Part shown: piece by piece, positions 1 to 64,000 of the stretch
Layout: each line of letters starts with the position of its first letter
Position numbering within the stretch: position 1 is the stretch's first letter
NCBI RefSeq assembly: GCF_028682395.1
Contig: NZ_JANHLC010000010.1
Location: 124,001 to 188,000 of the forward strand
Reading direction: 5' to 3'
Length of the DNA stretch: 64,000 nucleotides
Origin: Pseudomonas putida
GTDB lineage: Bacteria > Pseudomonadota > Gammaproteobacteria > Pseudomonadales > Pseudomonadaceae
Notes under the pieces: generated by a model
What the model saw: only the letters and a program-made list of their open reading frames with translations
The model's database searches: none
What the model was told of the DNA's origin: nothing
Translations under genes and position numbers: made by a program

Positions 1-463
1 CTTCATGACCAACAACGATGTGATCCAACGTCTGGGTGCCAATCATGCTGAGGGCGTTCTTGAGCGCCAGGGTTATCGTGCGATCGGCTTGACTGGGTTC
101 CGGATCGCCGGATGGATGGTTATGTACCAGAATTACCGCTGCAGCATTAAGCTCCAACGCAATCTTGACCACTTCTCGCGGGTACACGCTGGCACAATCC
201 AGCGTGCCTCTGAATAGCTCCCTGAAGGCGATCACTCGATGTTTGCTGTCCAGCAGTAGTAGCGCAAAGACTTCGTACTCGTGGTACTGCAGCAGTGTTT
301 GCAGGTGGCTAAAAACCTGCTTTGGCTCAGTCAATGCCCGGCCTTTGGATAGGCGGCTCATTGCTAGTTGTTGCGCCATTTGCAGGATGTCAGCTTCGGT
401 GACCGGAGATTCCATGACATAGGTACCGGTTGTTTCACCGGCAATCAGCTTGTGATATTTCAT
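1..463 (-). CDS. RadC-like JAB/MPN-domain protein, C-terminus cut by the window edge
   Basis: Reading the minus strand from ATG at 463 gives an open frame of 154 codons running off the left edge. It holds the RadC/JAB signature HNHPSGDPEPSQAD near residue 120, with the two metal-binding histidines and the aspartate of the JAMM motif. An AGGA sits about ten bases before the start. Compared with chromosomal RadC the N-terminal helix-hairpin-helix region is short, as in the many RadC-like genes found on islands and plasmids. The biochemical role of these short forms is unsettled; a link to DNA processing or anti-restriction is only suggested by their company. The family call is firm, the function is not. 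Confidence 0.85.
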   Translation of the reverse strand, partial: MKYHKLIAGETTGTYVMESPVTEADILQMAQQLAMSRLSKGRALTEPKQVFSHLQTLLQYHEYEVFALLLLDSKHRVIAFRELFRGTLDCASVYPREVVKIALELNAAAVILVHNHPSGDPEPSQADRTITLALKNALSMIGTQTLDHIVVGHE

Positions 464-581
464 ATGGGTTGTCCTGAACGAGCGTAAGCAATTTTTTCAA
501 CGAGATGAGCCGCGGTAGAACTCCTGAGGGTTGAGTGGAAAGGGGGGGCGTTTGAATGAGGCGACGCCAATACACAACGGC

Positions 582-911
582 TTAACGGTTGACGCTGAAG
601 CTGCAACCACACTGCAGGCATTGATAGTTGTTAAGGACTTTTTCATCCATTTGTTCGCCAATGGTTGCGCCCGCGATCCCTCCTGCCACTCCGCCAAACA
701 GTCCCCCGAGAAGAGCCCCAGCAATACTGCCAATAGCGATCCCCACGGGCCCACCGGCCACACCGAGCACCGCTCCGGTTTCAGCACCTGATAGGGCGCC
801 GACGGCTCCACTGGCTGCACCGCCAGCGGCGCCTAATAATCCACCTGTTTGCTTACCGATATTTTTCGTGACGATGCGTCCAGAGTTACAACTTGGGCAA
901 GGGCTATACAT
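582..911 (-). CDS. Glycine-zipper protein with terminal zinc-ribbon cysteines
   Basis: This 109-residue protein begins with a CPSC pair (residues 5-8) and ends with CLQCGC, so the two ends could together bind one zinc. Between them, about residues 20-88, runs a Gly/Ala-rich stretch with GxxxG spacing (GGLFGGVAGGIAG), the mark of glycine-zipper membrane-inserting segments. No signal peptide is present. A GAGGA lies upstream of the ATG. Small glycine-zipper proteins occur on many islands, but I know no established role for this arrangement. It lies 118 bases upstream of the RadC-like gene on the same strand and may be cotranscribed with it. Confidence 0.7.
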   Translation of the reverse strand: MYSPCPSCNSGRIVTKNIGKQTGGLLGAAGGAASGAVGALSGAETGAVLGVAGGPVGIAIGSIAGALLGGLFGGVAGGIAGATIGEQMDEKVLNNYQCLQCGCSFSVNR

Positions 912-1566
912 GCGCAGATCCTCTCAATTGATGAGCGTGCTAAGCGAAGTGCAGGCACGCCAAAATCCCAACTGCAGTCGATACAGGCGGGCGTTCATAG
1001 AGGTGATATAGGTCTGAGATTTTCTTAAATCGATCTCAACATGTAAAAGAAGGCGGCAAATCGATATTTTTTAGGCGTTACCAGTCGCTGTCGCACAGAT
1101 GGCACCCGTTTGACCACGCAAGGTATGTAGGACGGCTACTCCAGCATTTGGCGGGTAGCCACTCCATCTATTACTCGCGCGTAAAAATGTCAGATCTGCT
1201 ACGGGAAATGGTCTGCATCTGTTGGCGTAACGGTAGCTTCGAGTCCAGCCGTATGTACTGTATTGCATGGCTCTGCGTGTTGGGATGAGTACGTCCGTCA
1301 TAACTCATTCGCCCAATTCTGGGTTAAAAAGCTGGTAAAGTGCCACCCGCCGCATCGCTGTGGTGAAAATCTTAAAGCCGATTGCTTGGGGCAATATGCG
1401 TTGTGTCCTATACCTCGTGATGCCCCCCTTGGGTGACATAACTACCCACACGACAGACGATTAATTCAATATCGATGGCAGTGCCGATCCGGGTAGGCCC
1501 ATGTGGTGATTGCCTTCCGTTTTCCAGTGCTCGCTGCGCACCTAAAGCCTTGACAAGGATTGCACC
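912..1566. other. 655-base gap before the helicase cassette, no convincing gene
   Basis: Neither strand has an open frame here that combines a ribosome site, sensible composition and a recognisable protein. The best frames (minus strand 1071-1301; plus strand running in from 628 to 1011) look like chance. The stretch presumably holds the promoter for the plus-strand cassette and that of the minus-strand glycine-zipper gene. I see no tRNA, repeat array or attachment-site copy in it. Confidence 0.5.
1386..1414 (+). promoter_or_regulatory. Weak candidate sigma70 promoter for the helicase cassette
   Basis: TTGGGG (1386-1391) and TATACC (1409-1414) are 17 bases apart, about 150 bases before the first cassette gene. 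Matches to the consensus are 3/6 and 4/6, so this is only a candidate. Confidence 0.25.
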
Positions 1567-4431
1567 ATGCAACTGACCCAAGCCCCAGCCCCCGGTGCCC
1601 GTGCACTAATCCGCGATGAAGAGTGGATTATCCAGAATGCAGACCAATGTAATCTTGGCGGGTGGCAGCTTTCGTGTATTGGCGTGTCGGAAACCGTGCG
1701 CAATCGTCATGCTCTTTTCCTCACTCAGCTCGAAGACGTTACCCTGATTGATCCAGCAAAAACTGAGCTGGTGTACGACGACTCGCCCACATTTATTGCT
1801 TCGCGGCTGTTTATCGAGGCGCGTCTGCGTCAGTCGGCGCTGCAAAGCGAATCGGTAGTGATTGGTCAGCATGGGGTGATGGATGCGCTGCCGTTTCAGT
1901 TGCAGCCTGCTCATCAGGTCTTGCAGCAGCTGCGCCCGCGCTTGCTCATTGCGGACACAGTAGGTTTGGGTAAAACCCTTGAGGCCGGCATCCTTACCGC
2001 CGAGTTGATGCGCAGGGGTAAAGCCCGTCGCATTTTGGTGGTCACTACCAAAAGTATGATGCGCCAGTTTCAGCAGGAGTTCTGGAACCGCTTTACCATC
2101 CCGCTCACCCGCCTGGACTCAGCCGGTATTCAGCGCATTCGTCGCGATATCCCAGCCAATCACAATCCCTTTAACTACTACGACCGCACCATCATCTCGG
2201 TCGATACCTTGAAGCGCGACAGCGAGTACCGGCACTACCTGGAAAGCGCCTGGTGGGATCTAATTATCATCGACGAAGCCCACAACGTTTCCTACAAAGG
2301 CAATCGCACCCAGAGCAATCGCTTGGCCGAGTTACTCTCGCAACGCTCCGATGCACTGATCTTGCTCACCGCCACGCCACACAACGGCAAAAAGGACAGC
2401 TTCGCCAGCCTCGTGCGCATGCTCGACCCCACGGTGCTGCCAGCAGGGGCCGATTACACCCGCGAGGATGTCGATCACCTTTTTGTTCGACGTTTCAAGA
2501 AAGACGTGCGCGAGCAGATGAAGCAAGAGTTCCCAGAGCGAGAAGTGTTTCGTTTGGCCTGCGCCGCAAGCCCGGCGGAAAACCTCGCCTTCGATGCGCT
2601 AGCCGAGCTCAAACTTAATAGCGACGGGACCGGTGCGCGCGACGGTGCCATGTTGTTTCGCACTGTGTTGGAAAAGGCGCTGTTCTCTTCCCCGGCAGCC
2701 TGCCTACAAACGCTAAAAGAGCGCATCCGAAAGCTTGAGGTAAAAGACGCACGCCATCCTGATCTTGAGGGGCTGCGTGATCTTCACGCTCTGGTGCAGG
2801 GCATCAGTGCCGAAAAATTCAGCAAATTGCAGCACCTCATTAACCAGCTCAAACAAGGTCAGCACTGGCGTTGGGATGGCAAAGATCCAAGTGACCGCCT
2901 GGTGATCTTCACCGAGCGAGTGGAAACACTGAAATTCCTCCAGCTTGAGCTGCCCAAGGCCCTGGGTTTAAAAGATATCGCCGTAGCCATTCTGCACGGC
3001 CAATTGCCTGATCAGGACATCCAGCAAACGGTCGAAGATTTCGGCAAAACCCATTCGCCCCTGCGCCTGCTGATTGCTTCGGATGTAGCCTCCGAAGGTC
3101 TTAACCTGCACTACCAAGCTCATCGGCTGATCCACTTCGATATTTCCTGGTCGCTGATGGTGTTCCAGCAGCGCAATGGTCGTGTGGATCGCTATGGTCA
3201 ACTGCATGCCCCGAAAATCGGCTACCTGCTGACCGAACCGCGCCACGAAAGAATTCGCGGTGACTTGCGCTACCTGGAAATTCTGATCGATAAGGACGAG
3301 CAGGCGGCAAAGAATATCGGCGACCCATCAGCCTTTATGGGACTGTATGACGAGGAATTGGAAACCATCGAAGTGGCCAAGGCCATTGAAGGCAACCGCA
3401 CTGCCGATGAGTTCGCCGCGCTACTGGTTGGGGATGATATCGACCCGTTCGAGGCCTTATGGGGCGCGAACGTACCCAGCAACGATAACGTTGTGCCCGC
3501 CAGCACAGCAGCGTTCATGGCGTCCACTGCTGAACTCACCAGTCTGTTTAGCGACAGCTACATTTACCTTCGCGATGCCTTGCGCTGGCTGGCGAAACAG
3601 TCATCGCGCGAACATGCTGAAATCAAAACGGATGATGCCAGCCGCACGCTAAGCTTCCAGCCCAGTCGCGACCTTGCCCAGGTGCTGAAGCGTGATCTGG
3701 CCAGCGAAATGTGGCCGACCGATAACACCTTTGCCTTGAGCGCCGACAAAACCGTGGTTGAAGAGGCGATTAAACAGGCACGCGACACCAATGCCTGGCC
3801 GCAGCTGCATTACCTCTGGGCGCTCAACCCCATTGCCCAGTGGCTCGACTACAAACTTATGGCTCTGTTCCGTCGTCAGCGTGCGCCGCTGCTACGCGTC
3901 GCACAGGGGCTGGCCTCAGGCGAAGCCATCGTACTGGTGCTGGCTCAGGTGCCCAACCGCCGTGGTCAAGCTGTGCTAGCCGAGTGGCTCGGTGTACAGC
4001 TCAATGCTGCTGGGCAAGTACAGGGCGTACTCAGCCTGGCGGAAACACTGCATCGCACAGGGCTGAACAGCACCGGAAAAGCCCAAGCCAACAATGGCCA
4101 GGCGCCCAACAGCCATGCCCTGCAAAGTGCACTACCCGCGGTTATTCAGGCTGCTGAGAAACACATCAAACCGATCAAGCAGGCCTTCGATGCCAGCTGC
4201 CGCGAGCGTCTGGAACGCGAGTTGGCCAAGCTGCAAACCCTGCAGCTCAAACACAACGAACAGCTGGAAATCGATTTCGCCAAAGGTATCGAAAAGGTCA
4301 TCGCGGCCAAACGTAAGCAGAAAGAAAGCGCCACCGCAGACCTGTTCAGCAACTACCAACAATGGATTCGCGACACCCTGCAACTGGATGACCGCGCTCA
4401 GTTCACCGTTGTCGCTGCACTGATGGCTTAA
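1567..4431 (+). CDS. SNF2-family helicase, DrmD-like
   Basis: This 954-residue protein is an SF2 helicase of the SNF2 class. Walker A TVGLGKT is at residues 131-137, the DEAH box at 236-239, [10 protein letters not shown] follows (motif III), and the C-terminal lobe has [10 protein letters not shown] and an arginine-finger motif [12 protein letters not shown] near 533-545. The C-terminal third (about 650-954) is rich in charged helices and unassigned. In class 1 DISARM a SNF2 protein of similar size (DrmD) is encoded directly upstream of a large adenine methylase, exactly as here. The start follows an AAGGA seven bases away. It is the first gene of a plus-strand set; the next gene begins 14 bases after the stop. 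The helicase call is certain; the DrmD assignment rests on size, motifs and neighbour. Confidence 0.85.
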
Positions 4432-4445
4432 GGAAGGAATACAGC

Positions 4446-7400
4446 ATGAGTTTTGCCATCACCGGCCTCACCAATGCCAACGAGTTCTACAGCCAGCACT
4501 ACCTGGACGAGATCCTCGAAAAAGACCTCAAACCGCTGTTTGACCAATGGAAAGAGCAGGGCGCGCAAAGCCCTGTCGCTCGTCTGCGCACTGCGGCGGG
4601 GGCAAATGGTTACTTCCGTGCCCGCGAGCGCTTTCTGAATGAGCGTAAAACCAGCGAGCGCTCCAGCCTGTTTATTGACTTGGTGCAGCCTCTGCTCGCC
4701 GCCCTGGGTTACGAGCTAGCGCCGCAGAACCTGACGTTGGCCGAAGGCGAATTGCCGGTGCTCGCGGTGTATCGCGATGCCAAACACCAGCCGCTTTTGG
4801 TCATTGCGGCAGCTATTGCTAATGCGGATGACGACGACAGCAGCCCGCTGCAATTGCTTGCGCCAGCGGCCAGTGAGCAAGGCAAAGGTAAATATGCCCA
4901 CAGCGCCTGGGAAGAAACCCTCAGCAAGCGTCTGTTTGCCGACGACCACCCGCCACGCTGGGTGTTGCTGCTGCACCATGAAGAGTGGCTGCTGATCGAG
5001 CGCAGCAAATGGGGGCGCAAGGCACTGCTGCGCTTCAACCTGCCGGAGCTATTCGGCCCGCGTGACGACAAGCAATTCCGCGCCATGGCGGCTCTGCTGG
5101 GCAGCCAATCGGTGCTGCCGGTGGAAGGTGGCGTGGCGCTGCTCGATAGCCTGGATGACAGCTCGCACAAGCATGCCTTTGAGGTATCAACTGATCTCAA
5201 GTACGCCCTGCGTGAATGCATCGAGCTGATTGCCAACGAGGCCATCTGGTACAAGCGCACGGTTGCCAAGGAGAAGGTGTTCGAGCGTAACGACACCGAC
5301 CTGGCTGACCAGCTCAGCCGTGAAAGCCTGCGCTATATGTACCGCCTGCTGTTTATGTTTTATATCGAAGCGCGGCCCGAGCTGGGCTATGCGCCCATCG
5401 ATGCCGAGGCCTACCTCAAGGGCTACAGCATCGAGCACCTGCGCGAGTTGGAACAAACCCCGCTGACCACCAGCGAAGCCCAGGAAGGTTTCTATTTTCA
5501 CGATAGCCTCAAGCAACTCTTTGGCCTGATCTGGCAAGGCTATCCGCGCCGGGATGCCACAGCGAGTCAGCTCGACCTGAGTGGCAGCCATGACGGCTTG
5601 CTCGATAACGGCTTCACCATTGCGCCGCTGCAAGGCCACCTGTTTGACCCGGCGCGCACACCGCTGCTGGGTAGCGTCAAGTTGCGTAACTCGGTGCTTC
5701 AGAAGGTCATCGAGCGAATGTCACTGTCCCGTGGTGGTGGCAAGAGTCGCCGTGGGCGTATCAGCTATGGCACCCTCGGTATCAACCAGCTAGGTGCAGT
5801 GTACGAATCGCTGTTGTCCTTCCGCGGCTTTTTTGCTGAAGAAGATTTGTACGAGGTGCGCCCTGACCCCAAGGGTGGGGAGGCCTCCTCTGCTGATAAT
5901 GATGGCGACGAGAGTGAAGAAGGCGACTCAAGCGAGAGCAATACGGACAGCGAGGAAAGCCTCGATACCCCCAGCGCGGCCGAGAAGAAAAAAGACGCCG
6001 AGGTCAACCCGCTGGATGCTGCGTACTTTGTACCTGCCAGTAGCATTAGCCAGTACACCGACGCCGAACGCCTGTTTGGCGGCAATACCAAGATTCATTC
6101 CAAGGGCAGCTTTATCTATCGCCTGGCCGGTCGTGCCCGCGAGAAGTCGGCCAGTTACTACACCCCTGAAGTGCTGACCAAATGCCTGGTCGAGCATGCG
6201 CTCAAGGAAATCCTGCCCGGTAAAACGGCGGACGAAATTCTGAAGCTCACTGTGTGCGAGCCGGCCATGGGCAGTGCGGCGTTCTTGAACGAGGCTGTCA
6301 GTCAATTGGCCGAAGCCTATTTGCAGGCCAAACAGAAAGAGCTAGGTCGCACCATCCCGCACGAGCAGTACACCGAAGAAAAGCAGCGGGTGAAAATGTA
6401 CATCGCCGACAGCAATGTCTTCGGTGTGGACCTTAACCCCATCGCGGTGGAGCTGGCCGAAGTCTCCTTGTGGCTTAACGCCATTTTCAAAGGCAGCCAT
6501 GTGCCGTGGTTTGGCTTGCAGCTGTATAACGGTAATTCTCTGGTGGGTGCGCGGCGTGAGCTGTTTAGCACCGCCCAGCTCAGCCCGGGCAAAGGCGAAA
6601 ACGGCCTGCCTGAAAGAGACTGGCGCGCCGCCGCACCGCGTGCCTTGCCGCTGACGCAAACACTGACGGCTACCGATGTGTTCCACTTTTTGCTGCCTGC
6701 TGAAGGCATGGGCATGGTTAGCGACAAGGTGGTCAAGGAGCTGGAGCCAGCCGCCTTCGAGCAGTTTAAACAATGGCGCAAAGCCTTTACTGCGCCGCTG
6801 AGTCGCGATGAAATCAAGCGAGTGCAGGCGCTGAGTGCCGCCACCGAGCAGCTCTGGCAGCAACACGCCCAGGAGCTGGCCCGTGTGCGTGCCGCCACCT
6901 GCGATGAACTGCATGTGTGGCCCGACCCGGCCGCCAACCGCGCTCCGACTAGCACCGCGCAGAAAGACGCCGCATACCAGCGGGAAATGCTTAGCGAAGC
7001 GCAGAAAAATGCCAGCCCATACCGCCGCCTCAAACTAGTGATGGATGCGTGGTGCGCCCTGTGGTTTTGGCCGCTGGACAAAGCCAGCGAGTTGCCCAGC
7101 CGTGAACACTGGTGGTTTGTGCTGGAAACCGTGCTGCTCGGCAATGCCAGCCTGAGCAGCGCATTGGCGGATGACCTGTTCCCGGAAACCCAGCCGCAGC
7201 AGGGGCTGGATTTTGCTCCCGAGCGAGACCGTTATGGCCATGTGGACATCGCCGCACTGGTCGAAGCCCTGCCGCAATTGCAGGTGGCTCACCAGGTGGC
7301 CGGGCAGCAGCACTTTATGCATTGGGCGCTGGAGTTTGCTGATGTATTCAAAGCCCGTGGTGGCTTCGATGTGGTCCTCGGTAATCCGCCGTGGATCAAG

Positions 7401-9404
7401 GTGGAGTGGAATGAGCAGTCGCTGCTGTCGGACTTTGACCCGCGCTTTGTCATTCGCAAGCTCAGCGCCAAGCAGACGGCGGATCAGCGCGAGGCAGTGT
7501 TTGCTGTGCTGCCGCAGGCGCAAGCGGATTACCTGGCCGAATGCGTGGCCACCGAGGGTATGGGCCAGTTCCTCAATGCCATTCAGAACTACCCATTGCT
7601 GAAGGGCCAGCAGAGTAACCTATACAAGTGCTTCCTGCCGCTGGTATGGAATATTGGCAGTGGTGTACAGGCGTTAGTTCATCCTGAAGGAGTGTATGAC
7701 GACCCCAAGGGCGGCGAACTACGGCAAGCGATTTATCCACGGCTTCGTCAGCACTACCAATTCCAGAACGAATTTGCGCTATTCGAGGGAACAAACGATC
7801 ACGGCCGGATGCGCTTTGGCTTACACATCTATGGTTCTGCACAGGGTCAGATTTTTTTCAAATCTATGTCGAATCTATTTTGGCCGGAGACCATCCGAGC
7901 TAGCCTCGACCACCCCGGTGGCGGAGTCACACCGGGTATTAAACGCGACGAAGGAGGCTGGAATATTGCCGGCCACGCCAGTCGTGTGATTGAAGTGGAT
8001 GAGGCCTTGCTGGCCACCTTCGCGCAACTGTACGACGCACCTGGAACCCCGGCCCTTCAGGCGCGACTGCCAGCAGTGCACAGCCGCGAACTGGTTTCGG
8101 TGTTGAAAAAGTTCACTAGCGTGCCGCGCCGTCTGGGTGATTTGCAGGGCGATTACTTCACCCTGGAAATGTGGCACGAAACCGGTGCGCAGAAGGACGG
8201 CACTATTCGCCGTCGTAGCGCTAGCGAGCAGGGTTTTGTCGCTGCCCCAAATGAATTCGTACTTTCCGGCCCGCATTTCTTTGTCGGCAACCCGATCAAC
8301 AAAACCCCGCGCACGGCCTGCACCCAAAACAGCCACTATGATGTGATCGACCTCGAAACCCTGCCCGATGACTACCTGCCGCGTAGCAACTACTTGCCCG
8401 CATGTGACGCCGTCGAATACTCCCGCCGCGTGCCTCAGGTTAGCTGGGTTGAAATGGGTAGGCGTGAGGCGAGGGCGGTGACAGATTATTACAGGGTGGC
8501 CTACCGCGGAATGCTGCCCCCCTCAAACGAGAGGACATTGTTTGGCGCTATTATTCCCCCGGGCCTGACGCACACAAATGGGTGCCGCACGTATGCGGTT
8601 TCCCCCGATCATTTGAATGAACTGATAGTTTTTGGTGCGCTATCTTTTTCCATTGTCACCGACTACAGAATTCGGAGTAGCGGGAGGACAAATCTGCACT
8701 CCATGCTTGACGATTTCTCGCTGCTTGGCTCGGATTCTGCTGCTTTCAAACCTTTGTTATTACGCGCATTACAGCTTAATTGCCTCACTACCCACTACGC
8801 CGACCTCTGGCGCGATTGTTGGCAACCCGAGTTCCGCCAAGACTGTTGGGCTAGCACAGACCCGCGCCTGCCGAGGGATTGCTTCGCCAACCTTACTCCC
8901 GAATGGCAGCGCCACTGCGCCTTGCGCAGCGAGTTCGCCCGCCGTCATGCGCTGGTGGAAATCGACGTGCTCACATCGCAGGCACTGGGCCTGACCCTCG
9001 AAGAGCTTCTTACTATTTACCGCGTACAGTTCCCGGTGATGCGCCATTACGAGCGTGACACTTGGTACGACGCCAAGGGGCGCATCGCCTTCACCGCCAG
9101 CAAGGGCCTGGTCGGCGTTGGCCTACCGCGCAAGGCCGGTAAGCGCGATGCCGATTGCACCGTTCGCCTGCCTGATGGCAGCACCAGAACCTCTCGTCTG
9201 GGATGGGAAGATATACAACCCAAGGACGGTCATCCCCAAGTCCCAGACGGCACCATCATCGAGCGTCCTATCCTCGACGACACCCAACCCGGCGGCCCGA
9301 TACCACGCACCATCCAATACACCGCCCCCTTTACCTTAGCCGACCGCGAAGCCGACTACCGTGTGGCTTGGGCGAAGTTTGAATCGGAGCAGTTGAATGA
9401 CTGA
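4446..9404 (+). CDS. Large Eco57I-like N6-adenine DNA methyltransferase (DrmMI-like)
   Basis: At 1652 residues this is a giant class I adenine methylase. The SAM-binding motif EPAMGSAAF starts at residue 605 and the catalytic NPPW is at 980-983 ([11 protein letters not shown]), the order of the gamma class that includes Eco57I, PglX and DISARM DrmMI. About 480 residues precede an acidic, low-complexity linker (about 478-525, rich in Asp, Glu and Ser), then the methylase core. The region after NPPW (about 1000-1650) probably serves target recognition. I see no clear PD-(D/E)XK nuclease motif, so methylation rather than cutting is the likely activity, marking host DNA for the helicases encoded beside it. 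Class 1 DISARM methylases are similar but usually shorter. Confidence 0.85.
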
Positions 9405-9407
9405 GGA

Positions 9408-9518
9408 ATGTTCGATGAGGAATGGCGAGGGAGAGACGGCATGTCGTACAGCGCCGAAGAAGAGTTTAAAAAGCTGATCCCTGAGTACCGGGCAGTCCTG
9501 GTTATTCAATTGGTGTGA
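9408..9518 (+). CDS. Possible 36-codon small ORF between methylase and DUF262 genes
   Basis: An open frame begins with ATG three bases after the methylase stop, with an in-frame second ATG at 9441 that follows a good AGGGAGAG. The product (36 or 25 residues) has a charged helix (EEEFKKLIPEYRAVLV). It may be a short real peptide, a remnant of a deleted gene, or chance; the 185-base gap in an otherwise tightly packed gene set is what makes it worth noting. Confidence 0.25.
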   Translation: MFDEEWRGRDGMSYSAEEEFKKLIPEYRAVLVIQLV

Positions 9519-9589
9519 GGCTTGTATGGCTTTTCCCTACACGGTGCTGAAAGCACGTTAACGTTACGACCCCTCAGGGAAGAAAAATT

Positions 9590-11263
9590 ATGTCGTATGC
9601 AGGAATTTCCGTTCGTGAAGCGCTGGAGAAGCTGAATGCTCCCAATAACGGCTGGTATTTGCCGCAGGTACAGCGCCAGTACGTGTGGGGCGCACGGCAT
9701 GAGTCGGAAGATTACGTGTGCTTGTTGCTCGACTCACTGCTTAAACGCTACCCAATCGGTGGTGTGGTGCTGTGGGAAACTGAACAGAAAGTTCCTTATC
9801 GCTGCTTTGTTGGGGACTATGCCCCGGGTCATCACGCGCGGCAGGTGGATGAGGGGTTGTGGGGCGCCTCCAAGGCGCTGGTATATGACGGTCAGCAACG
9901 CTTGCAGACGCTTTATTCAGTGCTTCGTCATCGTTTCAATGGAAGGGCTTTGCACTTTGATTTGCTGTTCGATCCAACCACTGCGGAGTCGGATGAAACG
10001 GGCTTTCTGTTTCGTGATGCTAGTGCGGCAGCCGAGCCACGTTATTTGCGCATGACGGAGTTGTCCTGTTTGCGATGCAGTGAGGACGAGAAGGTTGATC
10101 TTGAGGATCGCGCCCTCACGGCCGTCGGTGATGATAAAAGCGCCAAGCTTCGCGTGCGTAGAAATCTGAGCGCGTTGTGGGACATATTTGTCGACACCAA
10201 TCATAAGTCGATAGCCTATTTTTCGGTCAAAGCCGATAGCCCTAACGAAGTAAATGAGGTTTTTCGACGGCTCAACACCGGCGGGGTGGCGTTGACTCAG
10301 TTGGAGCTGGTGCTCGGGAAGATCAAGGCGGTCCAGTCGGACTATGAGGAGAAACTCTGGGCCTTGTCTGATGAGATTGCAAAGCAGAGTGGCGGTATCG
10401 ATTTTTCGTCTACATCGATCCTACAGTTCTTTCATTTGCTGGTTAAGAGCACCATCCGCATTGATGAGGGACGGCTGAATGGTAACGACATCCAAGCGTT
10501 CCAGAGCGCTTTGGAAAGTGATCGTGAGCCATTGTTAGAGCTATTTAGGGGGTATTTAAAGGGGTTGCTGAATATCAATCATGCCTCCATCGTGCCTCGC
10601 TGGTTGGCCGTCTTACCGATTGCAGCTTACCTGACGGAGCTCAAGCGCCACGGTCATGAATGGCGTATCCGCACCTGGGATGAGTCAGAGGTACAGCTCA
10701 TTCACCAGTACTTTTTACTTTCTCAGATGTGTGACTGGAATACCCAGACTATGGTCAATGGTTTCGCGCGCGAAGCTATGGAAGCAGGAAGGCAAAATGA
10801 GTCATTCCCGCTTGAAGCCATTCGCAAGATCGCGGTCGAGAAAAACCGAACTGGAGAGCTCAACGAATACCAGCTGTTGAGCCAGACTTGGTTGGCTACC
10901 AAGGTGCTTATGCCCAGTCGGAGCTACGTTTTTCATGACAGTAAGCCTCAGGTTGATCATATATTTCCGCTAAAATTAGTTGGGGCGGATGAGGCTTATC
11001 AAGAAACTGTCGACGTGCTGTGGAACTTCCAGCCTATGCCAGCTGAGGTCAATAACTACAAGCGAGCACGTCACCCGAGTGAGTTCTTTCAAAGTTCGGA
11101 CGGCAGTAAGTATTGGAGCTCCTACGATTTCATTCCCGTTCCCAAAAATTTGCTTTGGAGTGATCCACTAGCATTTTTTGCTTGGAGAAGGCAGCAGATG
11201 TTGGCAGCATTGGAAAGCCTCTACGGGCTGACGGTAGTAACATCCGTGGATGAGGCAATCTGA
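9590..11263 (+). CDS. DUF262/DUF1524 protein, GmrSD-like nuclease family
   Basis: The 557-residue protein starts with the DUF262 signature (PQVQRQYVW near 24; DGQQRLQTL beginning at D100), a ParB/Srx-like nucleotide-handling fold. Its C-terminus carries DHIFP at 456-460 and a downstream NxQPM..NNYK pattern, the HNH-like DUF1524 nuclease signature. GmrSD enzymes with both domains are modification-dependent (type IV) restriction nucleases that use NTPs to cut glucosylated hydroxymethylcytosine DNA. Many other DUF262 proteins sit in mixed defence loci. The stop lies two bases before the next gene, implying translational coupling. Its own AGGGAAG precedes the ATG. Nuclease function is a family-based inference; the target modification is unknown. 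Confidence 0.82.
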   Translation: MSYAGISVREALEKLNAPNNGWYLPQVQRQYVWGARHESEDYVCLLLDSLLKRYPIGGVVLWETEQKVPYRCFVGDYAPGHHARQVDEGLWGASKALVYDGQQRLQTLYSVLRHRFNGRALHFDLLFDPTTAESDETGFLFRDASAAAEPRYLRMTELSCLRCSEDEKVDLEDRALTAVGDDKSAKLRVRRNLSALWDIFVDTNHKSIAYFSVKADSPNEVNEVFRRLNTGGVALTQLELVLGKIKAVQSDYEEKLWALSDEIAKQSGGIDFSSTSILQFFHLLVKSTIRIDEGRLNGNDIQAFQSALESDREPLLELFRGYLKGLLNINHASIVPRWLAVLPIAAYLTELKRHGHEWRIRTWDESEVQLIHQYFLLSQMCDWNTQTMVNGFAREAMEAGRQNESFPLEAIRKIAVEKNRTGELNEYQLLSQTWLATKVLMPSRSYVFHDSKPQVDHIFPLKLVGADEAYQETVDVLWNFQPMPAEVNNYKRARHPSEFFQSSDGSKYWSSYDFIPVPKNLLWSDPLAFFAWRRQQMLAALESLYGLTVVTSVDEAI

Positions 11264-11265
11264 TC

Positions 11266-14200
11266 ATGCAGCCATTGATCGTTTCCCAGCAGGTCACTCA
11301 AGGCGTCGCAGACTTTCTGTGTACCGCATTCCCGTCCACTACTTCAGGTTTTGAGGGCTTGCTGGAGCGCTTTTTGGCTGAGCGCAGCAATATCTTCAAA
11401 GGGCCGTATCTGACGTTGCCACTGCCATTTCGCAAGCAGCTGAATGGCGGTCTATCGGCTTTCCCTTGGTTACCTGCCAGCTTTGTGCCCCATGCACATC
11501 AGGCCAAGGCTTTTGCGCGACTGGCGGTTTCCGAGGCTCAATCCACGTTGGTGGCAACGGGTACGGGGTCGGGTAAGACCGAGTGCTTTCTATATCCGAT
11601 CCTTGAGCATTGTCGTGTGGCGCGTGCCGAGGGGCGGCGTGGCATCAAGGCGATCATCCTTTATCCCATGAATGCCTTGGCCAGCGACCAATCCGGGCGC
11701 GTGGCCAAGGAAATCGTTAAGGCTGCTGGCCTTAGTGGGATTCGTGCAGGCTTGTATGTGGGCGATGCGCCGGCTGTCGAGTCGCAAACGGTCGCCCAAT
11801 TGAGCGACGGCAGTTATTCGGTGATTACCGACCGCAATGCCCTGCGTGAAAATCCGCCGGATATTCTGCTGACCAACTACAAAATGCTGGATTTTTTGCT
11901 GCTACGTGCAGCTGATGCCCCTTTGTGGGCGCATCAGTTGCCAGACACGCTGCGTTATTTGGTGGTGGATGAGCTGCATACGTTTGATGGCGCGCAGGGT
12001 ACTGATCTGGCTTGTCTGATTCGCCGTCTCAAGGGGCGGCTGAATGCGCCGCCGGGCCAGTTGGTGTGCGTCGGTACTTCGGCAACGTTGGGCGATGACG
12101 GCGTTAGCGATTTGCTGGACTTTGCCGGTGATGTGTTTGGTGAAGTGCTGGATGACAGTGCGGTTATCTCCGAGGACCGCGAGTCGGTTGGGGATTATCT
12201 CGCTGAAGCCCTGGTTGAGTTCACCCAAAGCCCGCAGCCCAGTGATCTGCATACCTTGGCCCCCGAGAACTATGACGACCTGCATACCTATCTGGCGGCC
12301 CAAGCACCCTTGTGGTTCGGTGAGCCTTGCTCGGTCACGCAGGCAGAGAATTTTGCTTGGCGCTGTGGCTTAGGTAAGGACCTGAAGAGCCACTTTGCCT
12401 TCCAGAATCTTTTGCGGGATTTGGAGCGTCTTGGGCCAAAGTCCGTGTTGCTGGATGACCTGTTAGTGCTGCTCAAACGCCGTTTGCCGAGCTGCGATGA
12501 TGAGCGCTTTGCGCTACTTTGGTTGTCTAGCCTGCTGTCGTTGGTAGCGCATGCACGCCAGGATGCACATCAGAACTTTTTCTTGCAGGTGAAGGTGGAA
12601 ATCTGGCTACGTGAGTTGCGCCGCATGGTGGCTGTGCTGGATGCTGAGCCGCAGCTTCGGCATCACGATGACTTACGTAAAGCCGATATGGAGCGGCTGC
12701 ATCTGCCGGTGATCCATTGCCGCGAGTGCCACGCCACCGGCTGGGGTTCTACGCAACAAAAGATCAGTCCCAATCAACTGACCCATGACCTCCAGGCGTT
12801 TTACAGCGCGTTCTTCGCCGAGGATGTGACCACCCGTTTTATTTTTCCTTCCAGCGTGGGGGCGAACCCCGCAGTGTTCCAGCGCAAGCAGGCATGTCCT
12901 GCGTGCGGCACCTTGCATCAGGCATCGCAAACCGAATGCTCACACTGTGAGGATCAGCCTTTGCTGGCCGTGGATATTGCCAGCAACCTGCGTGAAGGTA
13001 CGCGCAATGGCGCGAAGTACACCAAGTCGCACCATGATTGTCCTTTCTGTGCCGGTTATAAAACGCTGACGATTGTTGGTTCGCAAGCGGCCAGTCTGGC
13101 GGCGGTAATGGTGGGACAGCTGTTTGCAACGCGCTTCAACCCGGACAAGAAGCTGATTGCTTTCTCTGACTCGGTACAGGATGCCGCGCATCGTGCAGGG
13201 TTCCTTGCCGCGCGAACCTGGCGAATGAACTTACGCCCGGCGTTGGCGCAGGTAATTGCTGATGCCTATGCAGCTGGGCGACCTATGACATTGGAAAATT
13301 TGCCAACAGCATTCGCGCAACGTTGGCGCACTGCGCTAGGCGATGGTCATTACATTGCTAACTTCCTGCCGCCGCAAATGCAGTGGCTACGTGATTACGA
13401 GACCCTGATGGAAGAGGGGGCGCTGCCTGAAAGCAGCAACCTACCTGGCGAGTTGGCGAGGGTGTTGCCTTGGGTGCTCAATGCAGAATTTGGCCAGGAT
13501 GCTCATATTGGTCGCACTCTGGTGGCGACGGGAACTGCTTGCGTAGTGCCTCTTGCAGGCAAGTTAGACGAAGCCGCTCAATGGCTGATGCCACGTCTAC
13601 GTGACACGCTTGAACCGTTAGCCGCCGCGCAGCTGGCCGAAGTTGTTGTTTTACTGCGCGGGCTACTGGAAAACATGCAGCGCATCGGGGCTTGGCGTGA
13701 TCAGGAGCTAGGGTTTTATGCGCGAATGGGTAGCAGCCCTTGGGGATATAAGAAGAATCCAAGCCAGTTCAAGCTTCTAACCAGCCCGCGGCCTCCGAGG
13801 TTTTTGACACTGGGAGAGTTTGGTCGCTGCGTCAGTATCACTAAGAGCCATGCCCGTTTGTTTAGCGACTGGGCGTTTAAGGCATTGCCTGCTTTGCATG
13901 ATCTGGCGCTGGGCACGAATGCCTTGATTGCACCGCTTTATCGGCTTGCTCTTGAGGCATTGGAAAGCGTTGGCTTAGCAGGTTTTGAGGAGGCCACCGA
14001 GAAGCCGGATATCCGTGTATGGGGGCTGGAGCCCTCTGCTTTCCACGTTATCTTGGGGGGCAAGGTGTGGCGGTGTGCCAGCTGCCATAGCACCACACAC
14101 TCTGGCCCAGAGGATGACTTTTCTGAGCAAGCGTGTCGCCGCGTTGATTGCAGGGGTGAGTTGCAGGCACTTGAGTTATCCGGTGATTTTTATCGCAAGC

Positions 14201-17200
14201 TTTACCTGAATGCGGACATTCAGCGGGTGGTAGCGCATGAGCATACCGGCTTGCTGCCGCGCGAGACACGCGAGGCGGTAGAACGTAACTTCAAATCCAA
14301 CAGTGATCGCCCTGGCGGCATCAATGTGCTCTCCGCAACACCCACGCTGGAAATGGGCATCGACATCGGCGATTTATCCAGTGTGCTGCAATGTTCGGTT
14401 CCTCCACAGCAGGCAAACTACATTCAGCGAGCAGGACGGGCAGGGCGTAGCACGGGTAATGCGTTGCTGATGAGCATGGCGACCAGCAAGCCGCATGACC
14501 TGTATTTCTGGGATGACCCGAAAACTATGATTGCAGGTTCCGTGCAGGCACCTGGGGTTTTCCTTAACGCCTCTGCGGTACTTGAACGTCAACTTACAGC
14601 GTTCACTTTGGATTGCTGGGTGCATGAGAACGGGCGGGCGGCGCAGATCCCTCAGGAAATTCGTGGGGTGTTCACTGCGATCAATAATCAGACCAACAGC
14701 AAGTTTCCTTACCCTTGGTTGAGTTATGTGGAACAGCACCAGGCGTCGCTTCTTGAACGGTTCTTGCGCTTGTTCAATCAGGGGGATATGTGCCCTTTGA
14801 GCGACGGTACGTGCCAATGGTTGGCTAATTTCATTCAGGGCAGCAACGGTGATAGCAGCCCGTTGGCGTACAAGATCGTCAACCGTTTGCAGGGCATTGC
14901 AAGTGATGTTGAAAGCATCAAGCGCAAGCGTGAGGCCGCAGTGAAGGAGATCGATAAGCTGCAGGCATTGACGGTGCGTGGTGAGGATCAGGATCTGGAG
15001 CTGGCACGACTGCTTCAAGATCGAACTGCGCTTTCGCGTTTGATTGGCAGTATTGAGGGTAAGGCTACGCTCAATGTGCTGACTGATGAGGGCTTGCTAC
15101 CCAACTATGCGTTCCCGGAGCAAGGTGTACTGTTGCGCTCGATCATTGTGCGCGATTCAAAGCCTGGAACATCCGCTCCTGATCCTCTGACCTTCGAATA
15201 TGAGCGTCCTGGATCAACGGCCATCACTGAGTTGGCACCGAACAACACCTTTTATGCCGAAGGCAGGCGGGTGGTGATCAACCAGATCGACGTATCGAAG
15301 ATCAAGCCGGAGCACTGGCGTTTCTGTAGGCAGTGCTCCTATACCGAGCCGCTGTCGTCAGGTGATCAACACCCTAACTGCCCACGGTGTGGTGATACGC
15401 TGTGGCGGGACAGTGGACGCGTACACGAAATGCTGCGCTTGACCACGGTATTTGCCCGCACGCTGGATCGCGATAGCCGTATTGCTGACGACTCAGACGA
15501 GCGTCAGCGCGGCTTTTATGTGCGCCAAGCTTTGGTGGATAGCCCGCCTGATGCGGTGCGTCAGGCCTTTGTGATTGACGAGCAGACATTTCCTTTCGGC
15601 TTCGAGTTTCTCGATCGGGTGACTTTTCGCGAGGTGAACTTTGGCGAGCAGTCAGCGGAAGGCATGCCGATGGAGATCGGCGGGAAGGAACTCAGTCGCC
15701 CTGGTTTTAGCATCTGCCCCGAGTGCGGCACCTTGCAGCGCAAGCGCAAGGCCGAGGAGCTGTATCGCAACCATTCGTCCTGGTGTGGGAAGCGCAAGAA
15801 CCCCGAGGCGAGCACGCAGCAATGCGTGTTCCTCTACCGCGAGTTCACTAGTGAGGGCATACGTCTGTTTTTGCCTGAGGTGGGTTTTGCTGATACCAAC
15901 GAGGCCCTGCTGAGCTTTGTGTCGGCTCTGGAGTTGGGGTTGGCGCGGCGGTTTAGGGGAGCCGTGGACCATCTGCGTATTGCTCTAGATATGCGTATGG
16001 CTGCGGGCTCAGATACGCCGCGTTGTTATCTGGTGATCTACGACAGCGTGCCAGGTGGCACCGGCTATCTCAAGGAATTGATGCGCGTGCCCGAACCGCT
16101 GTTGGAAGTATTCGACATTGCACTGCAAGCCCTCAATACCTGTACTTGCAACCAGAATGCGGACACCGATGGCTGTTATCGCTGCGTGTACCGCTATCAC
16201 AACAGCCATGATCGTAAGTCTATCTCGCGACGTACAGCTCAGAAGTTGTTGGGTGAGGTGATGCAGTACAAGGGAGCACTGAAGCCAGTTACCCATCTGG
16301 CCGACGCCCAGCCAGCTAACCAGTTACTGGATAGCATGCTGGAGAAGCGGTTTGTCGAAGCGCTGCGCCGTGAGCATGAAGGTGAGAAGTTCAAGCTGAG
16401 TGAGCTGTTGTTCAAGGGCAAGGCGGGCTATCAGATACAGGCTGGCTCGCGTCGCTGGCGGATGGAGTTGCAGGTCAATCTGGGAGCCAGCGAAGGTGTG
16501 TTGATTCCGTGCAAGCCTGACTTCGTGTTCTGGCCAGACGATGCCGCCGCCGACCTGCCCGTGGCGGTCTTTGTTGATGGTTGGCAGTACCACAAAGACA
16601 TAATTACTACAGATATGGCCAAACGTATGGCGGTGGCCAAGAGCGGGAAGTTCTCAGTCTGGACGCTGACCTGGGATGATGTCGAATGCGCTTTGCAAAA
16701 CCTGGTATTACCTACGCCATCGCCTTGGGCAACTTTGCTTAATGATGATCCGCAGCAGGTAGTGCAGAAGCTGTGCGCGGCACAGGGCATCGCAACACTC
16801 TCCAATTTCAAATCGTTGCCGTCCTTTACCCAGCTGCATCAGCGTTTGGCCCATGGGCAACACCAAGCACTCGGAAAATTGGCTGTCTCCTTGGCTGCGG
16901 GAATGTTGATGCCTTCGGGGGATGCCACCGCGCTTCAAGTTTTGCGCGAAGGGGCCTTCTGGAACCGCTTGGATGAGCTGGGCCTGCTAGCAGACCTGCA
17001 ATTTCATAGGTTGAGCGTGCGTCAGCTCGGTACGGCCTGGATGCTGGGCATTGCCATGCACCCGGAGCATATGAAGCAAGTGATGACCGGCAATGGTTCT
17101 GCGGACTCTGAGCCTGTTCTGGTTGGCGAGTGGAAAGAAGATGGCCTGCCCGAAAGCGAGCTCCAGTTACGCTGGCAGCAACTTTGGCAGGCACTTAACT

Positions 17201-17598
17201 TATTGTTGCCGCTGAGTCAGATTTGGGTTGGCAACGCTGAAATGCCAGGGTTACCTGCGCTGCGGGATTGTTCTGCGCTCAAAGCGAAATCAGGCGGGCT
17301 GTCTGTAGCCTGGCAGGAAGCGCTGAGTCTGGCTGCTCATGAAGTACAGACTTGGGGCTTGGCTCTGGCTGGTTTGGACGTGACCGCCCCGGAAGTGGGC
17401 TATGAGTTGATGGACGAAAAAGGTCGAGTAATAGCCGAAGCTGAATTGGCTTGGCCAGATGTTCGTACCGCCGTACTACTGCCAGATTCTGGAGCAGAGG
17501 CTGCGCTTTTTGCTGGCCAAGGTTGGCATTCTTTTACCGCTGACGGCAGTGAGTTGCCTGATGAGCTGAGAACCCTTTTGATGGAGACACTGGCATGA
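11266..17598 (+). CDS. Giant DEAD/DEAH helicase with DUF1998 and C-terminal Vsr-like nuclease motif
   Basis: This 2110-residue protein has SF2 motifs Walker A GTGSGKT (99-105), DELH (235-238), GTSATLG, and in the second lobe SATPTLEMGIDIGDL and QRAGRAGR (1054-1061). Several CxxC zinc pairs interrupt it (near 485, 545, 590, 945, 1355, 1485). A DUF1998 cysteine cluster follows: C1626, C1628, C1637, C1640. Beyond it, at about 1750-1800, lies PDFVFW then AVFVDGWQYH (D1771, H1776), closely like the Vsr/very-short-patch endonuclease signature. Helicases of this size with DUF1998 include DruE of Druantia; in DISARM the same functions are split between DrmA and DrmB. The gene overlaps the next one by four bases. 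Domain calls are strong; joint nuclease action is inferred. Confidence 0.85.
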   Translation: MQPLIVSQQVTQGVADFLCTAFPSTTSGFEGLLERFLAERSNIFKGPYLTLPLPFRKQLNGGLSAFPWLPASFVPHAHQAKAFARLAVSEAQSTLVATGTGSGKTECFLYPILEHCRVARAEGRRGIKAIILYPMNALASDQSGRVAKEIVKAAGLSGIRAGLYVGDAPAVESQTVAQLSDGSYSVITDRNALRENPPDILLTNYKMLDFLLLRAADAPLWAHQLPDTLRYLVVDELHTFDGAQGTDLACLIRRLKGRLNAPPGQLVCVGTSATLGDDGVSDLLDFAGDVFGEVLDDSAVISEDRESVGDYLAEALVEFTQSPQPSDLHTLAPENYDDLHTYLAAQAPLWFGEPCSVTQAENFAWRCGLGKDLKSHFAFQNLLRDLERLGPKSVLLDDLLVLLKRRLPSCDDERFALLWLSSLLSLVAHARQDAHQNFFLQVKVEIWLRELRRMVAVLDAEPQLRHHDDLRKADMERLHLPVIHCRECHATGWGSTQQKISPNQLTHDLQAFYSAFFAEDVTTRFIFPSSVGANPAVFQRKQACPACGTLHQASQTECSHCEDQPLLAVDIASNLREGTRNGAKYTKSHHDCPFCAGYKTLTIVGSQAASLAAVMVGQLFATRFNPDKKLIAFSDSVQDAAHRAGFLAARTWRMNLRPALAQVIADAYAAGRPMTLENLPTAFAQRWRTALGDGHYIANFLPPQMQWLRDYETLMEEGALPESSNLPGELARVLPWVLNAEFGQDAHIGRTLVATGTACVVPLAGKLDEAAQWLMPRLRDTLEPLAAAQLAEVVVLLRGLLENMQRIGAWRDQELGFYARMGSSPWGYKKNPSQFKLLTSPRPPRFLTLGEFGRCVSITKSHARLFSDWAFKALPALHDLALGTNALIAPLYRLALEALESVGLAGFEEATEKPDIRVWGLEPSAFHVILGGKVWRCASCHSTTHSGPEDDFSEQACRRVDCRGELQALELSGDFYRKLYLNADIQRVVAHEHTGLLPRETREAVERNFKSNSDRPGGINVLSATPTLEMGIDIGDLSSVLQCSVPPQQANYIQRAGRAGRSTGNALLMSMATSKPHDLYFWDDPKTMIAGSVQAPGVFLNASAVLERQLTAFTLDCWVHENGRAAQIPQEIRGVFTAINNQTNSKFPYPWLSYVEQHQASLLERFLRLFNQGDMCPLSDGTCQWLANFIQGSNGDSSPLAYKIVNRLQGIASDVESIKRKREAAVKEIDKLQALTVRGEDQDLELARLLQDRTALSRLIGSIEGKATLNVLTDEGLLPNYAFPEQGVLLRSIIVRDSKPGTSAPDPLTFEYERPGSTAITELAPNNTFYAEGRRVVINQIDVSKIKPEHWRFCRQCSYTEPLSSGDQHPNCPRCGDTLWRDSGRVHEMLRLTTVFARTLDRDSRIADDSDERQRGFYVRQALVDSPPDAVRQAFVIDEQTFPFGFEFLDRVTFREVNFGEQSAEGMPMEIGGKELSRPGFSICPECGTLQRKRKAEELYRNHSSWCGKRKNPEASTQQCVFLYREFTSEGIRLFLPEVGFADTNEALLSFVSALELGLARRFRGAVDHLRIALDMRMAAGSDTPRCYLVIYDSVPGGTGYLKELMRVPEPLLEVFDIALQALNTCTCNQNADTDGCYRCVYRYHNSHDRKSISRRTAQKLLGEVMQYKGALKPVTHLADAQPANQLLDSMLEKRFVEALRREHEGEKFKLSELLFKGKAGYQIQAGSRRWRMELQVNLGASEGVLIPCKPDFVFWPDDAAADLPVAVFVDGWQYHKDIITTDMAKRMAVAKSGKFSVWTLTWDDVECALQNLVLPTPSPWATLLNDDPQQVVQKLCAAQGIATLSNFKSLPSFTQLHQRLAHGQHQALGKLAVSLAAGMLMPSGDATALQVLREGAFWNRLDELGLLADLQFHRLSVRQLGTAWMLGIAMHPEHMKQVMTGNGSADSEPVLVGEWKEDGLPESELQLRWQQLWQALNLLLPLSQIWVGNAEMPGLPALRDCSALKAKSGGLSVAWQEALSLAAHEVQTWGLALAGLDVTAPEVGYELMDEKGRVIAEAELAWPDVRTAVLLPDSGAEAALFAGQGWHSFTADGSELPDELRTLLMETLA

Positions 17599-19694
17599 CG
17601 CTGGCACTCAAGATTGCAATGTCCGATGACTTCTTAAAGTCGTTTTCAGCAGTTCCTCGCTCTCACCAGCAGGCGGTGCTGACCTTCGTCGCCAAGTTTC
17701 GTCAGAACCCGATGGCAAGCGGCATCAATTACGAACGCATTCGTGATGCTGCCGATCCGAACATGCGCTCGGTACGGATCAACGACAATATGCGCGGCAT
17801 CGTGCTCAAGCCTGATGTGGGTAACGTGTATTGCCTACTGTGGGTCGATCAGCATGACGATGCCTATCACTGGGCGCGTCGCCATCGAGTCGCGATCCAC
17901 CCGGATGTTGGTAGTATTCAGGTTTATGCAGTGCAGGAGACGGCTTATGCGACGGTATCTGACATACCGGCTGAAGTGCGAGCAGCAGGTTTGTTCGATG
18001 CACTCAAAGACCGTGAAATTCGCCGCCTGGGCGTACCTGACGACCGGCTGGAAGCTGTGCGTGCCGTTACTAATGAACGCGAGCTTGAGGTGTTGGAGGC
18101 ACAATTGCCCGATGAGGCATACGAAGCGTTGTATCTGTTTGCTGCCGGCGAGCCTTTTGACAAAATCATCAGTGATCAATCCGCGCCAGCGGCGGTCGAC
18201 CCTACAGACTTCGGTGCTGCGCTGGAGCGTGATAGCTCACGTCGTCATTTTGTGGTGCTTACTGACGACAGCGATCTGGAAGCTTTACTGGCCGCACCTC
18301 TTGAACACTGGAGGGTCTTTCTGCACCCAAGCCAGCGTAAGTTGGTGGAGCGCGACTGGAATGGTCCTGTGAAGGTGACCGGTGGCGCAGGTACTGGTAA
18401 AACCGTTGTAGCCATGCATCGCGCTGCAAGACTTGCACGACAATACGCGGACTTGCCTGGTCGTCCTGTGCTGTTTACCACTTTCACCAAAACTCTGGCT
18501 GAGGACATCCGCCAGCATTTGGCTCTGCTGTGCACACCGCAGGAGCTGGAGAAAATTCAGGTGGTGAACCTGGATCAGTGGGCTTCCAGCCTCCTGCGTC
18601 GTTTTGGTTACTCACATAACCTGTTGTACAACGAAGGCGACCGTCGCCGTTTCTGGCAAGCAGCCCTGTCGGCGATGCCGGCATCGGTTGATCTCAGTTT
18701 GCCGTTCATGCGTGCCGAATATGAGCGGGTTGTGCTTCCTCAAGCCTGCGAAACTGCTGACGACTATATGCGTGCCAGTCGAGTGGGCCGCGGCGGTCAG
18801 CTTGGCCGTGCAATGCGTAAGTCTATTTGGCCGGTGTTTGCCGAATACCGTGCCCAACTGCAAGCCGCCAATTTGCGCGAGCCTGAAGAGGCCTTTCGTG
18901 AAGCTTGTCAGTTGTTAAGAAAGGAGAAGCCCGTACTCGGTGTTCGTTGCATGGTGGTGGACGAAGCTCAGGACATTAGCAACGCGGGCTTTGAGCTAAT
19001 TCGTACGGCAGTAGAGGAAGCCGAAAACGACCTGTTTATTGTTGGCGATGCCCACCAACGTATCTACCGGCACAAAGTTGTGCTTAGCCGGGTGGGTATC
19101 GAGGTTCGCGGCCGCAGCCATAACCTGAAGGTGAATTACCGAACCACCGACGAAATCCGTCAATGGGCCTGCGCTCAACTCGAAGGATGTGCTGTCGATG
19201 ACTTGGATGGCAACGTGGACTCTCTGCGCGGTTATCGGTCTCTGACACATGGTGATGTGCCAGATATCATCGAGTCGTCTTCCGCGCACGAAGATATGCC
19301 GCATATAAAGGCGATCCTTAAACAGTTGCAGGACGATGGGATGGAGCCTCGACAGGTTTGCATCACTGCGCGTACCAATGACGATCTGGATAATGTCGCT
19401 CGGGCTCTGCAGCAGGCAGGTATTGTTCACTTGAAACTGGACAACTCTACCTCTGACGATTCGGCACAGCCGGGCGTTCGCCTTGCCACCATGCACCGCA
19501 TCAAAGGGCTTGAGTTTAGCGTAGTGATTGTTGCCGCCTACAGAGGAGCCGCTTCCTACGCCGACCAATTAAGCCGTGATGAGGATGCAGGGGTAACCGA
19601 AGATACTGAAGTTTCTGAAAGATGCCTGCTGCACGTTGCTGCTACTCGAGCAAAGAGAAATTTGTTTCTCCTAGTGCGGCCCTCTGGTGACTGA
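17595..19694 (+). CDS. UvrD/Rep-like SF1 helicase with RelE-like N-terminal domain
   Basis: A 699-residue protein whose ATG overlaps the stop of the giant helicase (ATGA). Residues 1-95 look like a RelE/ParE toxin fold (a small basic domain with helix-rich start, the RSVRIN strand and a hydrophobic VYCLLWV strand). The helicase core begins at GGAGTGKT (263-270), with VVDEAQD (454-460), GDAHQRIYR (motif III), HRIKGLEFSVV (motif V) and VAATRAKR (motif VI). SF1A helicases of this kind unwind 3' to 5'. RelE-like/UvrD fusions are known in defence neighbourhoods and DNA repair contexts. Whether the N-terminal fold still cuts RNA is unclear; I could not identify a catalytic set. It is the last gene of the cassette, ending 9 bases before a strong hairpin. 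Confidence 0.82.
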   Translation: MTLALKIAMSDDFLKSFSAVPRSHQQAVLTFVAKFRQNPMASGINYERIRDAADPNMRSVRINDNMRGIVLKPDVGNVYCLLWVDQHDDAYHWARRHRVAIHPDVGSIQVYAVQETAYATVSDIPAEVRAAGLFDALKDREIRRLGVPDDRLEAVRAVTNERELEVLEAQLPDEAYEALYLFAAGEPFDKIISDQSAPAAVDPTDFGAALERDSSRRHFVVLTDDSDLEALLAAPLEHWRVFLHPSQRKLVERDWNGPVKVTGGAGTGKTVVAMHRAARLARQYADLPGRPVLFTTFTKTLAEDIRQHLALLCTPQELEKIQVVNLDQWASSLLRRFGYSHNLLYNEGDRRRFWQAALSAMPASVDLSLPFMRAEYERVVLPQACETADDYMRASRVGRGGQLGRAMRKSIWPVFAEYRAQLQAANLREPEEAFREACQLLRKEKPVLGVRCMVVDEAQDISNAGFELIRTAVEEAENDLFIVGDAHQRIYRHKVVLSRVGIEVRGRSHNLKVNYRTTDEIRQWACAQLEGCAVDDLDGNVDSLRGYRSLTHGDVPDIIESSSAHEDMPHIKAILKQLQDDGMEPRQVCITARTNDDLDNVARALQQAGIVHLKLDNSTSDDSAQPGVRLATMHRIKGLEFSVVIVAAYRGAASYADQLSRDEDAGVTEDTEVSERCLLHVAATRAKRNLFLLVRPSGD

Positions 19695-19702
19695 ATTCTC
19701 AG

Positions 19703-19733
19703 ACTTATACAGCTAATTTTTAGCTGTATAAGT
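19703..19733. terminator. Bidirectional terminator between the two converging modules
   Basis: A perfect 14-bp stem (19703-19716 with 19720-19733) closes a TTT loop in the 49-base gap between the UvrD-like gene and the PIN gene, whose 3' ends face each other. The stem is A/T-rich at its base, so it could stop transcription from both sides. Confidence 0.7.
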
Positions 19734-19743
19734 TGGTCCAGCA

Positions 19744-20382
19744 TTACTGGTTAACACTGCGGCGCTCTGTCAGCTTAAGCTTTGCAAGCCTCCTAAGGCT
19801 TGGGCATAAACCTACGTTTTCGCATCCGATCACCTTTTCAATCCAGTCGAATTGGCTGTCTCGGACTTGCATTCTGGCGTATTTCAGCGCTTGAAGCGTT
19901 GCATCGGCTAAAGCTTTATCTCCGATTGAAATACGCACGGGTTCGTAAGCAAGAATATCGACTGTAGTAATAAGTTTGAGTGTTTCAAAGCGTTGGGAGG
20001 AAATTTGAGTTGCTTTTTTTTCATCAATGACAGCCGTGAACCCGTTGCTATGTGCAAGCGCGAGTGTCGCGGCTTCTCCGTCTCCGAGCGAGGCCGCTGT
20101 GGATCCGGATACCAAGTCAAAGAAGTGCTCTAGTGCAATGCCAGAAAGCTCTTCTCTCTTTAAAATTTGATTATGGATTAGCTCCGAAAGCTGTTTGGGC
20201 TCAGGCCGGCCGTTTACTGCTCCTAGCTCAATCTCCCGTATTACATTGTCGGTGACGACAATTGGAGTCGGAACTGCTTGCAGGATTGCGCTTGCATAAC
20301 CGGTCGCCAGCAAGTTTATGATGACACTGGCGTCGAGAACGAGAATGCTATTTCGATCAGTGAGACAGCTTGAAAAGGTCAT
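19744..20382 (-). CDS. PIN-domain nuclease
   Basis: The 212-residue product opens with ILVLDASVIINLL, the first acidic strand of PIN RNases, then VIREIE, GDGEAATLALA and AVIDEKKA, giving the usual set of Asp/Glu metal ligands. I chose ATG at 20382 because AGAGGA lies eight bases upstream; the frame is open to 20409. It overlaps the 3' end of the upstream metallopeptidase gene by 26 bases, so the two are cotranslated. PIN proteins are mostly ribonucleases and toxins, and PIN genes paired with XRE/ImmA genes are a known toxin-antitoxin arrangement. Here the pair is downstream of a QueC-like gene, which suggests an effector role. Family firm, substrate unknown. Confidence 0.8.
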   Translation of the reverse strand: MTFSSCLTDRNSILVLDASVIINLLATGYASAILQAVPTPIVVTDNVIREIELGAVNGRPEPKQLSELIHNQILKREELSGIALEHFFDLVSGSTAASLGDGEAATLALAHSNGFTAVIDEKKATQISSQRFETLKLITTVDILAYEPVRISIGDKALADATLQALKYARMQVRDSQFDWIEKVIGCENVGLCPSLRRLAKLKLTERRSVNQ

Positions 20383-21526
20383 CAACCTCATCCTCTTCTG
20401 CCTCATCAAGCAACTCGCGTACTTTCGCCCTATCGAGCTTAAGCAAATCCGACATTTGCCCTTCGCTGATTAGATCTTTCTTCCACGCATCGATAGCTAA
20501 CAAAAAAAGCCTCGTTGATTGCGCGCCTTCCACAGGCGTGGAATCGTGAGCTATCGGGCCTAGTACCTGTTGGGCTTGGTCGTCGGTTATACCGCCATTA
20601 TCCATGAACCAATCCCAAGTACCCTTTTTCGTCAGGTCCAATTCTTCAAGCCTCATCACCATCGCCTGGCGTGAAACACCAAAGAAACTAGCGAGCAGGA
20701 TGATGTGCCGACGAGTGAGGTGGGTTGATCCAATGGTCACTTCCTTGAACTTTTCCATGACAGTACGGGCTGGCGTTAGAAACGCGCTTCCGAAAGCGTT
20801 CGCGTAACGCTCTTCACGCGAGTTCTCATACTTTTCGGCTTGATAGATCTCGGGCTGACGCCGCGTCGCTATAAAGTGCCCGAGCTCGTGGGCGCCAGTC
20901 TGAGTTTGACGATCCTTCCGATGTACTGCATTTATTAGCATACAGGCGCCAACGGCGTCGTCATAGGCAAACAGCCCAGACACTTTCGATTCAAGTCTCC
21001 GGCTATAGACACGAATTCCAAGTTGCATCTCTATGAGCGAAAACAGATCTTGAATCGGGCTCTCGCCGAGCCCTAGCCAGCTTCGGAGGCTATGTGCATC
21101 GTGCTCCGCTTGTTTGCGTACATCGCCAGGTAAGATGCTTTTTTCGGTCGGATAATTCGAGGTTTTCCGAACACCTAAAATGTTCTCAAGTTCTACTTCC
21201 GCCCTGACGAGATCATTCAGCATCCGAGCAGCTTGGTCGATGCCTGCATCACCAGTGTCTGGGAGTGAGCGGAAACGAGGAACAAGATCCACATGGACCG
21301 CTTCTCGGCGTAGCAAAGAGTTAGCAGATACTCCATAACAGCGACTAAGCATCTGGATCTCGTCAAGCCTTGCAGAGCGCTGCCCTTTTTCAATGGCCAC
21401 GAGAGTGGTTCGAGCAAAGCCAACTGCTTTGGCCGCTGCGTCTTGGGTCATGGCCGCGGTTTCGCGCGCGACCTTAAGTCGTTCACCCAGTTCAGCTGGG
21501 TTCAGTTCAAAGTCTGGTTTGGTCAT
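20357..21526 (-). CDS. XRE-type HTH regulator fused to ImmA/IrrE metallopeptidase
   Basis: This 389-residue protein has an N-terminal XRE helix-turn-helix (about 12-68; MTQDAAAKAVGFARTTLVAIE) and a zinc-peptidase motif HELGH at 213-217. Proteins of this build act as sensors: ImmA/IrrE cleave repressors after DNA damage or phage cues, and fused forms can bind their own operator. The ATG at 21526 is fixed by a 4-base overlap (ATGA) with the stop of the QueC-like gene; longer upstream frames are not needed. The last 60 residues are acidic (ELLDEAEEDEVDDLF), perhaps a contact for the PIN protein encoded next. A likely operator is the inverted repeat at the head of the operon. Confidence 0.85.
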   Translation of the reverse strand: MTKPDFELNPAELGERLKVARETAAMTQDAAAKAVGFARTTLVAIEKGQRSARLDEIQMLSRCYGVSANSLLRREAVHVDLVPRFRSLPDTGDAGIDQAARMLNDLVRAEVELENILGVRKTSNYPTEKSILPGDVRKQAEHDAHSLRSWLGLGESPIQDLFSLIEMQLGIRVYSRRLESKVSGLFAYDDAVGACMLINAVHRKDRQTQTGAHELGHFIATRRQPEIYQAEKYENSREERYANAFGSAFLTPARTVMEKFKEVTIGSTHLTRRHIILLASFFGVSRQAMVMRLEELDLTKKGTWDWFMDNGGITDDQAQQVLGPIAHDSTPVEGAQSTRLFLLAIDAWKKDLISEGQMSDLLKLDRAKVRELLDEAEEDEVDDLFKLSH

Positions 21527-22899
21527 GATGCGCCATCTATCCACTTTCTCACGAACGACTCTGATCTCATATCGCTCGTGAACGCTGACCATTCCTTGGC
21601 ATGTTGTTGCAGGAGCCTGTCAAGGTTCTGCGCCACGGCATGTGGCGACTCGGCCAGAGCTCGAGCCAGTTCGCTCGTTCTGCGGCGTTTGATCAGTTCG
21701 TACTGCGAAGATTCCCGAATCGAAGAAAGGTGTTCGAAATGAAGCACCCCTGCGATAGCGTATTGTCGCAAGGCTTTAGTAAAACTGGTGAATTCTTTTG
21801 CTGCGCCTGTTTCCCAGGTCGGGCTGTCTAGGGATTCCCATACATAGTTCGTTGGTGGCTCCTCTAATCCTGCAGCGTGAACGCTAAGGCGGCGAAGCAT
21901 ACACGCGGCACATATGCCGCACTGCCTTCTTGCGCCTGAAACGGCTACCTGTCGGGATTGCTGCCAGCACGACCTGGTCGTTATCCAATTCGCGCTAGGG
22001 CCACAGGTTTCCACAAACTCGCGTAGGGTCTCGCCTTTCGTCATCCAAAGCCTGGGAAAGGTGTACTGGAATCGATAGCCTAGAAGTGCTTCGATAAAGC
22101 ACTCCATCAGCTTGGTGAAGACGGGGTGATTTCGATAGTCCTCATACCCATGTGCAACAGGAAGGAGCACAGGTGCAAGTGCACCTTGTCCGCTTTCGGG
22201 GATGATGGCCATTGGAGCATCAATTAAATACGCCGCAATTGCAGATATGATGCTGAACTTGAATCCGCGGCTGCGCGCACTTCTCTCGGCGCTTCTTGCA
22301 TCATCGAGCTTGACTGAATATGGGATGGCCGTGAATGGAATCCTTTGGCGTTCCTTCTTTGAAATGTCGTGTTGTTTGCTCCCTATTCGAAGACGAATCA
22401 GGCGTTTACCTAGGCGTTTGCTCTCAAGCTCAGAGACCGCACGGGAGTCCATTCCGTCACTGAAAGCAATGACCGCCTCTGCATCGGAAGGAAAAGCTAT
22501 TTGGCCTTGTGGCGGTCTCTGTGCGGCTTGTTTTCGAGATCGAAAGTTGAAATGCCAGTCGTCGCCGGTCAGGAGGTTCAGCGCGTTGACGAGCGCTCGA
22601 TCTACCTTGTTACTCGACCACCGTTCAACGTCGTGTACTGGAACATGCACGATGAACCGCCTGCCCCAACTCATGGTGCTGCGGACAAGGATGCGATCAC
22701 AGAACTCGACTGCAGCGGCTATGAGTAGTGCGTCATGAGTTACGGGCTCCCATTTGTCATGGGATGAGAAGGATGCGAGAGCCTCAAGGTCGAACTCGAT
22801 GTTCTTCTCGATGTAACACGGGACCACACCGTTTCTTTTGCGGGCGCCAGGTTCAAGTATATCTACAGCTATTTCCTTAGGCGGCAAGGTGTTCATCAC
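21523..22899 (-). CDS. QueC-like PP-loop ATPase
   Basis: The 458-residue protein keeps a PP-loop SDGMDS at residues 147-152 (QueC has SGGxDS) and a QueC-type zinc site: TKGETLREF then SC (C311) and CGICAAC (C327, C330, C333). QueC makes preQ0 from carboxydeazaguanine with ATP; relatives without the rest of the queuosine pathway occur in defence operons such as Qat and type IV CBASS. No other deazaguanine gene is seen here, and about 140 N-terminal plus 110 C-terminal residues are extra to housekeeping QueC. The start is GTG at 22899 (GTGA overlap with the upstream stop) or the ATG at 22896. I infer a modifying enzyme acting on a protein or small molecule rather than tRNA. Confidence 0.8.
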   Translation of the reverse strand: MMNTLPPKEIAVDILEPGARKRNGVVPCYIEKNIEFDLEALASFSSHDKWEPVTHDALLIAAAVEFCDRILVRSTMSWGRRFIVHVPVHDVERWSSNKVDRALVNALNLLTGDDWHFNFRSRKQAAQRPPQGQIAFPSDAEAVIAFSDGMDSRAVSELESKRLGKRLIRLRIGSKQHDISKKERQRIPFTAIPYSVKLDDARSAERSARSRGFKFSIISAIAAYLIDAPMAIIPESGQGALAPVLLPVAHGYEDYRNHPVFTKLMECFIEALLGYRFQYTFPRLWMTKGETLREFVETCGPSANWITTRSCWQQSRQVAVSGARRQCGICAACMLRRLSVHAAGLEEPPTNYVWESLDSPTWETGAAKEFTSFTKALRQYAIAGVLHFEHLSSIRESSQYELIKRRRTSELARALAESPHAVAQNLDRLLQQHAKEWSAFTSDMRSESFVRKWIDGAS

Positions 22900-23501
22900 A
22901 ACGATACCCCGTCATCAAGACCTTCCATCTTCCTAGGTGGGAGGATTCGAGCGGGCTCTGGACCCACAAGATCCAGACCGAGTTGGGTGCTCGATAGAGT
23001 AGAAATGGCATTCTGGAGTCTCTTACTCACGTACTCTGCTCTTTGCTCATTCGAGTCGCGAAGGTAGTGTTCTTCGATCGACCGTATGTTTGCGTGGCAG
23101 CGGTCTTTAGCGGCGAGGCCTACCGCCTCATGGAATGCTTCAATTCCAAATTTGCCTTCATGGATAAGAGTGATGCTCCATTCCACAAGATTCGTTCCAA
23201 AAACGGAGGCTGCTGCTAGGGCTTTCGCATTTTCAAGTTGATCCAGCGCAAGTTCCGGCATTTCCAGAGAGTTATCACAGCCGGTAAAGACTGCTTTCAA
23301 GGCTTCCATCAGATGCCACGAGACCTCCATTTTGAAGTCGCTGGCAACTGCGTGCGTCGTTGCCTCTGCGATCTGGGAGGCGTCGTAGGTGTCTTGGTCC
23401 GCACGTTTTGCCAGTTCTTTCCATGGCTTTCGCAGCTTCAAGCTTCTATGTGGCCCATCGCTCATTTCGTCCAGCCCCCCAGTGAATACCGGTTTTGACA
23501 T
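22896..23501 (-). CDS. Unrecognised 201-residue protein, first gene of the QueC-like operon
   Basis: I do not recognise this family. The product is soluble, mostly predicted helix, with no signal peptide or membrane segment. Its first dozen residues contain a GG pair (VFTGGLDEM) and the last thirty are Pro/Gly-rich and flexible. Two starts are possible: ATG at 23501, which lies inside the operator arm and would give an almost leaderless mRNA, or ATG at 23465, which follows a GGGGGG about eleven bases upstream. The stop overlaps the QueC-like start by three to four bases, so the two products are probably made in step. A partner or substrate of the QueC-like enzyme is a reasonable guess only. 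Confidence 0.65.
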   Translation of the reverse strand: MSKPVFTGGLDEMSDGPHRSLKLRKPWKELAKRADQDTYDASQIAEATTHAVASDFKMEVSWHLMEALKAVFTGCDNSLEMPELALDQLENAKALAAASVFGTNLVEWSITLIHEGKFGIEAFHEAVGLAAKDRCHANIRSIEEHYLRDSNEQRAEYVSKRLQNAISTLSSTQLGLDLVGPEPARILPPRKMEGLDDGVSL

Positions 23502-23538
23502 TGTCAGATATTAGTACTAAAAATCTGACAATGTCAAA
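23494..23538. promoter_or_regulatory. Perfect inverted-repeat operator with overlapping divergent promoters
   Basis: Two perfect 16-bp arms (23494-23509 and 23523-23538) flank a 13-base centre holding the palindrome TTAGTACTAA. Each arm contains GACATTGTC or its reverse, itself a palindrome, and a perfect TTGACA. On the minus strand TTGACA (23537-23532) and TAATAT (23513-23508) are 18 bases apart and drive the QueC-like operon; on the plus strand TTGACA (23495-23500) and TAAAAA (23518-23523) are 17 apart. A protein bound to the arms would cover both -35 boxes. The XRE/ImmA product is the obvious candidate binder. Confidence 0.7.
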
Positions 23539-23685
23539 GTCGTAATCAGAACGAACGGGGGTAAGCGATCGGGTATCCCGGTCTTGCATAGCTAAATCGG
23601 TTGTCAACGATGCGGGAGCAGCTCCCCGATTGTCACTCGCCAGCTGCGTGGGCGGGCGAATAGGGAATTACGTCACCCAAATAAA

Positions 23686-23756
23686 TTGCATATCCGAGTT
23701 GTATTTTGCATTTTTAAATGCAATTGTATTTGCGGTTGTTAATTGCATTTTGCAAT
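23686..23756. promoter_or_regulatory. Cluster of TTGCAT/ATGCAA elements upstream of the DUF1413 gene
   Basis: TTGCAT occurs at 23686; an 8-bp inverted repeat TTGCATTT/AAATGCAA spans 23706-23723; a 6-bp one, ATTGCA/TGCAAT, spans 23742-23756 and ends 20 bases before the gene start. Repeated half-sites directly before a small gene suggest an operator, perhaps autoregulatory. Confidence 0.5.
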
Positions 23757-23775
23757 GCGCGCACTAGGAGCTTCC

Positions 23776-24123
23776 ATGGTTATCTCCCTCATGCTTACCC
23801 CTGAGCTCGCTGCCTGGGCACAAAAACAGCCCGACGTATCGGCAACGATTCTAGCTTTGTTGCAAGCGCACGTGAAAAGTACGGATACCCCTGCAGATCG
23901 CGCCGCCGCCGTCCTAAAAGAAAACGTCCTGAAATTGCCCGAGGGCATGGAGTTCGAGATACCTCAGATCATCGGCCAAGAGGTCTGGCAGACCCTTGAT
24001 CGCTCCAGCCGGGTGACTTTTGGTAAGCAGGTAAAACGTGAAGCAGCGGATTTCGGATTGGAATTCATCCGCACCACGGCTTCCCGTCATGCGGTGTACA
24101 AAAAAAGGGTCGTTGCAGGCTGA
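23776..24123 (+). CDS. Small DUF1413-type protein
   Basis: The 115-residue product contains the DUF1413 pattern LPEGMEFEIPQIIGQEVWQTL followed by a basic segment (FGKQVKREAADFG), in its C-terminal half. The start is ATG at 23776, five bases after AGGAG; an upstream TTG at 23743 keeps the frame open but has no ribosome site. DUF1413 proteins are small, basic and often encoded on mobile elements; some are thought to bind DNA, but no activity is established. The TTGCAT repeats just upstream would fit self-regulation. It may belong to island maintenance rather than to either defence module. Confidence 0.65.
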   Translation: MVISLMLTPELAAWAQKQPDVSATILALLQAHVKSTDTPADRAAAVLKENVLKLPEGMEFEIPQIIGQEVWQTLDRSSRVTFGKQVKREAADFGLEFIRTTASRHAVYKKRVVAG

Positions 24124-24192
24124 CGACTCAACCTGCAGGCAACGTCGAGTAGCACAATTAAAGTGCTTGGAACGCTAGATATGGGGGGCTCT

Positions 24193-24498
24193 ATGAAGAC
24201 TTGGGGAATGCGTAGCAATTTCGACTACCAGGGCACGGTACTGACCGGTACTACTATCACCTATGGCAAAAATAGAAAGATCCATGTCAGTGCCGAGCAG
24301 TATGCGGCACTGAGAAATACCTTCCTTAACCGTGCGGTGCCTATTGGGGCATCTCGGACAAGCGCCGATGCTGACAGTATTGGTGCTTGGATTCAGGCGA
24401 ATATCACCCCGGTGTCGATCGCTTCTTATGTGGGGCCAATTTTGCTTGAGGGGTATGCGGAACGGGTCGGCAATTCGCATATCCGCATTGTGCGTTAA
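24193..24498 (+). CDS. Unrecognised 101-residue protein
   Basis: I do not recognise this product. It has no signal peptide, no cysteine motif and no membrane segment; the middle (TTITYGKNRKIHVSAEQYAAL) resembles a short beta-strand plus helix element. The start at 24193 follows GGGGGG by four bases, with a possible earlier ATG at 24178. It lies 69 bases after the DUF1413 gene on the same strand and stops 31 bases before the 3' end of the integrase gene, which converges on it. Codon use and length make it plausible as a gene. Confidence 0.5.
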   Translation: MKTWGMRSNFDYQGTVLTGTTITYGKNRKIHVSAEQYAALRNTFLNRAVPIGASRTSADADSIGAWIQANITPVSIASYVGPILLEGYAERVGNSHIRIVR

Positions 24499-24529
24499 CC
24501 GCGTAGGTTTAGCTTGTTAGAGCCAAGCC

Positions 24530-25783
24530 TCACAGAGGGTTTCTACCTAGTTGAGAAACCCTCTGGATGGCTGAAACTGACAAGCTTCCTGTGGCGGCTT
24601 GTTGGATGTGGTCGCTCCACCAGGTCATCATTGGGCGTCTTCTCTCAATATAATCCGCACGATTGTAGGCGCTACGCACCTCGTCTTTGTCCACATGCGC
24701 AAGTGCGACCTCGATTAGCTCCGGGTCCCATCCCTGTTCGTTCAGGATAGTACTGGCCATGGAGCGCATGCCGTGGCTCACCAAACGCCCTTCAAAGCCC
24801 ATACGTTTCAAGGCCATGTTTGCGGTCTGGCTGTTGCAGTGAGTTCGTGGGTCTCTATCTGCTGGGAACACGAACTCCCTATGACCGCTGTAGGGTTTTA
24901 TTGTCTCAAGCAGAGCAAGTGCGTGTTCGGTCAGTGGTATGACGTGAGCACGCCGCTTCTTCATCCGCTCTGCTGGGATCGTCCAAGTTTTCTTGTCGAG
25001 ATCGATGTCAGCCCAGGAGGTCGTGGCGGCTTCCGCAGGACGGGTCATGGTGTGGAGTTGCCATTCGATTAGGCAGCGTGTTGTTCTTTTTATGCTCGCA
25101 TTAGCGATGGCAACCATTAGCTCTGGCAGCTCTTCGGGACGGAGGGCGGCCATGTTCTGCTTTTTCGGCTTTTTGAAAACAGCTCGGATGCCGCTGAGCG
25201 GGTTGGCAAAGATCATTCCCGAGTTCACACCGTAGGTCATGATCTCGTTGAGCCGTTGGGTCAGTCGCTTCACTGTCTCCAGGCTGCCTTTGGTTTCGAG
25301 GGGGCGCAGCAGTGCGATGACCGTCGGGGCATTGATCTGCGAGATAGGTTTTGTTCCTAGCGTTGGAAAAACATGCAGTATGAGTGAACGCCAGATGTCT
25401 TCGGCATAAGCCTGGGTGACGGAATCTTTTTTCAGTTCAAACCAAGCGGACGCCACGTTCTCGAGTGTGTGCTCAGTTGCCTGCCTTTTTGTCTGCTCCA
25501 GCGCACTACGATGTTCCTTCGGGTCGATGCCTTGCGCGAGAAGCTCTCTGGCTTCGACCGTTTTCTTCCTGGCTTGCGCGAGCGAAAGTTCTGGGTAGGT
25601 GCCGAGGCCCATGTTGATACGGTTCTTGGTAACCGGCTGCCGATAGTTGAAGTTCCATAGCGTAGAGCCATTGATCCTCACGCGCAGCTGTAAGCCGTCT
25701 CCATCGCTGAGGACGTAGTCCTTGTCTTTCGGCTTTACCGCTTTGAGCTGGCGGTCAGAGAGGCGGGTGGCTTGGGCGCACAT
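24530..25783 (-). CDS. P4-type tyrosine site-specific integrase
   Basis: About 417 residues. The N-terminus is the DUF4102 arm-binding domain (LSDRQLKAVKP...VLSDGDGLQLRV), then the SAM-like core-binding domain and the catalytic domain with the first Arg in QLHTMTRPAEA, the HxxR box HGMR, a His in AHVDKDEVR and the Tyr nucleophile in the SAYNRADY segment. It integrates or excises DNA at a tRNA-like target. I prefer the ATG at 25783, with GGAACA upstream, but 25795 and 25825 are in frame. The gene starts about 185 bases from the 3' end of tmRNA, so it should use the tmRNA 3' end as attachment site. It looks intact, so the island may still move. Confidence 0.92.
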   Translation of the reverse strand: MCAQATRLSDRQLKAVKPKDKDYVLSDGDGLQLRVRINGSTLWNFNYRQPVTKNRINMGLGTYPELSLAQARKKTVEARELLAQGIDPKEHRSALEQTKRQATEHTLENVASAWFELKKDSVTQAYAEDIWRSLILHVFPTLGTKPISQINAPTVIALLRPLETKGSLETVKRLTQRLNEIMTYGVNSGMIFANPLSGIRAVFKKPKKQNMAALRPEELPELMVAIANASIKRTTRCLIEWQLHTMTRPAEAATTSWADIDLDKKTWTIPAERMKKRRAHVIPLTEHALALLETIKPYSGHREFVFPADRDPRTHCNSQTANMALKRMGFEGRLVSHGMRSMASTILNEQGWDPELIEVALAHVDKDEVRSAYNRADYIERRRPMMTWWSDHIQQAATGSLSVSAIQRVSQLGRNPL

Positions 25784-25882
25784 GAGGTGTTCCATGACAT
25801 CGATTGGTATTCCAAAAATTACCACTGAAGGGCTTGGAATACCATCTGGAATACCGGGTTACGTGGATTGTGTCGGACGCCC

Positions 25883-25902
25883 ATAGACGCTAATAGACGC
25901 TA
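25883..25902. repeat. Tandem 10-bp repeat between integrase and tmRNA
   Basis: ATAGACGCTA occurs twice in direct tandem (25883-25892 and 25893-25902), about 65 bases from the tmRNA 3' end. Short direct repeats beside an attachment site are typical integrase arm-binding sites, but this is position-based inference. Confidence 0.4.
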
Positions 25903-25931
25903 AAGCCTTGATTTTGCTGGATTGCAGGCAC

Positions 25932-25956
25932 AAAAAAGACGTCCTTGGACGTCTTT
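25932..25956 (-). terminator. ssrA: Rho-independent terminator of the tmRNA gene
   Basis: A perfect 10-bp stem (25935-25944 with 25947-25956) is followed on the minus strand by six T residues. It lies 12 bases past the CCA end of tmRNA. Because it sits on the island side of the attachment site, it must have come in with the island. Confidence 0.8.
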
Positions 25957-25967
25957 AGATGTAAAGT

Positions 25968-26356
25968 TGGTGGAGCCGGGGGGATTTGAACCCCCGTCCG
26001 CCAGTACTCCGCTGTCGGTACTACATGCTTAGCCGTGTCTACTGAGTTAACCCGCGGCCGCCCGACGGGCAGGGTGCTTTGGGCGAGTTGTGTAAGTTTT
26101 AGCCGATTCGTCCACAACATACTGCACGGCGATTCTGTTCTATATGACAATCATTTTGGGTTTACAGACATCCCCTGATGATTGCTGGACCCGAAGGTAC
26201 CAGAAGAGCGATCTAAGGCTGCTTACGCAGCGAGAGAAGCCCCGTAGTTTTCGTCATTGGCAACTATAGAAGTTGCAACAGTGGATTTACGAGTTCTGTT
26301 ACCAACTCGGCATGCACCTAAAGTTTCGCAACCGGCGTCGAATCCTAAACGGCCCC
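25968..26356 (-). ncRNA. ssrA: tmRNA (transfer-messenger RNA)
   Basis: The minus strand starts with GGGGCCGTTTAGGATTCGAC, the standard tmRNA 5' end, and finishes with a tRNA-Ala-like acceptor and T-arm (GGTTCAAATCC) and an encoded CCA at 25968. Length is 389 bases. The mRNA-like part encodes ANDENYGASLAA then TAA (tag codons 26261-26226), ending in the LAA degron recognised by ClpXP. It rescues stalled ribosomes together with SmpB, whose gene is at 35703-36185. The island joins the gene at its 3' end but leaves a complete, functional sequence. Confidence 0.97.
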
Positions 26357-26451
26357 GAAGCATGCTGGCGACAAACCAGCAGGTTCGTGCAGTGTACGGC
26401 AATGTACGCCATAAGGCCAATCCGAAGCGCGGCCTTATGGCGTTGCGGGGA

Positions 26452-26724
26452 TCAGCCCTTGCCTTTTTGCGCGTCAGCGAGGATCTGGATGGCCCGTTGG
26501 CTTTCGGTAATGCAGGCCTTGTCGTCGCCATTGTCCTTGGCCATCTGCGCTGCCCGTTGGGCTGCCAGCAGTTCGCCTTGGGCCGGTTCGCCGATGGTGC
26601 CGGCCGAGGTGATGCCGTCCTTGACCTTCTGCAGGTTTACATCGCACAGGTCCTCGGCCGCGAAGGCGGGCGAGGCGAGCAGGGCGCCAGTGATCAACAG
26701 TCCAGCCAGTACGGAACGCTTCAT
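26452..26724 (-). CDS. Small secreted protein of unknown function
   Basis: The 90-residue product begins with a clear Sec signal peptide (MKRSVLAGLLITGALLASPAFA, cleavage before AEDLC). The mature part is a short helical protein with two cysteines (in DLCDVN and KACITE) that could form a disulfide in the periplasm, and a Lys/Gly tail. AGGAGA lies seven bases before the ATG. It stands alone between tmRNA and the end of the lactate operon. I do not recognise a family; similar small periplasmic proteins are common in Pseudomonas. Confidence 0.75.
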   Translation of the reverse strand: MKRSVLAGLLITGALLASPAFAAEDLCDVNLQKVKDGITSAGTIGEPAQGELLAAQRAAQMAKDNGDDKACITESQRAIQILADAQKGKG

Positions 26725-26863
26725 AGGGATCTCCTTGCCTATCGAGACTCGGAATACCGGTCAGTGGGAATGGCCCGCCGAGTAGGTTTAGGCCACGGGT
26801 GTTCGTGGCTTATTCAGATGGACTGCGGGCGCGCCCAGGCGTTCGGTTTAGTGGCGACAAAGA

Positions 26864-26887
26864 TGAAAAAAGGGCCATAAGCCCTTT
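26864..26887 (-). terminator. Terminator of the lactate operon
   Basis: A 7-bp stem AAAGGGC/GCCCTTT (26869-26875 with 26881-26887) is followed on the minus strand by a run of T residues. It lies 17 bases after the dld stop codon. Confidence 0.8.
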
Positions 26888-26903
26888 ATTCATGACTGCT
26901 GGT

Positions 26904-29714
26904 TTAGAGCGCCTTGGCCTGGGTGACGCGGTCCACCAGATAGACTAAGCCGTGATAGTCGATCCCGCCATGTTGGCTCAGGCCGATTTCACAGGTGCGG
27001 CTGGTGGAGATGCCTTCTTCGCAGTACTGCACCGCATCCTTAAGGCTGCGCAGCGAGTGGGCATTGAGCTCGGGGGTGGTGAAGCCCTTGTCGCCGGCAA
27101 AGCCGCAGCAGTGGATGCCTTCGGGGATGACCACGGTCTTGCTGCAACGCCGCGCCAGGTCGATCAGCGCCTGGCTTTCGCCCAGGTGCTGGGTGCTGCA
27201 CGTGACATGCACGGCGATGGGCGCGTCCTGGGGGGTGAAGTCCAGGCGGTCGACCAGGTGCGTGCGGATAAACCGGACCGGGTCGTAGAAGTCCAGCCGG
27301 CTTTCACCCAGGTCCTGGACCAGGCGCAGGGTGCAGGGGCTGGTGTCGCAGTAGATCGGGTCGAGGCCGCCACGGCTGGCGTGCAGGAGTTCGCCAATCA
27401 GCTCCTGGCGCTTGTGTTCGGCCTGCTCGGCATAGCCTTTGGACGCGAAGGGCTGGCCGCAGCACAGGTTGTCCTGATTGTCCGGGAAGACCACCTGGAA
27501 GCCGGCTTTCTCCAGCAGCCCGCGGGTTTTGTCGAGCAGCGACATCTGTTCCTTGTCGCTCGCCGCCGGGCCCATGACCCGCGAGACGCACGCGGCCAGG
27601 TAGACCACCCGTGGCCGTTCGTCCTGCACTGCCGGGCTAAAGCGGATCGGCCGTTCGGGCTGGGGCATGGCCGGCGTCCACTGGGGTACACGGCCCTTGG
27701 ACAGCTTGCTGAGCGTCGCCGAGATTTTCGCCAGGCGTGGCGCACCCAGCAGCATGCGCGCGCCATTGGCCACGTGCAGGGTCAGGCGGGCGCCTTGCAA
27801 GGCGGTTTGGAAGTGATTGCCCAGCCAGTCGGCGGTCTTGGCGTGATGGGCGTTCTGCCCGCGAAGTTTTTTCACCAGTTCGCCAGTATTGATCCCGACC
27901 GGGCAGCGCTGGGCACAGAGACCGGTGGCCGCACAGGTGTCGAGGCCGTAGTACTGATAGGCCGCTTCCAGTTCGCGGGTGTCGACGCCGGCGCGTTTGC
28001 GGTCCTGGATATCGCGCCAGATTACGATGCGCTGGCGCGGGCTGAGGGTCAGCCCTTTGGAGGGGCAGACCGGCTCGCAGAAGCCGCATTCGATGCACTT
28101 GTCGACGATCTCGTCGGCAGCCGGCAGTGGCTTGAGGTGCTTGAGGTGGATCTGTGGATCTTCGCTCAGCACCACGTCCGGGTTGAGAATGCCGTTGGGG
28201 TCGAGCAGGCGCTTGAGTTGCCACATCAGTTGATAGGCATCGTGGCCCCATTCCAGCTCGACGAAGGGCGCCATATTGCGGCCGGTGCCGTGCTCGGCTT
28301 TAAGCGAACCGCCAAATTCCACGGCAACCAGTTGGGCCACATCGTCCATAAAGGCCTGGTAGCGGGCGACTTCCGCAGCGCTGTTGAACCCCTGGGTGAA
28401 GACAAAATGCAGGTTGCCTTCCAGGGCGTGGCCAAACAGGATTGCTTCGTCGTACTGGTGCTTGTCGAACAGCGCGATCAGGCGATTGACGCCGATGGCC
28501 AATTGCTCGACGGGGAAGGTGACGTCTTCGATGATCACCGTGGTGCCGGTTTTGCGCACCGCGCCGACGGCGGGGAAGGTGTCCTTGCGGATCGCCCAGA
28601 GGCGGGCGTTTTCCACTGGGTCTTCGGTAAAGTCGACCTGCTTTTCCACCGGGAACGGCGCAAGCGACGCCATGATCTGTTGCAGCTGTTCATGCAGCAG
28701 GCTGGACGAGGCCGCGCGCGACTCGATCAGCAGCGCGCAGGCGGTGTCGGAGAGTTCCCGGACAAAGCTTGGCATCCCCGGCTTGTCCTGGACCGAACGC
28801 ATGCTGCGCCGGTCGAGCAGTTCCACGGCCGAGACTGGCTGGCTTTTGAGCACGGTCACGGCGGTGCAGCAGGTTTCCACGTCCGGGAAGACGATCAGCG
28901 CCGACGCCTTGTGTGGGTGGTCGAGCACGGTGTCGTAGGTCACTGCGCTGATAAAGCCCAAAGTGCCTTCGGAGCCGACCAGCAAGTGGCTGAGAATCTC
29001 CAATGGCTCGTCGAAGTCCACCAGGGCATTGAGGGACAGGCCGGTGGTGTTTTTCAGACGGTACTTGTGCCGGATCTTGGCGGCGAGTTCGCTATTGGCG
29101 CGGGTTTCGCGCCCCAGGCGGGCCAGTTGTTCCAGTAGTGCACTGTGACTCTGGCGGAAGGCCGCGACACTGGCTGGGTCCTCGGTGTCGATACGGCTGC
29201 CGTCGGCCAGCACCAGGCGGATACCGGCCAGGGTGTGGTAGGTGTTCTGTGCGGTGCCACAGCACATGCCGCTGGAGTTGTTGGCGACAATCCCGCCGAT
29301 CTTGCAGGCATTGATCGAGGCCGGGTCCGGGCCGATCTTGCGCCCGAACGGTGCCAGCCAGGCATTGGCCTGGGAACCGATCACCCCGGGTTGCAGGCGG
29401 ATCTGCGTGCCCTGGCCGCGAATCTCGCGGCCGTTCCAGTTGTCGCCCAGGACAATCAGCACCGAGTCACTGATGGCCTGGCCGGACAGGCTGGTGCCGG
29501 CGGCGCGGAAGGTCACCGGCACGAGATGGCGCTGGGCCAGGGTCAGCAGCGCGACGACTTCGTCTTCGGATTCGACGCGGATCACCAGCTTGGGAATCAG
29601 TCGGTAGAAGCTCGCGTCGGTGCCGAATGCCAGGGTCGAGAGTGGATCATCGAAACGCCGGTCCTGGGGAATCAGGCGCTCGGCATCGCGTAGGAAAGCG
29701 GCGGGCAGGCTCAT
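26904..29714 (-). CDS. dld: FAD- and Fe-S-containing D-lactate dehydrogenase (respiratory)
   Basis: A 936-residue flavoprotein. The N-terminal PCMH FAD domain includes TFRAAGTSLSGQ and the linking region continues to about 470. Two 4Fe-4S motifs follow: CIECGFCEPVC (first Cys about 540) and CAATGLCAQRCPVG. The C-terminus has two CCG domains (CCGQPF and CCGFAGDKGF) that coordinate another cluster or heme contact. Enzymes of this type oxidise D-lactate to pyruvate and pass electrons to the quinone pool. It overlaps lutC by four bases and is the last gene of the lldP-lut operon, so D- and L-lactate use are coexpressed. A D-2-hydroxyglutarate dehydrogenase is an alternative, but context favours D-lactate. 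Confidence 0.88.
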   Translation of the reverse strand: MSLPAAFLRDAERLIPQDRRFDDPLSTLAFGTDASFYRLIPKLVIRVESEDEVVALLTLAQRHLVPVTFRAAGTSLSGQAISDSVLIVLGDNWNGREIRGQGTQIRLQPGVIGSQANAWLAPFGRKIGPDPASINACKIGGIVANNSSGMCCGTAQNTYHTLAGIRLVLADGSRIDTEDPASVAAFRQSHSALLEQLARLGRETRANSELAAKIRHKYRLKNTTGLSLNALVDFDEPLEILSHLLVGSEGTLGFISAVTYDTVLDHPHKASALIVFPDVETCCTAVTVLKSQPVSAVELLDRRSMRSVQDKPGMPSFVRELSDTACALLIESRAASSSLLHEQLQQIMASLAPFPVEKQVDFTEDPVENARLWAIRKDTFPAVGAVRKTGTTVIIEDVTFPVEQLAIGVNRLIALFDKHQYDEAILFGHALEGNLHFVFTQGFNSAAEVARYQAFMDDVAQLVAVEFGGSLKAEHGTGRNMAPFVELEWGHDAYQLMWQLKRLLDPNGILNPDVVLSEDPQIHLKHLKPLPAADEIVDKCIECGFCEPVCPSKGLTLSPRQRIVIWRDIQDRKRAGVDTRELEAAYQYYGLDTCAATGLCAQRCPVGINTGELVKKLRGQNAHHAKTADWLGNHFQTALQGARLTLHVANGARMLLGAPRLAKISATLSKLSKGRVPQWTPAMPQPERPIRFSPAVQDERPRVVYLAACVSRVMGPAASDKEQMSLLDKTRGLLEKAGFQVVFPDNQDNLCCGQPFASKGYAEQAEHKRQELIGELLHASRGGLDPIYCDTSPCTLRLVQDLGESRLDFYDPVRFIRTHLVDRLDFTPQDAPIAVHVTCSTQHLGESQALIDLARRCSKTVVIPEGIHCCGFAGDKGFTTPELNAHSLRSLKDAVQYCEEGISTSRTCEIGLSQHGGIDYHGLVYLVDRVTQAKAL

Positions 29715-30385
29715 TGGTCCTCCAGGATCAAGACGACCAGGTCTTTCGGCCCGTGGGCGCCGTATGCCAGGACTTGCTCGATATCGGCGGTCTTCGACGG
29801 CCCGGACACCAGCAGGGCATTGGTTGGCATGCCGGCGGCCCAGTTCTGGCGCTGCTGGACTTGATAGAAATTGTCGTGAATCTCGCTGGCCTTGAGCAGG
29901 GCGAAATGCACGGGCGGCACCAGGCTCATCAGTCGCGGCTCTTCACGGGTTGGCCAGACAATCAGGCTGCCGGTGGCGGCGATGGCGCCCAGGGTGGTGG
30001 TCAGGCTGGCCGGGGTCTCGTTGAACAGCTCGGCTTTCCATTCTTCCACGGGCCGGTCATAGGCCTTGAGCGCGGGCAGTTCGGGGTGCCCGGCCCAATG
30101 TTCGACCACGCGCTGGCCGTGGGGCGTGCCCGGGGCGATCAGCAGGCTGGGCAACTGGCGGTCGCGCACCAGCTGGGCCAGCAGTTCGGGCCAGGCCTGT
30201 TCCGTGCTCAGATGGATTTCGGTGTGCACCGCTTCCATCTGCTTGCGCAGTTGGGCGATACGCTGCTCGGGGGCGTAGGTCCAGGGTTCGGTGACCAGCG
30301 CCTCGTCGAAGTTGTCGGCGACCGGCGTGGTGCCTTCCAGGCTTTTGCGCAGCTTGGCGAGAATGCTCTGCTTGGCGCTCATCAT
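29711..30385 (-). CDS. lutC: L-lactate utilisation protein C
   Basis: 224 residues of the LUD family, with the typical C-terminal LLVSGPSKTADIEQVLAYGAHGP segment. LutC is the third subunit of the LutABC L-lactate oxidase complex, an iron-sulfur replacement for the flavin enzyme LldD. It has no metal-binding cysteines itself. Its ATG overlaps the lutB stop (ATGA), and its own stop overlaps the dld start in the same way, showing tight translational coupling. No lldD is seen, so L-lactate oxidation in this locus depends on LutABC. Confidence 0.92.
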   Translation of the reverse strand: MMSAKQSILAKLRKSLEGTTPVADNFDEALVTEPWTYAPEQRIAQLRKQMEAVHTEIHLSTEQAWPELLAQLVRDRQLPSLLIAPGTPHGQRVVEHWAGHPELPALKAYDRPVEEWKAELFNETPASLTTTLGAIAATGSLIVWPTREEPRLMSLVPPVHFALLKASEIHDNFYQVQQRQNWAAGMPTNALLVSGPSKTADIEQVLAYGAHGPKDLVVLILEDQ

Positions 30386-31839
30386 TGGTCTCCCGACTGT
30401 TTCGACAGATGCTCGCGGGCCAGGTCGTGCAGCGAGCGGGCGGCGGGTTTCGGTGCGCTGTGGTTCTGCGTCCAGGGGCCGACCTTACTCGGGATCAGGG
30501 CGCGCAGGCGCGTCGCGGCGAAACCGAAGGCGCGATACAGGGTCGGCGAGCTGTTGAGCCTGGCCCAGGCATTCCAGATAAAGCGCTCTTTGCGCGAATA
30601 TTTGCTGCCCTGGCCACGCATGACCTGATGCGGGCTGTCGGGTGCCTTGACGTTTTCTTCGCGCAGCCGGCGCAACAGGGCCGGGATCGGGATCTTGACC
30701 GGGCAGACTTCACCGCAGGCGCCGCAGAGCGACGAGGCGCTCGGATGGTCCGGGACCTTGGCCAGGCCGACCATGTGCGGGGTGATGATTTTACCGATCG
30801 GGCCTGGGTAGACCTCGCCATAGGCATGGCCGCCAATGCGGGTATAGACCGGGCAGTGGTTCATGCAGGCGCCGCAGCGGATGCAGTTGAGGGTCTGGCG
30901 CAGTTCGCTGTCGGCAAAGGCCTGGCTGCGGCCGTTGTCCAGCAGCACCAAGTGCACTTCCTGGGGACCGTCGAGTTCGTCGGCCTTGCGCGGGCCGGAG
31001 ATCATGTTGACGTAGGTGGTGATCGGCTGGCCGAGGGCCGAGCGGGTCAGCAGGGACACCAACGGCACGACATCGCGCAGGTTCTCGACGACTTTCTCGA
31101 TCCCGGTCACGGCGATATGCACCGGCGGCACGGTGGTCGACATGCGCCCGTTGCCTTCGTTTTCAACCAGCAGCAGGGTGCCGGTTTCGGCTACCGCGAA
31201 GTTGACACCGGACACGCCGATATCCGCTTCAAAGAACTTCTGGCGCAGGACCTTGCGCCCGATCTGAATAAGTTGGTCCACGTCCTTGGTGTATTCCACG
31301 CCAAGTTTGTCGTGGAACAAGGACGCGACCTGTGCGGCATTCTTGTGGATCGCCGGCATAATGATGTGTGAAGGCTTCTCGTGGTCGAGTTGGACGATAA
31401 ATTCGCCCATGTCCGACTCCAGGCATTCAATGCCTTGAGCCGCGAGGACATGGTTCATCTCCATCTCTTCGCTGACCATCGATTTGCCCTTGATCACTTG
31501 CCGCGCCTCGTGAGCGCGGATGATCGAGAAGACGAGGTCATTGGCCTCGTCCACCGTTTCCGCCCAGTGCACTGTCACACCGTTGCGGGTCAGGTTCTGT
31601 TCCAGGCGCTCGAGCAACTCGGGCAGCTTGGATAACGCGCGCGCACGGATGGCATTGCCCAGTGCGCGTAGATGTTCCCGTTCGTGGGCATCGCTGAACG
31701 ATGCCGCACGTTTGGTCATCAGTGAATCCATGGCGCTGCGAAAGTTGTTTCGCAGTTGGCTGTCGCCCAGTGCCTCGTGAGCCCGGGCGCGAAAATCTTC
31801 CTGTACTTCTACTGTAGGAATCAGCGTCGGCGTGCTCAT
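30382..31839 (-). CDS. lutB: L-lactate utilisation iron-sulfur protein B
   Basis: 485 residues. After a LUD domain come two 4Fe-4S motifs, CIRCGACMNHCPVY and CGACGEVCPVKIP, in the C-terminal third. LutB is the electron-transfer subunit of the LutABC complex. The frame is open for 74 codons more upstream, but ATG at 31839 overlaps the lutA stop by four bases, and the extension lies inside lutA, so it is rejected. The C-terminal 90 residues are basic and Pro-rich, as in other Pseudomonas LutB. Confidence 0.93.
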   Translation of the reverse strand: MSTPTLIPTVEVQEDFRARAHEALGDSQLRNNFRSAMDSLMTKRAASFSDAHEREHLRALGNAIRARALSKLPELLERLEQNLTRNGVTVHWAETVDEANDLVFSIIRAHEARQVIKGKSMVSEEMEMNHVLAAQGIECLESDMGEFIVQLDHEKPSHIIMPAIHKNAAQVASLFHDKLGVEYTKDVDQLIQIGRKVLRQKFFEADIGVSGVNFAVAETGTLLLVENEGNGRMSTTVPPVHIAVTGIEKVVENLRDVVPLVSLLTRSALGQPITTYVNMISGPRKADELDGPQEVHLVLLDNGRSQAFADSELRQTLNCIRCGACMNHCPVYTRIGGHAYGEVYPGPIGKIITPHMVGLAKVPDHPSASSLCGACGEVCPVKIPIPALLRRLREENVKAPDSPHQVMRGQGSKYSRKERFIWNAWARLNSSPTLYRAFGFAATRLRALIPSKVGPWTQNHSAPKPAARSLHDLAREHLSKQSGDQ

Positions 31840-32660
31840 TGGGCACCTCCGGTACGCTGCCAGAGGAAGCTGGCCAAGTGTTGGCCGCGCAACGCCTCCT
31901 GCTGTTTCTCCAGCGCTCCGTTGATATTCATCAGGCAGCCACAGTCGGCACTGAGTACCTGATGGGCGCCGGATGCCTTCAAGGCCCGGGTCTTGTCCGC
32001 GACCATAGCCCCGGAGATGTCTGGCATTCGGACGCTGAATGTCCCGCCAAAGCCACAACATTCGCTCTCGTGGCTGTGATCGACCCGCTCTACATTGCGC
32101 AATTGCGCCAGCAACTCACGGCCGTGCAGGTGCGTGTTCATCTCCCGCCGCGCCGAACAGGACGTGTGCAGGGCGACCTTGACCGGTGCACCACTGTCAT
32201 TGAACTGCACCTTGCAGACAAACAGCAGAAACTCGGCCAGCTCGTAGGTGCGTGCGGCCAGGGCGCGCACCTGTTCGAGGGTGTCCGGCTCGTCCTTGAA
32301 CAGGTCGGCGTAGTGCTCGCGCAGCATGCCGGCGCAGGAGCCCGAAGGCACGACCACCGGGTAGTCCTCGGCAAACAGCGCCAGTTGCGCGCGCGCGACA
32401 TCCCGCGCCTGATCGGTGTAGCCCGAGGTGTAGGCCGGTTGTCCGCAACAGCTCTGGCCCTGCGGATAGTCGACCCGAATCCCTTCGCGCTCGAGCAGGT
32501 GAATGGCATCCATCCCGGCTTCGGGATAGAACAGGTCGACCACGCAGGTGCCGAACAGGTAGACCCGGCGCGGTTTCTCGCTGGGGTACTGACGGGGTTG
32601 CGGCAGGGGCGGGGCGACGCGTGTCGCATTAGGCACGGCGTTGTAGAAAAGCTCGCTCAT
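31836..32660 (-). CDS. lutA: L-lactate utilisation CCG-domain protein A
   Basis: 274 residues with two CCG (heterodisulfide-reductase-like) domains: GTCVVDLFYP..SCCGQPAY and HTSCSARREM..ECCGFGGTF. Such domains bind a 4Fe-4S cluster and pass electrons from L-lactate oxidation. It begins the lutABC-dld gene run, 258 bases after lldP; that gap contains three hairpins and may set different expression for permease and enzymes. GGAG precedes the ATG by about ten bases. Confidence 0.92.
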   Translation of the reverse strand: MSELFYNAVPNATRVAPPLPQPRQYPSEKPRRVYLFGTCVVDLFYPEAGMDAIHLLEREGIRVDYPQGQSCCGQPAYTSGYTDQARDVARAQLALFAEDYPVVVPSGSCAGMLREHYADLFKDEPDTLEQVRALAARTYELAEFLLFVCKVQFNDSGAPVKVALHTSCSARREMNTHLHGRELLAQLRNVERVDHSHESECCGFGGTFSVRMPDISGAMVADKTRALKASGAHQVLSADCGCLMNINGALEKQQEALRGQHLASFLWQRTGGAQ

Positions 32661-32760
32661 CAGGCGTGTCTCCGGGTGGTCCCGGTTATCCGTCTGGCCA
32701 GCTGCTGAAAGATAGAACCTGAAGCTTTCAGCAACCTTGCAGACCGGGTTGTGAGTAACA

Positions 32761-32896
32761 GATGCCTCAGGGGCATCGGTCAGTTAACGGCACAAACTGG
32801 CGTGGAAACAGCCGTTGGCCGCGACCGGATTCGGTCGCGGCCAACGGCTGTTGCCTCGTATTGCCTAACCGACCCCGGTCGTGGCCGGGGTCGGTT
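32761..32896. repeat. Three hairpins in the lldP-lutA gap, one with a perfect 21-bp stem
   Basis: Reading left to right: GATGCC/GGCATC (32761-32777); a perfect stem of 20-21 bp from 32807 to 32852 with a loop of four to six bases; and a 12-bp stem 32867-32896. None has a T-run on the minus strand, the direction of transcription, so these are probably mRNA-stabilising or partial-termination structures rather than simple terminators. Confidence 0.65.
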
Positions 32897-32918
32897 TATA
32901 CGGTAGTGCGTGTGCTGA

Positions 32919-34613
32919 TTAGTGCACCAGCATGCCGGTGAACCAGTAGGCCTGGGCCAGGGTGATCAGGCCGACGATAGTGGCGAAGAACAGGCTGTGC
33001 TTGAGGGTGAAGCGGAACAGGTCCGATTCCTTGCCTACCAGCCCGGTCGCGGCGCAGGCCACGGCGATCGATTGTGGCGAGATCATTTTGCCGGTGACGC
33101 CGCCGCTGGTGTTGGCCGCGACCAGCAGGGTGTCGCTGACGCCGATCTGGTGCGCCGTGGTGGCCTGCAGCGAGCTGAACAGGGCGTTGGACGAGGTGTC
33201 CGAACCGGTCAGGAATACGCCCAGCCAACCCAGGAACGGCGAGAAGAACGGGAAGGCAGCGCCCGTGCCGGCCAGGACCAGGGCCATGGTCGACGACATG
33301 CCCGAGTAGTTGGTGACAAAGGCGAAGGCCAGCACCATACCGATGGACAGAATCGGCCAGCGCAGTTCGTAGAAGGTTTCCTTCAAGGTGGTCAGACCAG
33401 TTTTGACGTTGATCTTCAACACCAGCATGGACAGCAGGGCCGAGAAGAAAATCGCGGTACCGGTGGCCGAGATCGGATCAAGCTTGAACACGGCCGCAAT
33501 CGGGGTCGGTGCGGCAACGATCGGCGCGACCTTGATGACCATCTGGTCCAGGTGCGGGATGGCGAAGTTGAACACCCAGCTGTACATCGAGCCGCCGGCG
33601 GCGAACATGGCCTTGAAGGGCTTGAGGGTCCAGATGGTGACCAGCACGGTCAGGATCAGGAACGGCGACCAGGCTTTGAAAATCTCACCCAGGGAGTAGG
33701 GCGACGCCGTGGTGCTGCGCGGCAGACCGAAGCCGCCGGCACTGGCCGCGACGGCTGCGCCGCCGGTGACGCCGGCAATCTGGGTACCTGCGGCACGCTT
33801 GGGTTGCCAGATTTTCAGGAACAGGGTCAGGGAGATCAGGCTGGCGAGGGCCGAGGTGATGTCCGGCAGTTCCGGGCCGATAAAGTTGGAGGTGAAGTAC
33901 TGGGTGATGGCGAAGCTCAGGCCCGCGACCAGAGCGGCCGGCCAGGTTTCCTTGACGCCGCGCAGGCCGTCCATCATGAACACCAGCCAGAACGGCACGA
34001 ACAGCGACAGCAATGGCAACTGGCGACCGGTCATGGCGCCGATCTTGAACGCGTCGATGCCCGTCACCTGGCCTGCCACGATGATCGGGATGCCCAGGGC
34101 GCCGAATGCCACCGGCGCGGTGTTGGCGATCAGGCACAGGCCGGCGGCGTACAGGGGGTTGAAGCCCAGGCCGACCAGCAAGGCTGCGGTGATTGCCACC
34201 GGCGCACCGAAACCGGCGGCCCCTTCGAGGAAGGCGCCGAAGCAGAAACCGATCAGCAGCACTTGCAGGCGCTGGTCATCGGTAATCGACAGCACGGAGC
34301 TGCGGATGACTTCGAACTGGCCGCTCTTGACCGTCAGTTTGTAGAGGAACACCGCCGCGACGATGATCCAGGCGATGGGCCAAAGGCCATAGGCAAAACC
34401 GTAGCCGGCGGCGGCGAACGCCATGTCGACCGGCATCTGGAAGGCGAAGATCGCCACCAGGATGGACAGGGCCAGCGTGATGCTCCCGGCGACGTGCCCT
34501 TTGAGACGGAACACGGCCAAGGCCAGGAAGAAAAATACGATGGGAATCACGGCCGCGAGTGCGGACAGGCCGAGGCTGCCGAGCGGACTGTAGAGCTGTT
34601 GCCAGGTTTGCAT
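32919..34613 (-). CDS. lldP: L-lactate permease
   Basis: A 564-residue inner-membrane protein with twelve or more hydrophobic spans and the LctP-family patterns [26 protein letters not shown] and [14 protein letters not shown] near the C-terminus. It imports L- and D-lactate (and glycolate) with protons. It is the first gene of the minus-strand lactate operon, facing lldR across a gap with a perfect LldR-type operator. The length matches the family. Confidence 0.95.
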
Positions 34614-34665
34614 ATGGGGTGGCCCCTAATTGTTGTTGGTCAGGCGCTGATAAGCGGTCTTGGAT

Positions 34666-34682
34666 AATTGGTAATACCAATT
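34666..34682. promoter_or_regulatory. LldR/FadR-type operator
   Basis: AATTGGTAATACCAATT is a perfect 17-bp palindrome with the TTGGT-N3-ACCAA core typical of the FadR subfamily of GntR regulators (LldR, PdhR). It lies 53 bases before lldP and about 190 before lldR, so it most likely represses lldP when lactate is absent. Confidence 0.85.
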
Positions 34683-34873
34683 TACAATCGCTGGACGCTA
34701 GGTTAAAAGCCTTGCGGGTCATGTGTCAATTTGCCGCTTTAAAACTTTTGTCTTGTGCGCGGGCCAAGCGTCGACTGAGCGGGTGATTTTGTGCGCGTCT
34801 GCCTGGTGTTCTCAGGCTGCCAATAGGCCAGAATAGGCGCCCCGGCAGGCGTTCGGGTGGTAAGGAGTAAGTG

Positions 34874-35641
34874 ATGGGGTTTGATCTGGTTCGTCAGCGC
34901 CGTTTGTCTGACGATATTGTCGAGCAGCTTGAGGGGATGATTCTCGAGGGCACGCTCAAGTCCGGTGAGCGCTTGCCTGCCGAGCGGGTTCTGGCCGAGC
35001 AGTTCGGGGTTTCCCGCCCTTCGTTGCGCGAGGCGATCCAGAAGCTCGCCGCCAAAGGGTTGCTGGTCAGCCGCCAGGGCGGCGGTAATTTTGTCGTGGA
35101 GTCGCTGGGTTCGACCTTTAGCGATCCGTTGTTGCACCTGCTGGAGAGCAACCCGGAAGCCCAGCGCGACCTGCTGGAATTTCGGCATACCCTGGAAGCT
35201 TCCTGTGCCTACTACGCGGCGCTGCGCGCGACCGAGGTCGACCGGGAGCGACTGCGCACGGCGTTTGAGTTGCTTCAGAGCTGCTATTCACGGGTCGATG
35301 AAGTCAGTCGTGCGGAAGAGGGCGAGGCCGATGCCAGCTTTCACCTGGCCATTGCCGAGGCCAGTCATAACGCCGTGTTGCTGCATACCATCCGTGGCTT
35401 GTTCGATCTGCTCAAGCGCAACGTCGTGACCAATATCGGCGGCATGTACAAACAGCGCACGGAAACCCGCGACATGCTGATCAGTCAGCACCGGGAGCTG
35501 TACCTGGCGATTATCGAAGGTCGAGCGGAGGATGCTCGTGAGGTGTCCAGCCGGCATATCCTGTATGTGCAGGAAGTGCTGGAAGAAGTGCGTCAGGAAG
35601 TTCAGCGTACGGCTCGGGCCGAGCGGCGCAACGCTTTCTAG
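34874..35641 (+). CDS. lldR: FadR-family lactate-responsive regulator
   Basis: 255 residues with a winged helix (LEGMILEGTLKSGERLPAERVLAEQFGVSRPSLREAIQKL) and a C-terminal FCD domain whose Asp/His residues (FRHTLEAS, FHLAIAEASHN, QHREL) bind metal and ligand. The start is ATG at 34874 with AAGGAG six bases upstream; a GTG at 34871 is too close. Divergent to lldP, it should bind the palindrome between them and release it with lactate. PdhR-like pyruvate sensing is the alternative, but context decides for lactate. Confidence 0.9.
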   Translation: MGFDLVRQRRLSDDIVEQLEGMILEGTLKSGERLPAERVLAEQFGVSRPSLREAIQKLAAKGLLVSRQGGGNFVVESLGSTFSDPLLHLLESNPEAQRDLLEFRHTLEASCAYYAALRATEVDRERLRTAFELLQSCYSRVDEVSRAEEGEADASFHLAIAEASHNAVLLHTIRGLFDLLKRNVVTNIGGMYKQRTETRDMLISQHRELYLAIIEGRAEDAREVSSRHILYVQEVLEEVRQEVQRTARAERRNAF

Positions 35642-35702
35642 CGCGACCGCGGGCAGTCAGGTGGTAGCCTGGCTTGCCCGTGGCGACAGGTCGAAGGACT
35701 GA

Positions 35703-36185
35703 TCAGTCCTCCTTGCCCTTGGTGCGCACCGCGCGCTGCAATTCGCGGTCGGAATCGCGTTCGCGTTCGGTATGACGCTTGTCGTATTCCTTCTTGCCCT
35801 TGCCCAGAGCGATCTCGCACTTGATCAAGTGCTTGCTCCAGTACAGCGACAGGCAGACGCAGGCATAGCCTTTCTGCTGCACCGCGGCGTAGATCTTTTC
35901 GAGTTCGCGCTGGTTGAGCAACAGCTTGCGCGTACGCGTTGGATCGGCAATGACATGGGTGCTGGCGGTGGTCAGTGGCGAGATATGGCTGCCGAATAAC
36001 CAGGCTTCGCCATCCTTGAGCAGCACGTAGCTGTCGACCAGCTGCGCCTTGCCAGCACGCAGACTTTTTACTTCCCAGCCGGCCAGGACCAGACCAGCCT
36101 CGAACCGATGTTCGATGAAGTAATCGTGACGCGCCTTTTTATTCTGCGCGATGGTCCCTTCGGGGTGTTTCTTCTGTTTAGCCAT
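35703..36185 (-). CDS. smpB: SsrA-binding protein
   Basis: 160 residues with the SmpB core: [29 protein letters not shown], then a conserved HISPL and a basic C-terminal tail ([16 protein letters not shown]) that reaches into the mRNA channel. It binds tmRNA and brings it to stalled ribosomes. The ATG at 36185 begins the usual MAKQKK; the longer frame upstream is not supported. It faces the transporter gene divergently. Confidence 0.96.
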
Positions 36186-36303
36186 AGGGGCGGCATTATA
36201 GGGAGTTGCGCGCGAGTCGGCTACGGTGAAGCTGCGTGCTTGAGCAGGTTGAGTGAATCCCGGACAATGCGGCCTCTTTTTTGATCGGTTGGGCGTGCAA
36301 GAG

Positions 36304-37707
36304 ATGTCGACAGACAAGGTTTCTGTCCACGGTAGTTGGGCTAGCCGCTGGATATTCATTCTCGCGGCCACTGGTTCGGCCGTGGGTTTGGGCAGTATCT
36401 GGAAGTTTCCCTACATGGTCGGCGTCTATGGCGGTGGAGCCTTTGTCCTGGTGTTCCTGGCCTGCATCGCGCTGATCGGCGTGCCGGTGATGATGGCCGA
36501 GACCCTGATCGGTCGCCGTGCCCGCCAAAGCCCGGCCAATGCCCTCAAGGTTCTGGCGCTGGAGGCCGGGCATTCGGGGCGTTGGTCTTGGGGCGCATTC
36601 GCCGGGATGATCACGGCGCTGCTGATCCTGTCGTTTTATAGTGTGGTGGGCGGCTGGTCGCTGGACTACATCATTAATATGGGCCGTGGCGACTTCCAGG
36701 GCGTGTCGCCCGATCAGGTCGGCGCCTATTTCGGCGGGGTGATAGCTGATCCGTGGCGGTTGGTGTTCTGGCATACGGCATTTATGGCGCTGTCGGCGCT
36801 GGTGATCGCCAAGGGCGTGGTCGGCGGCCTGGAGCGCAGTCTGCGGATCATGATGCCCCTGCTGTTCGTGATGCTGCTGGTGATGCTGGGTTACAGCATG
36901 ACCACCGGGCACTTTATGGAAGGCGTGCATTTTATGTTCGACTTCAACCCGGACAAGGTGCTCGATGGCTTGCTGGCGGCCATGGGGCATGCGTTTTTCT
37001 CGCTGAGCGTCGGAGTGGGGTCAATCATGATCTACGGCGCCTACATGCCCAAAAACACCTCGCTGTCGGGCACCGTGGTCGGTGTGGCGCTGCTGGATAC
37101 CTTTGTTTCGCTGCTGGCGGGCCTGGCGCTGTTCCCCATTGTCTTTGCTGCGGGGCTGAACCCGAGCGAAGGCCCGGGCCTGATGTTTGTCAGCCTGCCG
37201 TATGCCTTTGGCAACGTTGCCTTTGGCCAGGTCATGGGGGTGGTGTTCTTTGTACTGGTGGCGATTGCGGCGTGGAGTTCGGCGATTTCCTTGCTTGAGC
37301 CCATGGTTGCCTATCTTGTGGAGCGCACGCGGGTTCGCCGTGGGTGGGTGACGTTCTGGCTGGCCTTCAGTTGCTGGTTTGTCGGGCTGGGGACGGTGTT
37401 CTCGTTCAATATCTGGCAAGAGGCCAAGTTCTTCGTGAACGACGGCGGCGTTTTCCATCTTTATCAATGGGGCGCGCAGAAGGGCCTGGATTTCTTTGGC
37501 GTCATCGATTTCTTCACCTCGCGTATCATGCTGCCCCTCGGCGGTCTGTGCTTCGTGGTGTTCGCGGGTTGGGTCATGGGGCGTGAGGCGGTTCGCGATG
37601 AGCTGTCGATTCGCCGTCCGGTGCTGTTTGCCCTGACTTTATTCTTGATGCGCTATGTGGCGCCGATCGGCATTCTTATCGTGTTTGCTGCTCAGCTGTG
37701 GAAATGA
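36304..37707 (+). CDS. Sodium-dependent transporter of the neurotransmitter-symporter family
   Basis: 467 residues with about eleven or twelve membrane spans. The N-terminus shows the NSS signature [26 protein letters not shown] with the sodium-site Ala/Val-Gly and unwound TM1. Bacterial members such as LeuT, MhsT and TnaT import amino acids with sodium. The substrate cannot be read from sequence. The ATG at 36304 has only a weak ribosome site; an upstream in-frame GTG at 36253 is less likely. It ends 7 bases before ratA. Confidence 0.9.
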
Positions 37708-37714
37708 CGTCTAT

Positions 37715-38149
37715 ATGACTACGCATATTCAACGCTCGGCCTTGCTGCCTTATCCGGCACAGGCCCTCTATGACCTGGTCAATGATGTCGCCAGCTACCC
37801 GCAGTTTCTGCCGTGGTGCTCGTCCAGCCAGGTGCTGGAAAGCTCGGAGGTGGCGATGCGCGCCAGTCTTGAAGTGGCCAAGGGCGGATTCAGCCAGCAT
37901 TTCGTTACGCGCAATACGCTGGTGCCCGGGCAGTCCATTGAGATGAACCTCGAAGAAGGGCCTTTCACCCAGTTGCACGGTGTCTGGGTGTTCAAGCCGC
38001 TGGGTGAAAAGGCCTGCAAGATCAGTTTGGACCTGGCCTTCGACTATGCCGGGCCGATTGTTCGAGCGACCCTGGGGCCGCTGTTCAATCAGGCGGCCAA
38101 TACCCTGGTGGATGCTTTCTGCCAGCGCGCCAAGCAGCTGTATGGCTGA
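37715..38149 (+). CDS. ratA: RatA-family START-domain protein
   Basis: 144 residues of the Coq10/RatA START fold (VNDVASYPQFLPWCSSSQVL; FDYAGPIVRATLGPLFNQAANTLVDAFCQRA). In E. coli RatA was described as an inhibitor of 70S ribosome association; eukaryotic relatives (Coq10) bind ubiquinone. Next to smpB and rnfH, it keeps the gene order seen across gamma-proteobacteria. The ATG at 37715 is chosen because the frame upstream lies inside the transporter gene. Confidence 0.88.
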   Translation: MTTHIQRSALLPYPAQALYDLVNDVASYPQFLPWCSSSQVLESSEVAMRASLEVAKGGFSQHFVTRNTLVPGQSIEMNLEEGPFTQLHGVWVFKPLGEKACKISLDLAFDYAGPIVRATLGPLFNQAANTLVDAFCQRAKQLYG

Positions 38150-38456
38150 GGCGATGATCGAGGTCGAAGTGGTGTATGCCGCTGTCGATCGCCAGCGTTT
38201 GCTCAAGGTGAGCGTGCCGGTAGGTACCCATATGCGGGCGGCGGTGTTGGCCAGCGGGATTGGCGAGGTGTTTCCCGAGCTGGATCTGCAGCAATGTCCG
38301 CTGGGAATCTTCGGCAAGGTGGTCGCCGATCCGGCTGGGCGAGTACTGAGTGCCGGGGAGCGGGTTGAAATTTATCGACCCCTGCTGGCGGACCCCAAGG
38401 AGATTCGTCGGCTGCGCGCCGCGAAGGCGGCCCTGGCCAGAGCCGCTCAGCCGTAG
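38142..38456 (+). CDS. rnfH: RnfH-family ubiquitin-like protein
   Basis: About 104 residues with a beta-grasp fold (MIEVEVVYAAVDRQRLLKVSVPVGTHMRAA; VEIYRPLLADPKEIRRLRA). It overlaps ratA by eight bases, the usual pairing. The start may be ATG at 38142 or at 38154. The role of RnfH is not well known; the Rnf link comes from gene neighbourhood elsewhere. Confidence 0.88.
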   Translation: MAEAMIEVEVVYAAVDRQRLLKVSVPVGTHMRAAVLASGIGEVFPELDLQQCPLGIFGKVVADPAGRVLSAGERVEIYRPLLADPKEIRRLRAAKAALARAAQP

Positions 38457-38478
38457 CGATTGGGCCAATGCCCAGGCC

Positions 38479-38507
38479 AAAAAAACCCGGGATCTCCGGG
38501 TTTTTTT
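38479..38507. terminator. Bidirectional terminator between rnfH and bamE
   Basis: A 12-bp stem of seven A, CCCGG (38479-38490) and its complement (38496-38507) with loop GATCT gives a T-run on both strands. The two flanking genes converge here. Confidence 0.92.
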
Positions 38508-38518
38508 GTGCGGCCAGG

Positions 38519-39046
38519 TTACTGCGGATCAGTGTCCAGCGGTTGTGGCGTTGGGACTGGCACGGTTTTTACACCATCCACATCTTTCTGGATCTGGTCG
38601 AGCAGCGAGCCGGGTTTGGCTGGCTTCTCAGGTTTCGGCGCTTCGACGGCCTGGGTTGGGGCGTTCACGCTGTTGCTGCTTTCCTGGCCAAGAATGGCCT
38701 GATCGCGGCTGACACCGGGCATGAAGTCGCCGGAAAGGCTCACAAGTTGGTCATCGGCATTGAATACAACGCTGATCCGTTCCTGTTGGCGTTCACCGCC
38801 TCCAGGCTGCAGGCTATACAGGTAATCCCAGCGATTGGCGTGGAACGTGTCGGTCAGCAGGGGGTTGCCCATGATAAACCGTACTTGTCGGCGGGTCATT
38901 CCCGGCCGTAACTGGTCTATCATGTCCTGCGTGACGACATTGCCCTGCTGGATGTCGATTTTGTAAACCCCGGGGAATGAACAACCGGCGAGTGCGAGCA
39001 GTCCCACAAAGGTGAGGCTGGTTAGCAAGAGCTTGGTGTTTTGCAT
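38519..39046 (-). CDS. bamE: Outer-membrane assembly lipoprotein BamE (SmpA/OmlA)
   Basis: 175 residues with a lipoprotein signal (lipobox LAGC, Cys about 21), then the BamE fold ([38 protein letters not shown]). BamE is a small subunit of the BAM complex that inserts beta-barrel proteins in the outer membrane. The C-terminal tail (about 115-175) is Pro/Gln-rich and longer than in E. coli, as is usual in Pseudomonas. Divergent from fur, a widely kept arrangement. Confidence 0.94.
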
Positions 39047-39144
39047 CGGTGGGCGACTTCCACTATCTTGGCTGGGACAACGTAAACCCCGATCATACCC
39101 GCATTAAGAGAAGCTGCGAAGCAGCATCCGCGAGAAAGCTGACC

Positions 39145-39549
39145 ATGGTTGAAAATAGCGAACTACGTAAAGCCGGACTTAAAGTGACCCTGCCACGGGT
39201 CAAGATTCTTCAGATGCTCGATTCCGCCGAGCAGCGTCACATGAGCGCCGAGGATGTTTACAAGGCGTTGATGGAAGCTGGCGAGGATGTCGGTCTGGCC
39301 ACGGTCTACCGTGTACTGACCCAGTTCGAAGCTGCCGGATTAGTGGTTCGCCACAATTTCGACGGTGGCCACGCGGTATTCGAACTGGACAACGGCAAGC
39401 ACCACGACCATATGGTCATGGTGGATTCCGGTGAAGTCATCGAATTCTTCGACGAAGAAATCGAGAAGCTTCAGAAGGCAATCGTCGAGAAGCATGGCTT
39501 CGAGTTGGTGGATCACAACTTGGTGCTGTACGTACGCAAGAAAAAGTAA
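39145..39549 (+). CDS. fur: Ferric uptake regulator
   Basis: 134 residues with the Fur winged helix (GLKVTLPRVKILQML; ATVYRVLTQFEAAGLVV) and the metal-binding GKHHDHMVMVDSGEVIEF. It represses iron uptake genes with Fe(II). The product has no cysteine at all, so it lacks the structural Cys4 zinc site of E. coli Fur; Pseudomonas Fur is known to be cysteine-poor. The ATG at 39145 is the family start; the open frame upstream has no support. The gap to bamE holds both divergent promoters. Confidence 0.97.
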   Translation: MVENSELRKAGLKVTLPRVKILQMLDSAEQRHMSAEDVYKALMEAGEDVGLATVYRVLTQFEAAGLVVRHNFDGGHAVFELDNGKHHDHMVMVDSGEVIEFFDEEIEKLQKAIVEKHGFELVDHNLVLYVRKKK

Positions 39550-39582
39550 GCATGTCGCGCGAGCTACGGCCCGCGAAACGAT

Positions 39583-39608
39583 CGAAGGCGACCCTAGGGT
39601 CGCCTTCG
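39583..39608. terminator. Terminator-like 26-base perfect palindrome between fur and recN
   Basis: Bases 39583-39608 are self-complementary (CGAAGGCGACCC then its reverse complement). It lies 33 bases after fur and 29 bases beyond the recN stop. No long T-run follows on either side, but a hairpin between converging genes is best read as a shared terminator. Confidence 0.65.
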
Positions 39609-39637
39609 TGCTTTCTGCACTACCTGAAAACGCGTGA

Positions 39638-41311
39638 TCAGGCCTTGGCCGTCACCACCATTTTCTTCGCGTGGGCCAGGGATTCCTTGGTCAGGTCGAT
39701 ACCGCCCAGCATCCTTGCCACTTCCTCGATGCGCTCGTTTTTGCTGAGCTTAGACACTGCCGTATGGGTGGCATCGGCGCCGCGTACCTTGTGCACGAAC
39801 AAATGGTGATGGCCTTGCGCAGCGACTTGCGGCAAGTGCGTGACGGTCAATACTTGCCCGCGTTCGCCAAGCCGGCGCAGTAGCTGGCCGACGATTTCCG
39901 CCGTAGGGCCGCCGATGCCCACATCGACTTCGTCGAAGACCAACGTCGGCACCCGTGATGTCTGCGCGGTGATGACCTGGATCGCCAGGCTGATCCGTGA
40001 CAGCTCGCCACCGGACGCCACCTTGGCCAGTGCCTTGAGCGGTTGCCCAGGGTTGGCGCTGACCAGCAGTTCGACTTGTTCCAGGCCATTGGGGTGTGGC
40101 TCGGGGCTGGGGTTGGCCGGCAGTTCGATGGCAAAGCGGCCGCCGGGCATGCCCAGGCGCTGGATTTCCCCTTCGACCGCGCTGGCCAGGCCTGTGGCCG
40201 CCAGCTGACGAAGCTCGCTGAGCTCCCGGGCCCGCTCCTGATAATGACGTGCGTAGGCGGCGACTTCTGCGCCCAGGCGTTCGATGGTTTCGTCGTTGGC
40301 GTTGAGGGTCTCGATTTCATCGAGCAGTTTTTGCTGCAGGCCGGCGACTTCGGTCGGCTGGATCCGGTGCTTGCGCGCCAGGGTGTAGATGGTGTCGAGG
40401 CGCTCCTCCAGTTGTTGGAGGCGCGCCGGGTCGGCGTCGAAGTGATCGAGGAAACGGTTGAGTTCGCCTACGGCTTCCTCGACCTGGATCTGGGCACTGG
40501 CCAGCAGGTTGGTGGCTTCGTCCAGTGAGCCGCTGCCACTGTTGATGCTCGACAGTCGATTGAGGCTGGCGGTCAGGGCGTTGAGGACATTGCCCGAGTC
40601 GTTTTCGCTGCATTGCTCGACAACCTGGCGGCAGATGCTCAGCAGGGTCTCGGCATTGGTCAGGTTCTTGTGTTCCTGTTCGAGCTGTTCCAGTTCGTTC
40701 TCGCCCAGGCCAAGGTTTTCCAGCTCTTCCATTTGGTAGCTGAGTAATTGATGGCGGGCGCGTTGTTCGTCGCCGGAGTTAGAGAGGCGTTCGAACTCCT
40801 GGCGAGTCTGGCGCCAGCGCTGGGCGGCCAGTTGGACCTGGCGGGCAAGATCGGTCGCGCCGGCGTATTCATCGAGCAGGCGGCGATGGGTGTCGGTTTT
40901 AAGCAGGGATTGGTGTTCGTGCTGGCTGTGGATATCGATCAGCAATTCGCCAAGGGCTTTCAGGTCGCCCAGTGGGCAGGGCGAGCCATTGATATAGCCG
41001 CGCGAGCGCCCTTCGGCGGTAATGACGCGGCGCAGGATGCACGGGCCGTCCAGGTCCAGGTCGCGCTCCGCCAGCCAGGAGCGGGCTTCAGGGATGTCTT
41101 CGAGGTCGAAGGTCGCCAGGATGTCGGCCTTGTCTGCGCCTGGTCGTACCACGCCGCTGTCGGCGCGATCGCCAAGCGTCAGCCCGAGCGCGTCGAGCAT
41201 GATCGACTTGCCGGCGCCGGTTTCACCGGTGATAACGCTCATGCCGCGATCCAGTTCCAGATCGAGGTGTTCAACGATGGCGTAGTTGTGTACGGACAGG
41301 TGCACCAGCAT
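39638..41311 (-). CDS. recN: DNA repair protein RecN (SMC-like ATPase)
   Basis: 557 residues with Walker A GETGAGKS near the N-terminus (about 29-36), two long coiled-coil arms in the middle, and the C-terminal Walker B/H-loop LVFDEVDVGIGG..LTVTHLPQVAA. RecN helps join broken DNA ends during double-strand break repair. A LexA-type box overlaps a -10-like TATAAA 25 bases before the start, so it belongs to the SOS regulon, as in other bacteria. It is divergent from grpE. Confidence 0.97.
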   Translation of the reverse strand: MLVHLSVHNYAIVEHLDLELDRGMSVITGETGAGKSIMLDALGLTLGDRADSGVVRPGADKADILATFDLEDIPEARSWLAERDLDLDGPCILRRVITAEGRSRGYINGSPCPLGDLKALGELLIDIHSQHEHQSLLKTDTHRRLLDEYAGATDLARQVQLAAQRWRQTRQEFERLSNSGDEQRARHQLLSYQMEELENLGLGENELEQLEQEHKNLTNAETLLSICRQVVEQCSENDSGNVLNALTASLNRLSSINSGSGSLDEATNLLASAQIQVEEAVGELNRFLDHFDADPARLQQLEERLDTIYTLARKHRIQPTEVAGLQQKLLDEIETLNANDETIERLGAEVAAYARHYQERARELSELRQLAATGLASAVEGEIQRLGMPGGRFAIELPANPSPEPHPNGLEQVELLVSANPGQPLKALAKVASGGELSRISLAIQVITAQTSRVPTLVFDEVDVGIGGPTAEIVGQLLRRLGERGQVLTVTHLPQVAAQGHHHLFVHKVRGADATHTAVSKLSKNERIEEVARMLGGIDLTKESLAHAKKMVVTAKA

Positions 41312-41335
41312 AAAGGCCGCTCCCAGGCTTTAGGT

Positions 41336-41351
41336 CTGGTTATTTATACAG
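41336..41351. promoter_or_regulatory. LexA box of recN
   Basis: CTGGTTATTTATACAG fits CTG-N10-CAG with one change from the strong CTGT-N8-ACAG form. It is 25 bases upstream of recN on the minus strand and covers TATAAA, a likely -10 element. Confidence 0.8.
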
Positions 41352-41481
41352 TGTTTTATCCAGGGCTGACAATGCTCCCTCTTAGCTCGATTTGCTTGGT
41401 TTTACCTATTTTTTAGTGCTCCCGGGAATCGTCGCCTGGGGTCTTTTGGGAAAGATTGCCCCCACTTGCTGTGTGGCTGCC

Positions 41482-41509
41482 CTTGAACCCTGAAATTGCG
41501 ACCCCATAT
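41482..41509 (+). promoter_or_regulatory. Heat-shock (sigma32) promoter of grpE
   Basis: CTTGAA (41482-41487), 14 bases, then CCCCATAT (41502-41509) is an essentially perfect RpoH promoter, 53 bases before the grpE ATG. Confidence 0.9.
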
Positions 41510-41562
41510 ACGGGGGCAGAAGCGCGAGTCCAGCTCGCGGACGATATAGAAAGGAGAATTTT

Positions 41563-42129
41563 ATGGCTGACGAACAGACTCTGGATTCGCAAAATCTGGA
41601 TGCTAATCAGGCCGCCGAGGCTTCGAGTGATGACCTGGTGGCTCGCGTACAAGTGCTCGAAGAGCAACTGGCCGGGGCTCAGGATCAGGCATTGCGGGTT
41701 GCTGCCGATCTGCAGAACGTCCGTCGCCGTGCCGAGCAGGATGTCGAGAAAGCGCACAAGTTCGCCCTGGAAAAATTTGCCGGCGATCTGTTGCCCGTGA
41801 TCGACAGCCTGGAGCGAGGCCTGGAGCTGTCGAGCGCGGATGACGAAAGCATCCGGCCGATGCGCGAAGGGATCGAACTGACCCTGAAAATGTTTGGCGA
41901 CACGCTCAAGCGTTACAACCTGGAAGCCATTGATCCGCACGGCGAGCCGTTCAACGCCGAGTTGCATCAGGCAATGGCCATGCAGGAAAGCGCCGACGTT
42001 GAGCCCAATAGCGTGCTCAAGGTGTTTCAAAAGGGCTATCAGCTCAATGGTCGCTTGCTGCGTCCGGCGATGGTCGTGGTTAGCAAGGCGCCTGCACCGG
42101 TTTCGCCATCGATTGACGAGCAGGCTTGA
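41563..42129 (+). CDS. grpE: Nucleotide exchange factor GrpE
   Basis: 188 residues. A long N-terminal helix (coiled coil, about 30-85) leads to the GrpE signature ([42 protein letters not shown]) at the C-terminus. It exchanges ADP from DnaK. AAAGGAG precedes the ATG. The gene starts the grpE-dnaK-dnaJ heat-shock cluster behind a sigma32 promoter. Confidence 0.97.
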
Positions 42130-42152
42130 AATCGGCCGCAAGGCCCCCATCT
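42125..42152 (+). promoter_or_regulatory. Heat-shock (sigma32) promoter of dnaK
   Basis: CTTGAA (42125-42130), 14 bases, CCCCATCT (42145-42152). The -35 element overlaps the grpE stop codon, so dnaK has its own heat-shock promoter in addition to read-through. Confidence 0.88.
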
Positions 42153-42230
42153 ATAAGTCAAGCGTTTAAGTACTGCCGCAGTTCTCAAACAAGGCTGCGG
42201 TCACCAAATTCAAGTTTCGGGAGAGATAAC

Positions 42231-44147
42231 ATGGGCAAAATTATCGGTATTGACCTGGGGACCACCAACTCCTGCGTCTCCATTCTGGAAAACGGCAAAG
42301 TAAAAGTTATCGAGAACGCCGAAGGCGCGCGTACTACGCCGTCGATCGTTGCATATGCCAACGATGGCGAAATCCTGGTTGGCCAATCGGCCAAGCGTCA
42401 GGCTGTGACCAATCCGCATAACACCCTGTACGCGGTGAAGCGTCTGATTGGTCGTCGTTTTGACGAGGAAGTTGTACAGAAAGACATTCAGATGGTCCCT
42501 TACAAGATCGTCAAAGCTGACAACAACGACGCCTGGGTAGAAGTGAACGGCCAGAAAATGGCTCCGCCACAAATCTCGGCTGAAATTCTGAAGAAAATGA
42601 AGAAGACCGCCGAAGACTATCTCGGCGAGCCTGTGACCGAGGCGGTGATCACCGTTCCGGCCTACTTCAACGACAGCCAGCGTCAGGCGACCAAGGACGC
42701 CGGTCGTATTGCCGGTCTGGACGTTAAGCGGATCATCAACGAACCGACCGCAGCGGCCCTGGCTTACGGCATGGACAAGGCCAAAGGCGACCACACCGTG
42801 ATCGTTTATGACCTGGGTGGCGGTACCTTCGACGTTTCCGTGATCGAAATCGCTGAAGTCGATGGCGAGCACCAGTTCGAAGTACTGGCGACCAACGGTG
42901 ACACCTTCCTGGGTGGTGAAGACTTTGACATTCGTCTGATCGATTACCTGGTCGACGAATTCAAGAAAGAAAGCGGCATGAACCTCAAGGGCGACCCCCT
43001 GGCCATGCAGCGTCTGAAAGAAGCGGCCGAGAAAGCCAAGATCGAGCTGTCGTCGAGCCAGCAGACCGACGTCAACCTGCCGTACATCACTGCAGATGCG
43101 ACCGGTCCTAAGCACTTGAACGTGAAAATCTCGCGTGCCAAGTTGGAATCGCTGGTTGAAGACCTGGTTCAGCGCACGATCGAACCTTGCCGTATCGCGC
43201 TGAAAGATGCCGGTATCGATGTGGGCGCGATCAACGACGTGATCCTGGTCGGTGGCCAGACTCGTATGCCGCTGGTGCAAAAACTGGTAACGGACTTCTT
43301 CGGTAAAGAAGCGCGTAAAGACGTCAACCCTGACGAAGCTGTAGCCATGGGTGCTGCTATCCAGGGTGCGGTATTGGCTGGTGACGTGAAAGACGTGCTG
43401 CTGCTGGACGTCAGCCCGCTGACCCTGGGTATCGAAACCATGGGTGGCGTGATGACTGCGCTGATCGAGAAAAACACCACGATTCCTACCAAGAAATCCC
43501 AGGTGTTCTCGACCGCCGATGACAACCAGGGCGCCGTGACCATTCACGTGCTGCAAGGCGAGCGTAAGCAAGCTGCGCAGAACAAGTCGCTGGGCAAGTT
43601 CGATCTGGCTGACATTCCGCCTGCTCCACGCGGTGTGCCACAAATCGAAGTGACCTTCGACATCGACGCCAACGGCATCCTGCACGTGAGCGCGAAAGAC
43701 AAGGCGACTGGCAAGACTCAGTCGATCGTGATCAAGGCCAACTCCGGTCTGTCTGAAGAAGAAATTCAACAGATGGTTCGCGACGCTGAAGTCAACGCCG
43801 AAGAAGACCGCAAGTTCGAAGAGCTGGCGGCGGCCCGTAACCAGGGTGACGCGCTGGTTCACTCGACCCGTAAAATGGTCGCGGACGCAGGTGACAAGGT
43901 GACCGCGGACGAGAAAACCGCGATCGAAGCTGCCGTGGTTGCACTGGAAGCTGCTGTAAAAGGCGACGACAAGGCCACCATCGAAGCCAAGATCGAAGAG
44001 CTGTCCAAGGTCTCGGCACCTGTTGCTCAGAAGATGTATGCCGAGCAGGCCAACCCTGCAGACGCAGCGGCACAGCCAGCGGATTCGGCCGAGAAGGCTG
44101 ACGACGTTGTCGATGCCGAGTTCGAAGAAGTAAAAGACAACAAGTAA
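42231..44147 (+). CDS. dnaK: Chaperone DnaK (Hsp70)
   Basis: 638 residues. The ATPase domain begins [15 protein letters not shown] and has [20 protein letters not shown] and [12 protein letters not shown]; the substrate domain starts after the linker [15 protein letters not shown]; the C-terminus ends in the EEVKDNK tail. It refolds proteins with DnaJ and GrpE. The start follows GGGAGAG. The minus strand has a 702-codon open frame through this gene, an artefact of codon bias. Confidence 0.98.
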
Positions 44148-44466
44148 GACTCTTGTTGTCGGCCGGTTGACTGCTTTCGAGTGGTGACTGGTAGGATGTC
44201 GCCGCGCGGGGGCTTGCCCCCGCGTTGGCGTGTCTGGGATACGCGAATTCTTGCGGCATCCGACAGTGCTCGAATGCTGGCGGCAAGGCAGGTGGGCCAA
44301 GGCTCTCTTGTCGATCATGGCCGCTCCTGTCGACCTCTCTTGTGGTCGTTATTCAGAAACCAGATCGTTGAAATAACGTGAGTTGAGCCGGGCCAATGCG
44401 AGGCTCAACAAGTTTGGCAAGGCCTGGACGGGCGTTGTCGAACGTTCCTAAAGAGTGCAAAGACTT
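44148..44466. repeat. 319-base dnaK-dnaJ gap with a REP-like hairpin
   Basis: The gap carries a 9-bp GC-rich stem CGCGGGGGC-TT-GCCCCCGCG (44205-44224), the kind of core seen in Pseudomonas REP elements, and an 8-bp stem GTTGAGCC/GGCTCAAC (44382-44409). No gene is seen. I found no sigma32 promoter for dnaJ here. The hairpins may reduce read-through so that less DnaJ than DnaK is made. Confidence 0.6.
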
Positions 44467-46408
<1,942 letters not shown>

Positions 46409-46422
46409 AAAACCTCTAGAAT

Positions 46423-46455
46423 AGGGTCGGCACACCCAGTGCCGACCCTGTTTTT
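46423..46455 (+). terminator. Terminator after dapB
   Basis: An 11-bp stem (46423-46433 with 46439-46449) closes the loop ACCCA and is followed by GTTTTT. It lies 14 bases after the dapB stop. Confidence 0.9.
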
Positions 46456-46548
46456 AGCCGCTTAGCGATGTCCTGTCGCATTCCCCTGCCTTTTAGGCTC
46501 ATTAGCGGTGGACCCAAAAAGCCTTTTTCTGTAAGCTACAGCTTTAGT

Positions 46549-46581
46549 GTGTCCACTAAAAGCGCGCAGATAATTCGATGA
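46549..46581 (+). CDS. Possible 10-codon leader peptide before carA
   Basis: GTG at 46549 opens MSTKSAQIIR and stops with TGA at 46579-46581, three bases before the terminator hairpin. That geometry would suit attenuation, and the last codon is for arginine, one end product of carbamoyl phosphate. But there is no clear ribosome site and only one Arg codon, so it may be chance. Confidence 0.2.
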   Translation: MSTKSAQIIR

Positions 46582-46583
46582 AG

Positions 46584-46621
46584 AAGCGGGGTGACGTGTC
46601 CATACGTCACTCCGCTTTTTT
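46584..46621 (+). terminator. Intrinsic terminator (possible attenuator) in front of carA
   Basis: A 14-bp stem with one G-U pair (46584-46597 with 46604-46617) and six or seven T residues lies 45 bases before the carA start. It is a second terminator after dapB, so its place in the carA leader is unexplained unless it controls carAB or ends an unseen transcript. Confidence 0.75.
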
Positions 46622-46666
46622 ACAACCTGCGAACGCCCTTTCAGGCTTTATTTACGGGAGGTCTTC

Positions 46667-47803
46667 TTGACTAAGCCAGCCATACTCGCCCTTGCTGATG
46701 GCAGCATTTTTCGCGGCGAAGCCATTGGAGCCGACGGTCAAACCGTTGGTGAGGTGGTGTTCAACACGGCCATGACCGGCTATCAGGAAATCCTTACCGA
46801 TCCTTCCTACGCCCAACAAATCGTTACCCTGACCTATCCGCATATCGGCAATACGGGTACCACGCCGCAGGATGCCGAATCCGATCGCGTCTGGTCCGCA
46901 GGCCTGGTCATTCGTGACCTCCCGCTGGTGGCGAGCAACTGGCGCAATACCTTGTCCCTGTCGGACTACCTGAAAGCCAACAATGTCGTGGCAATCGCCG
47001 GTATCGACACCCGCCGCCTGACGCGCATCCTGCGCGAAAAAGGCGCGCAGAACGGCTGCATCCTGGCGGGCGACAATATCTCTGAAGAAGCGGCGATTGC
47101 CGCCGCGCGTGGTTTCCCGGGCCTTAAAGGCATGGATCTGGCGAAAGTCGTCAGCACCAAGGAAAGCTACGAGTGGCGTTCGACGGTCTGGGACTTGAAG
47201 ACCGACAGCCATGCAACCATCGACGCCAGCGAGCTGCCCTATCACGTCGTGGCCTACGACTACGGTGTGAAGCTCAATATCCTGCGCATGCTGGTAGAGC
47301 GCGGTTGCCGCGTGACCGTGGTGCCGGCGCAGACCCCGGCCAGCGACGTCCTGGCGATGCAGCCAGACGGCGTGTTCCTGTCCAACGGCCCGGGCGATCC
47401 GGCCCCTTGCGACTATGCGATCCAGGCCATCAAGGACGTCCTGCAGACCGAAATCCCGGTCTTCGGTATCTGCCTGGGCCATCAGTTGTTGGCACTGGCT
47501 GCCGGCGCTCAGACCTTGAAAATGGGCCATGGCCATCATGGTGCAAACCACCCGGTCCAGGATCTGGACACCGGCGTCGTCATGATCACCAGCCAGAACC
47601 ACGGCTTTGCTGTCGACGAAGCCAGCTTGCCGGGCAACGTCCGGGCGATTCACAAGTCGCTGTTCGATGGCACCCTGCAGGGTATCGAGCTGACCGACAA
47701 GAACGCGTTCAGCTTCCAGGGTCACCCTGAGGCCAGCCCGGGCCCGAACGACGTCGCCCCGTTGTTCGATCGCTTTATCGACGCCATGGCCAAGCGCCGC
47801 TGA
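46667..47803 (+). CDS. carA: Carbamoyl-phosphate synthase small (glutaminase) subunit
   Basis: 378 residues. The class I amidotransferase domain has the nucleophile C269 in [10 protein letters not shown], and the catalytic His and Glu in QGHPEASPG. It releases ammonia from glutamine for CarB, feeding arginine and pyrimidines. The start is TTG at 46667, six bases after GGGAGG; no ATG fits. The leader carries a terminator hairpin. Confidence 0.97.
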
Positions 47804-47924
47804 TCGGTTGTTTTGAAAAGAAAGCGCCCGAGGGTGGCCCCGGCAAGTCCGGCGGAGCCCCTCAGGCGCAGCAAAGATTGTTCAAGACGGCTTGCCGACT
47901 GACCCAGGATTTGAGTGACCACCC

Positions 47925-51142
<3,218 letters not shown>

Positions 51143-51146
<4 letters not shown>

Positions 51147-51619
51147 TCAAATACCCGATGACAGTCCAGGGCGCTCGCGCCCTGGAGGAAGAATTGACCC
51201 ACCTGACCAAAGTCGTGCGGCCCAAGCTGAGCCAGGACATTGGTACGGCGCGTGAACTGGGCGACCTCAAGGAAAACGCCGAGTACCACGCCGCCCGTGA
51301 GCAGCAGGGGATGGTTGAGGCGCGGATCCGTGATATCGAAGGGCGCATGCAGAATGCGGTCGTGATCGATGTCACCACGATTCCTCATACCGGAAAGGTG
51401 ATTTTCGGTACCACCGTTGAAATTGCCAACGTCGAAACGGATGAAAGCGTCACTTACCAGATCGTGGGTGAGGATGAAGCGGACATCAAGTCGGGCAAGA
51501 TTTCGGTTGGATCGCCCATCGCTCGCGCCTTGATTGCCAAGGAAGAGGGTGATGTGGTGACGGTCAAGACGCCCAGTGGTGTTATCGAGTACGAGATTGT
51601 CGAAGTCCGCCACATCTGA
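51143..51619 (+). CDS. greA: Transcription elongation factor GreA
   Basis: 158 residues: N-terminal coiled coil with the acidic tip ([16 protein letters not shown]) and C-terminal FKBP-like domain ([25 protein letters not shown]). It rescues backtracked RNA polymerase by stimulating transcript cleavage. The ATG overlaps the carB stop. Confidence 0.97.
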
Positions 51620-51647
51620 AAACCGGCCGCCGTTGCGGTTCGGTGCG

Positions 51648-52052
51648 ATGGCTTGGCAGCTGACCCAGGTGTTCTGGGTTGGCAGCCTGTGGTTGTTGCA
51701 CATCGTTCTGCTTCCAGTGCTGAAACAGATCGGGTTGGCGCCTTTGCTCGTAGAGGAGGTGGCTAGCCTGATGGGTGGGGTGCTGGTCGCACTCGCTGGC
51801 GTCGGAGTGCTGCTGCAGATCGGCCTGTTGGTGCGGGCGCAAGGGCTCGCGAGCCTGTGGCGCGATATGCGCGGGCAGCTATTGTTAATGGCGTTGTATG
51901 CGTGCGGGATGTACTTCCTGGTGCGCTATGGCGTGCCGCAAGCATTGCGCTGGCAGCTGTTCAGTTACCTGATCCTGGCTTTTTCCGGGTTGGTGCTGGT
52001 TTTGCAGCCGGCGCCGCAAAAGAGTTCAAGGGCGCGCCAGGCGTGCCCTTGA
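51648..52052 (+). CDS. Small inner-membrane protein of unknown function
   Basis: 134 residues with four hydrophobic spans (about 5-27, 39-61, 75-92 and 98-116), so an integral inner-membrane protein with a short basic tail. It always lies between greA and yhbY in Pseudomonas but has no known role. The ATG at 51648 is preceded by GGTGCG only, so the start is less certain. Confidence 0.75.
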   Translation: MAWQLTQVFWVGSLWLLHIVLLPVLKQIGLAPLLVEEVASLMGGVLVALAGVGVLLQIGLLVRAQGLASLWRDMRGQLLLMALYACGMYFLVRYGVPQALRWQLFSYLILAFSGLVLVLQPAPQKSSRARQACP

Positions 52053-52064
52053 GTCTCGTCGACA

Positions 52065-52373
52065 TCACTTGAAGCGGTGAATGTTCGACAGTTGCTTGTT
52101 GGCGCTGAAATTTTTGCGGTAGATCAGTGCCATCTTGCCGATGACCTGAACCAGATCCGCTTTGCCGGCCTTGCACAGCTGTGCAATGGCTTCCAGGCGG
52201 GACTCGCGATCGAGGATGTTGAGCTTGATCTTGATCAGTTCGTGATCGCTCAATGCGCGTTCGAGTTCGGCTAACACACCTTCAGTCAAACCGTTATCAG
52301 CCACAGTCAAAACTGGTTTCAGATGGTGGCCAATGGATTTGTACTGTTTCTTCTGCTCTTGAGTGAGCGGCAT
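52065..52373 (-). CDS. yhbY: CRM-domain RNA-binding protein YhbY
   Basis: 102 residues with the CRM fold (LTQEQKKQYKSIGHHLKPVLTVADNGLTEGVLAELERAL; LIKIKL). It associates with the 50S ribosomal precursor. The ATG at 52373 starts MPLTQEQKK; the frame is open further upstream into the divergent rlmE promoter and is not used. Divergent to rlmE, another 50S factor. Confidence 0.93.
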   Translation of the reverse strand: MPLTQEQKKQYKSIGHHLKPVLTVADNGLTEGVLAELERALSDHELIKIKLNILDRESRLEAIAQLCKAGKADLVQVIGKMALIYRKNFSANKQLSNIHRFK

Positions 52374-52479
52374 AATCTGACCCCTGCGTCTGATCTTGTA
52401 AAAAGCGGCGGCCAGTTTACCCGAGCGAGTCCGGGACCGCCCAGTTAATCGCGATTCGACAATTTTTTCGAGGTGGCCC

Positions 52480-53106
52480 GTGGCCCGTTCCAAGACAAGT
52501 CATAACTGGCTGAAAGAACACTTCAATGATCCTTACGTCAAAATGGCGCAAAAGGATGGCTATCGTTCACGTGCCAGCTACAAGCTGCTGGAGATCCAGG
52601 AGAAGGATCGACTGATCCGCCCTGGCATGAGCGTTATCGACCTGGGTGCCGCGCCAGGTGGTTGGTCCCAGGTGACCAGTCGTCTGATTGGTGGGCAGGG
52701 GCGTCTCATTGCGTCCGACATCCTGGAAATGGACAGCATCCCTGATGTCACCTTTATTCAGGGGGACTTCACTGAAGATGCCGTGCTTGCACAGATCCTC
52801 GACGCTGTCGGTAATACACAAGTAGACCTTGTGATTTCCGATATGGCCCCCAATATGAGTGGATTGGCTGCAGTGGATATGCCGCGTGCAATGTTCCTCT
52901 GCGAGCTGGCCCTTGATTTGGCCGGGCGAGTGTTGCGTCCGGGGGGCGACTTCCTGATCAAGGTTTTCCAGGGCGAAGGGTTCGATGTCTATCACAAGAC
53001 CGTTCGGCAGATGTTCGAGAAGGTGCAGATGCGCAAGCCTCTGTCATCGCGTGACCGTTCCCGTGAGCAGTATTTGTTGGCACGGGGCTTTCGCGGCGCG
53101 GAGTGA
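52480..53106 (+). CDS. rlmE: 23S rRNA 2'-O-methyltransferase RlmE (FtsJ)
   Basis: 208 residues with SAM motif [14 protein letters not shown] and the K-D-K-E catalytic set (Lys in the N-terminal YRSRASYKL, Asp in [11 protein letters not shown], Lys in [10 protein letters not shown]). It methylates U2552 of 23S rRNA. The start codon is GTG. It lies 200 bases before ftsH, as in E. coli where both are heat-induced; I saw no sigma32 motif here. Confidence 0.95.
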
Positions 53107-53306
53107 AGGCTTCGCTGGCTCCTGATCATTGCGATAGGTTTTTTAAATAGGGCCGTTCGTCAGATTATGAAGAAAATTGTGTAGTCTAATTTCACAAAGG
53201 GTTACAGACAGCGCCTGCCAGAGCTGTACGTAATGTAGTAAGTTAGGTCGGTGAATATCATGCGAAGCACGCTCCAGTAGCGGAGCTGGCTTCAGAGGGT
53301 AGCTAA

Positions 53307-55220
53307 TTGAACGATATGGCAAAGAATTTGATCCTGTGGTTGATCATCGCGGCTGTCCTGGTGACGGTGATGAACAACTTCTCCAGTCCAAACGAGCCGC
53401 AGACCCTCGCTTATTCCGACTTCATTCAGCAGGTCAAGGATGGCAAGGTCGAGCGCGTCGCGGTCGATGGCTATGTCATCACTGGCAAGCGCAACGATGG
53501 CGACAGCTTCAAGACCATTCGTCCGGCAATCCAGGACAATGGGTTGATCGGCGATCTGGTCGAAAACCATGTCGTGGTTGAAGGCAAGCAGCCTGAGCAG
53601 CAAAGTATCTGGACGCAGTTGCTGGTCGCCAGCTTCCCGATTCTGGTGATCATTGCCGTGTTCATGTTCTTCATGCGCCAGATGCAAGGCGGTGCGGGCG
53701 GCAAGGGCGGGCCGATGAGTTTCGGCAAGAGCAAGGCGCGCCTGCTGTCGGAGGACCAGGTCAAGACCACTTTGGCTGACGTCGCAGGTTGCGACGAGGC
53801 CAAGGAAGAAGTGGGCGAGTTGGTCGAGTTCCTCCGCGATCCAGGCAAGTTCCAGCGCCTGGGTGGTCGTATCCCTCGTGGCGTGTTGATGGTTGGCCCG
53901 CCAGGTACCGGTAAAACCCTGTTGGCCAAAGCCATTGCGGGCGAAGCCAAAGTGCCATTTTTCACCATTTCCGGTTCGGACTTCGTCGAGATGTTCGTCG
54001 GCGTGGGTGCCAGCCGTGTTCGCGATATGTTCGAGCAGGCCAAGAAGCATGCGCCGTGCATCATCTTTATCGATGAGATCGACGCGGTCGGTCGCCATCG
54101 TGGTGCGGGCATGGGCGGTGGTCACGACGAGCGCGAGCAGACCCTCAACCAGTTGCTGGTAGAGATGGATGGTTTTGAAATGAACGATGGCATCATCGTC
54201 ATTGCCGCCACCAACCGTCCGGACGTACTTGACCCTGCGCTGCTGCGTCCGGGCCGCTTCGACCGTCAGGTTGTCGTGGGTTTGCCGGATATCCGCGGTC
54301 GGGAACAGATTCTCAAGGTCCATATGCGCAAAGTGCCAGTGGGTGACGATGTCGCTCCGGCGGTTATCGCACGCGGTACTCCGGGTTTCTCCGGTGCCGA
54401 CCTGGCTAACCTGGTCAACGAGGCTTCGCTGTTCGCTGCCCGTTCCGGCAAGCGCATAGTCGAGATGAAGGAATTCGAGCTGGCCAAGGACAAGATCATG
54501 ATGGGCGCCGAGCGCAAATCGATGGTCATGTCCGACAAGGAAAAACGCAACACGGCTTACCATGAAGCAGGCCACGCCATTGTTGGGCGCGTCGTGCCTG
54601 AGCATGATCCGGTTTACAAAGTGTCGATTATCCCGCGCGGACGTGCGCTGGGTGTGACGATGTTCCTGCCGGAAGAAGACCGCTATAGCCTGTCCAAGCG
54701 TGCGCTGATCAGTCAGATCTGCTCGCTGTACGGTGGCCGTATTGCTGAAGAAATGACCCTGGGCTTCGACGGTGTGACCACCGGGGCCTCCAATGACATC
54801 ATGCGCGCCAGCCAGATTGCGCGGAACATGGTGACCAAGTGGGGGCTGTCCGAGAAGCTCGGGCCGTTGATGTACGCTGAGGAAGAAGGTGAGGTGTTCC
54901 TGGGGCGCAGTGCTGGTAGCCAGCATGCAAGCCTCTCGGCCGAGACGGCGAAGCTGATCGACTCCGAGGTGCGCAGCATCATTGACCAGTGCTACGGCAC
55001 CGCCAAGCAGATCCTGACGGAAAACCGCGACAAGCTCGATGCCATGGCTGATGCCTTGATGAAGTACGAAACCATCGATGCCGAGCAGATCGACGACATC
55101 ATGGCCGGTCGTACGCCGCGCGAGCCGCGTGACTGGGAGGGTGGTTCGGGAACGCCGCCACCGGTTGTTCAGAATGAGCGGCCGGAAACACCGATCGGTG
55201 GCCCAGCAGCTGATCACTAA
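53307..55220 (+). CDS. ftsH: ATP-dependent zinc metalloprotease FtsH
   Basis: 637 residues: two membrane spans (about 5-24 and 105-125) around a periplasmic part, AAA module with Walker A GPPGTGKT (about 196-203) and second region of homology, and zinc motif HEAGH. It degrades membrane proteins and regulators such as sigma32 and LpxC. The start is TTG at 53307, seven or eight bases after AGAGGG; the ATG at 53316 lacks a well-placed site. Confidence 0.96.
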
Positions 55221-55228
55221 GGCTTGAG

Positions 55229-56080
55229 ATGACTTCTGTACAGTCCCTGACCCGGTTGCCTTGCGGCAACCGGGTTCTTGATTTGGCCCATACGCATGTT
55301 ATGGGCATTCTTAATGTCACCCCTGATTCCTTCTCCGATGGCGGCCGTTTCAGCCAGCGGGACGCAGCTTTGCGCCACGCTGAAGCGATGGTACTTGCCG
55401 GTGCTACGTTGATCGATGTCGGCGGTGAGTCGACCCGTCCAGGTGCTCGTGCGGTCTCGCCCCTTGAAGAGCTGGAGCGTGTGGCGCCGGTCGTCGAGCT
55501 TATCGCTCGCGAGCTGGATGTGATTATTTCGGTGGATACGTCCACGCCAGCGGTCATGCGCGAAACAGCGCGGCTGGGGGCGGGGCTGATCAACGATGTG
55601 CGTTCCCTGCAGCGTGACGGTGCGTTGGACGCCGCGGCGGCTACCGGGCTGCCGGTATGCCTGATGCATATGCTGGGCGAGCCTGGAGATATGCAGGACA
55701 GTCCGCATTACGACGACCTGTTGGGTGAGGTCTCCGGCTTTCTGAGGGAGCGCATGCGTCAGTGTGACCTGGCGGGCATTCCTAAAGAACGCATTATCCT
55801 TGATCCTGGTTTTGGCTTTGCCAAAACCCTGCAACACAATTTAAGTCTGTTCAGGCAAATGGATGCCTTGCTGGATCTGGGGTGCCCGCTTTTGGTGGGT
55901 GTCTCGCGCAAGAGCATGATCGGTCTGGCATTGAATCGCCCGGTGGGGGAGCGCCTGTACGGCGGCTTGGCGCTTGCAGCGTTGGCCGTGAGCAAGGGGG
56001 CGCGAATTCTCAGGGTGCATGACGTGGCCGAGACGGTCGATGTCGTGCGGATGATCGAGGCCGTCGAGGCTGCTGAATAA
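55229..56080 (+). CDS. folP: Dihydropteroate synthase
   Basis: 283 residues with both DHPS signatures, [14 protein letters not shown] and [11 protein letters not shown], and [10 protein letters not shown] and [11 protein letters not shown] near the C-terminus. It joins p-aminobenzoate to the pterin in folate synthesis and is the sulfonamide target. It starts 8 bases after ftsH and is followed by glmM at 16 bases, one operon. Confidence 0.97.
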
Positions 56081-56096
56081 GAAAGATGGAGCTCTT

Positions 56097-57434
56097 ATGA
56101 CTAAGAAGTACTTTGGAACCGACGGCATTCGCGGTCGGGTTGGTGTTTATCCCATTACCCCCGACTTTATGCTCAAGCTTGGCTGGGCTGCCGGTATGGC
56201 ATTCCGCAAGCTGGGCACTTGCCGTGTCCTGGTGGGCAAGGACACGCGAATTTCCGGTTACATGTTTGAGTCCGCGCTGGAGGCAGGTCTTTCCGCCGCA
56301 GGTGCCGACGTGATGTTGCTCGGGCCTATGCCGACCCCGGCAATCGCTTATCTGACGCGCACCTTCCATGCTGAGGCGGGTATTGTCATCAGCGCCTCGC
56401 ACAACCCTCATGATGACAACGGCATCAAGTTCTTCTCTGGCCAGGGTACCAAGCTGCCGGATGAGGTCGAGTTGATGATCGAGGAGCTGCTTGAGGCGCC
56501 GATGACCGTCGTCGAGTCCAGCCAGCTGGGCAAGGTGTCGCGAATCAATGACGCGGCAGGTCGCTATATCGAATTCTGCAAAAGCAGCGTGCCGACCGGA
56601 ACTGATCTGGCCGGGCTGAAAATCGTGCTCGATTGCGCACACGGCGCGACCTACAAGGTGGCACCTAGCGTATTTCGTGAATTGGGTGCCCAGGTCGTTG
56701 TTCTGTCCGCCTCTCCTGACGGCCTGAACATCAACGACAACTGCGGCTCTACCCATATGGCGTCGTTGCAGGCGGCTGTGTTGGCTGAGCAGGCGGACCT
56801 GGGTATCGCCTTCGATGGCGATGGTGACCGCGTGCTGATGGTCGATCATACCGGTGCGGTCGTTGATGGCGACGAGTTGCTGTTCATCATTGCGCGCGAC
56901 CTGGCTGAACGCGGCAAGCTGCACGGTGGTGTGGTCGGGACGCTGATGAGTAACCTGGGCCTGGAACTGGCGCTGGCTGAGCTGAATATTCCCTTTGTCC
57001 GGGCCAATGTCGGTGACCGTTATGTGATCGCCGAGCTGATGGAGCGCAACTGGATGGTCGGCGGTGAAAACTCCGGGCATATCCTGTGTTTGCACAACAC
57101 CACCACGGGCGATGCGATTGTGGCTGCGCTGCAGGTGCTTATGGCGCTGCGTCGTCGCGGCGAAGGCTTGGCCCAGTCTCGGCAGGCGTTGCGCAAATGC
57201 CCGCAGGTGTTGGTCAATGTGCGCTTTGCCGGGGGTGTCGACCCGATCAATCATCCGGCCGTGAAGGAAGGTTGTGAGCGTGTTACCCAGGCAATGGCTG
57301 GGCGTGGCCGGGTGTTGTTGCGCAAGTCGGGCACGGAACCGCTGGTGCGTGTGATGGTTGAAGGTGACGATGAGGCGGTGGTTCGTGCTCATGCACAAGA
57401 GCTGGCAAAACTGGTTGCTGAAGTTTGCGCTTGA
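56097..57434 (+). CDS. glmM: Phosphoglucosamine mutase
   Basis: 445 residues. The phosphoserine loop is [12 protein letters not shown], the metal loop FDGDGDR, and the sugar-binding GGENSGH. It converts glucosamine-6-phosphate to the 1-phosphate for cell-wall UDP-GlcNAc. The start [10 protein letters not shown] follows MTKKYF and a GAGCT site. Lies in the ftsH-folP-glmM-tpiA-secG cluster found across Pseudomonas. Confidence 0.97.
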
Positions 57435-57500
57435 TTTCGGCTTGCCAGTGATGATGCGGTTGGGTAACATCTGCGCCCACTTTGACCGACGAGGTACAGC

Positions 57501-58256
57501 ATGCGTCGCCCTATGGTTGCTGGTAACTGGAAGATGCACGGTACCCGCGCCAGCGTCGCTGAGCTGATCAAGGGGCTTCGTGGTCTGGCTTTGCCGAGCG
57601 GTGTCGATGTCGCGGTTTTCCCGCCATGTCTGTACATCACTCAAGTGATTGACGGCCTTAAAGGCAAGTCGATTGCGGTCGGTGCGCAAAACTCGGCTGT
57701 AGAGCCGATGCAGGGCGCACTGACCGGTGAGATTGCGCCGAGTCAGTTGGTTGATGCCGGTTGCTCGCTGGTTCTGATTGGGCATTCGGAGCGCCGCCAA
57801 CTGATGGGCGAACGTGATGGAATGCTCAATCGCAAGTTTGCCGCTGCGCAGGCTTGTGGCCTGACCCCGGTGCTCTGCATTGGCGAGACGCTGGAGCAGC
57901 GCGAAGCCGGCAAGACGCTCGAGGTTGTAGGGCGTCAGTTGGGCAGCATCATCGAAGAGTTGGGTGTAGGTGCTTTTGCCAAGGCGGTTATCGCTTACGA
58001 GCCGGTCTGGGCCATTGGCACTGGACTGACAGCAACACCGCAACAAGCGCAGGATGTGCACGCCGCCATCCGCGCGCAGTTGGCGACAGAGAATTCTGAA
58101 GTGGCACGAGGTGTGCGGCTTCTATACGGCGGCAGCGTGAAGGCGGCCAATGCGGTCGAACTGTTCGGCATGCCGGATATCGATGGGGGGCTCATTGGTG
58201 GAGCTTCCCTGAATGCAGATGAGTTCGGTGCGATTTGTCGCGCCGCGGGAAACTGA
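57501..58256 (+). CDS. tpiA: Triosephosphate isomerase
   Basis: 251 residues with the TIM active site: Lys in AGNWKMHG, His in GHSERR, Glu in [11 protein letters not shown], and phosphate loop [10 protein letters not shown]. It interconverts dihydroxyacetone phosphate and glyceraldehyde-3-phosphate. It lies 66 bases after glmM and 4 bases before secG. Confidence 0.97.
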
Positions 58257-58260
58257 GAAA

Positions 58261-58644
58261 ATGCTGGAAACAGTCGTAGTCGTTTTTCATCTGTTGGGTG
58301 CTCTGGGCGTTGTCGCCTTGGTATTGCTGCAACAGGGCAAAGGTGCGGACGCTGGCGCGTCTTTCGGAGCAGGTGCATCAAATACTGTGTTCGGAAGCCA
58401 AGGTTCCTCTACCTTTCTTAGTAAGTTTACTGCTATACTTGCCGCAGGTTTTTTCATAACCAGCTTGGGGTTAGGTTACTTTGCTAAAGAGAAAGCTCAA
58501 GAGCTGACTCAAGTAGGTTTGCCAAATCCAGCAGTTCTGGAAGTTCCAAAGCAACAACCGGCTTCTGATGATGTTCCGGTGCTTCAAGAGCAAAAGTCGG
58601 CTACTGATGTGACTGACGTACCTCAAGCTCCTGAGCAGAAGTAA
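58261..58644 (+). CDS. secG: Protein-export membrane protein SecG
   Basis: 127 residues with two membrane spans (about 3-21 and 54-74) flanking the conserved [27 protein letters not shown] loop, then a Glu/Pro-rich tail longer than in E. coli. It is the third subunit of the SecYEG channel. The tRNA-Leu gene begins 29 bases downstream, as in many Proteobacteria. Confidence 0.96.
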
Positions 58645-58672
58645 GAAGGTCCAAGGCTGTAAATGTTGTATT

Positions 58673-58758
58673 GCCGAGGTGGTGGAATTGGTAGACACGC
58701 AACCTTGAGGTGGTTGTGCCCATAGGGTGTAGGGGTTCGAGTCCCCTTCTCGGTACCA
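58673..58758 (+). tRNA. tRNA-Leu (GAG)
   Basis: 86 bases with an encoded CCA. The anticodon arm is CAACC-TTGAGGT-GGTTG, giving anticodon GAG; there is a long variable arm as expected for leucine, and the T-arm GGGGTTCGAGTCCCC. It sits between secG and the fMet tRNA. Confidence 0.96.
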
Positions 58759-58770
58759 ATTAGTCAGGAG

Positions 58771-58793
58771 AGCCCGCGATTGCGGGCTTTCTT
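58771..58793 (+). terminator. Terminator after tRNA-Leu
   Basis: AGCCCGC-GATT-GCGGGCT (58771-58788) followed by TTCTT, 13 bases after the tRNA. Confidence 0.85.
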
Positions 58794-58855
58794 GCAGGTG
58801 GAAGGTTGGATTGACCCTGTAGGGGATCAGTCGTATACTTCCGCCCCAGCTTTGT

Positions 58856-58932
<77 letters not shown>

Positions 58933-58942
58933 GTTTTAGCGG

Positions 58943-58964
58943 AGCCCCTTTTCAGGGGCTTTTT
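58943..58964 (+). terminator. Terminator after tRNA-fMet
   Basis: AGCCCCT-TTTC-AGGGGCT (58943-58960) with a TTTT tail. It partly separates the tRNA from the downstream operon. Confidence 0.85.
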
Positions 58965-59010
58965 GTTAGCTGGACACTTTATGACGCCGTTGTTCGACGG
59001 CGTATCAGGG

Positions 59011-59032
59011 ATGGGCGCTTCGCCCATTTTTT
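59011..59032 (+). terminator. Second terminator/attenuator before rimP
   Basis: ATGGGCG-CTT-CGCCCAT (59011-59027) with a run of six T residues, 30 bases before rimP; a 7-bp hairpin (58984-59003) lies just ahead. Together they look like a leader attenuator for the nusA operon, which is known in E. coli to be autoregulated by NusA. Confidence 0.75.
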
Positions 59033-59062
59033 ATTTGCAAAAGCATGCACGAGGGGGTTCAT

Positions 59063-59521
59063 GTGTCGAGCAAGCTAGAACAGTTGCAGGCCTTGTTGGC
59101 CCCGGTGGTCGAGGCTCTTGGCTATCAATGTTGGGGGATCGAGTTCGTCTCCCAGGGTCGACATTCACTGCTGCGTATTTATATCGATAAAGAAGAGGGT
59201 GTCCTGGTGGACGACTGCGCGATTGTCAGTCGCCAGGTCAGTGGCGTGCTGGATGTCGAAGATCCAATCACCTCTGAATACACCCTTGAGGTTTCTTCTC
59301 CAGGCATGGAACGCCCGCTGTTCACCCTTGAACAGTTTGCCTCGCATGCCGGGGAACAAGTGAAAATAAAGCTGCGCTCGCCTTTTGAAGGTCGACGCAA
59401 CTTTCAGGGCCTTCTGCGCGGAGTGGAAGAGCAGGATGTCGTGGTGCAGGTAGAAGACCACGAGTTCCTGTTGCCGATCGATTTGATCGACAAGGCCAAC
59501 ATTATTCCCAGTTTTGACTGA
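59063..59521 (+). CDS. rimP: Ribosome maturation factor RimP
   Basis: 152 residues: [27 protein letters not shown] at the start and [22 protein letters not shown] in the middle. It helps assemble the 30S subunit. The start is GTG at 59063, with GAGGGGG upstream; an ATG at 59045 is in frame but comes before that site. It leads the rimP-nusA-infB-rbfA operon. Confidence 0.94.
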
Positions 59522-59568
59522 GACGCGGATCCCGCGGATCCAATGGCTTGCGAAAGGCGAGGCGTACG

Positions 59569-61050
59569 ATGAGCAAAGAAGTACTGCTGGTTGTTGAGTC
59601 GGTATCCAATGAAAAGGGCGTACCGGCAAACGTTATTTTTGAAGCGCTGGAGCTGGCTCTGGCCACCGCTACTAAAAAGCGTTTTGAAGACGAAGTCGAT
59701 CTGCGTGTGGAAATCAATCGCCACACCGGTAACTATGAAACTTTCCGTCGCTGGACTGTGGTCGAGGACGAGGATCTTGATGATCCGGCCATCGAATTGG
59801 CCGTCGACCAGGCCCAGGAAAAACAGCCAGGCGCGAAGGCCGGCGATATCGTTGAAGTCAAAATCGACTCCATCGAATTCGGCCGCATCGCTGCTCAGAC
59901 CGCCAAGCAGGTCATCGTGCAGAAAGTGCGCGAAGCCGAGCGGGCTCAGGTCGTGGATGCCTATCGCGAGCGCCTGGGAGAAATCATCTCCGGCACCGTG
60001 AAGAAAGTCACTCGCGACAACGTCATTGTCGACCTGGGCAACAATGCCGAGGCGCTGTTGGCGCGTGAAGACATCATTTCTCGTGAGACTTTCCGCGTGG
60101 GTGTGCGTCTGCGTGCACTGCTCAAGGAAATTCGCACGGAAAACCGTGGCCCTCAATTGATCCTTTCGCGCACCGCGCCTGAGATGCTGATCGAGTTGTT
60201 CCGCATCGAAGTGCCGGAAATTGCCGAAGGTCTGATCGAAGTGATGGCCGCTTCTCGTGATCCTGGATCGCGAGCTAAAATTGCCGTCCGTTCCAAGGAC
60301 AAGCGCATCGATCCGCAAGGTGCCTGCATCGGCATGCGCGGTTCGCGCGTCCAGGCGGTATCGGGCGAGCTGGGTGGTGAGCGTGTAGATATTGTCCTGT
60401 GGGACGATAACCCTGCCCAGTTCGTGATCAATGCCATGTCGCCGGCGGAAGTCGCGGCAATTATCGTTGACGAAGATGCCCATGCCATGGACATCGCCGT
60501 TGGCGCAGACAATCTGGCTCAGGCCATCGGTCGCGGTGGTCAGAACGTACGTCTGGCCAGCCAGCTCACCGGCTGGACCCTGAACGTGATGACCGAATCG
60601 GACATCCAGGCCAAGCAGCAAGCTGAAACCGGCGACATCCTGCGCAACTTCATCGAAGAGTTGGAAGTCGACGAAGAATTGGCGCAGGTACTGGTCGATG
60701 AAGGCTTCACTAGCCTGGAAGAGATTGCCTACGTACCGTTGGAAGAAATGCTCAACATCGACGGCTTTGACGAGGAAATCGTCAACGAGCTTCGCGCTCG
60801 GGCCAAGGATCGTTTGTTGACTAAAGCCATCGCTACTGAGGAAAAGCTGGCAGACGCCCATCCGGCCGAAGACCTGCTCTCGCTTGAGGGTATGGACAAG
60901 GATTTGGCGATGGAACTGGCGGTGCGCGGCGTAATTACCCGCGAAGACCTGGCCGAGCAGTCTATTGACGACCTGCTCGACATCGACGGCATTGACGATG
61001 ATCGTGCCGGCAAGTTGATCATGGCCGCCCGAGCCCATTGGTTCGAGTAA
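59569..61050 (+). CDS. nusA: Transcription termination/antitermination factor NusA
   Basis: 493 residues: N-terminal RNA polymerase-binding domain, S1 (about 135-200), KH1 and KH2 (about 230-345, with [17 protein letters not shown]), and two C-terminal acidic repeats (about 365-490). It modulates pausing, termination and antitermination. AAAGGCGAGG lies upstream of the ATG. Standard length for the genus. Confidence 0.97.
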
Positions 61051-61077
61051 TTAGGCGCGGCCTGAGGAGAGAAGTGC

Positions 61078-63594
61078 ATGACGCAAGTCACGGTGAAACA
61101 ACTGGCCGATGAGGTCAAAACACCGGTAGAGCGCCTGTTGCAGCAGATGCGTGAGGCAGGTCTGCCGCACAACGCCGCCGAGCAGAATGTGACCGACAGT
61201 GAGAAGCAAGCTCTGCTGACTCACTTGAAAAGCAGCCACAAGGCTAAAGTGGAAGAACCGCGCAAGATCACTTTGCAGCGTAAAACCACCAGTACCCTGC
61301 GCGTTGCTGGCAGCAAGAGCATCAGCGTTGAAGTTCGTAAGAAGAAAGTTTTCGTACAGCGTAGCCCGGAAGAAATCGAAGCCGAGCGTCAGCGTGAGCT
61401 GGATGAGCGCCGTGCGGTAGAAAACGCTGCTCGTCAGAAGGCTGAAGAAGAAGCCAAGCGTCGCGCTGAAGAAGATGCGCGCCGCCAGCCTGCAGCAGAA
61501 CCTGTTGCTGGTGCAGCGGTTGCTGCTCCGGCTCCGGTCGCCGAGCCTGTGCGCGAAGCTGCCCCGGTTGCCGCCGCAGCGCCAGCTGCCGATGCGCGCA
61601 AGCGTGACGAACAGCGTCGTCCCGACAAGCCACGCGCTGACGATAACAATCGTCGCGGCGGCGGTGAGGGCGATCGCAAGAACGCTCCGCATCGTGCTTC
61701 GGTCAAGGAAAAGGCGCCAGCGCCACGCGTTGCTCCACGTACTACCGACGAAGAAAGCGATGGCTTCCGTCGCGGTGGTCGCGGCAAGGCCAAGCTGAAG
61801 AAGCGCAATGCACACGGTTTCCAGAGCCCTACCGGCCCTGTGGTGCGTGATGTGAAGATCGGCGAGACCATCACGGTCGGCGATCTGGCGCAGCAGATGT
61901 CGGTGAAGGCTGCCGAAATCATCAAGTTCATGTTCAAGCTGGGCACTCCGGTGACCATCAACCAGGTGCTGGATCAGGAAACTGCCCAACTGGTTGCTGA
62001 AGAACTGGGCCACAAAGTGACCCTGGTCAGCGATACCGCCCTGGAAGATTCCCTGGCCGAGTCGCTGAAGTTTGAAGGCGAGACGTTCTCCCGTGCACCG
62101 GTTGTGACCGTAATGGGCCACGTTGACCACGGTAAGACCTCGCTGCTCGACTATATCCGTCGTGCCAAGGTAGCGGCTGGCGAAGCCGGTGGTATTACCC
62201 AGCACATCGGTGCCTACCACGTTGAAACCGAACGCGGCATGGTCACCTTCCTCGACACCCCAGGTCACGCCGCGTTTACCGCCATGCGTGCCCGTGGTGC
62301 CCAGGCGACCGATATCGTGATTCTGGTTGTGGCGGCAGACGACGGCGTGATGCCGCAAACCATTGAAGCAGTCCAGCATGCCAAGGCTGCCGGCGTTCCT
62401 CTGGTCGTGGCAGTCAACAAAATCGACAAGCCGGGCGCTGATCTTGATCGCATCCGTAGCGAACTGTCGGTTCACGGCGTGACTTCCGAAGAGTGGGGCG
62501 GTGATACGCCGTTCGTTCCAGTGTCGGCGAAAGTCGGTACCGGTGTTGACGAGCTGCTCGAAGCGGTCCTGCTGCAGGCCGAAGTTCTGGAACTCAAGGC
62601 AACCCCTTCGGCTCCAGGCCGTGGTGTTGTGGTTGAGTCGCGTCTCGACAAGGGCCGTGGCCCGGTTGCGACCGTTCTGGTTCAGGACGGTACGCTGCGT
62701 CAGGGTGACATGGTCCTGGTCGGTTCGAACTATGGCCGCGTGCGTGCCATGCTCGACGAGAACGGCAAGCCAATCAAGGAAGCCGGTCCTTCCATTCCGG
62801 TCGAGATTCTCGGCCTGGACGGTACCCCGGACGCTGGCGACGAGATGAGCGTGGTTGCCGACGAGAAGAAAGCCCGTGAAGTGGCTCTGTTCCGTCAAGG
62901 CAAGTTCCGCGAAGTCAAGTTGGCCCGTGCTCACGCCGGCAAGCTGGAAAATATCTTCGAGAACATGGGCCAGGAAGAGAAGAAGACGCTTAACATCGTC
63001 CTCAAATCCGACGTCCGTGGTTCCCTGGAAGCTCTGCAGGGCGCGCTCAACGGCCTGGGTAACGACGAAGTGCAAGTGCGCGTAGTCGGCGGCGGCGTCG
63101 GTGGTATCACCGAAAGCGACGCCAACCTGGCCCTGGCTTCCAACGCTGTACTGTTCGGCTTCAACGTGCGTGCCGATGCTGGCGCACGTAAGATCGTCGA
63201 GCAGGAAGGTCTGGATATGCGTTACTACAACGTCATCTACGACATCATCGAAGACGTCAAGAAAGCCCTCACCGGTATGCTTGGTAGCGACGTCCGGGAG
63301 AACATCCTGGGTATCGCCGAAGTTCGCGATGTGTTCCGCTCGCCGAAGTTTGGCGCGATCGCCGGCTGCATGGTGCTCGAAGGTGTTGTGCACCGTAACC
63401 GTCCGATCCGTGTACTGCGCGAAGACATCGTTATCTTCGAAGGCGAGCTGGAATCCCTGCGCCGCTTCAAGGACGACGCTTCCGAAGTACGTGCCGGCAT
63501 GGAATGCGGTATCGGCGTCAAGAGCTACAACGACGTCAAGGTCGGTGACAAGATCGAAGTCTTCGAGAAGGTCCAAGTGGCTCGCAGCCTCTAA
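61078..63594 (+). CDS. infB: Translation initiation factor IF-2
   Basis: 838 residues. Long Glu/Arg/Ala-rich N-terminus (coiled coil, about 85-250), then the GTPase domain with GHVDHGKT (about 344-351), DTPGHAAF and NKID, and the C-terminal fMet-tRNA-binding domain. It brings initiator tRNA to the 30S subunit. GAGGAGAG precedes the ATG. A second in-frame start for a short IF-2 form is plausible but not resolved here. Confidence 0.98.
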
Positions 63595-63665
63595 GTCGCG
63601 AGCTTCAAGAGCCATGAAGGGTCGACGCATTTCCATGCATCGCGCTGCTTCTGGACTCTAAACGC

Positions 63666-63699
63666 AACGCCCGGTCCGGCTTCTGCCAGGCCGGGCGTT
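63666..63699 (+). repeat. Hairpin between infB and rbfA
   Basis: A 9-bp stem AACGCCCGG/CCGGGCGTT (63666-63674 with 63691-63699) has a 16-base loop and ends in TTT. A weak or partial terminator within the operon is likely. Confidence 0.6.
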
Positions 63700-63752
63700 T
63701 GCCGCTTTCAGACCGCATGGGTTTCCCATGGGGCAGTAACAGGTAACAAGAC

Positions 63753-64000
63753 ATGGCAAAAGAATACAGCCGTACCCAGCGTATCGGCGATCAGATGCAG
63801 CGTGAGCTGGCCCAACTGATCCGTCGTGAAGTCAAAGATCCACGCGTTGGCCTGGTGACCATCACCGCTGTTGAAGTCAGCCGTGACGTGGGTCACGCCA
63901 AGATCTTCATCACCGTGATGGGGCAGGACAGCGCCGAAGATATCGCGCAAAGCATCAAGGTGCTCAATGCCGCCGCAGGCTTCCTACGCATGCAGTTGGC
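63753..64000 (+). CDS. rbfA: Ribosome-binding factor A, C-terminus cut by the window edge
   Basis: 82 complete codons are seen, starting [23 protein letters not shown] and running through the KH-like fold ([37 protein letters not shown]). RbfA is a cold-shock factor for 16S rRNA 5' end maturation. It follows infB, the conserved order; the last third is beyond the right edge. Confidence 0.95.

What the first reader, a model, noticed from the sequence alone, without database searches (positions are those of the whole stretch)
1567..19694. Hybrid defence cassette: DISARM-like head, Druantia-like giant helicase, DUF262 and a RelE-UvrD helicase
Seen: five large genes in one direction, with gaps of 14, 185, 2 and -4 bases. 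Established: class 1 DISARM has SNF2 helicase (DrmD) + adenine methylase (DrmMI) + helicase + DUF1998 protein + PLD nuclease; Druantia has a giant DEAD/DEAH-DUF1998 helicase. Here the helicase and DUF1998 are in one 2110-residue protein, no PLD nuclease is present, and a DUF262/HNH gene and a UvrD-like gene are added. Inference: this is a single multi-gene antiphage system in which methylation marks self and three NTP-driven motors plus nucleases attack foreign DNA. I cannot say if the arrangement has already been named.
Basis: partly seen in the sequence, partly recalled or inferred. Interest (0 to 1): 0.78.

Follow-up and report, generated by a model that had tools for sequence, protein, structure and literature searches.

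The report
ARMADA defence operon with cargo slot
The five genes are a recently named bacterial anti-virus system (ARMADA type II) carrying a second, separate DNA-cutting defence gene inside it, at a spot where related bacteria carry many other defence systems.

Summary
The genes and gaps are as reported. Four of the five genes are ARMADA type II (armA-armB-armC-armD), described and phage-tested in a September 2025 preprint (PMC12458937); all eight residues mutated there are conserved here. So this is not an unnamed hybrid. The fifth gene, DUF262/HNH between armB and armC, is a BrxU-like type IV restriction enzyme (fold match to BrxU, E 1.4e-19), with 75%-identical stand-alone relatives elsewhere.

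Three points I did not find in the texts I could search. (1) The armB-armC junction is a cargo slot: over 300 bp inserted in 37 of 73 loci, against 2 of 56 (armA-armB) and 2 of 95 (armC-armD). Cargo includes Gabija, Zorya II, CBASS, PsyrTA and Mokosh. The window keeps a 13-codon stub of a deleted CBASS cyclase. (2) ArmB residues ~1050-1500 are hypervariable between otherwise similar operons, as expected of an exchanged target-recognition domain. (3) ArmC and the Zorya II nuclease ZorE share a C-terminal domain.

Mechanism (inferred): ArmB methylates self sites; ArmA, ArmC and ArmD act on unmarked DNA; the BrxU-like enzyme covers modified phage DNA.

The parts
1567..4431 (+). armA: BrxHII/DrmD-like SNF2 helicase, 954 aa
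   Evidence: Pfam SNF2-rel_dom, Helicase_C; PADLOC DrmD 1.5e-95, BrxHII 3e-62; K136 and D236 of the tested E. coli ArmA conserved
4446..9404 (+). armB: PglX-like N6-adenine methylase, 1652 aa
   Evidence: Pfam Eco57I, N6_Mtase; G609 and N980 (NPPW) correspond to G605 and N971 of the tested E. coli ArmB
7593..8946 (+). hypervariable part of armB (residues about 1050-1500), predicted target-recognition domain
   Evidence: DNA identity to G387 drops to 51-76% here while most of the operon is 88-100%; same trough in 17 of 18 ArmB pairs with ArmC identity of 80% or more
9447..9485 (+). 13-codon relic of the 3' end of a CBASS cyclase (SMODS) gene, stop codon lost
   Evidence: 12 of 13 residues as in the intact cyclase of G285 (L015:9601-10374); same relic in G387; SLATT and SMODS identified in L015
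9590..11263 (+). slot cargo: BrxU-like DUF262/HNH type IV restriction enzyme, 557 aa
   Evidence: Pfam GmrSD_N 4e-27; PADLOC HEC-05 2.1e-44; AlphaFold2 pLDDT 83, Foldseek BrxU 7p9k E 1.4e-19; profile match to BrxU 1.2e-115; DGQQR 100-104 and DHIFP at 456
11266..17598 (+). armC: YprA-like DEAD helicase with MZB/DUF1998, Vsr-like nuclease motif (about residue 1771) and C-terminal domain, 2110 aa
   Evidence: Pfam DEAD, Helicase_C, MZB; PADLOC DruE 8e-109; K104 and D235 correspond to K110 and D234 of the tested E. coli ArmC; nuclease-motif residues invariant among four homologues
17389..17577 (+). C-terminal domain of ArmC that is shared with the Zorya II nuclease ZorE (extent in the window from pairwise match)
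   Evidence: blastp ZorE of L039 against window ArmC tail 44% over 63 aa, E 3.6e-10 in a small set; profile matches 94 of 97 ArmC tails and three ZorE
17595..19694 (+). armD: RelE-like domain fused to GajB-like UvrD helicase, 699 aa
   Evidence: Pfam UvrD-helicase, UvrD_C; RelE-like fold of residues 1-118; K269 and D456 correspond to K266 and D454 of the tested E. coli ArmD

Best explanation
The locus is an ARMADA type II operon whose cargo slot, the armB-armC junction, holds a BrxU-like type IV restriction gene. Shown here: gene content, order, conserved catalytic residues, recurrence of different defence genes at that one junction, and the relic of a CBASS module. Inferred: ArmB methylates adenine at sites chosen by its exchangeable target-recognition region and so marks host DNA. 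DNA lacking the mark is engaged by ArmA (SNF2 motor) and ArmC (YprA helicase with Vsr-type nuclease), helped by ArmD (RelE-UvrD), and phage DNA is stopped without killing the cell. The embedded DUF262/HNH enzyme works on its own: the NTPase half senses modified cytosine and the HNH half cuts, so phages that escape ARMADA by base modification are covered, as BrxU does beside BREX. The slot lies directly 3' of the methylase gene, as in BREX (between pglX and pglZ) and some type I R-M loci (between hsdS and hsdR); I infer that recombination which exchanges methylase specificity also moves cargo in and out.
For: Match of order, domains and eight tested residues to ARMADA II. Slot: B-C insert over 300 bp in 37 of 73 loci, A-B 2 of 56, C-D 2 of 95; in clusters of 70% ArmC identity 22 of 48, 2 of 39, 2 of 67, Fisher p 2e-5 and 2e-8. 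Cargo of named systems in it. Stand-alone relatives of DUF262. BrxU likeness. ArmB trough. CBASS relic. BREX and R-M parallels (passages).
Against: No experiment on this operon. ARMADA's restriction step is unknown in print. ArmB's methylation and site are untested, and no solved structure matches it by sequence. The Vsr nuclease is a motif reading only. The DUF262-ARMADA pairing persists in four genomes of the family, so a functional tie is not excluded. Filled/empty state is somewhat clustered on the ArmC tree (19 changes, shuffles 24). In 14 of 36 filled loci the cargo has no clear defence match or was not searched, and L131 appears to hold lipoprotein-like ORFs. ArmC also varies near its C-terminus in the less close pairs, and in L061/L136 the lowest window is in ArmD, not ArmB.
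Confidence: 0.78

Rival explanations
1. The five genes are one obligate machine: DUF262/HNH is an integral nuclease subunit of a distinct ARMADA subtype and acts together with ArmC on DNA that lacks or bears ArmB's mark.
For: DUF262 and armC are 2 bases apart, and the pairing is seen in four genomes of the family, in one case (G387) with 98.7% identical DUF262.
Against: E. coli ARMADA II protects with four genes. Close relatives of DUF262 stand alone. L074, with 67% identical ArmC, has PsyrTA and an ATPase in its place. By identity the stand-alone copies (75%) are nearer to the window's DUF262 than the ARMADA-borne copy of G115 is (66%), though the tree is unresolved.
Confidence: 0.1
2. The slot has no special role: it is ordinary defence-island churn, and B-C is simply the junction where an insertion costs least, with no link to ArmB's variable region.
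For: Cargo is diverse, some of it not defence (L131), and inserts also occur, rarely, at A-B and C-D. Insertions between two halves of an operon are common in defence islands (passages).
Against: Excess at B-C over the neighbouring junctions of the same operons. Cargo mostly runs with the operon (81 ORFs with, 11 against). The same position relative to the methylase/specificity gene is used in BREX and a type I R-M island.
Confidence: 0.35
3. The ArmB variable region is not a target-recognition domain but a fast-evolving surface under pressure from phage inhibitors.
For: ArmB's function is untested, no solved structure matches it by sequence, and other parts of the operon, such as the ArmC tail, also vary in some pairs.
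Against: It lies C-terminal to the NPPW motif (N980), where PglX carries its TRD (PMC11341690 passages). The trough is sharp and recurs at the same place in 17 of 18 pairs with ArmC identity of 80% or more, from 7 clusters. In L010/L017 ArmA, ArmC and ArmD stay at 92% or more in every 100-residue window while ArmB falls to 38%.
Confidence: 0.15

Closest known systems
ARMADA type II (Bell et al. 2025, bioRxiv 10.1101/2025.09.15.676423, PMC12458937; parts 1-4 of 8, figure legends and passages read)
   Same: Four core genes in the same order, same domains, all eight tested residues conserved
   Different: A fifth gene (DUF262/HNH) lies between armB and armC; the main text does not mention DUF262 or GmrSD or a variable slot in the parts read
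BREX with BrxU (plasmid pEFER; passages in PMC10952713 and PMC11341690)
   Same: PglX-like methylase system with a DUF262/HNH type IV enzyme next to it; the gap between pglX and pglZ often holds other defence genes, BrxU the commonest named one
   Different: No PglZ, BrxC or BrxL here; the motors are SNF2, YprA-like and UvrD helicases; BrxU and the window protein share about 21% identity
DISARM class 1
   Same: SNF2 helicase and PglX-like methylase, YprA/DUF1998 helicase functions
   Different: Helicase and DUF1998 are one protein, no separate DrmB, no PLD nuclease gene
Druantia (DruE)
   Same: Giant one-chain DEAD/DUF1998 helicase; best PADLOC match of ArmC
   Different: No DruH or DruA-D among the five genes; methylase and SNF2 helicase present instead
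Defence genes embedded in other defence loci (guilt by embedding: Payne et al. 2024, not held, seen as cited; DarTG2 between hsdS and hsdR, PMC12255303 passages)
   Same: One defence system inside the operon of another, behind the methylase/specificity gene
   Different: Host operon is ARMADA II; not found reported for ARMADA in the searches

Membership tests
ARMADA type II | Order BrxHII-like helicase, PglX-like methylase, YprA-like helicase, RelE-GajB helicase, same strand | tested here: met
   order interrupted only by the DUF262 gene
ARMADA type II | YprA-like helicase with DUF1998 in one chain | tested here: met
   DEAD, Helicase_C, MZB in the 2110-aa protein; 41% identity to the E. coli plasmid ArmC over its length
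ARMADA type II | RelE-like domain fused to GajB-like helicase | tested here: met
   UvrD, GajB 6e-27, RelE-like fold
ARMADA type II | Catalytic residues shown to matter in E. coli (K136, D236; G605, N971; K110, D234; K266, D454) | tested here: met
   All eight present; mapped through an E. coli plasmid copy whose numbering fits, not through NCTC 12900 itself
ARMADA type II | Vsr-type nuclease domain at the C-terminal part of ArmC | tested here: inconclusive
   Motif residues invariant in four homologues; no Pfam call; not folded
ARMADA type II | Place in the YprA tree among ARMADA II | not tested
   No tree with Druantia, DISARM and ARMADA I references was built
ARMADA type II | Protects against phages | not testable with these tools
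   Needs experiment
DISARM class 1 | Separate DrmA helicase and DrmB DUF1998 genes, and DrmC PLD nuclease | tested here: not met
   One-chain helicase-DUF1998; no PLD domain in Pfam for the five proteins
Druantia | DruE with DruH (type III) or DruA-D partners | tested here: not met
   None among the matches shown for the five proteins (lists cut at 25 families per protein)
BrxU / GmrSD type IV restriction (DUF262 protein) | DUF262 NTPase domain with DGQQR motif | tested here: met
   GmrSD_N 4e-27; DGQQR at 100-104
BrxU / GmrSD type IV restriction (DUF262 protein) | C-terminal HNH (DUF1524) domain | tested here: inconclusive
   DHIFP...N motif present, full-length profile and fold match to BrxU; Pfam GmrSD_C not called
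BrxU / GmrSD type IV restriction (DUF262 protein) | Cuts DNA with modified cytosine | not testable with these tools
   Needs enzyme assay

The most novel reading that the evidence does not exclude
ARMADA type II is a carrier platform. A recombination-prone stretch from the exchangeable target-recognition region of armB to the start of armC lets the operon swap both its methylation specificity and an on-board second defence system. Some cargo is physically coupled to ARMADA: ZorE and ArmC share a C-terminal domain that could dock both on the same partner or DNA, which would give a molecular reason why Zorya II lies inside (L039, L109) or beside (L128) ARMADA operons.
Probability: 0.28. Interest if true: 0.72.

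Novelty: new variant of a known kind. Interest (0 to 1): 0.52.

Why it matters
It gives this locus a name and shows that a published defence system has a preferred entry point for other defence systems, at the same relative place as in BREX and a type I R-M island. That makes a general rule testable: cargo slots lie just behind the specificity/methylase gene. [quoted passage not shown] The ArmB variable region predicts that ARMADA is methylation-guided with one specificity factor; a 2026 review groups it with systems that restrict unmodified DNA by unknown mechanisms (PMC12904381, passage). The shared ArmC/ZorE domain is a concrete lead for how neighbouring systems might co-operate.

Tried and rejected
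Unnamed hybrid: rejected, since four genes match ARMADA II. DISARM or Druantia proper: rejected on defining genes. Island ends: a search for a direct repeat of the tmRNA 3' end in 104 kb of the contig gave only a 13-base match at window 18339, inside armD, taken as chance; the element's left end is unknown. PDB sequence match for ArmB: none at E 0.001. The window DUF262 and the GmrSD protein of L063 have no significant pairwise match, so these are separate GmrSD branches. DUF262 tree: unresolved, so one or several entries into the slot cannot be told apart. ArmB was not seen upstream of ArmC in 30 loci, mostly because the contig ends; 8 of them have at least 9.9 kb of upstream sequence. Of these 8, G065 has ArmB about 19 kb upstream on the same strand and G006 has none in its genome; the other six (L036, L076, L081, L082, L088, L092) were not pursued. 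G730 also gave no ArmB, but its contig ends 5.8 kb upstream.

L111 is the same contig as L059 (counted; left out and from the cargo list). L064/L066 and the window/L107/L015 are close relatives; the cluster counts allow for this. The first gap script (30 of 61, 1 of 37, 2 of 71) used window proteins only; one search replaced it with profiles and more loci. The later sample alone gave 3 filled of 8 measurable B-C junctions, 0 of 7 A-B and 0 of 10 C-D.
Full report
WHAT IS THERE. Domain searches give an SNF2 helicase, an adenine methylase, DUF262, a one-chain DEAD/MZB helicase and a UvrD helicase. The first 118 residues of the UvrD protein fold like RelE/YoeB toxins (AlphaFold2 pLDDT 91; 21 PDB hits at E <= 0.001, the top one RelE 1wmi). 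The window lies in a 5.45 Mb genome. Its family is probably Pseudomonadaceae: a same-family genome, G221, holds a contig of the same length with the same locus as Stutzerimonas kunmingensis (L059/L111). This is an inference.

IT IS ARMADA TYPE II. A preprint of September 2025 (PMC12458937; I read parts 1-4 of 8 of its text, the figure legends and found passages) describes ARMADA type II: ArmA (BrxHII-like), ArmB (PglX-like), ArmC (YprA-like with DUF1998 and a Vsr-type nuclease) and ArmD (RelE fused to a GajB-like helicase), in strict order. It protected E. [quoted passage not shown] The window proteins are 41-50% identical to those of an E. coli plasmid copy, and all eight residues mutated in that work are present; two of the eight mutations had only partial effect in the paper. 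The same order was read on plasmids of E. coli, Aulosira and Microvirga and in many of the 80 contigs. The cassette is therefore a member of a named system.

THE FIFTH GENE IS A GUEST. The main text of the preprint has no 'DUF262' or 'GmrSD'. The window's DUF262 protein (PADLOC family HEC-05, 2.1e-44; HEC stands for Hma-embedded candidate) is 75% identical to a stand-alone gene near a Zorya system on a Nitrosospira plasmid and to one on two viral-collection contigs. Its predicted structure (pLDDT 83) has BrxU, a GmrSD-type enzyme, as its best PDB match (7p9k, E 1.4e-19), and a profile of 14 relatives finds BrxU at 1.2e-115 over nearly the full length. The DGQQR and DHIFP...N motifs are present. 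BrxU acts on DNA with modified cytosine and complements BREX (PMC10952713 passages). Among 398 genomes of the window's family 11 have ArmC at E <= 1e-150. In four of these (window, G387, G285, G115) a DUF262 of this kind lies between armB and armC; G285 and G115 have further genes beside it.

THE JUNCTION IS A CARGO SLOT. I measured the three junctions with profile searches in all loci in hand that show them. More than 300 bases lie between armB and armC in 37 of 73 loci, between armA and armB in 2 of 56, and between armC and armD in 2 of 95. After clustering at 70% ArmC identity the counts are 22 of 48, 2 of 39 and 2 of 67 (Fisher p 2e-5 and 2e-8); four clusters hold both filled and empty junctions. 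On a FastTree of 72 ArmC the filled/empty state needs 19 changes, 17 of them forced by starred branches; shuffles need 24 on average, so the state is somewhat clustered. ORFs of 150 residues or more in the slot, called mechanically, run with the operon in 81 cases and against it in 11. In E. coli the 1,200-base stretch across the junction matched 519 of 5,426 genomes, and in 514 of them one place covers at least 80% of it; the tool joins pieces up to 1.1 kb apart, and all 60 rows shown are single pieces. The E. coli slot is thus empty or nearly so, which may be why the four-gene form became the reference (my inference). The largest slot seen is about 19 kb, in G065.

WHAT THE SLOT HOLDS. Pfam and PADLOC name, among others: Gabija (GajA 4e-289, GajB 4e-254; L058); Zorya II (L039, L109); PsyrTA (L074, a Pseudomonas dryadis contig, the nearest relative of the window group outside its family sample); Mokosh (L026); CBASS (SLATT + SMODS in L015; SMODS + patatin in L062); LeoA (L059); TmtA (L072); AbiEi/AbiEii (L049); SIR2 (L044); GmrSD (L063, L064); and the PADLOC candidates PDC-M07A (L037) and PDC-M68B (L068). 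Of 36 filled loci (L111 left out), 17 have a direct match of this kind, 5 more are similar in sequence to those (L107, L016, L066, L069, L065), 6 searched ones have no clear match (L023, L045, L053, L056, L061, L071) and 8 were not searched (L073, L075, L085, L087, L095, L131, L133, L134). L131 appears to hold only lipoprotein-like ORFs.

THE WINDOW HAS LOST A SECOND GUEST. In G285 the slot reads SLATT effector, SMODS cyclase, DUF262. The 185 bases before DUF262 in the window and in G387 still hold the last 13 codons of the cyclase, 12 of 13 residues identical in the window, without its stop codon. So the cargo once included a CBASS that has been deleted. The direction of the event is inferred from the comparison.

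ARMB SHOWS THE MARK OF SPECIFICITY EXCHANGE. Between the window and G387 most of armA, DUF262 and armC is 88-100% identical in DNA, but armB drops to 51-76% in window 7567-9066. The same trough at ArmB residues ~1050-1500 (lowest 100-residue window 29-56%) occurs in 17 of 18 pairs with ArmC identity of 80% or more, L111 rows left out; the exception is L020/L055, which are near-identical throughout. These pairs come from 7 clusters and are not independent. It is narrower or weak in some of the less close pairs. In 15 pairs compared gene by gene ArmB has the lowest window in 14; in L061/L136 ArmD is lower (47 against 51%), and in the less close pairs ArmC also varies near its C-terminus. The clearest pair, L010/L017, has lowest windows of 95 (ArmA), 38 (ArmB), 92 (ArmC) and 98% (ArmD). 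In BREX, PglX carries a target-recognition domain C-terminal to its methylase part and is the specificity factor for both methylation and defence (PMC11341690 passages). I therefore predict that ArmB alone sets the ARMADA site. The preprint's main text uses 'target recognition' once, for zinc-binding modules, and has neither 'TRD' nor 'methylation'.

A SHARED DOMAIN WITH ZORYA. The HNH nuclease ZorE of the Zorya II in L039 ends in a stretch homologous to the end of ArmC (blastp E down to 1.3e-14 in a small set). A profile grown from the window's ArmC tail matches 94 of 97 full-length ArmC in hand and, outside ArmC, only three ORFs of those loci, all ZorE: two inside the slot and one just upstream of an ARMADA operon (L128). 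In 72,556 plasmid records the ZorE tail matches 26, by annotation 9 zorE/HNH, 14 DEAD/DEAH helicases and 3 hypothetical proteins, of which two lie in the cyanobacterial ArmC. In the passages I found, two papers on Zorya II do not mention this; the papers were not read whole. A docking role is speculation.

HOW IT PROBABLY WORKS. Shown by others in E. coli: four genes needed, walker-motif and NPPW residues needed or contributing, no cell death. Shown here: conservation of those residues, the slot, ArmB variability, BrxU likeness. Inferred: adenine methylation as self mark, attack on unmarked DNA by the motors and the ArmC nuclease, and separate action of the BrxU-like enzyme on modified DNA. 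ArmB belongs to the adenine class by its families, so its own mark should not trigger an enzyme that senses cytosine modification; this too is inference.

KNOWN AND NEW. Embedding of one defence system in another is known: 'guilt by embedding' (Payne et al. 2024, not held; seen as cited), DarTG2 between hsdS and hsdR, BrxU and PARIS between pglX and pglZ. ARMADA II is known. An armB-armC cargo slot, exchange of the ArmB region and the ArmC/ZorE domain were not found in the searches nor in the passages consulted; supplements, figures and most subscription papers were not seen. I rate this a new variant of a known kind.

Noticed in passing
window 19744-23501 (-): Four opposite-strand genes beside ARMADA: PADLOC PDC-S70-like (1e-8), XRE + ImmA/IrrE (RmrA-like, 3e-26), QatC-like (6e-32) and a 201-aa protein without a clear match; no QatA, QatB or QatD was seen among them.
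   Followed up: partly
window 24530-25825 (-) and 25968-26356 (-): Tyrosine integrase next to a tmRNA gene, as expected of an island inserted at tmRNA; no flanking direct repeat of 14 bases or more was found within 104 kb.
   Followed up: partly
L005 11575-17138 (-), about 3 to 8.4 kb left of the window: HerA/FtsK-like ATPase next to a dynamin-like GTPase on the same contig, possibly a further defence pair.
   Followed up: no
L039:3930-5048, L109:10592-11683, L128:914-2134: ZorE nucleases of Zorya II end in the same domain as ArmC; two lie in the ARMADA slot, one just upstream of an ARMADA operon.
   Followed up: partly
G006:C1:12220 onwards (L110): armC-armD without any armB match in that genome at E 1e-30, beside housekeeping genes read by eye: an orphan half of the system.
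   Followed up: partly
L036 and L062, armC-armD junction: Rare inserts of 2.1 and 3.7 kb between armC and armD; contents not examined.
   Followed up: no
window 1 to about 460 (-): RadC-like ORF read by eye from the sequence, not searched; RadC genes also occur on the ARMADA-bearing elements of PMC12458937.
   Followed up: no
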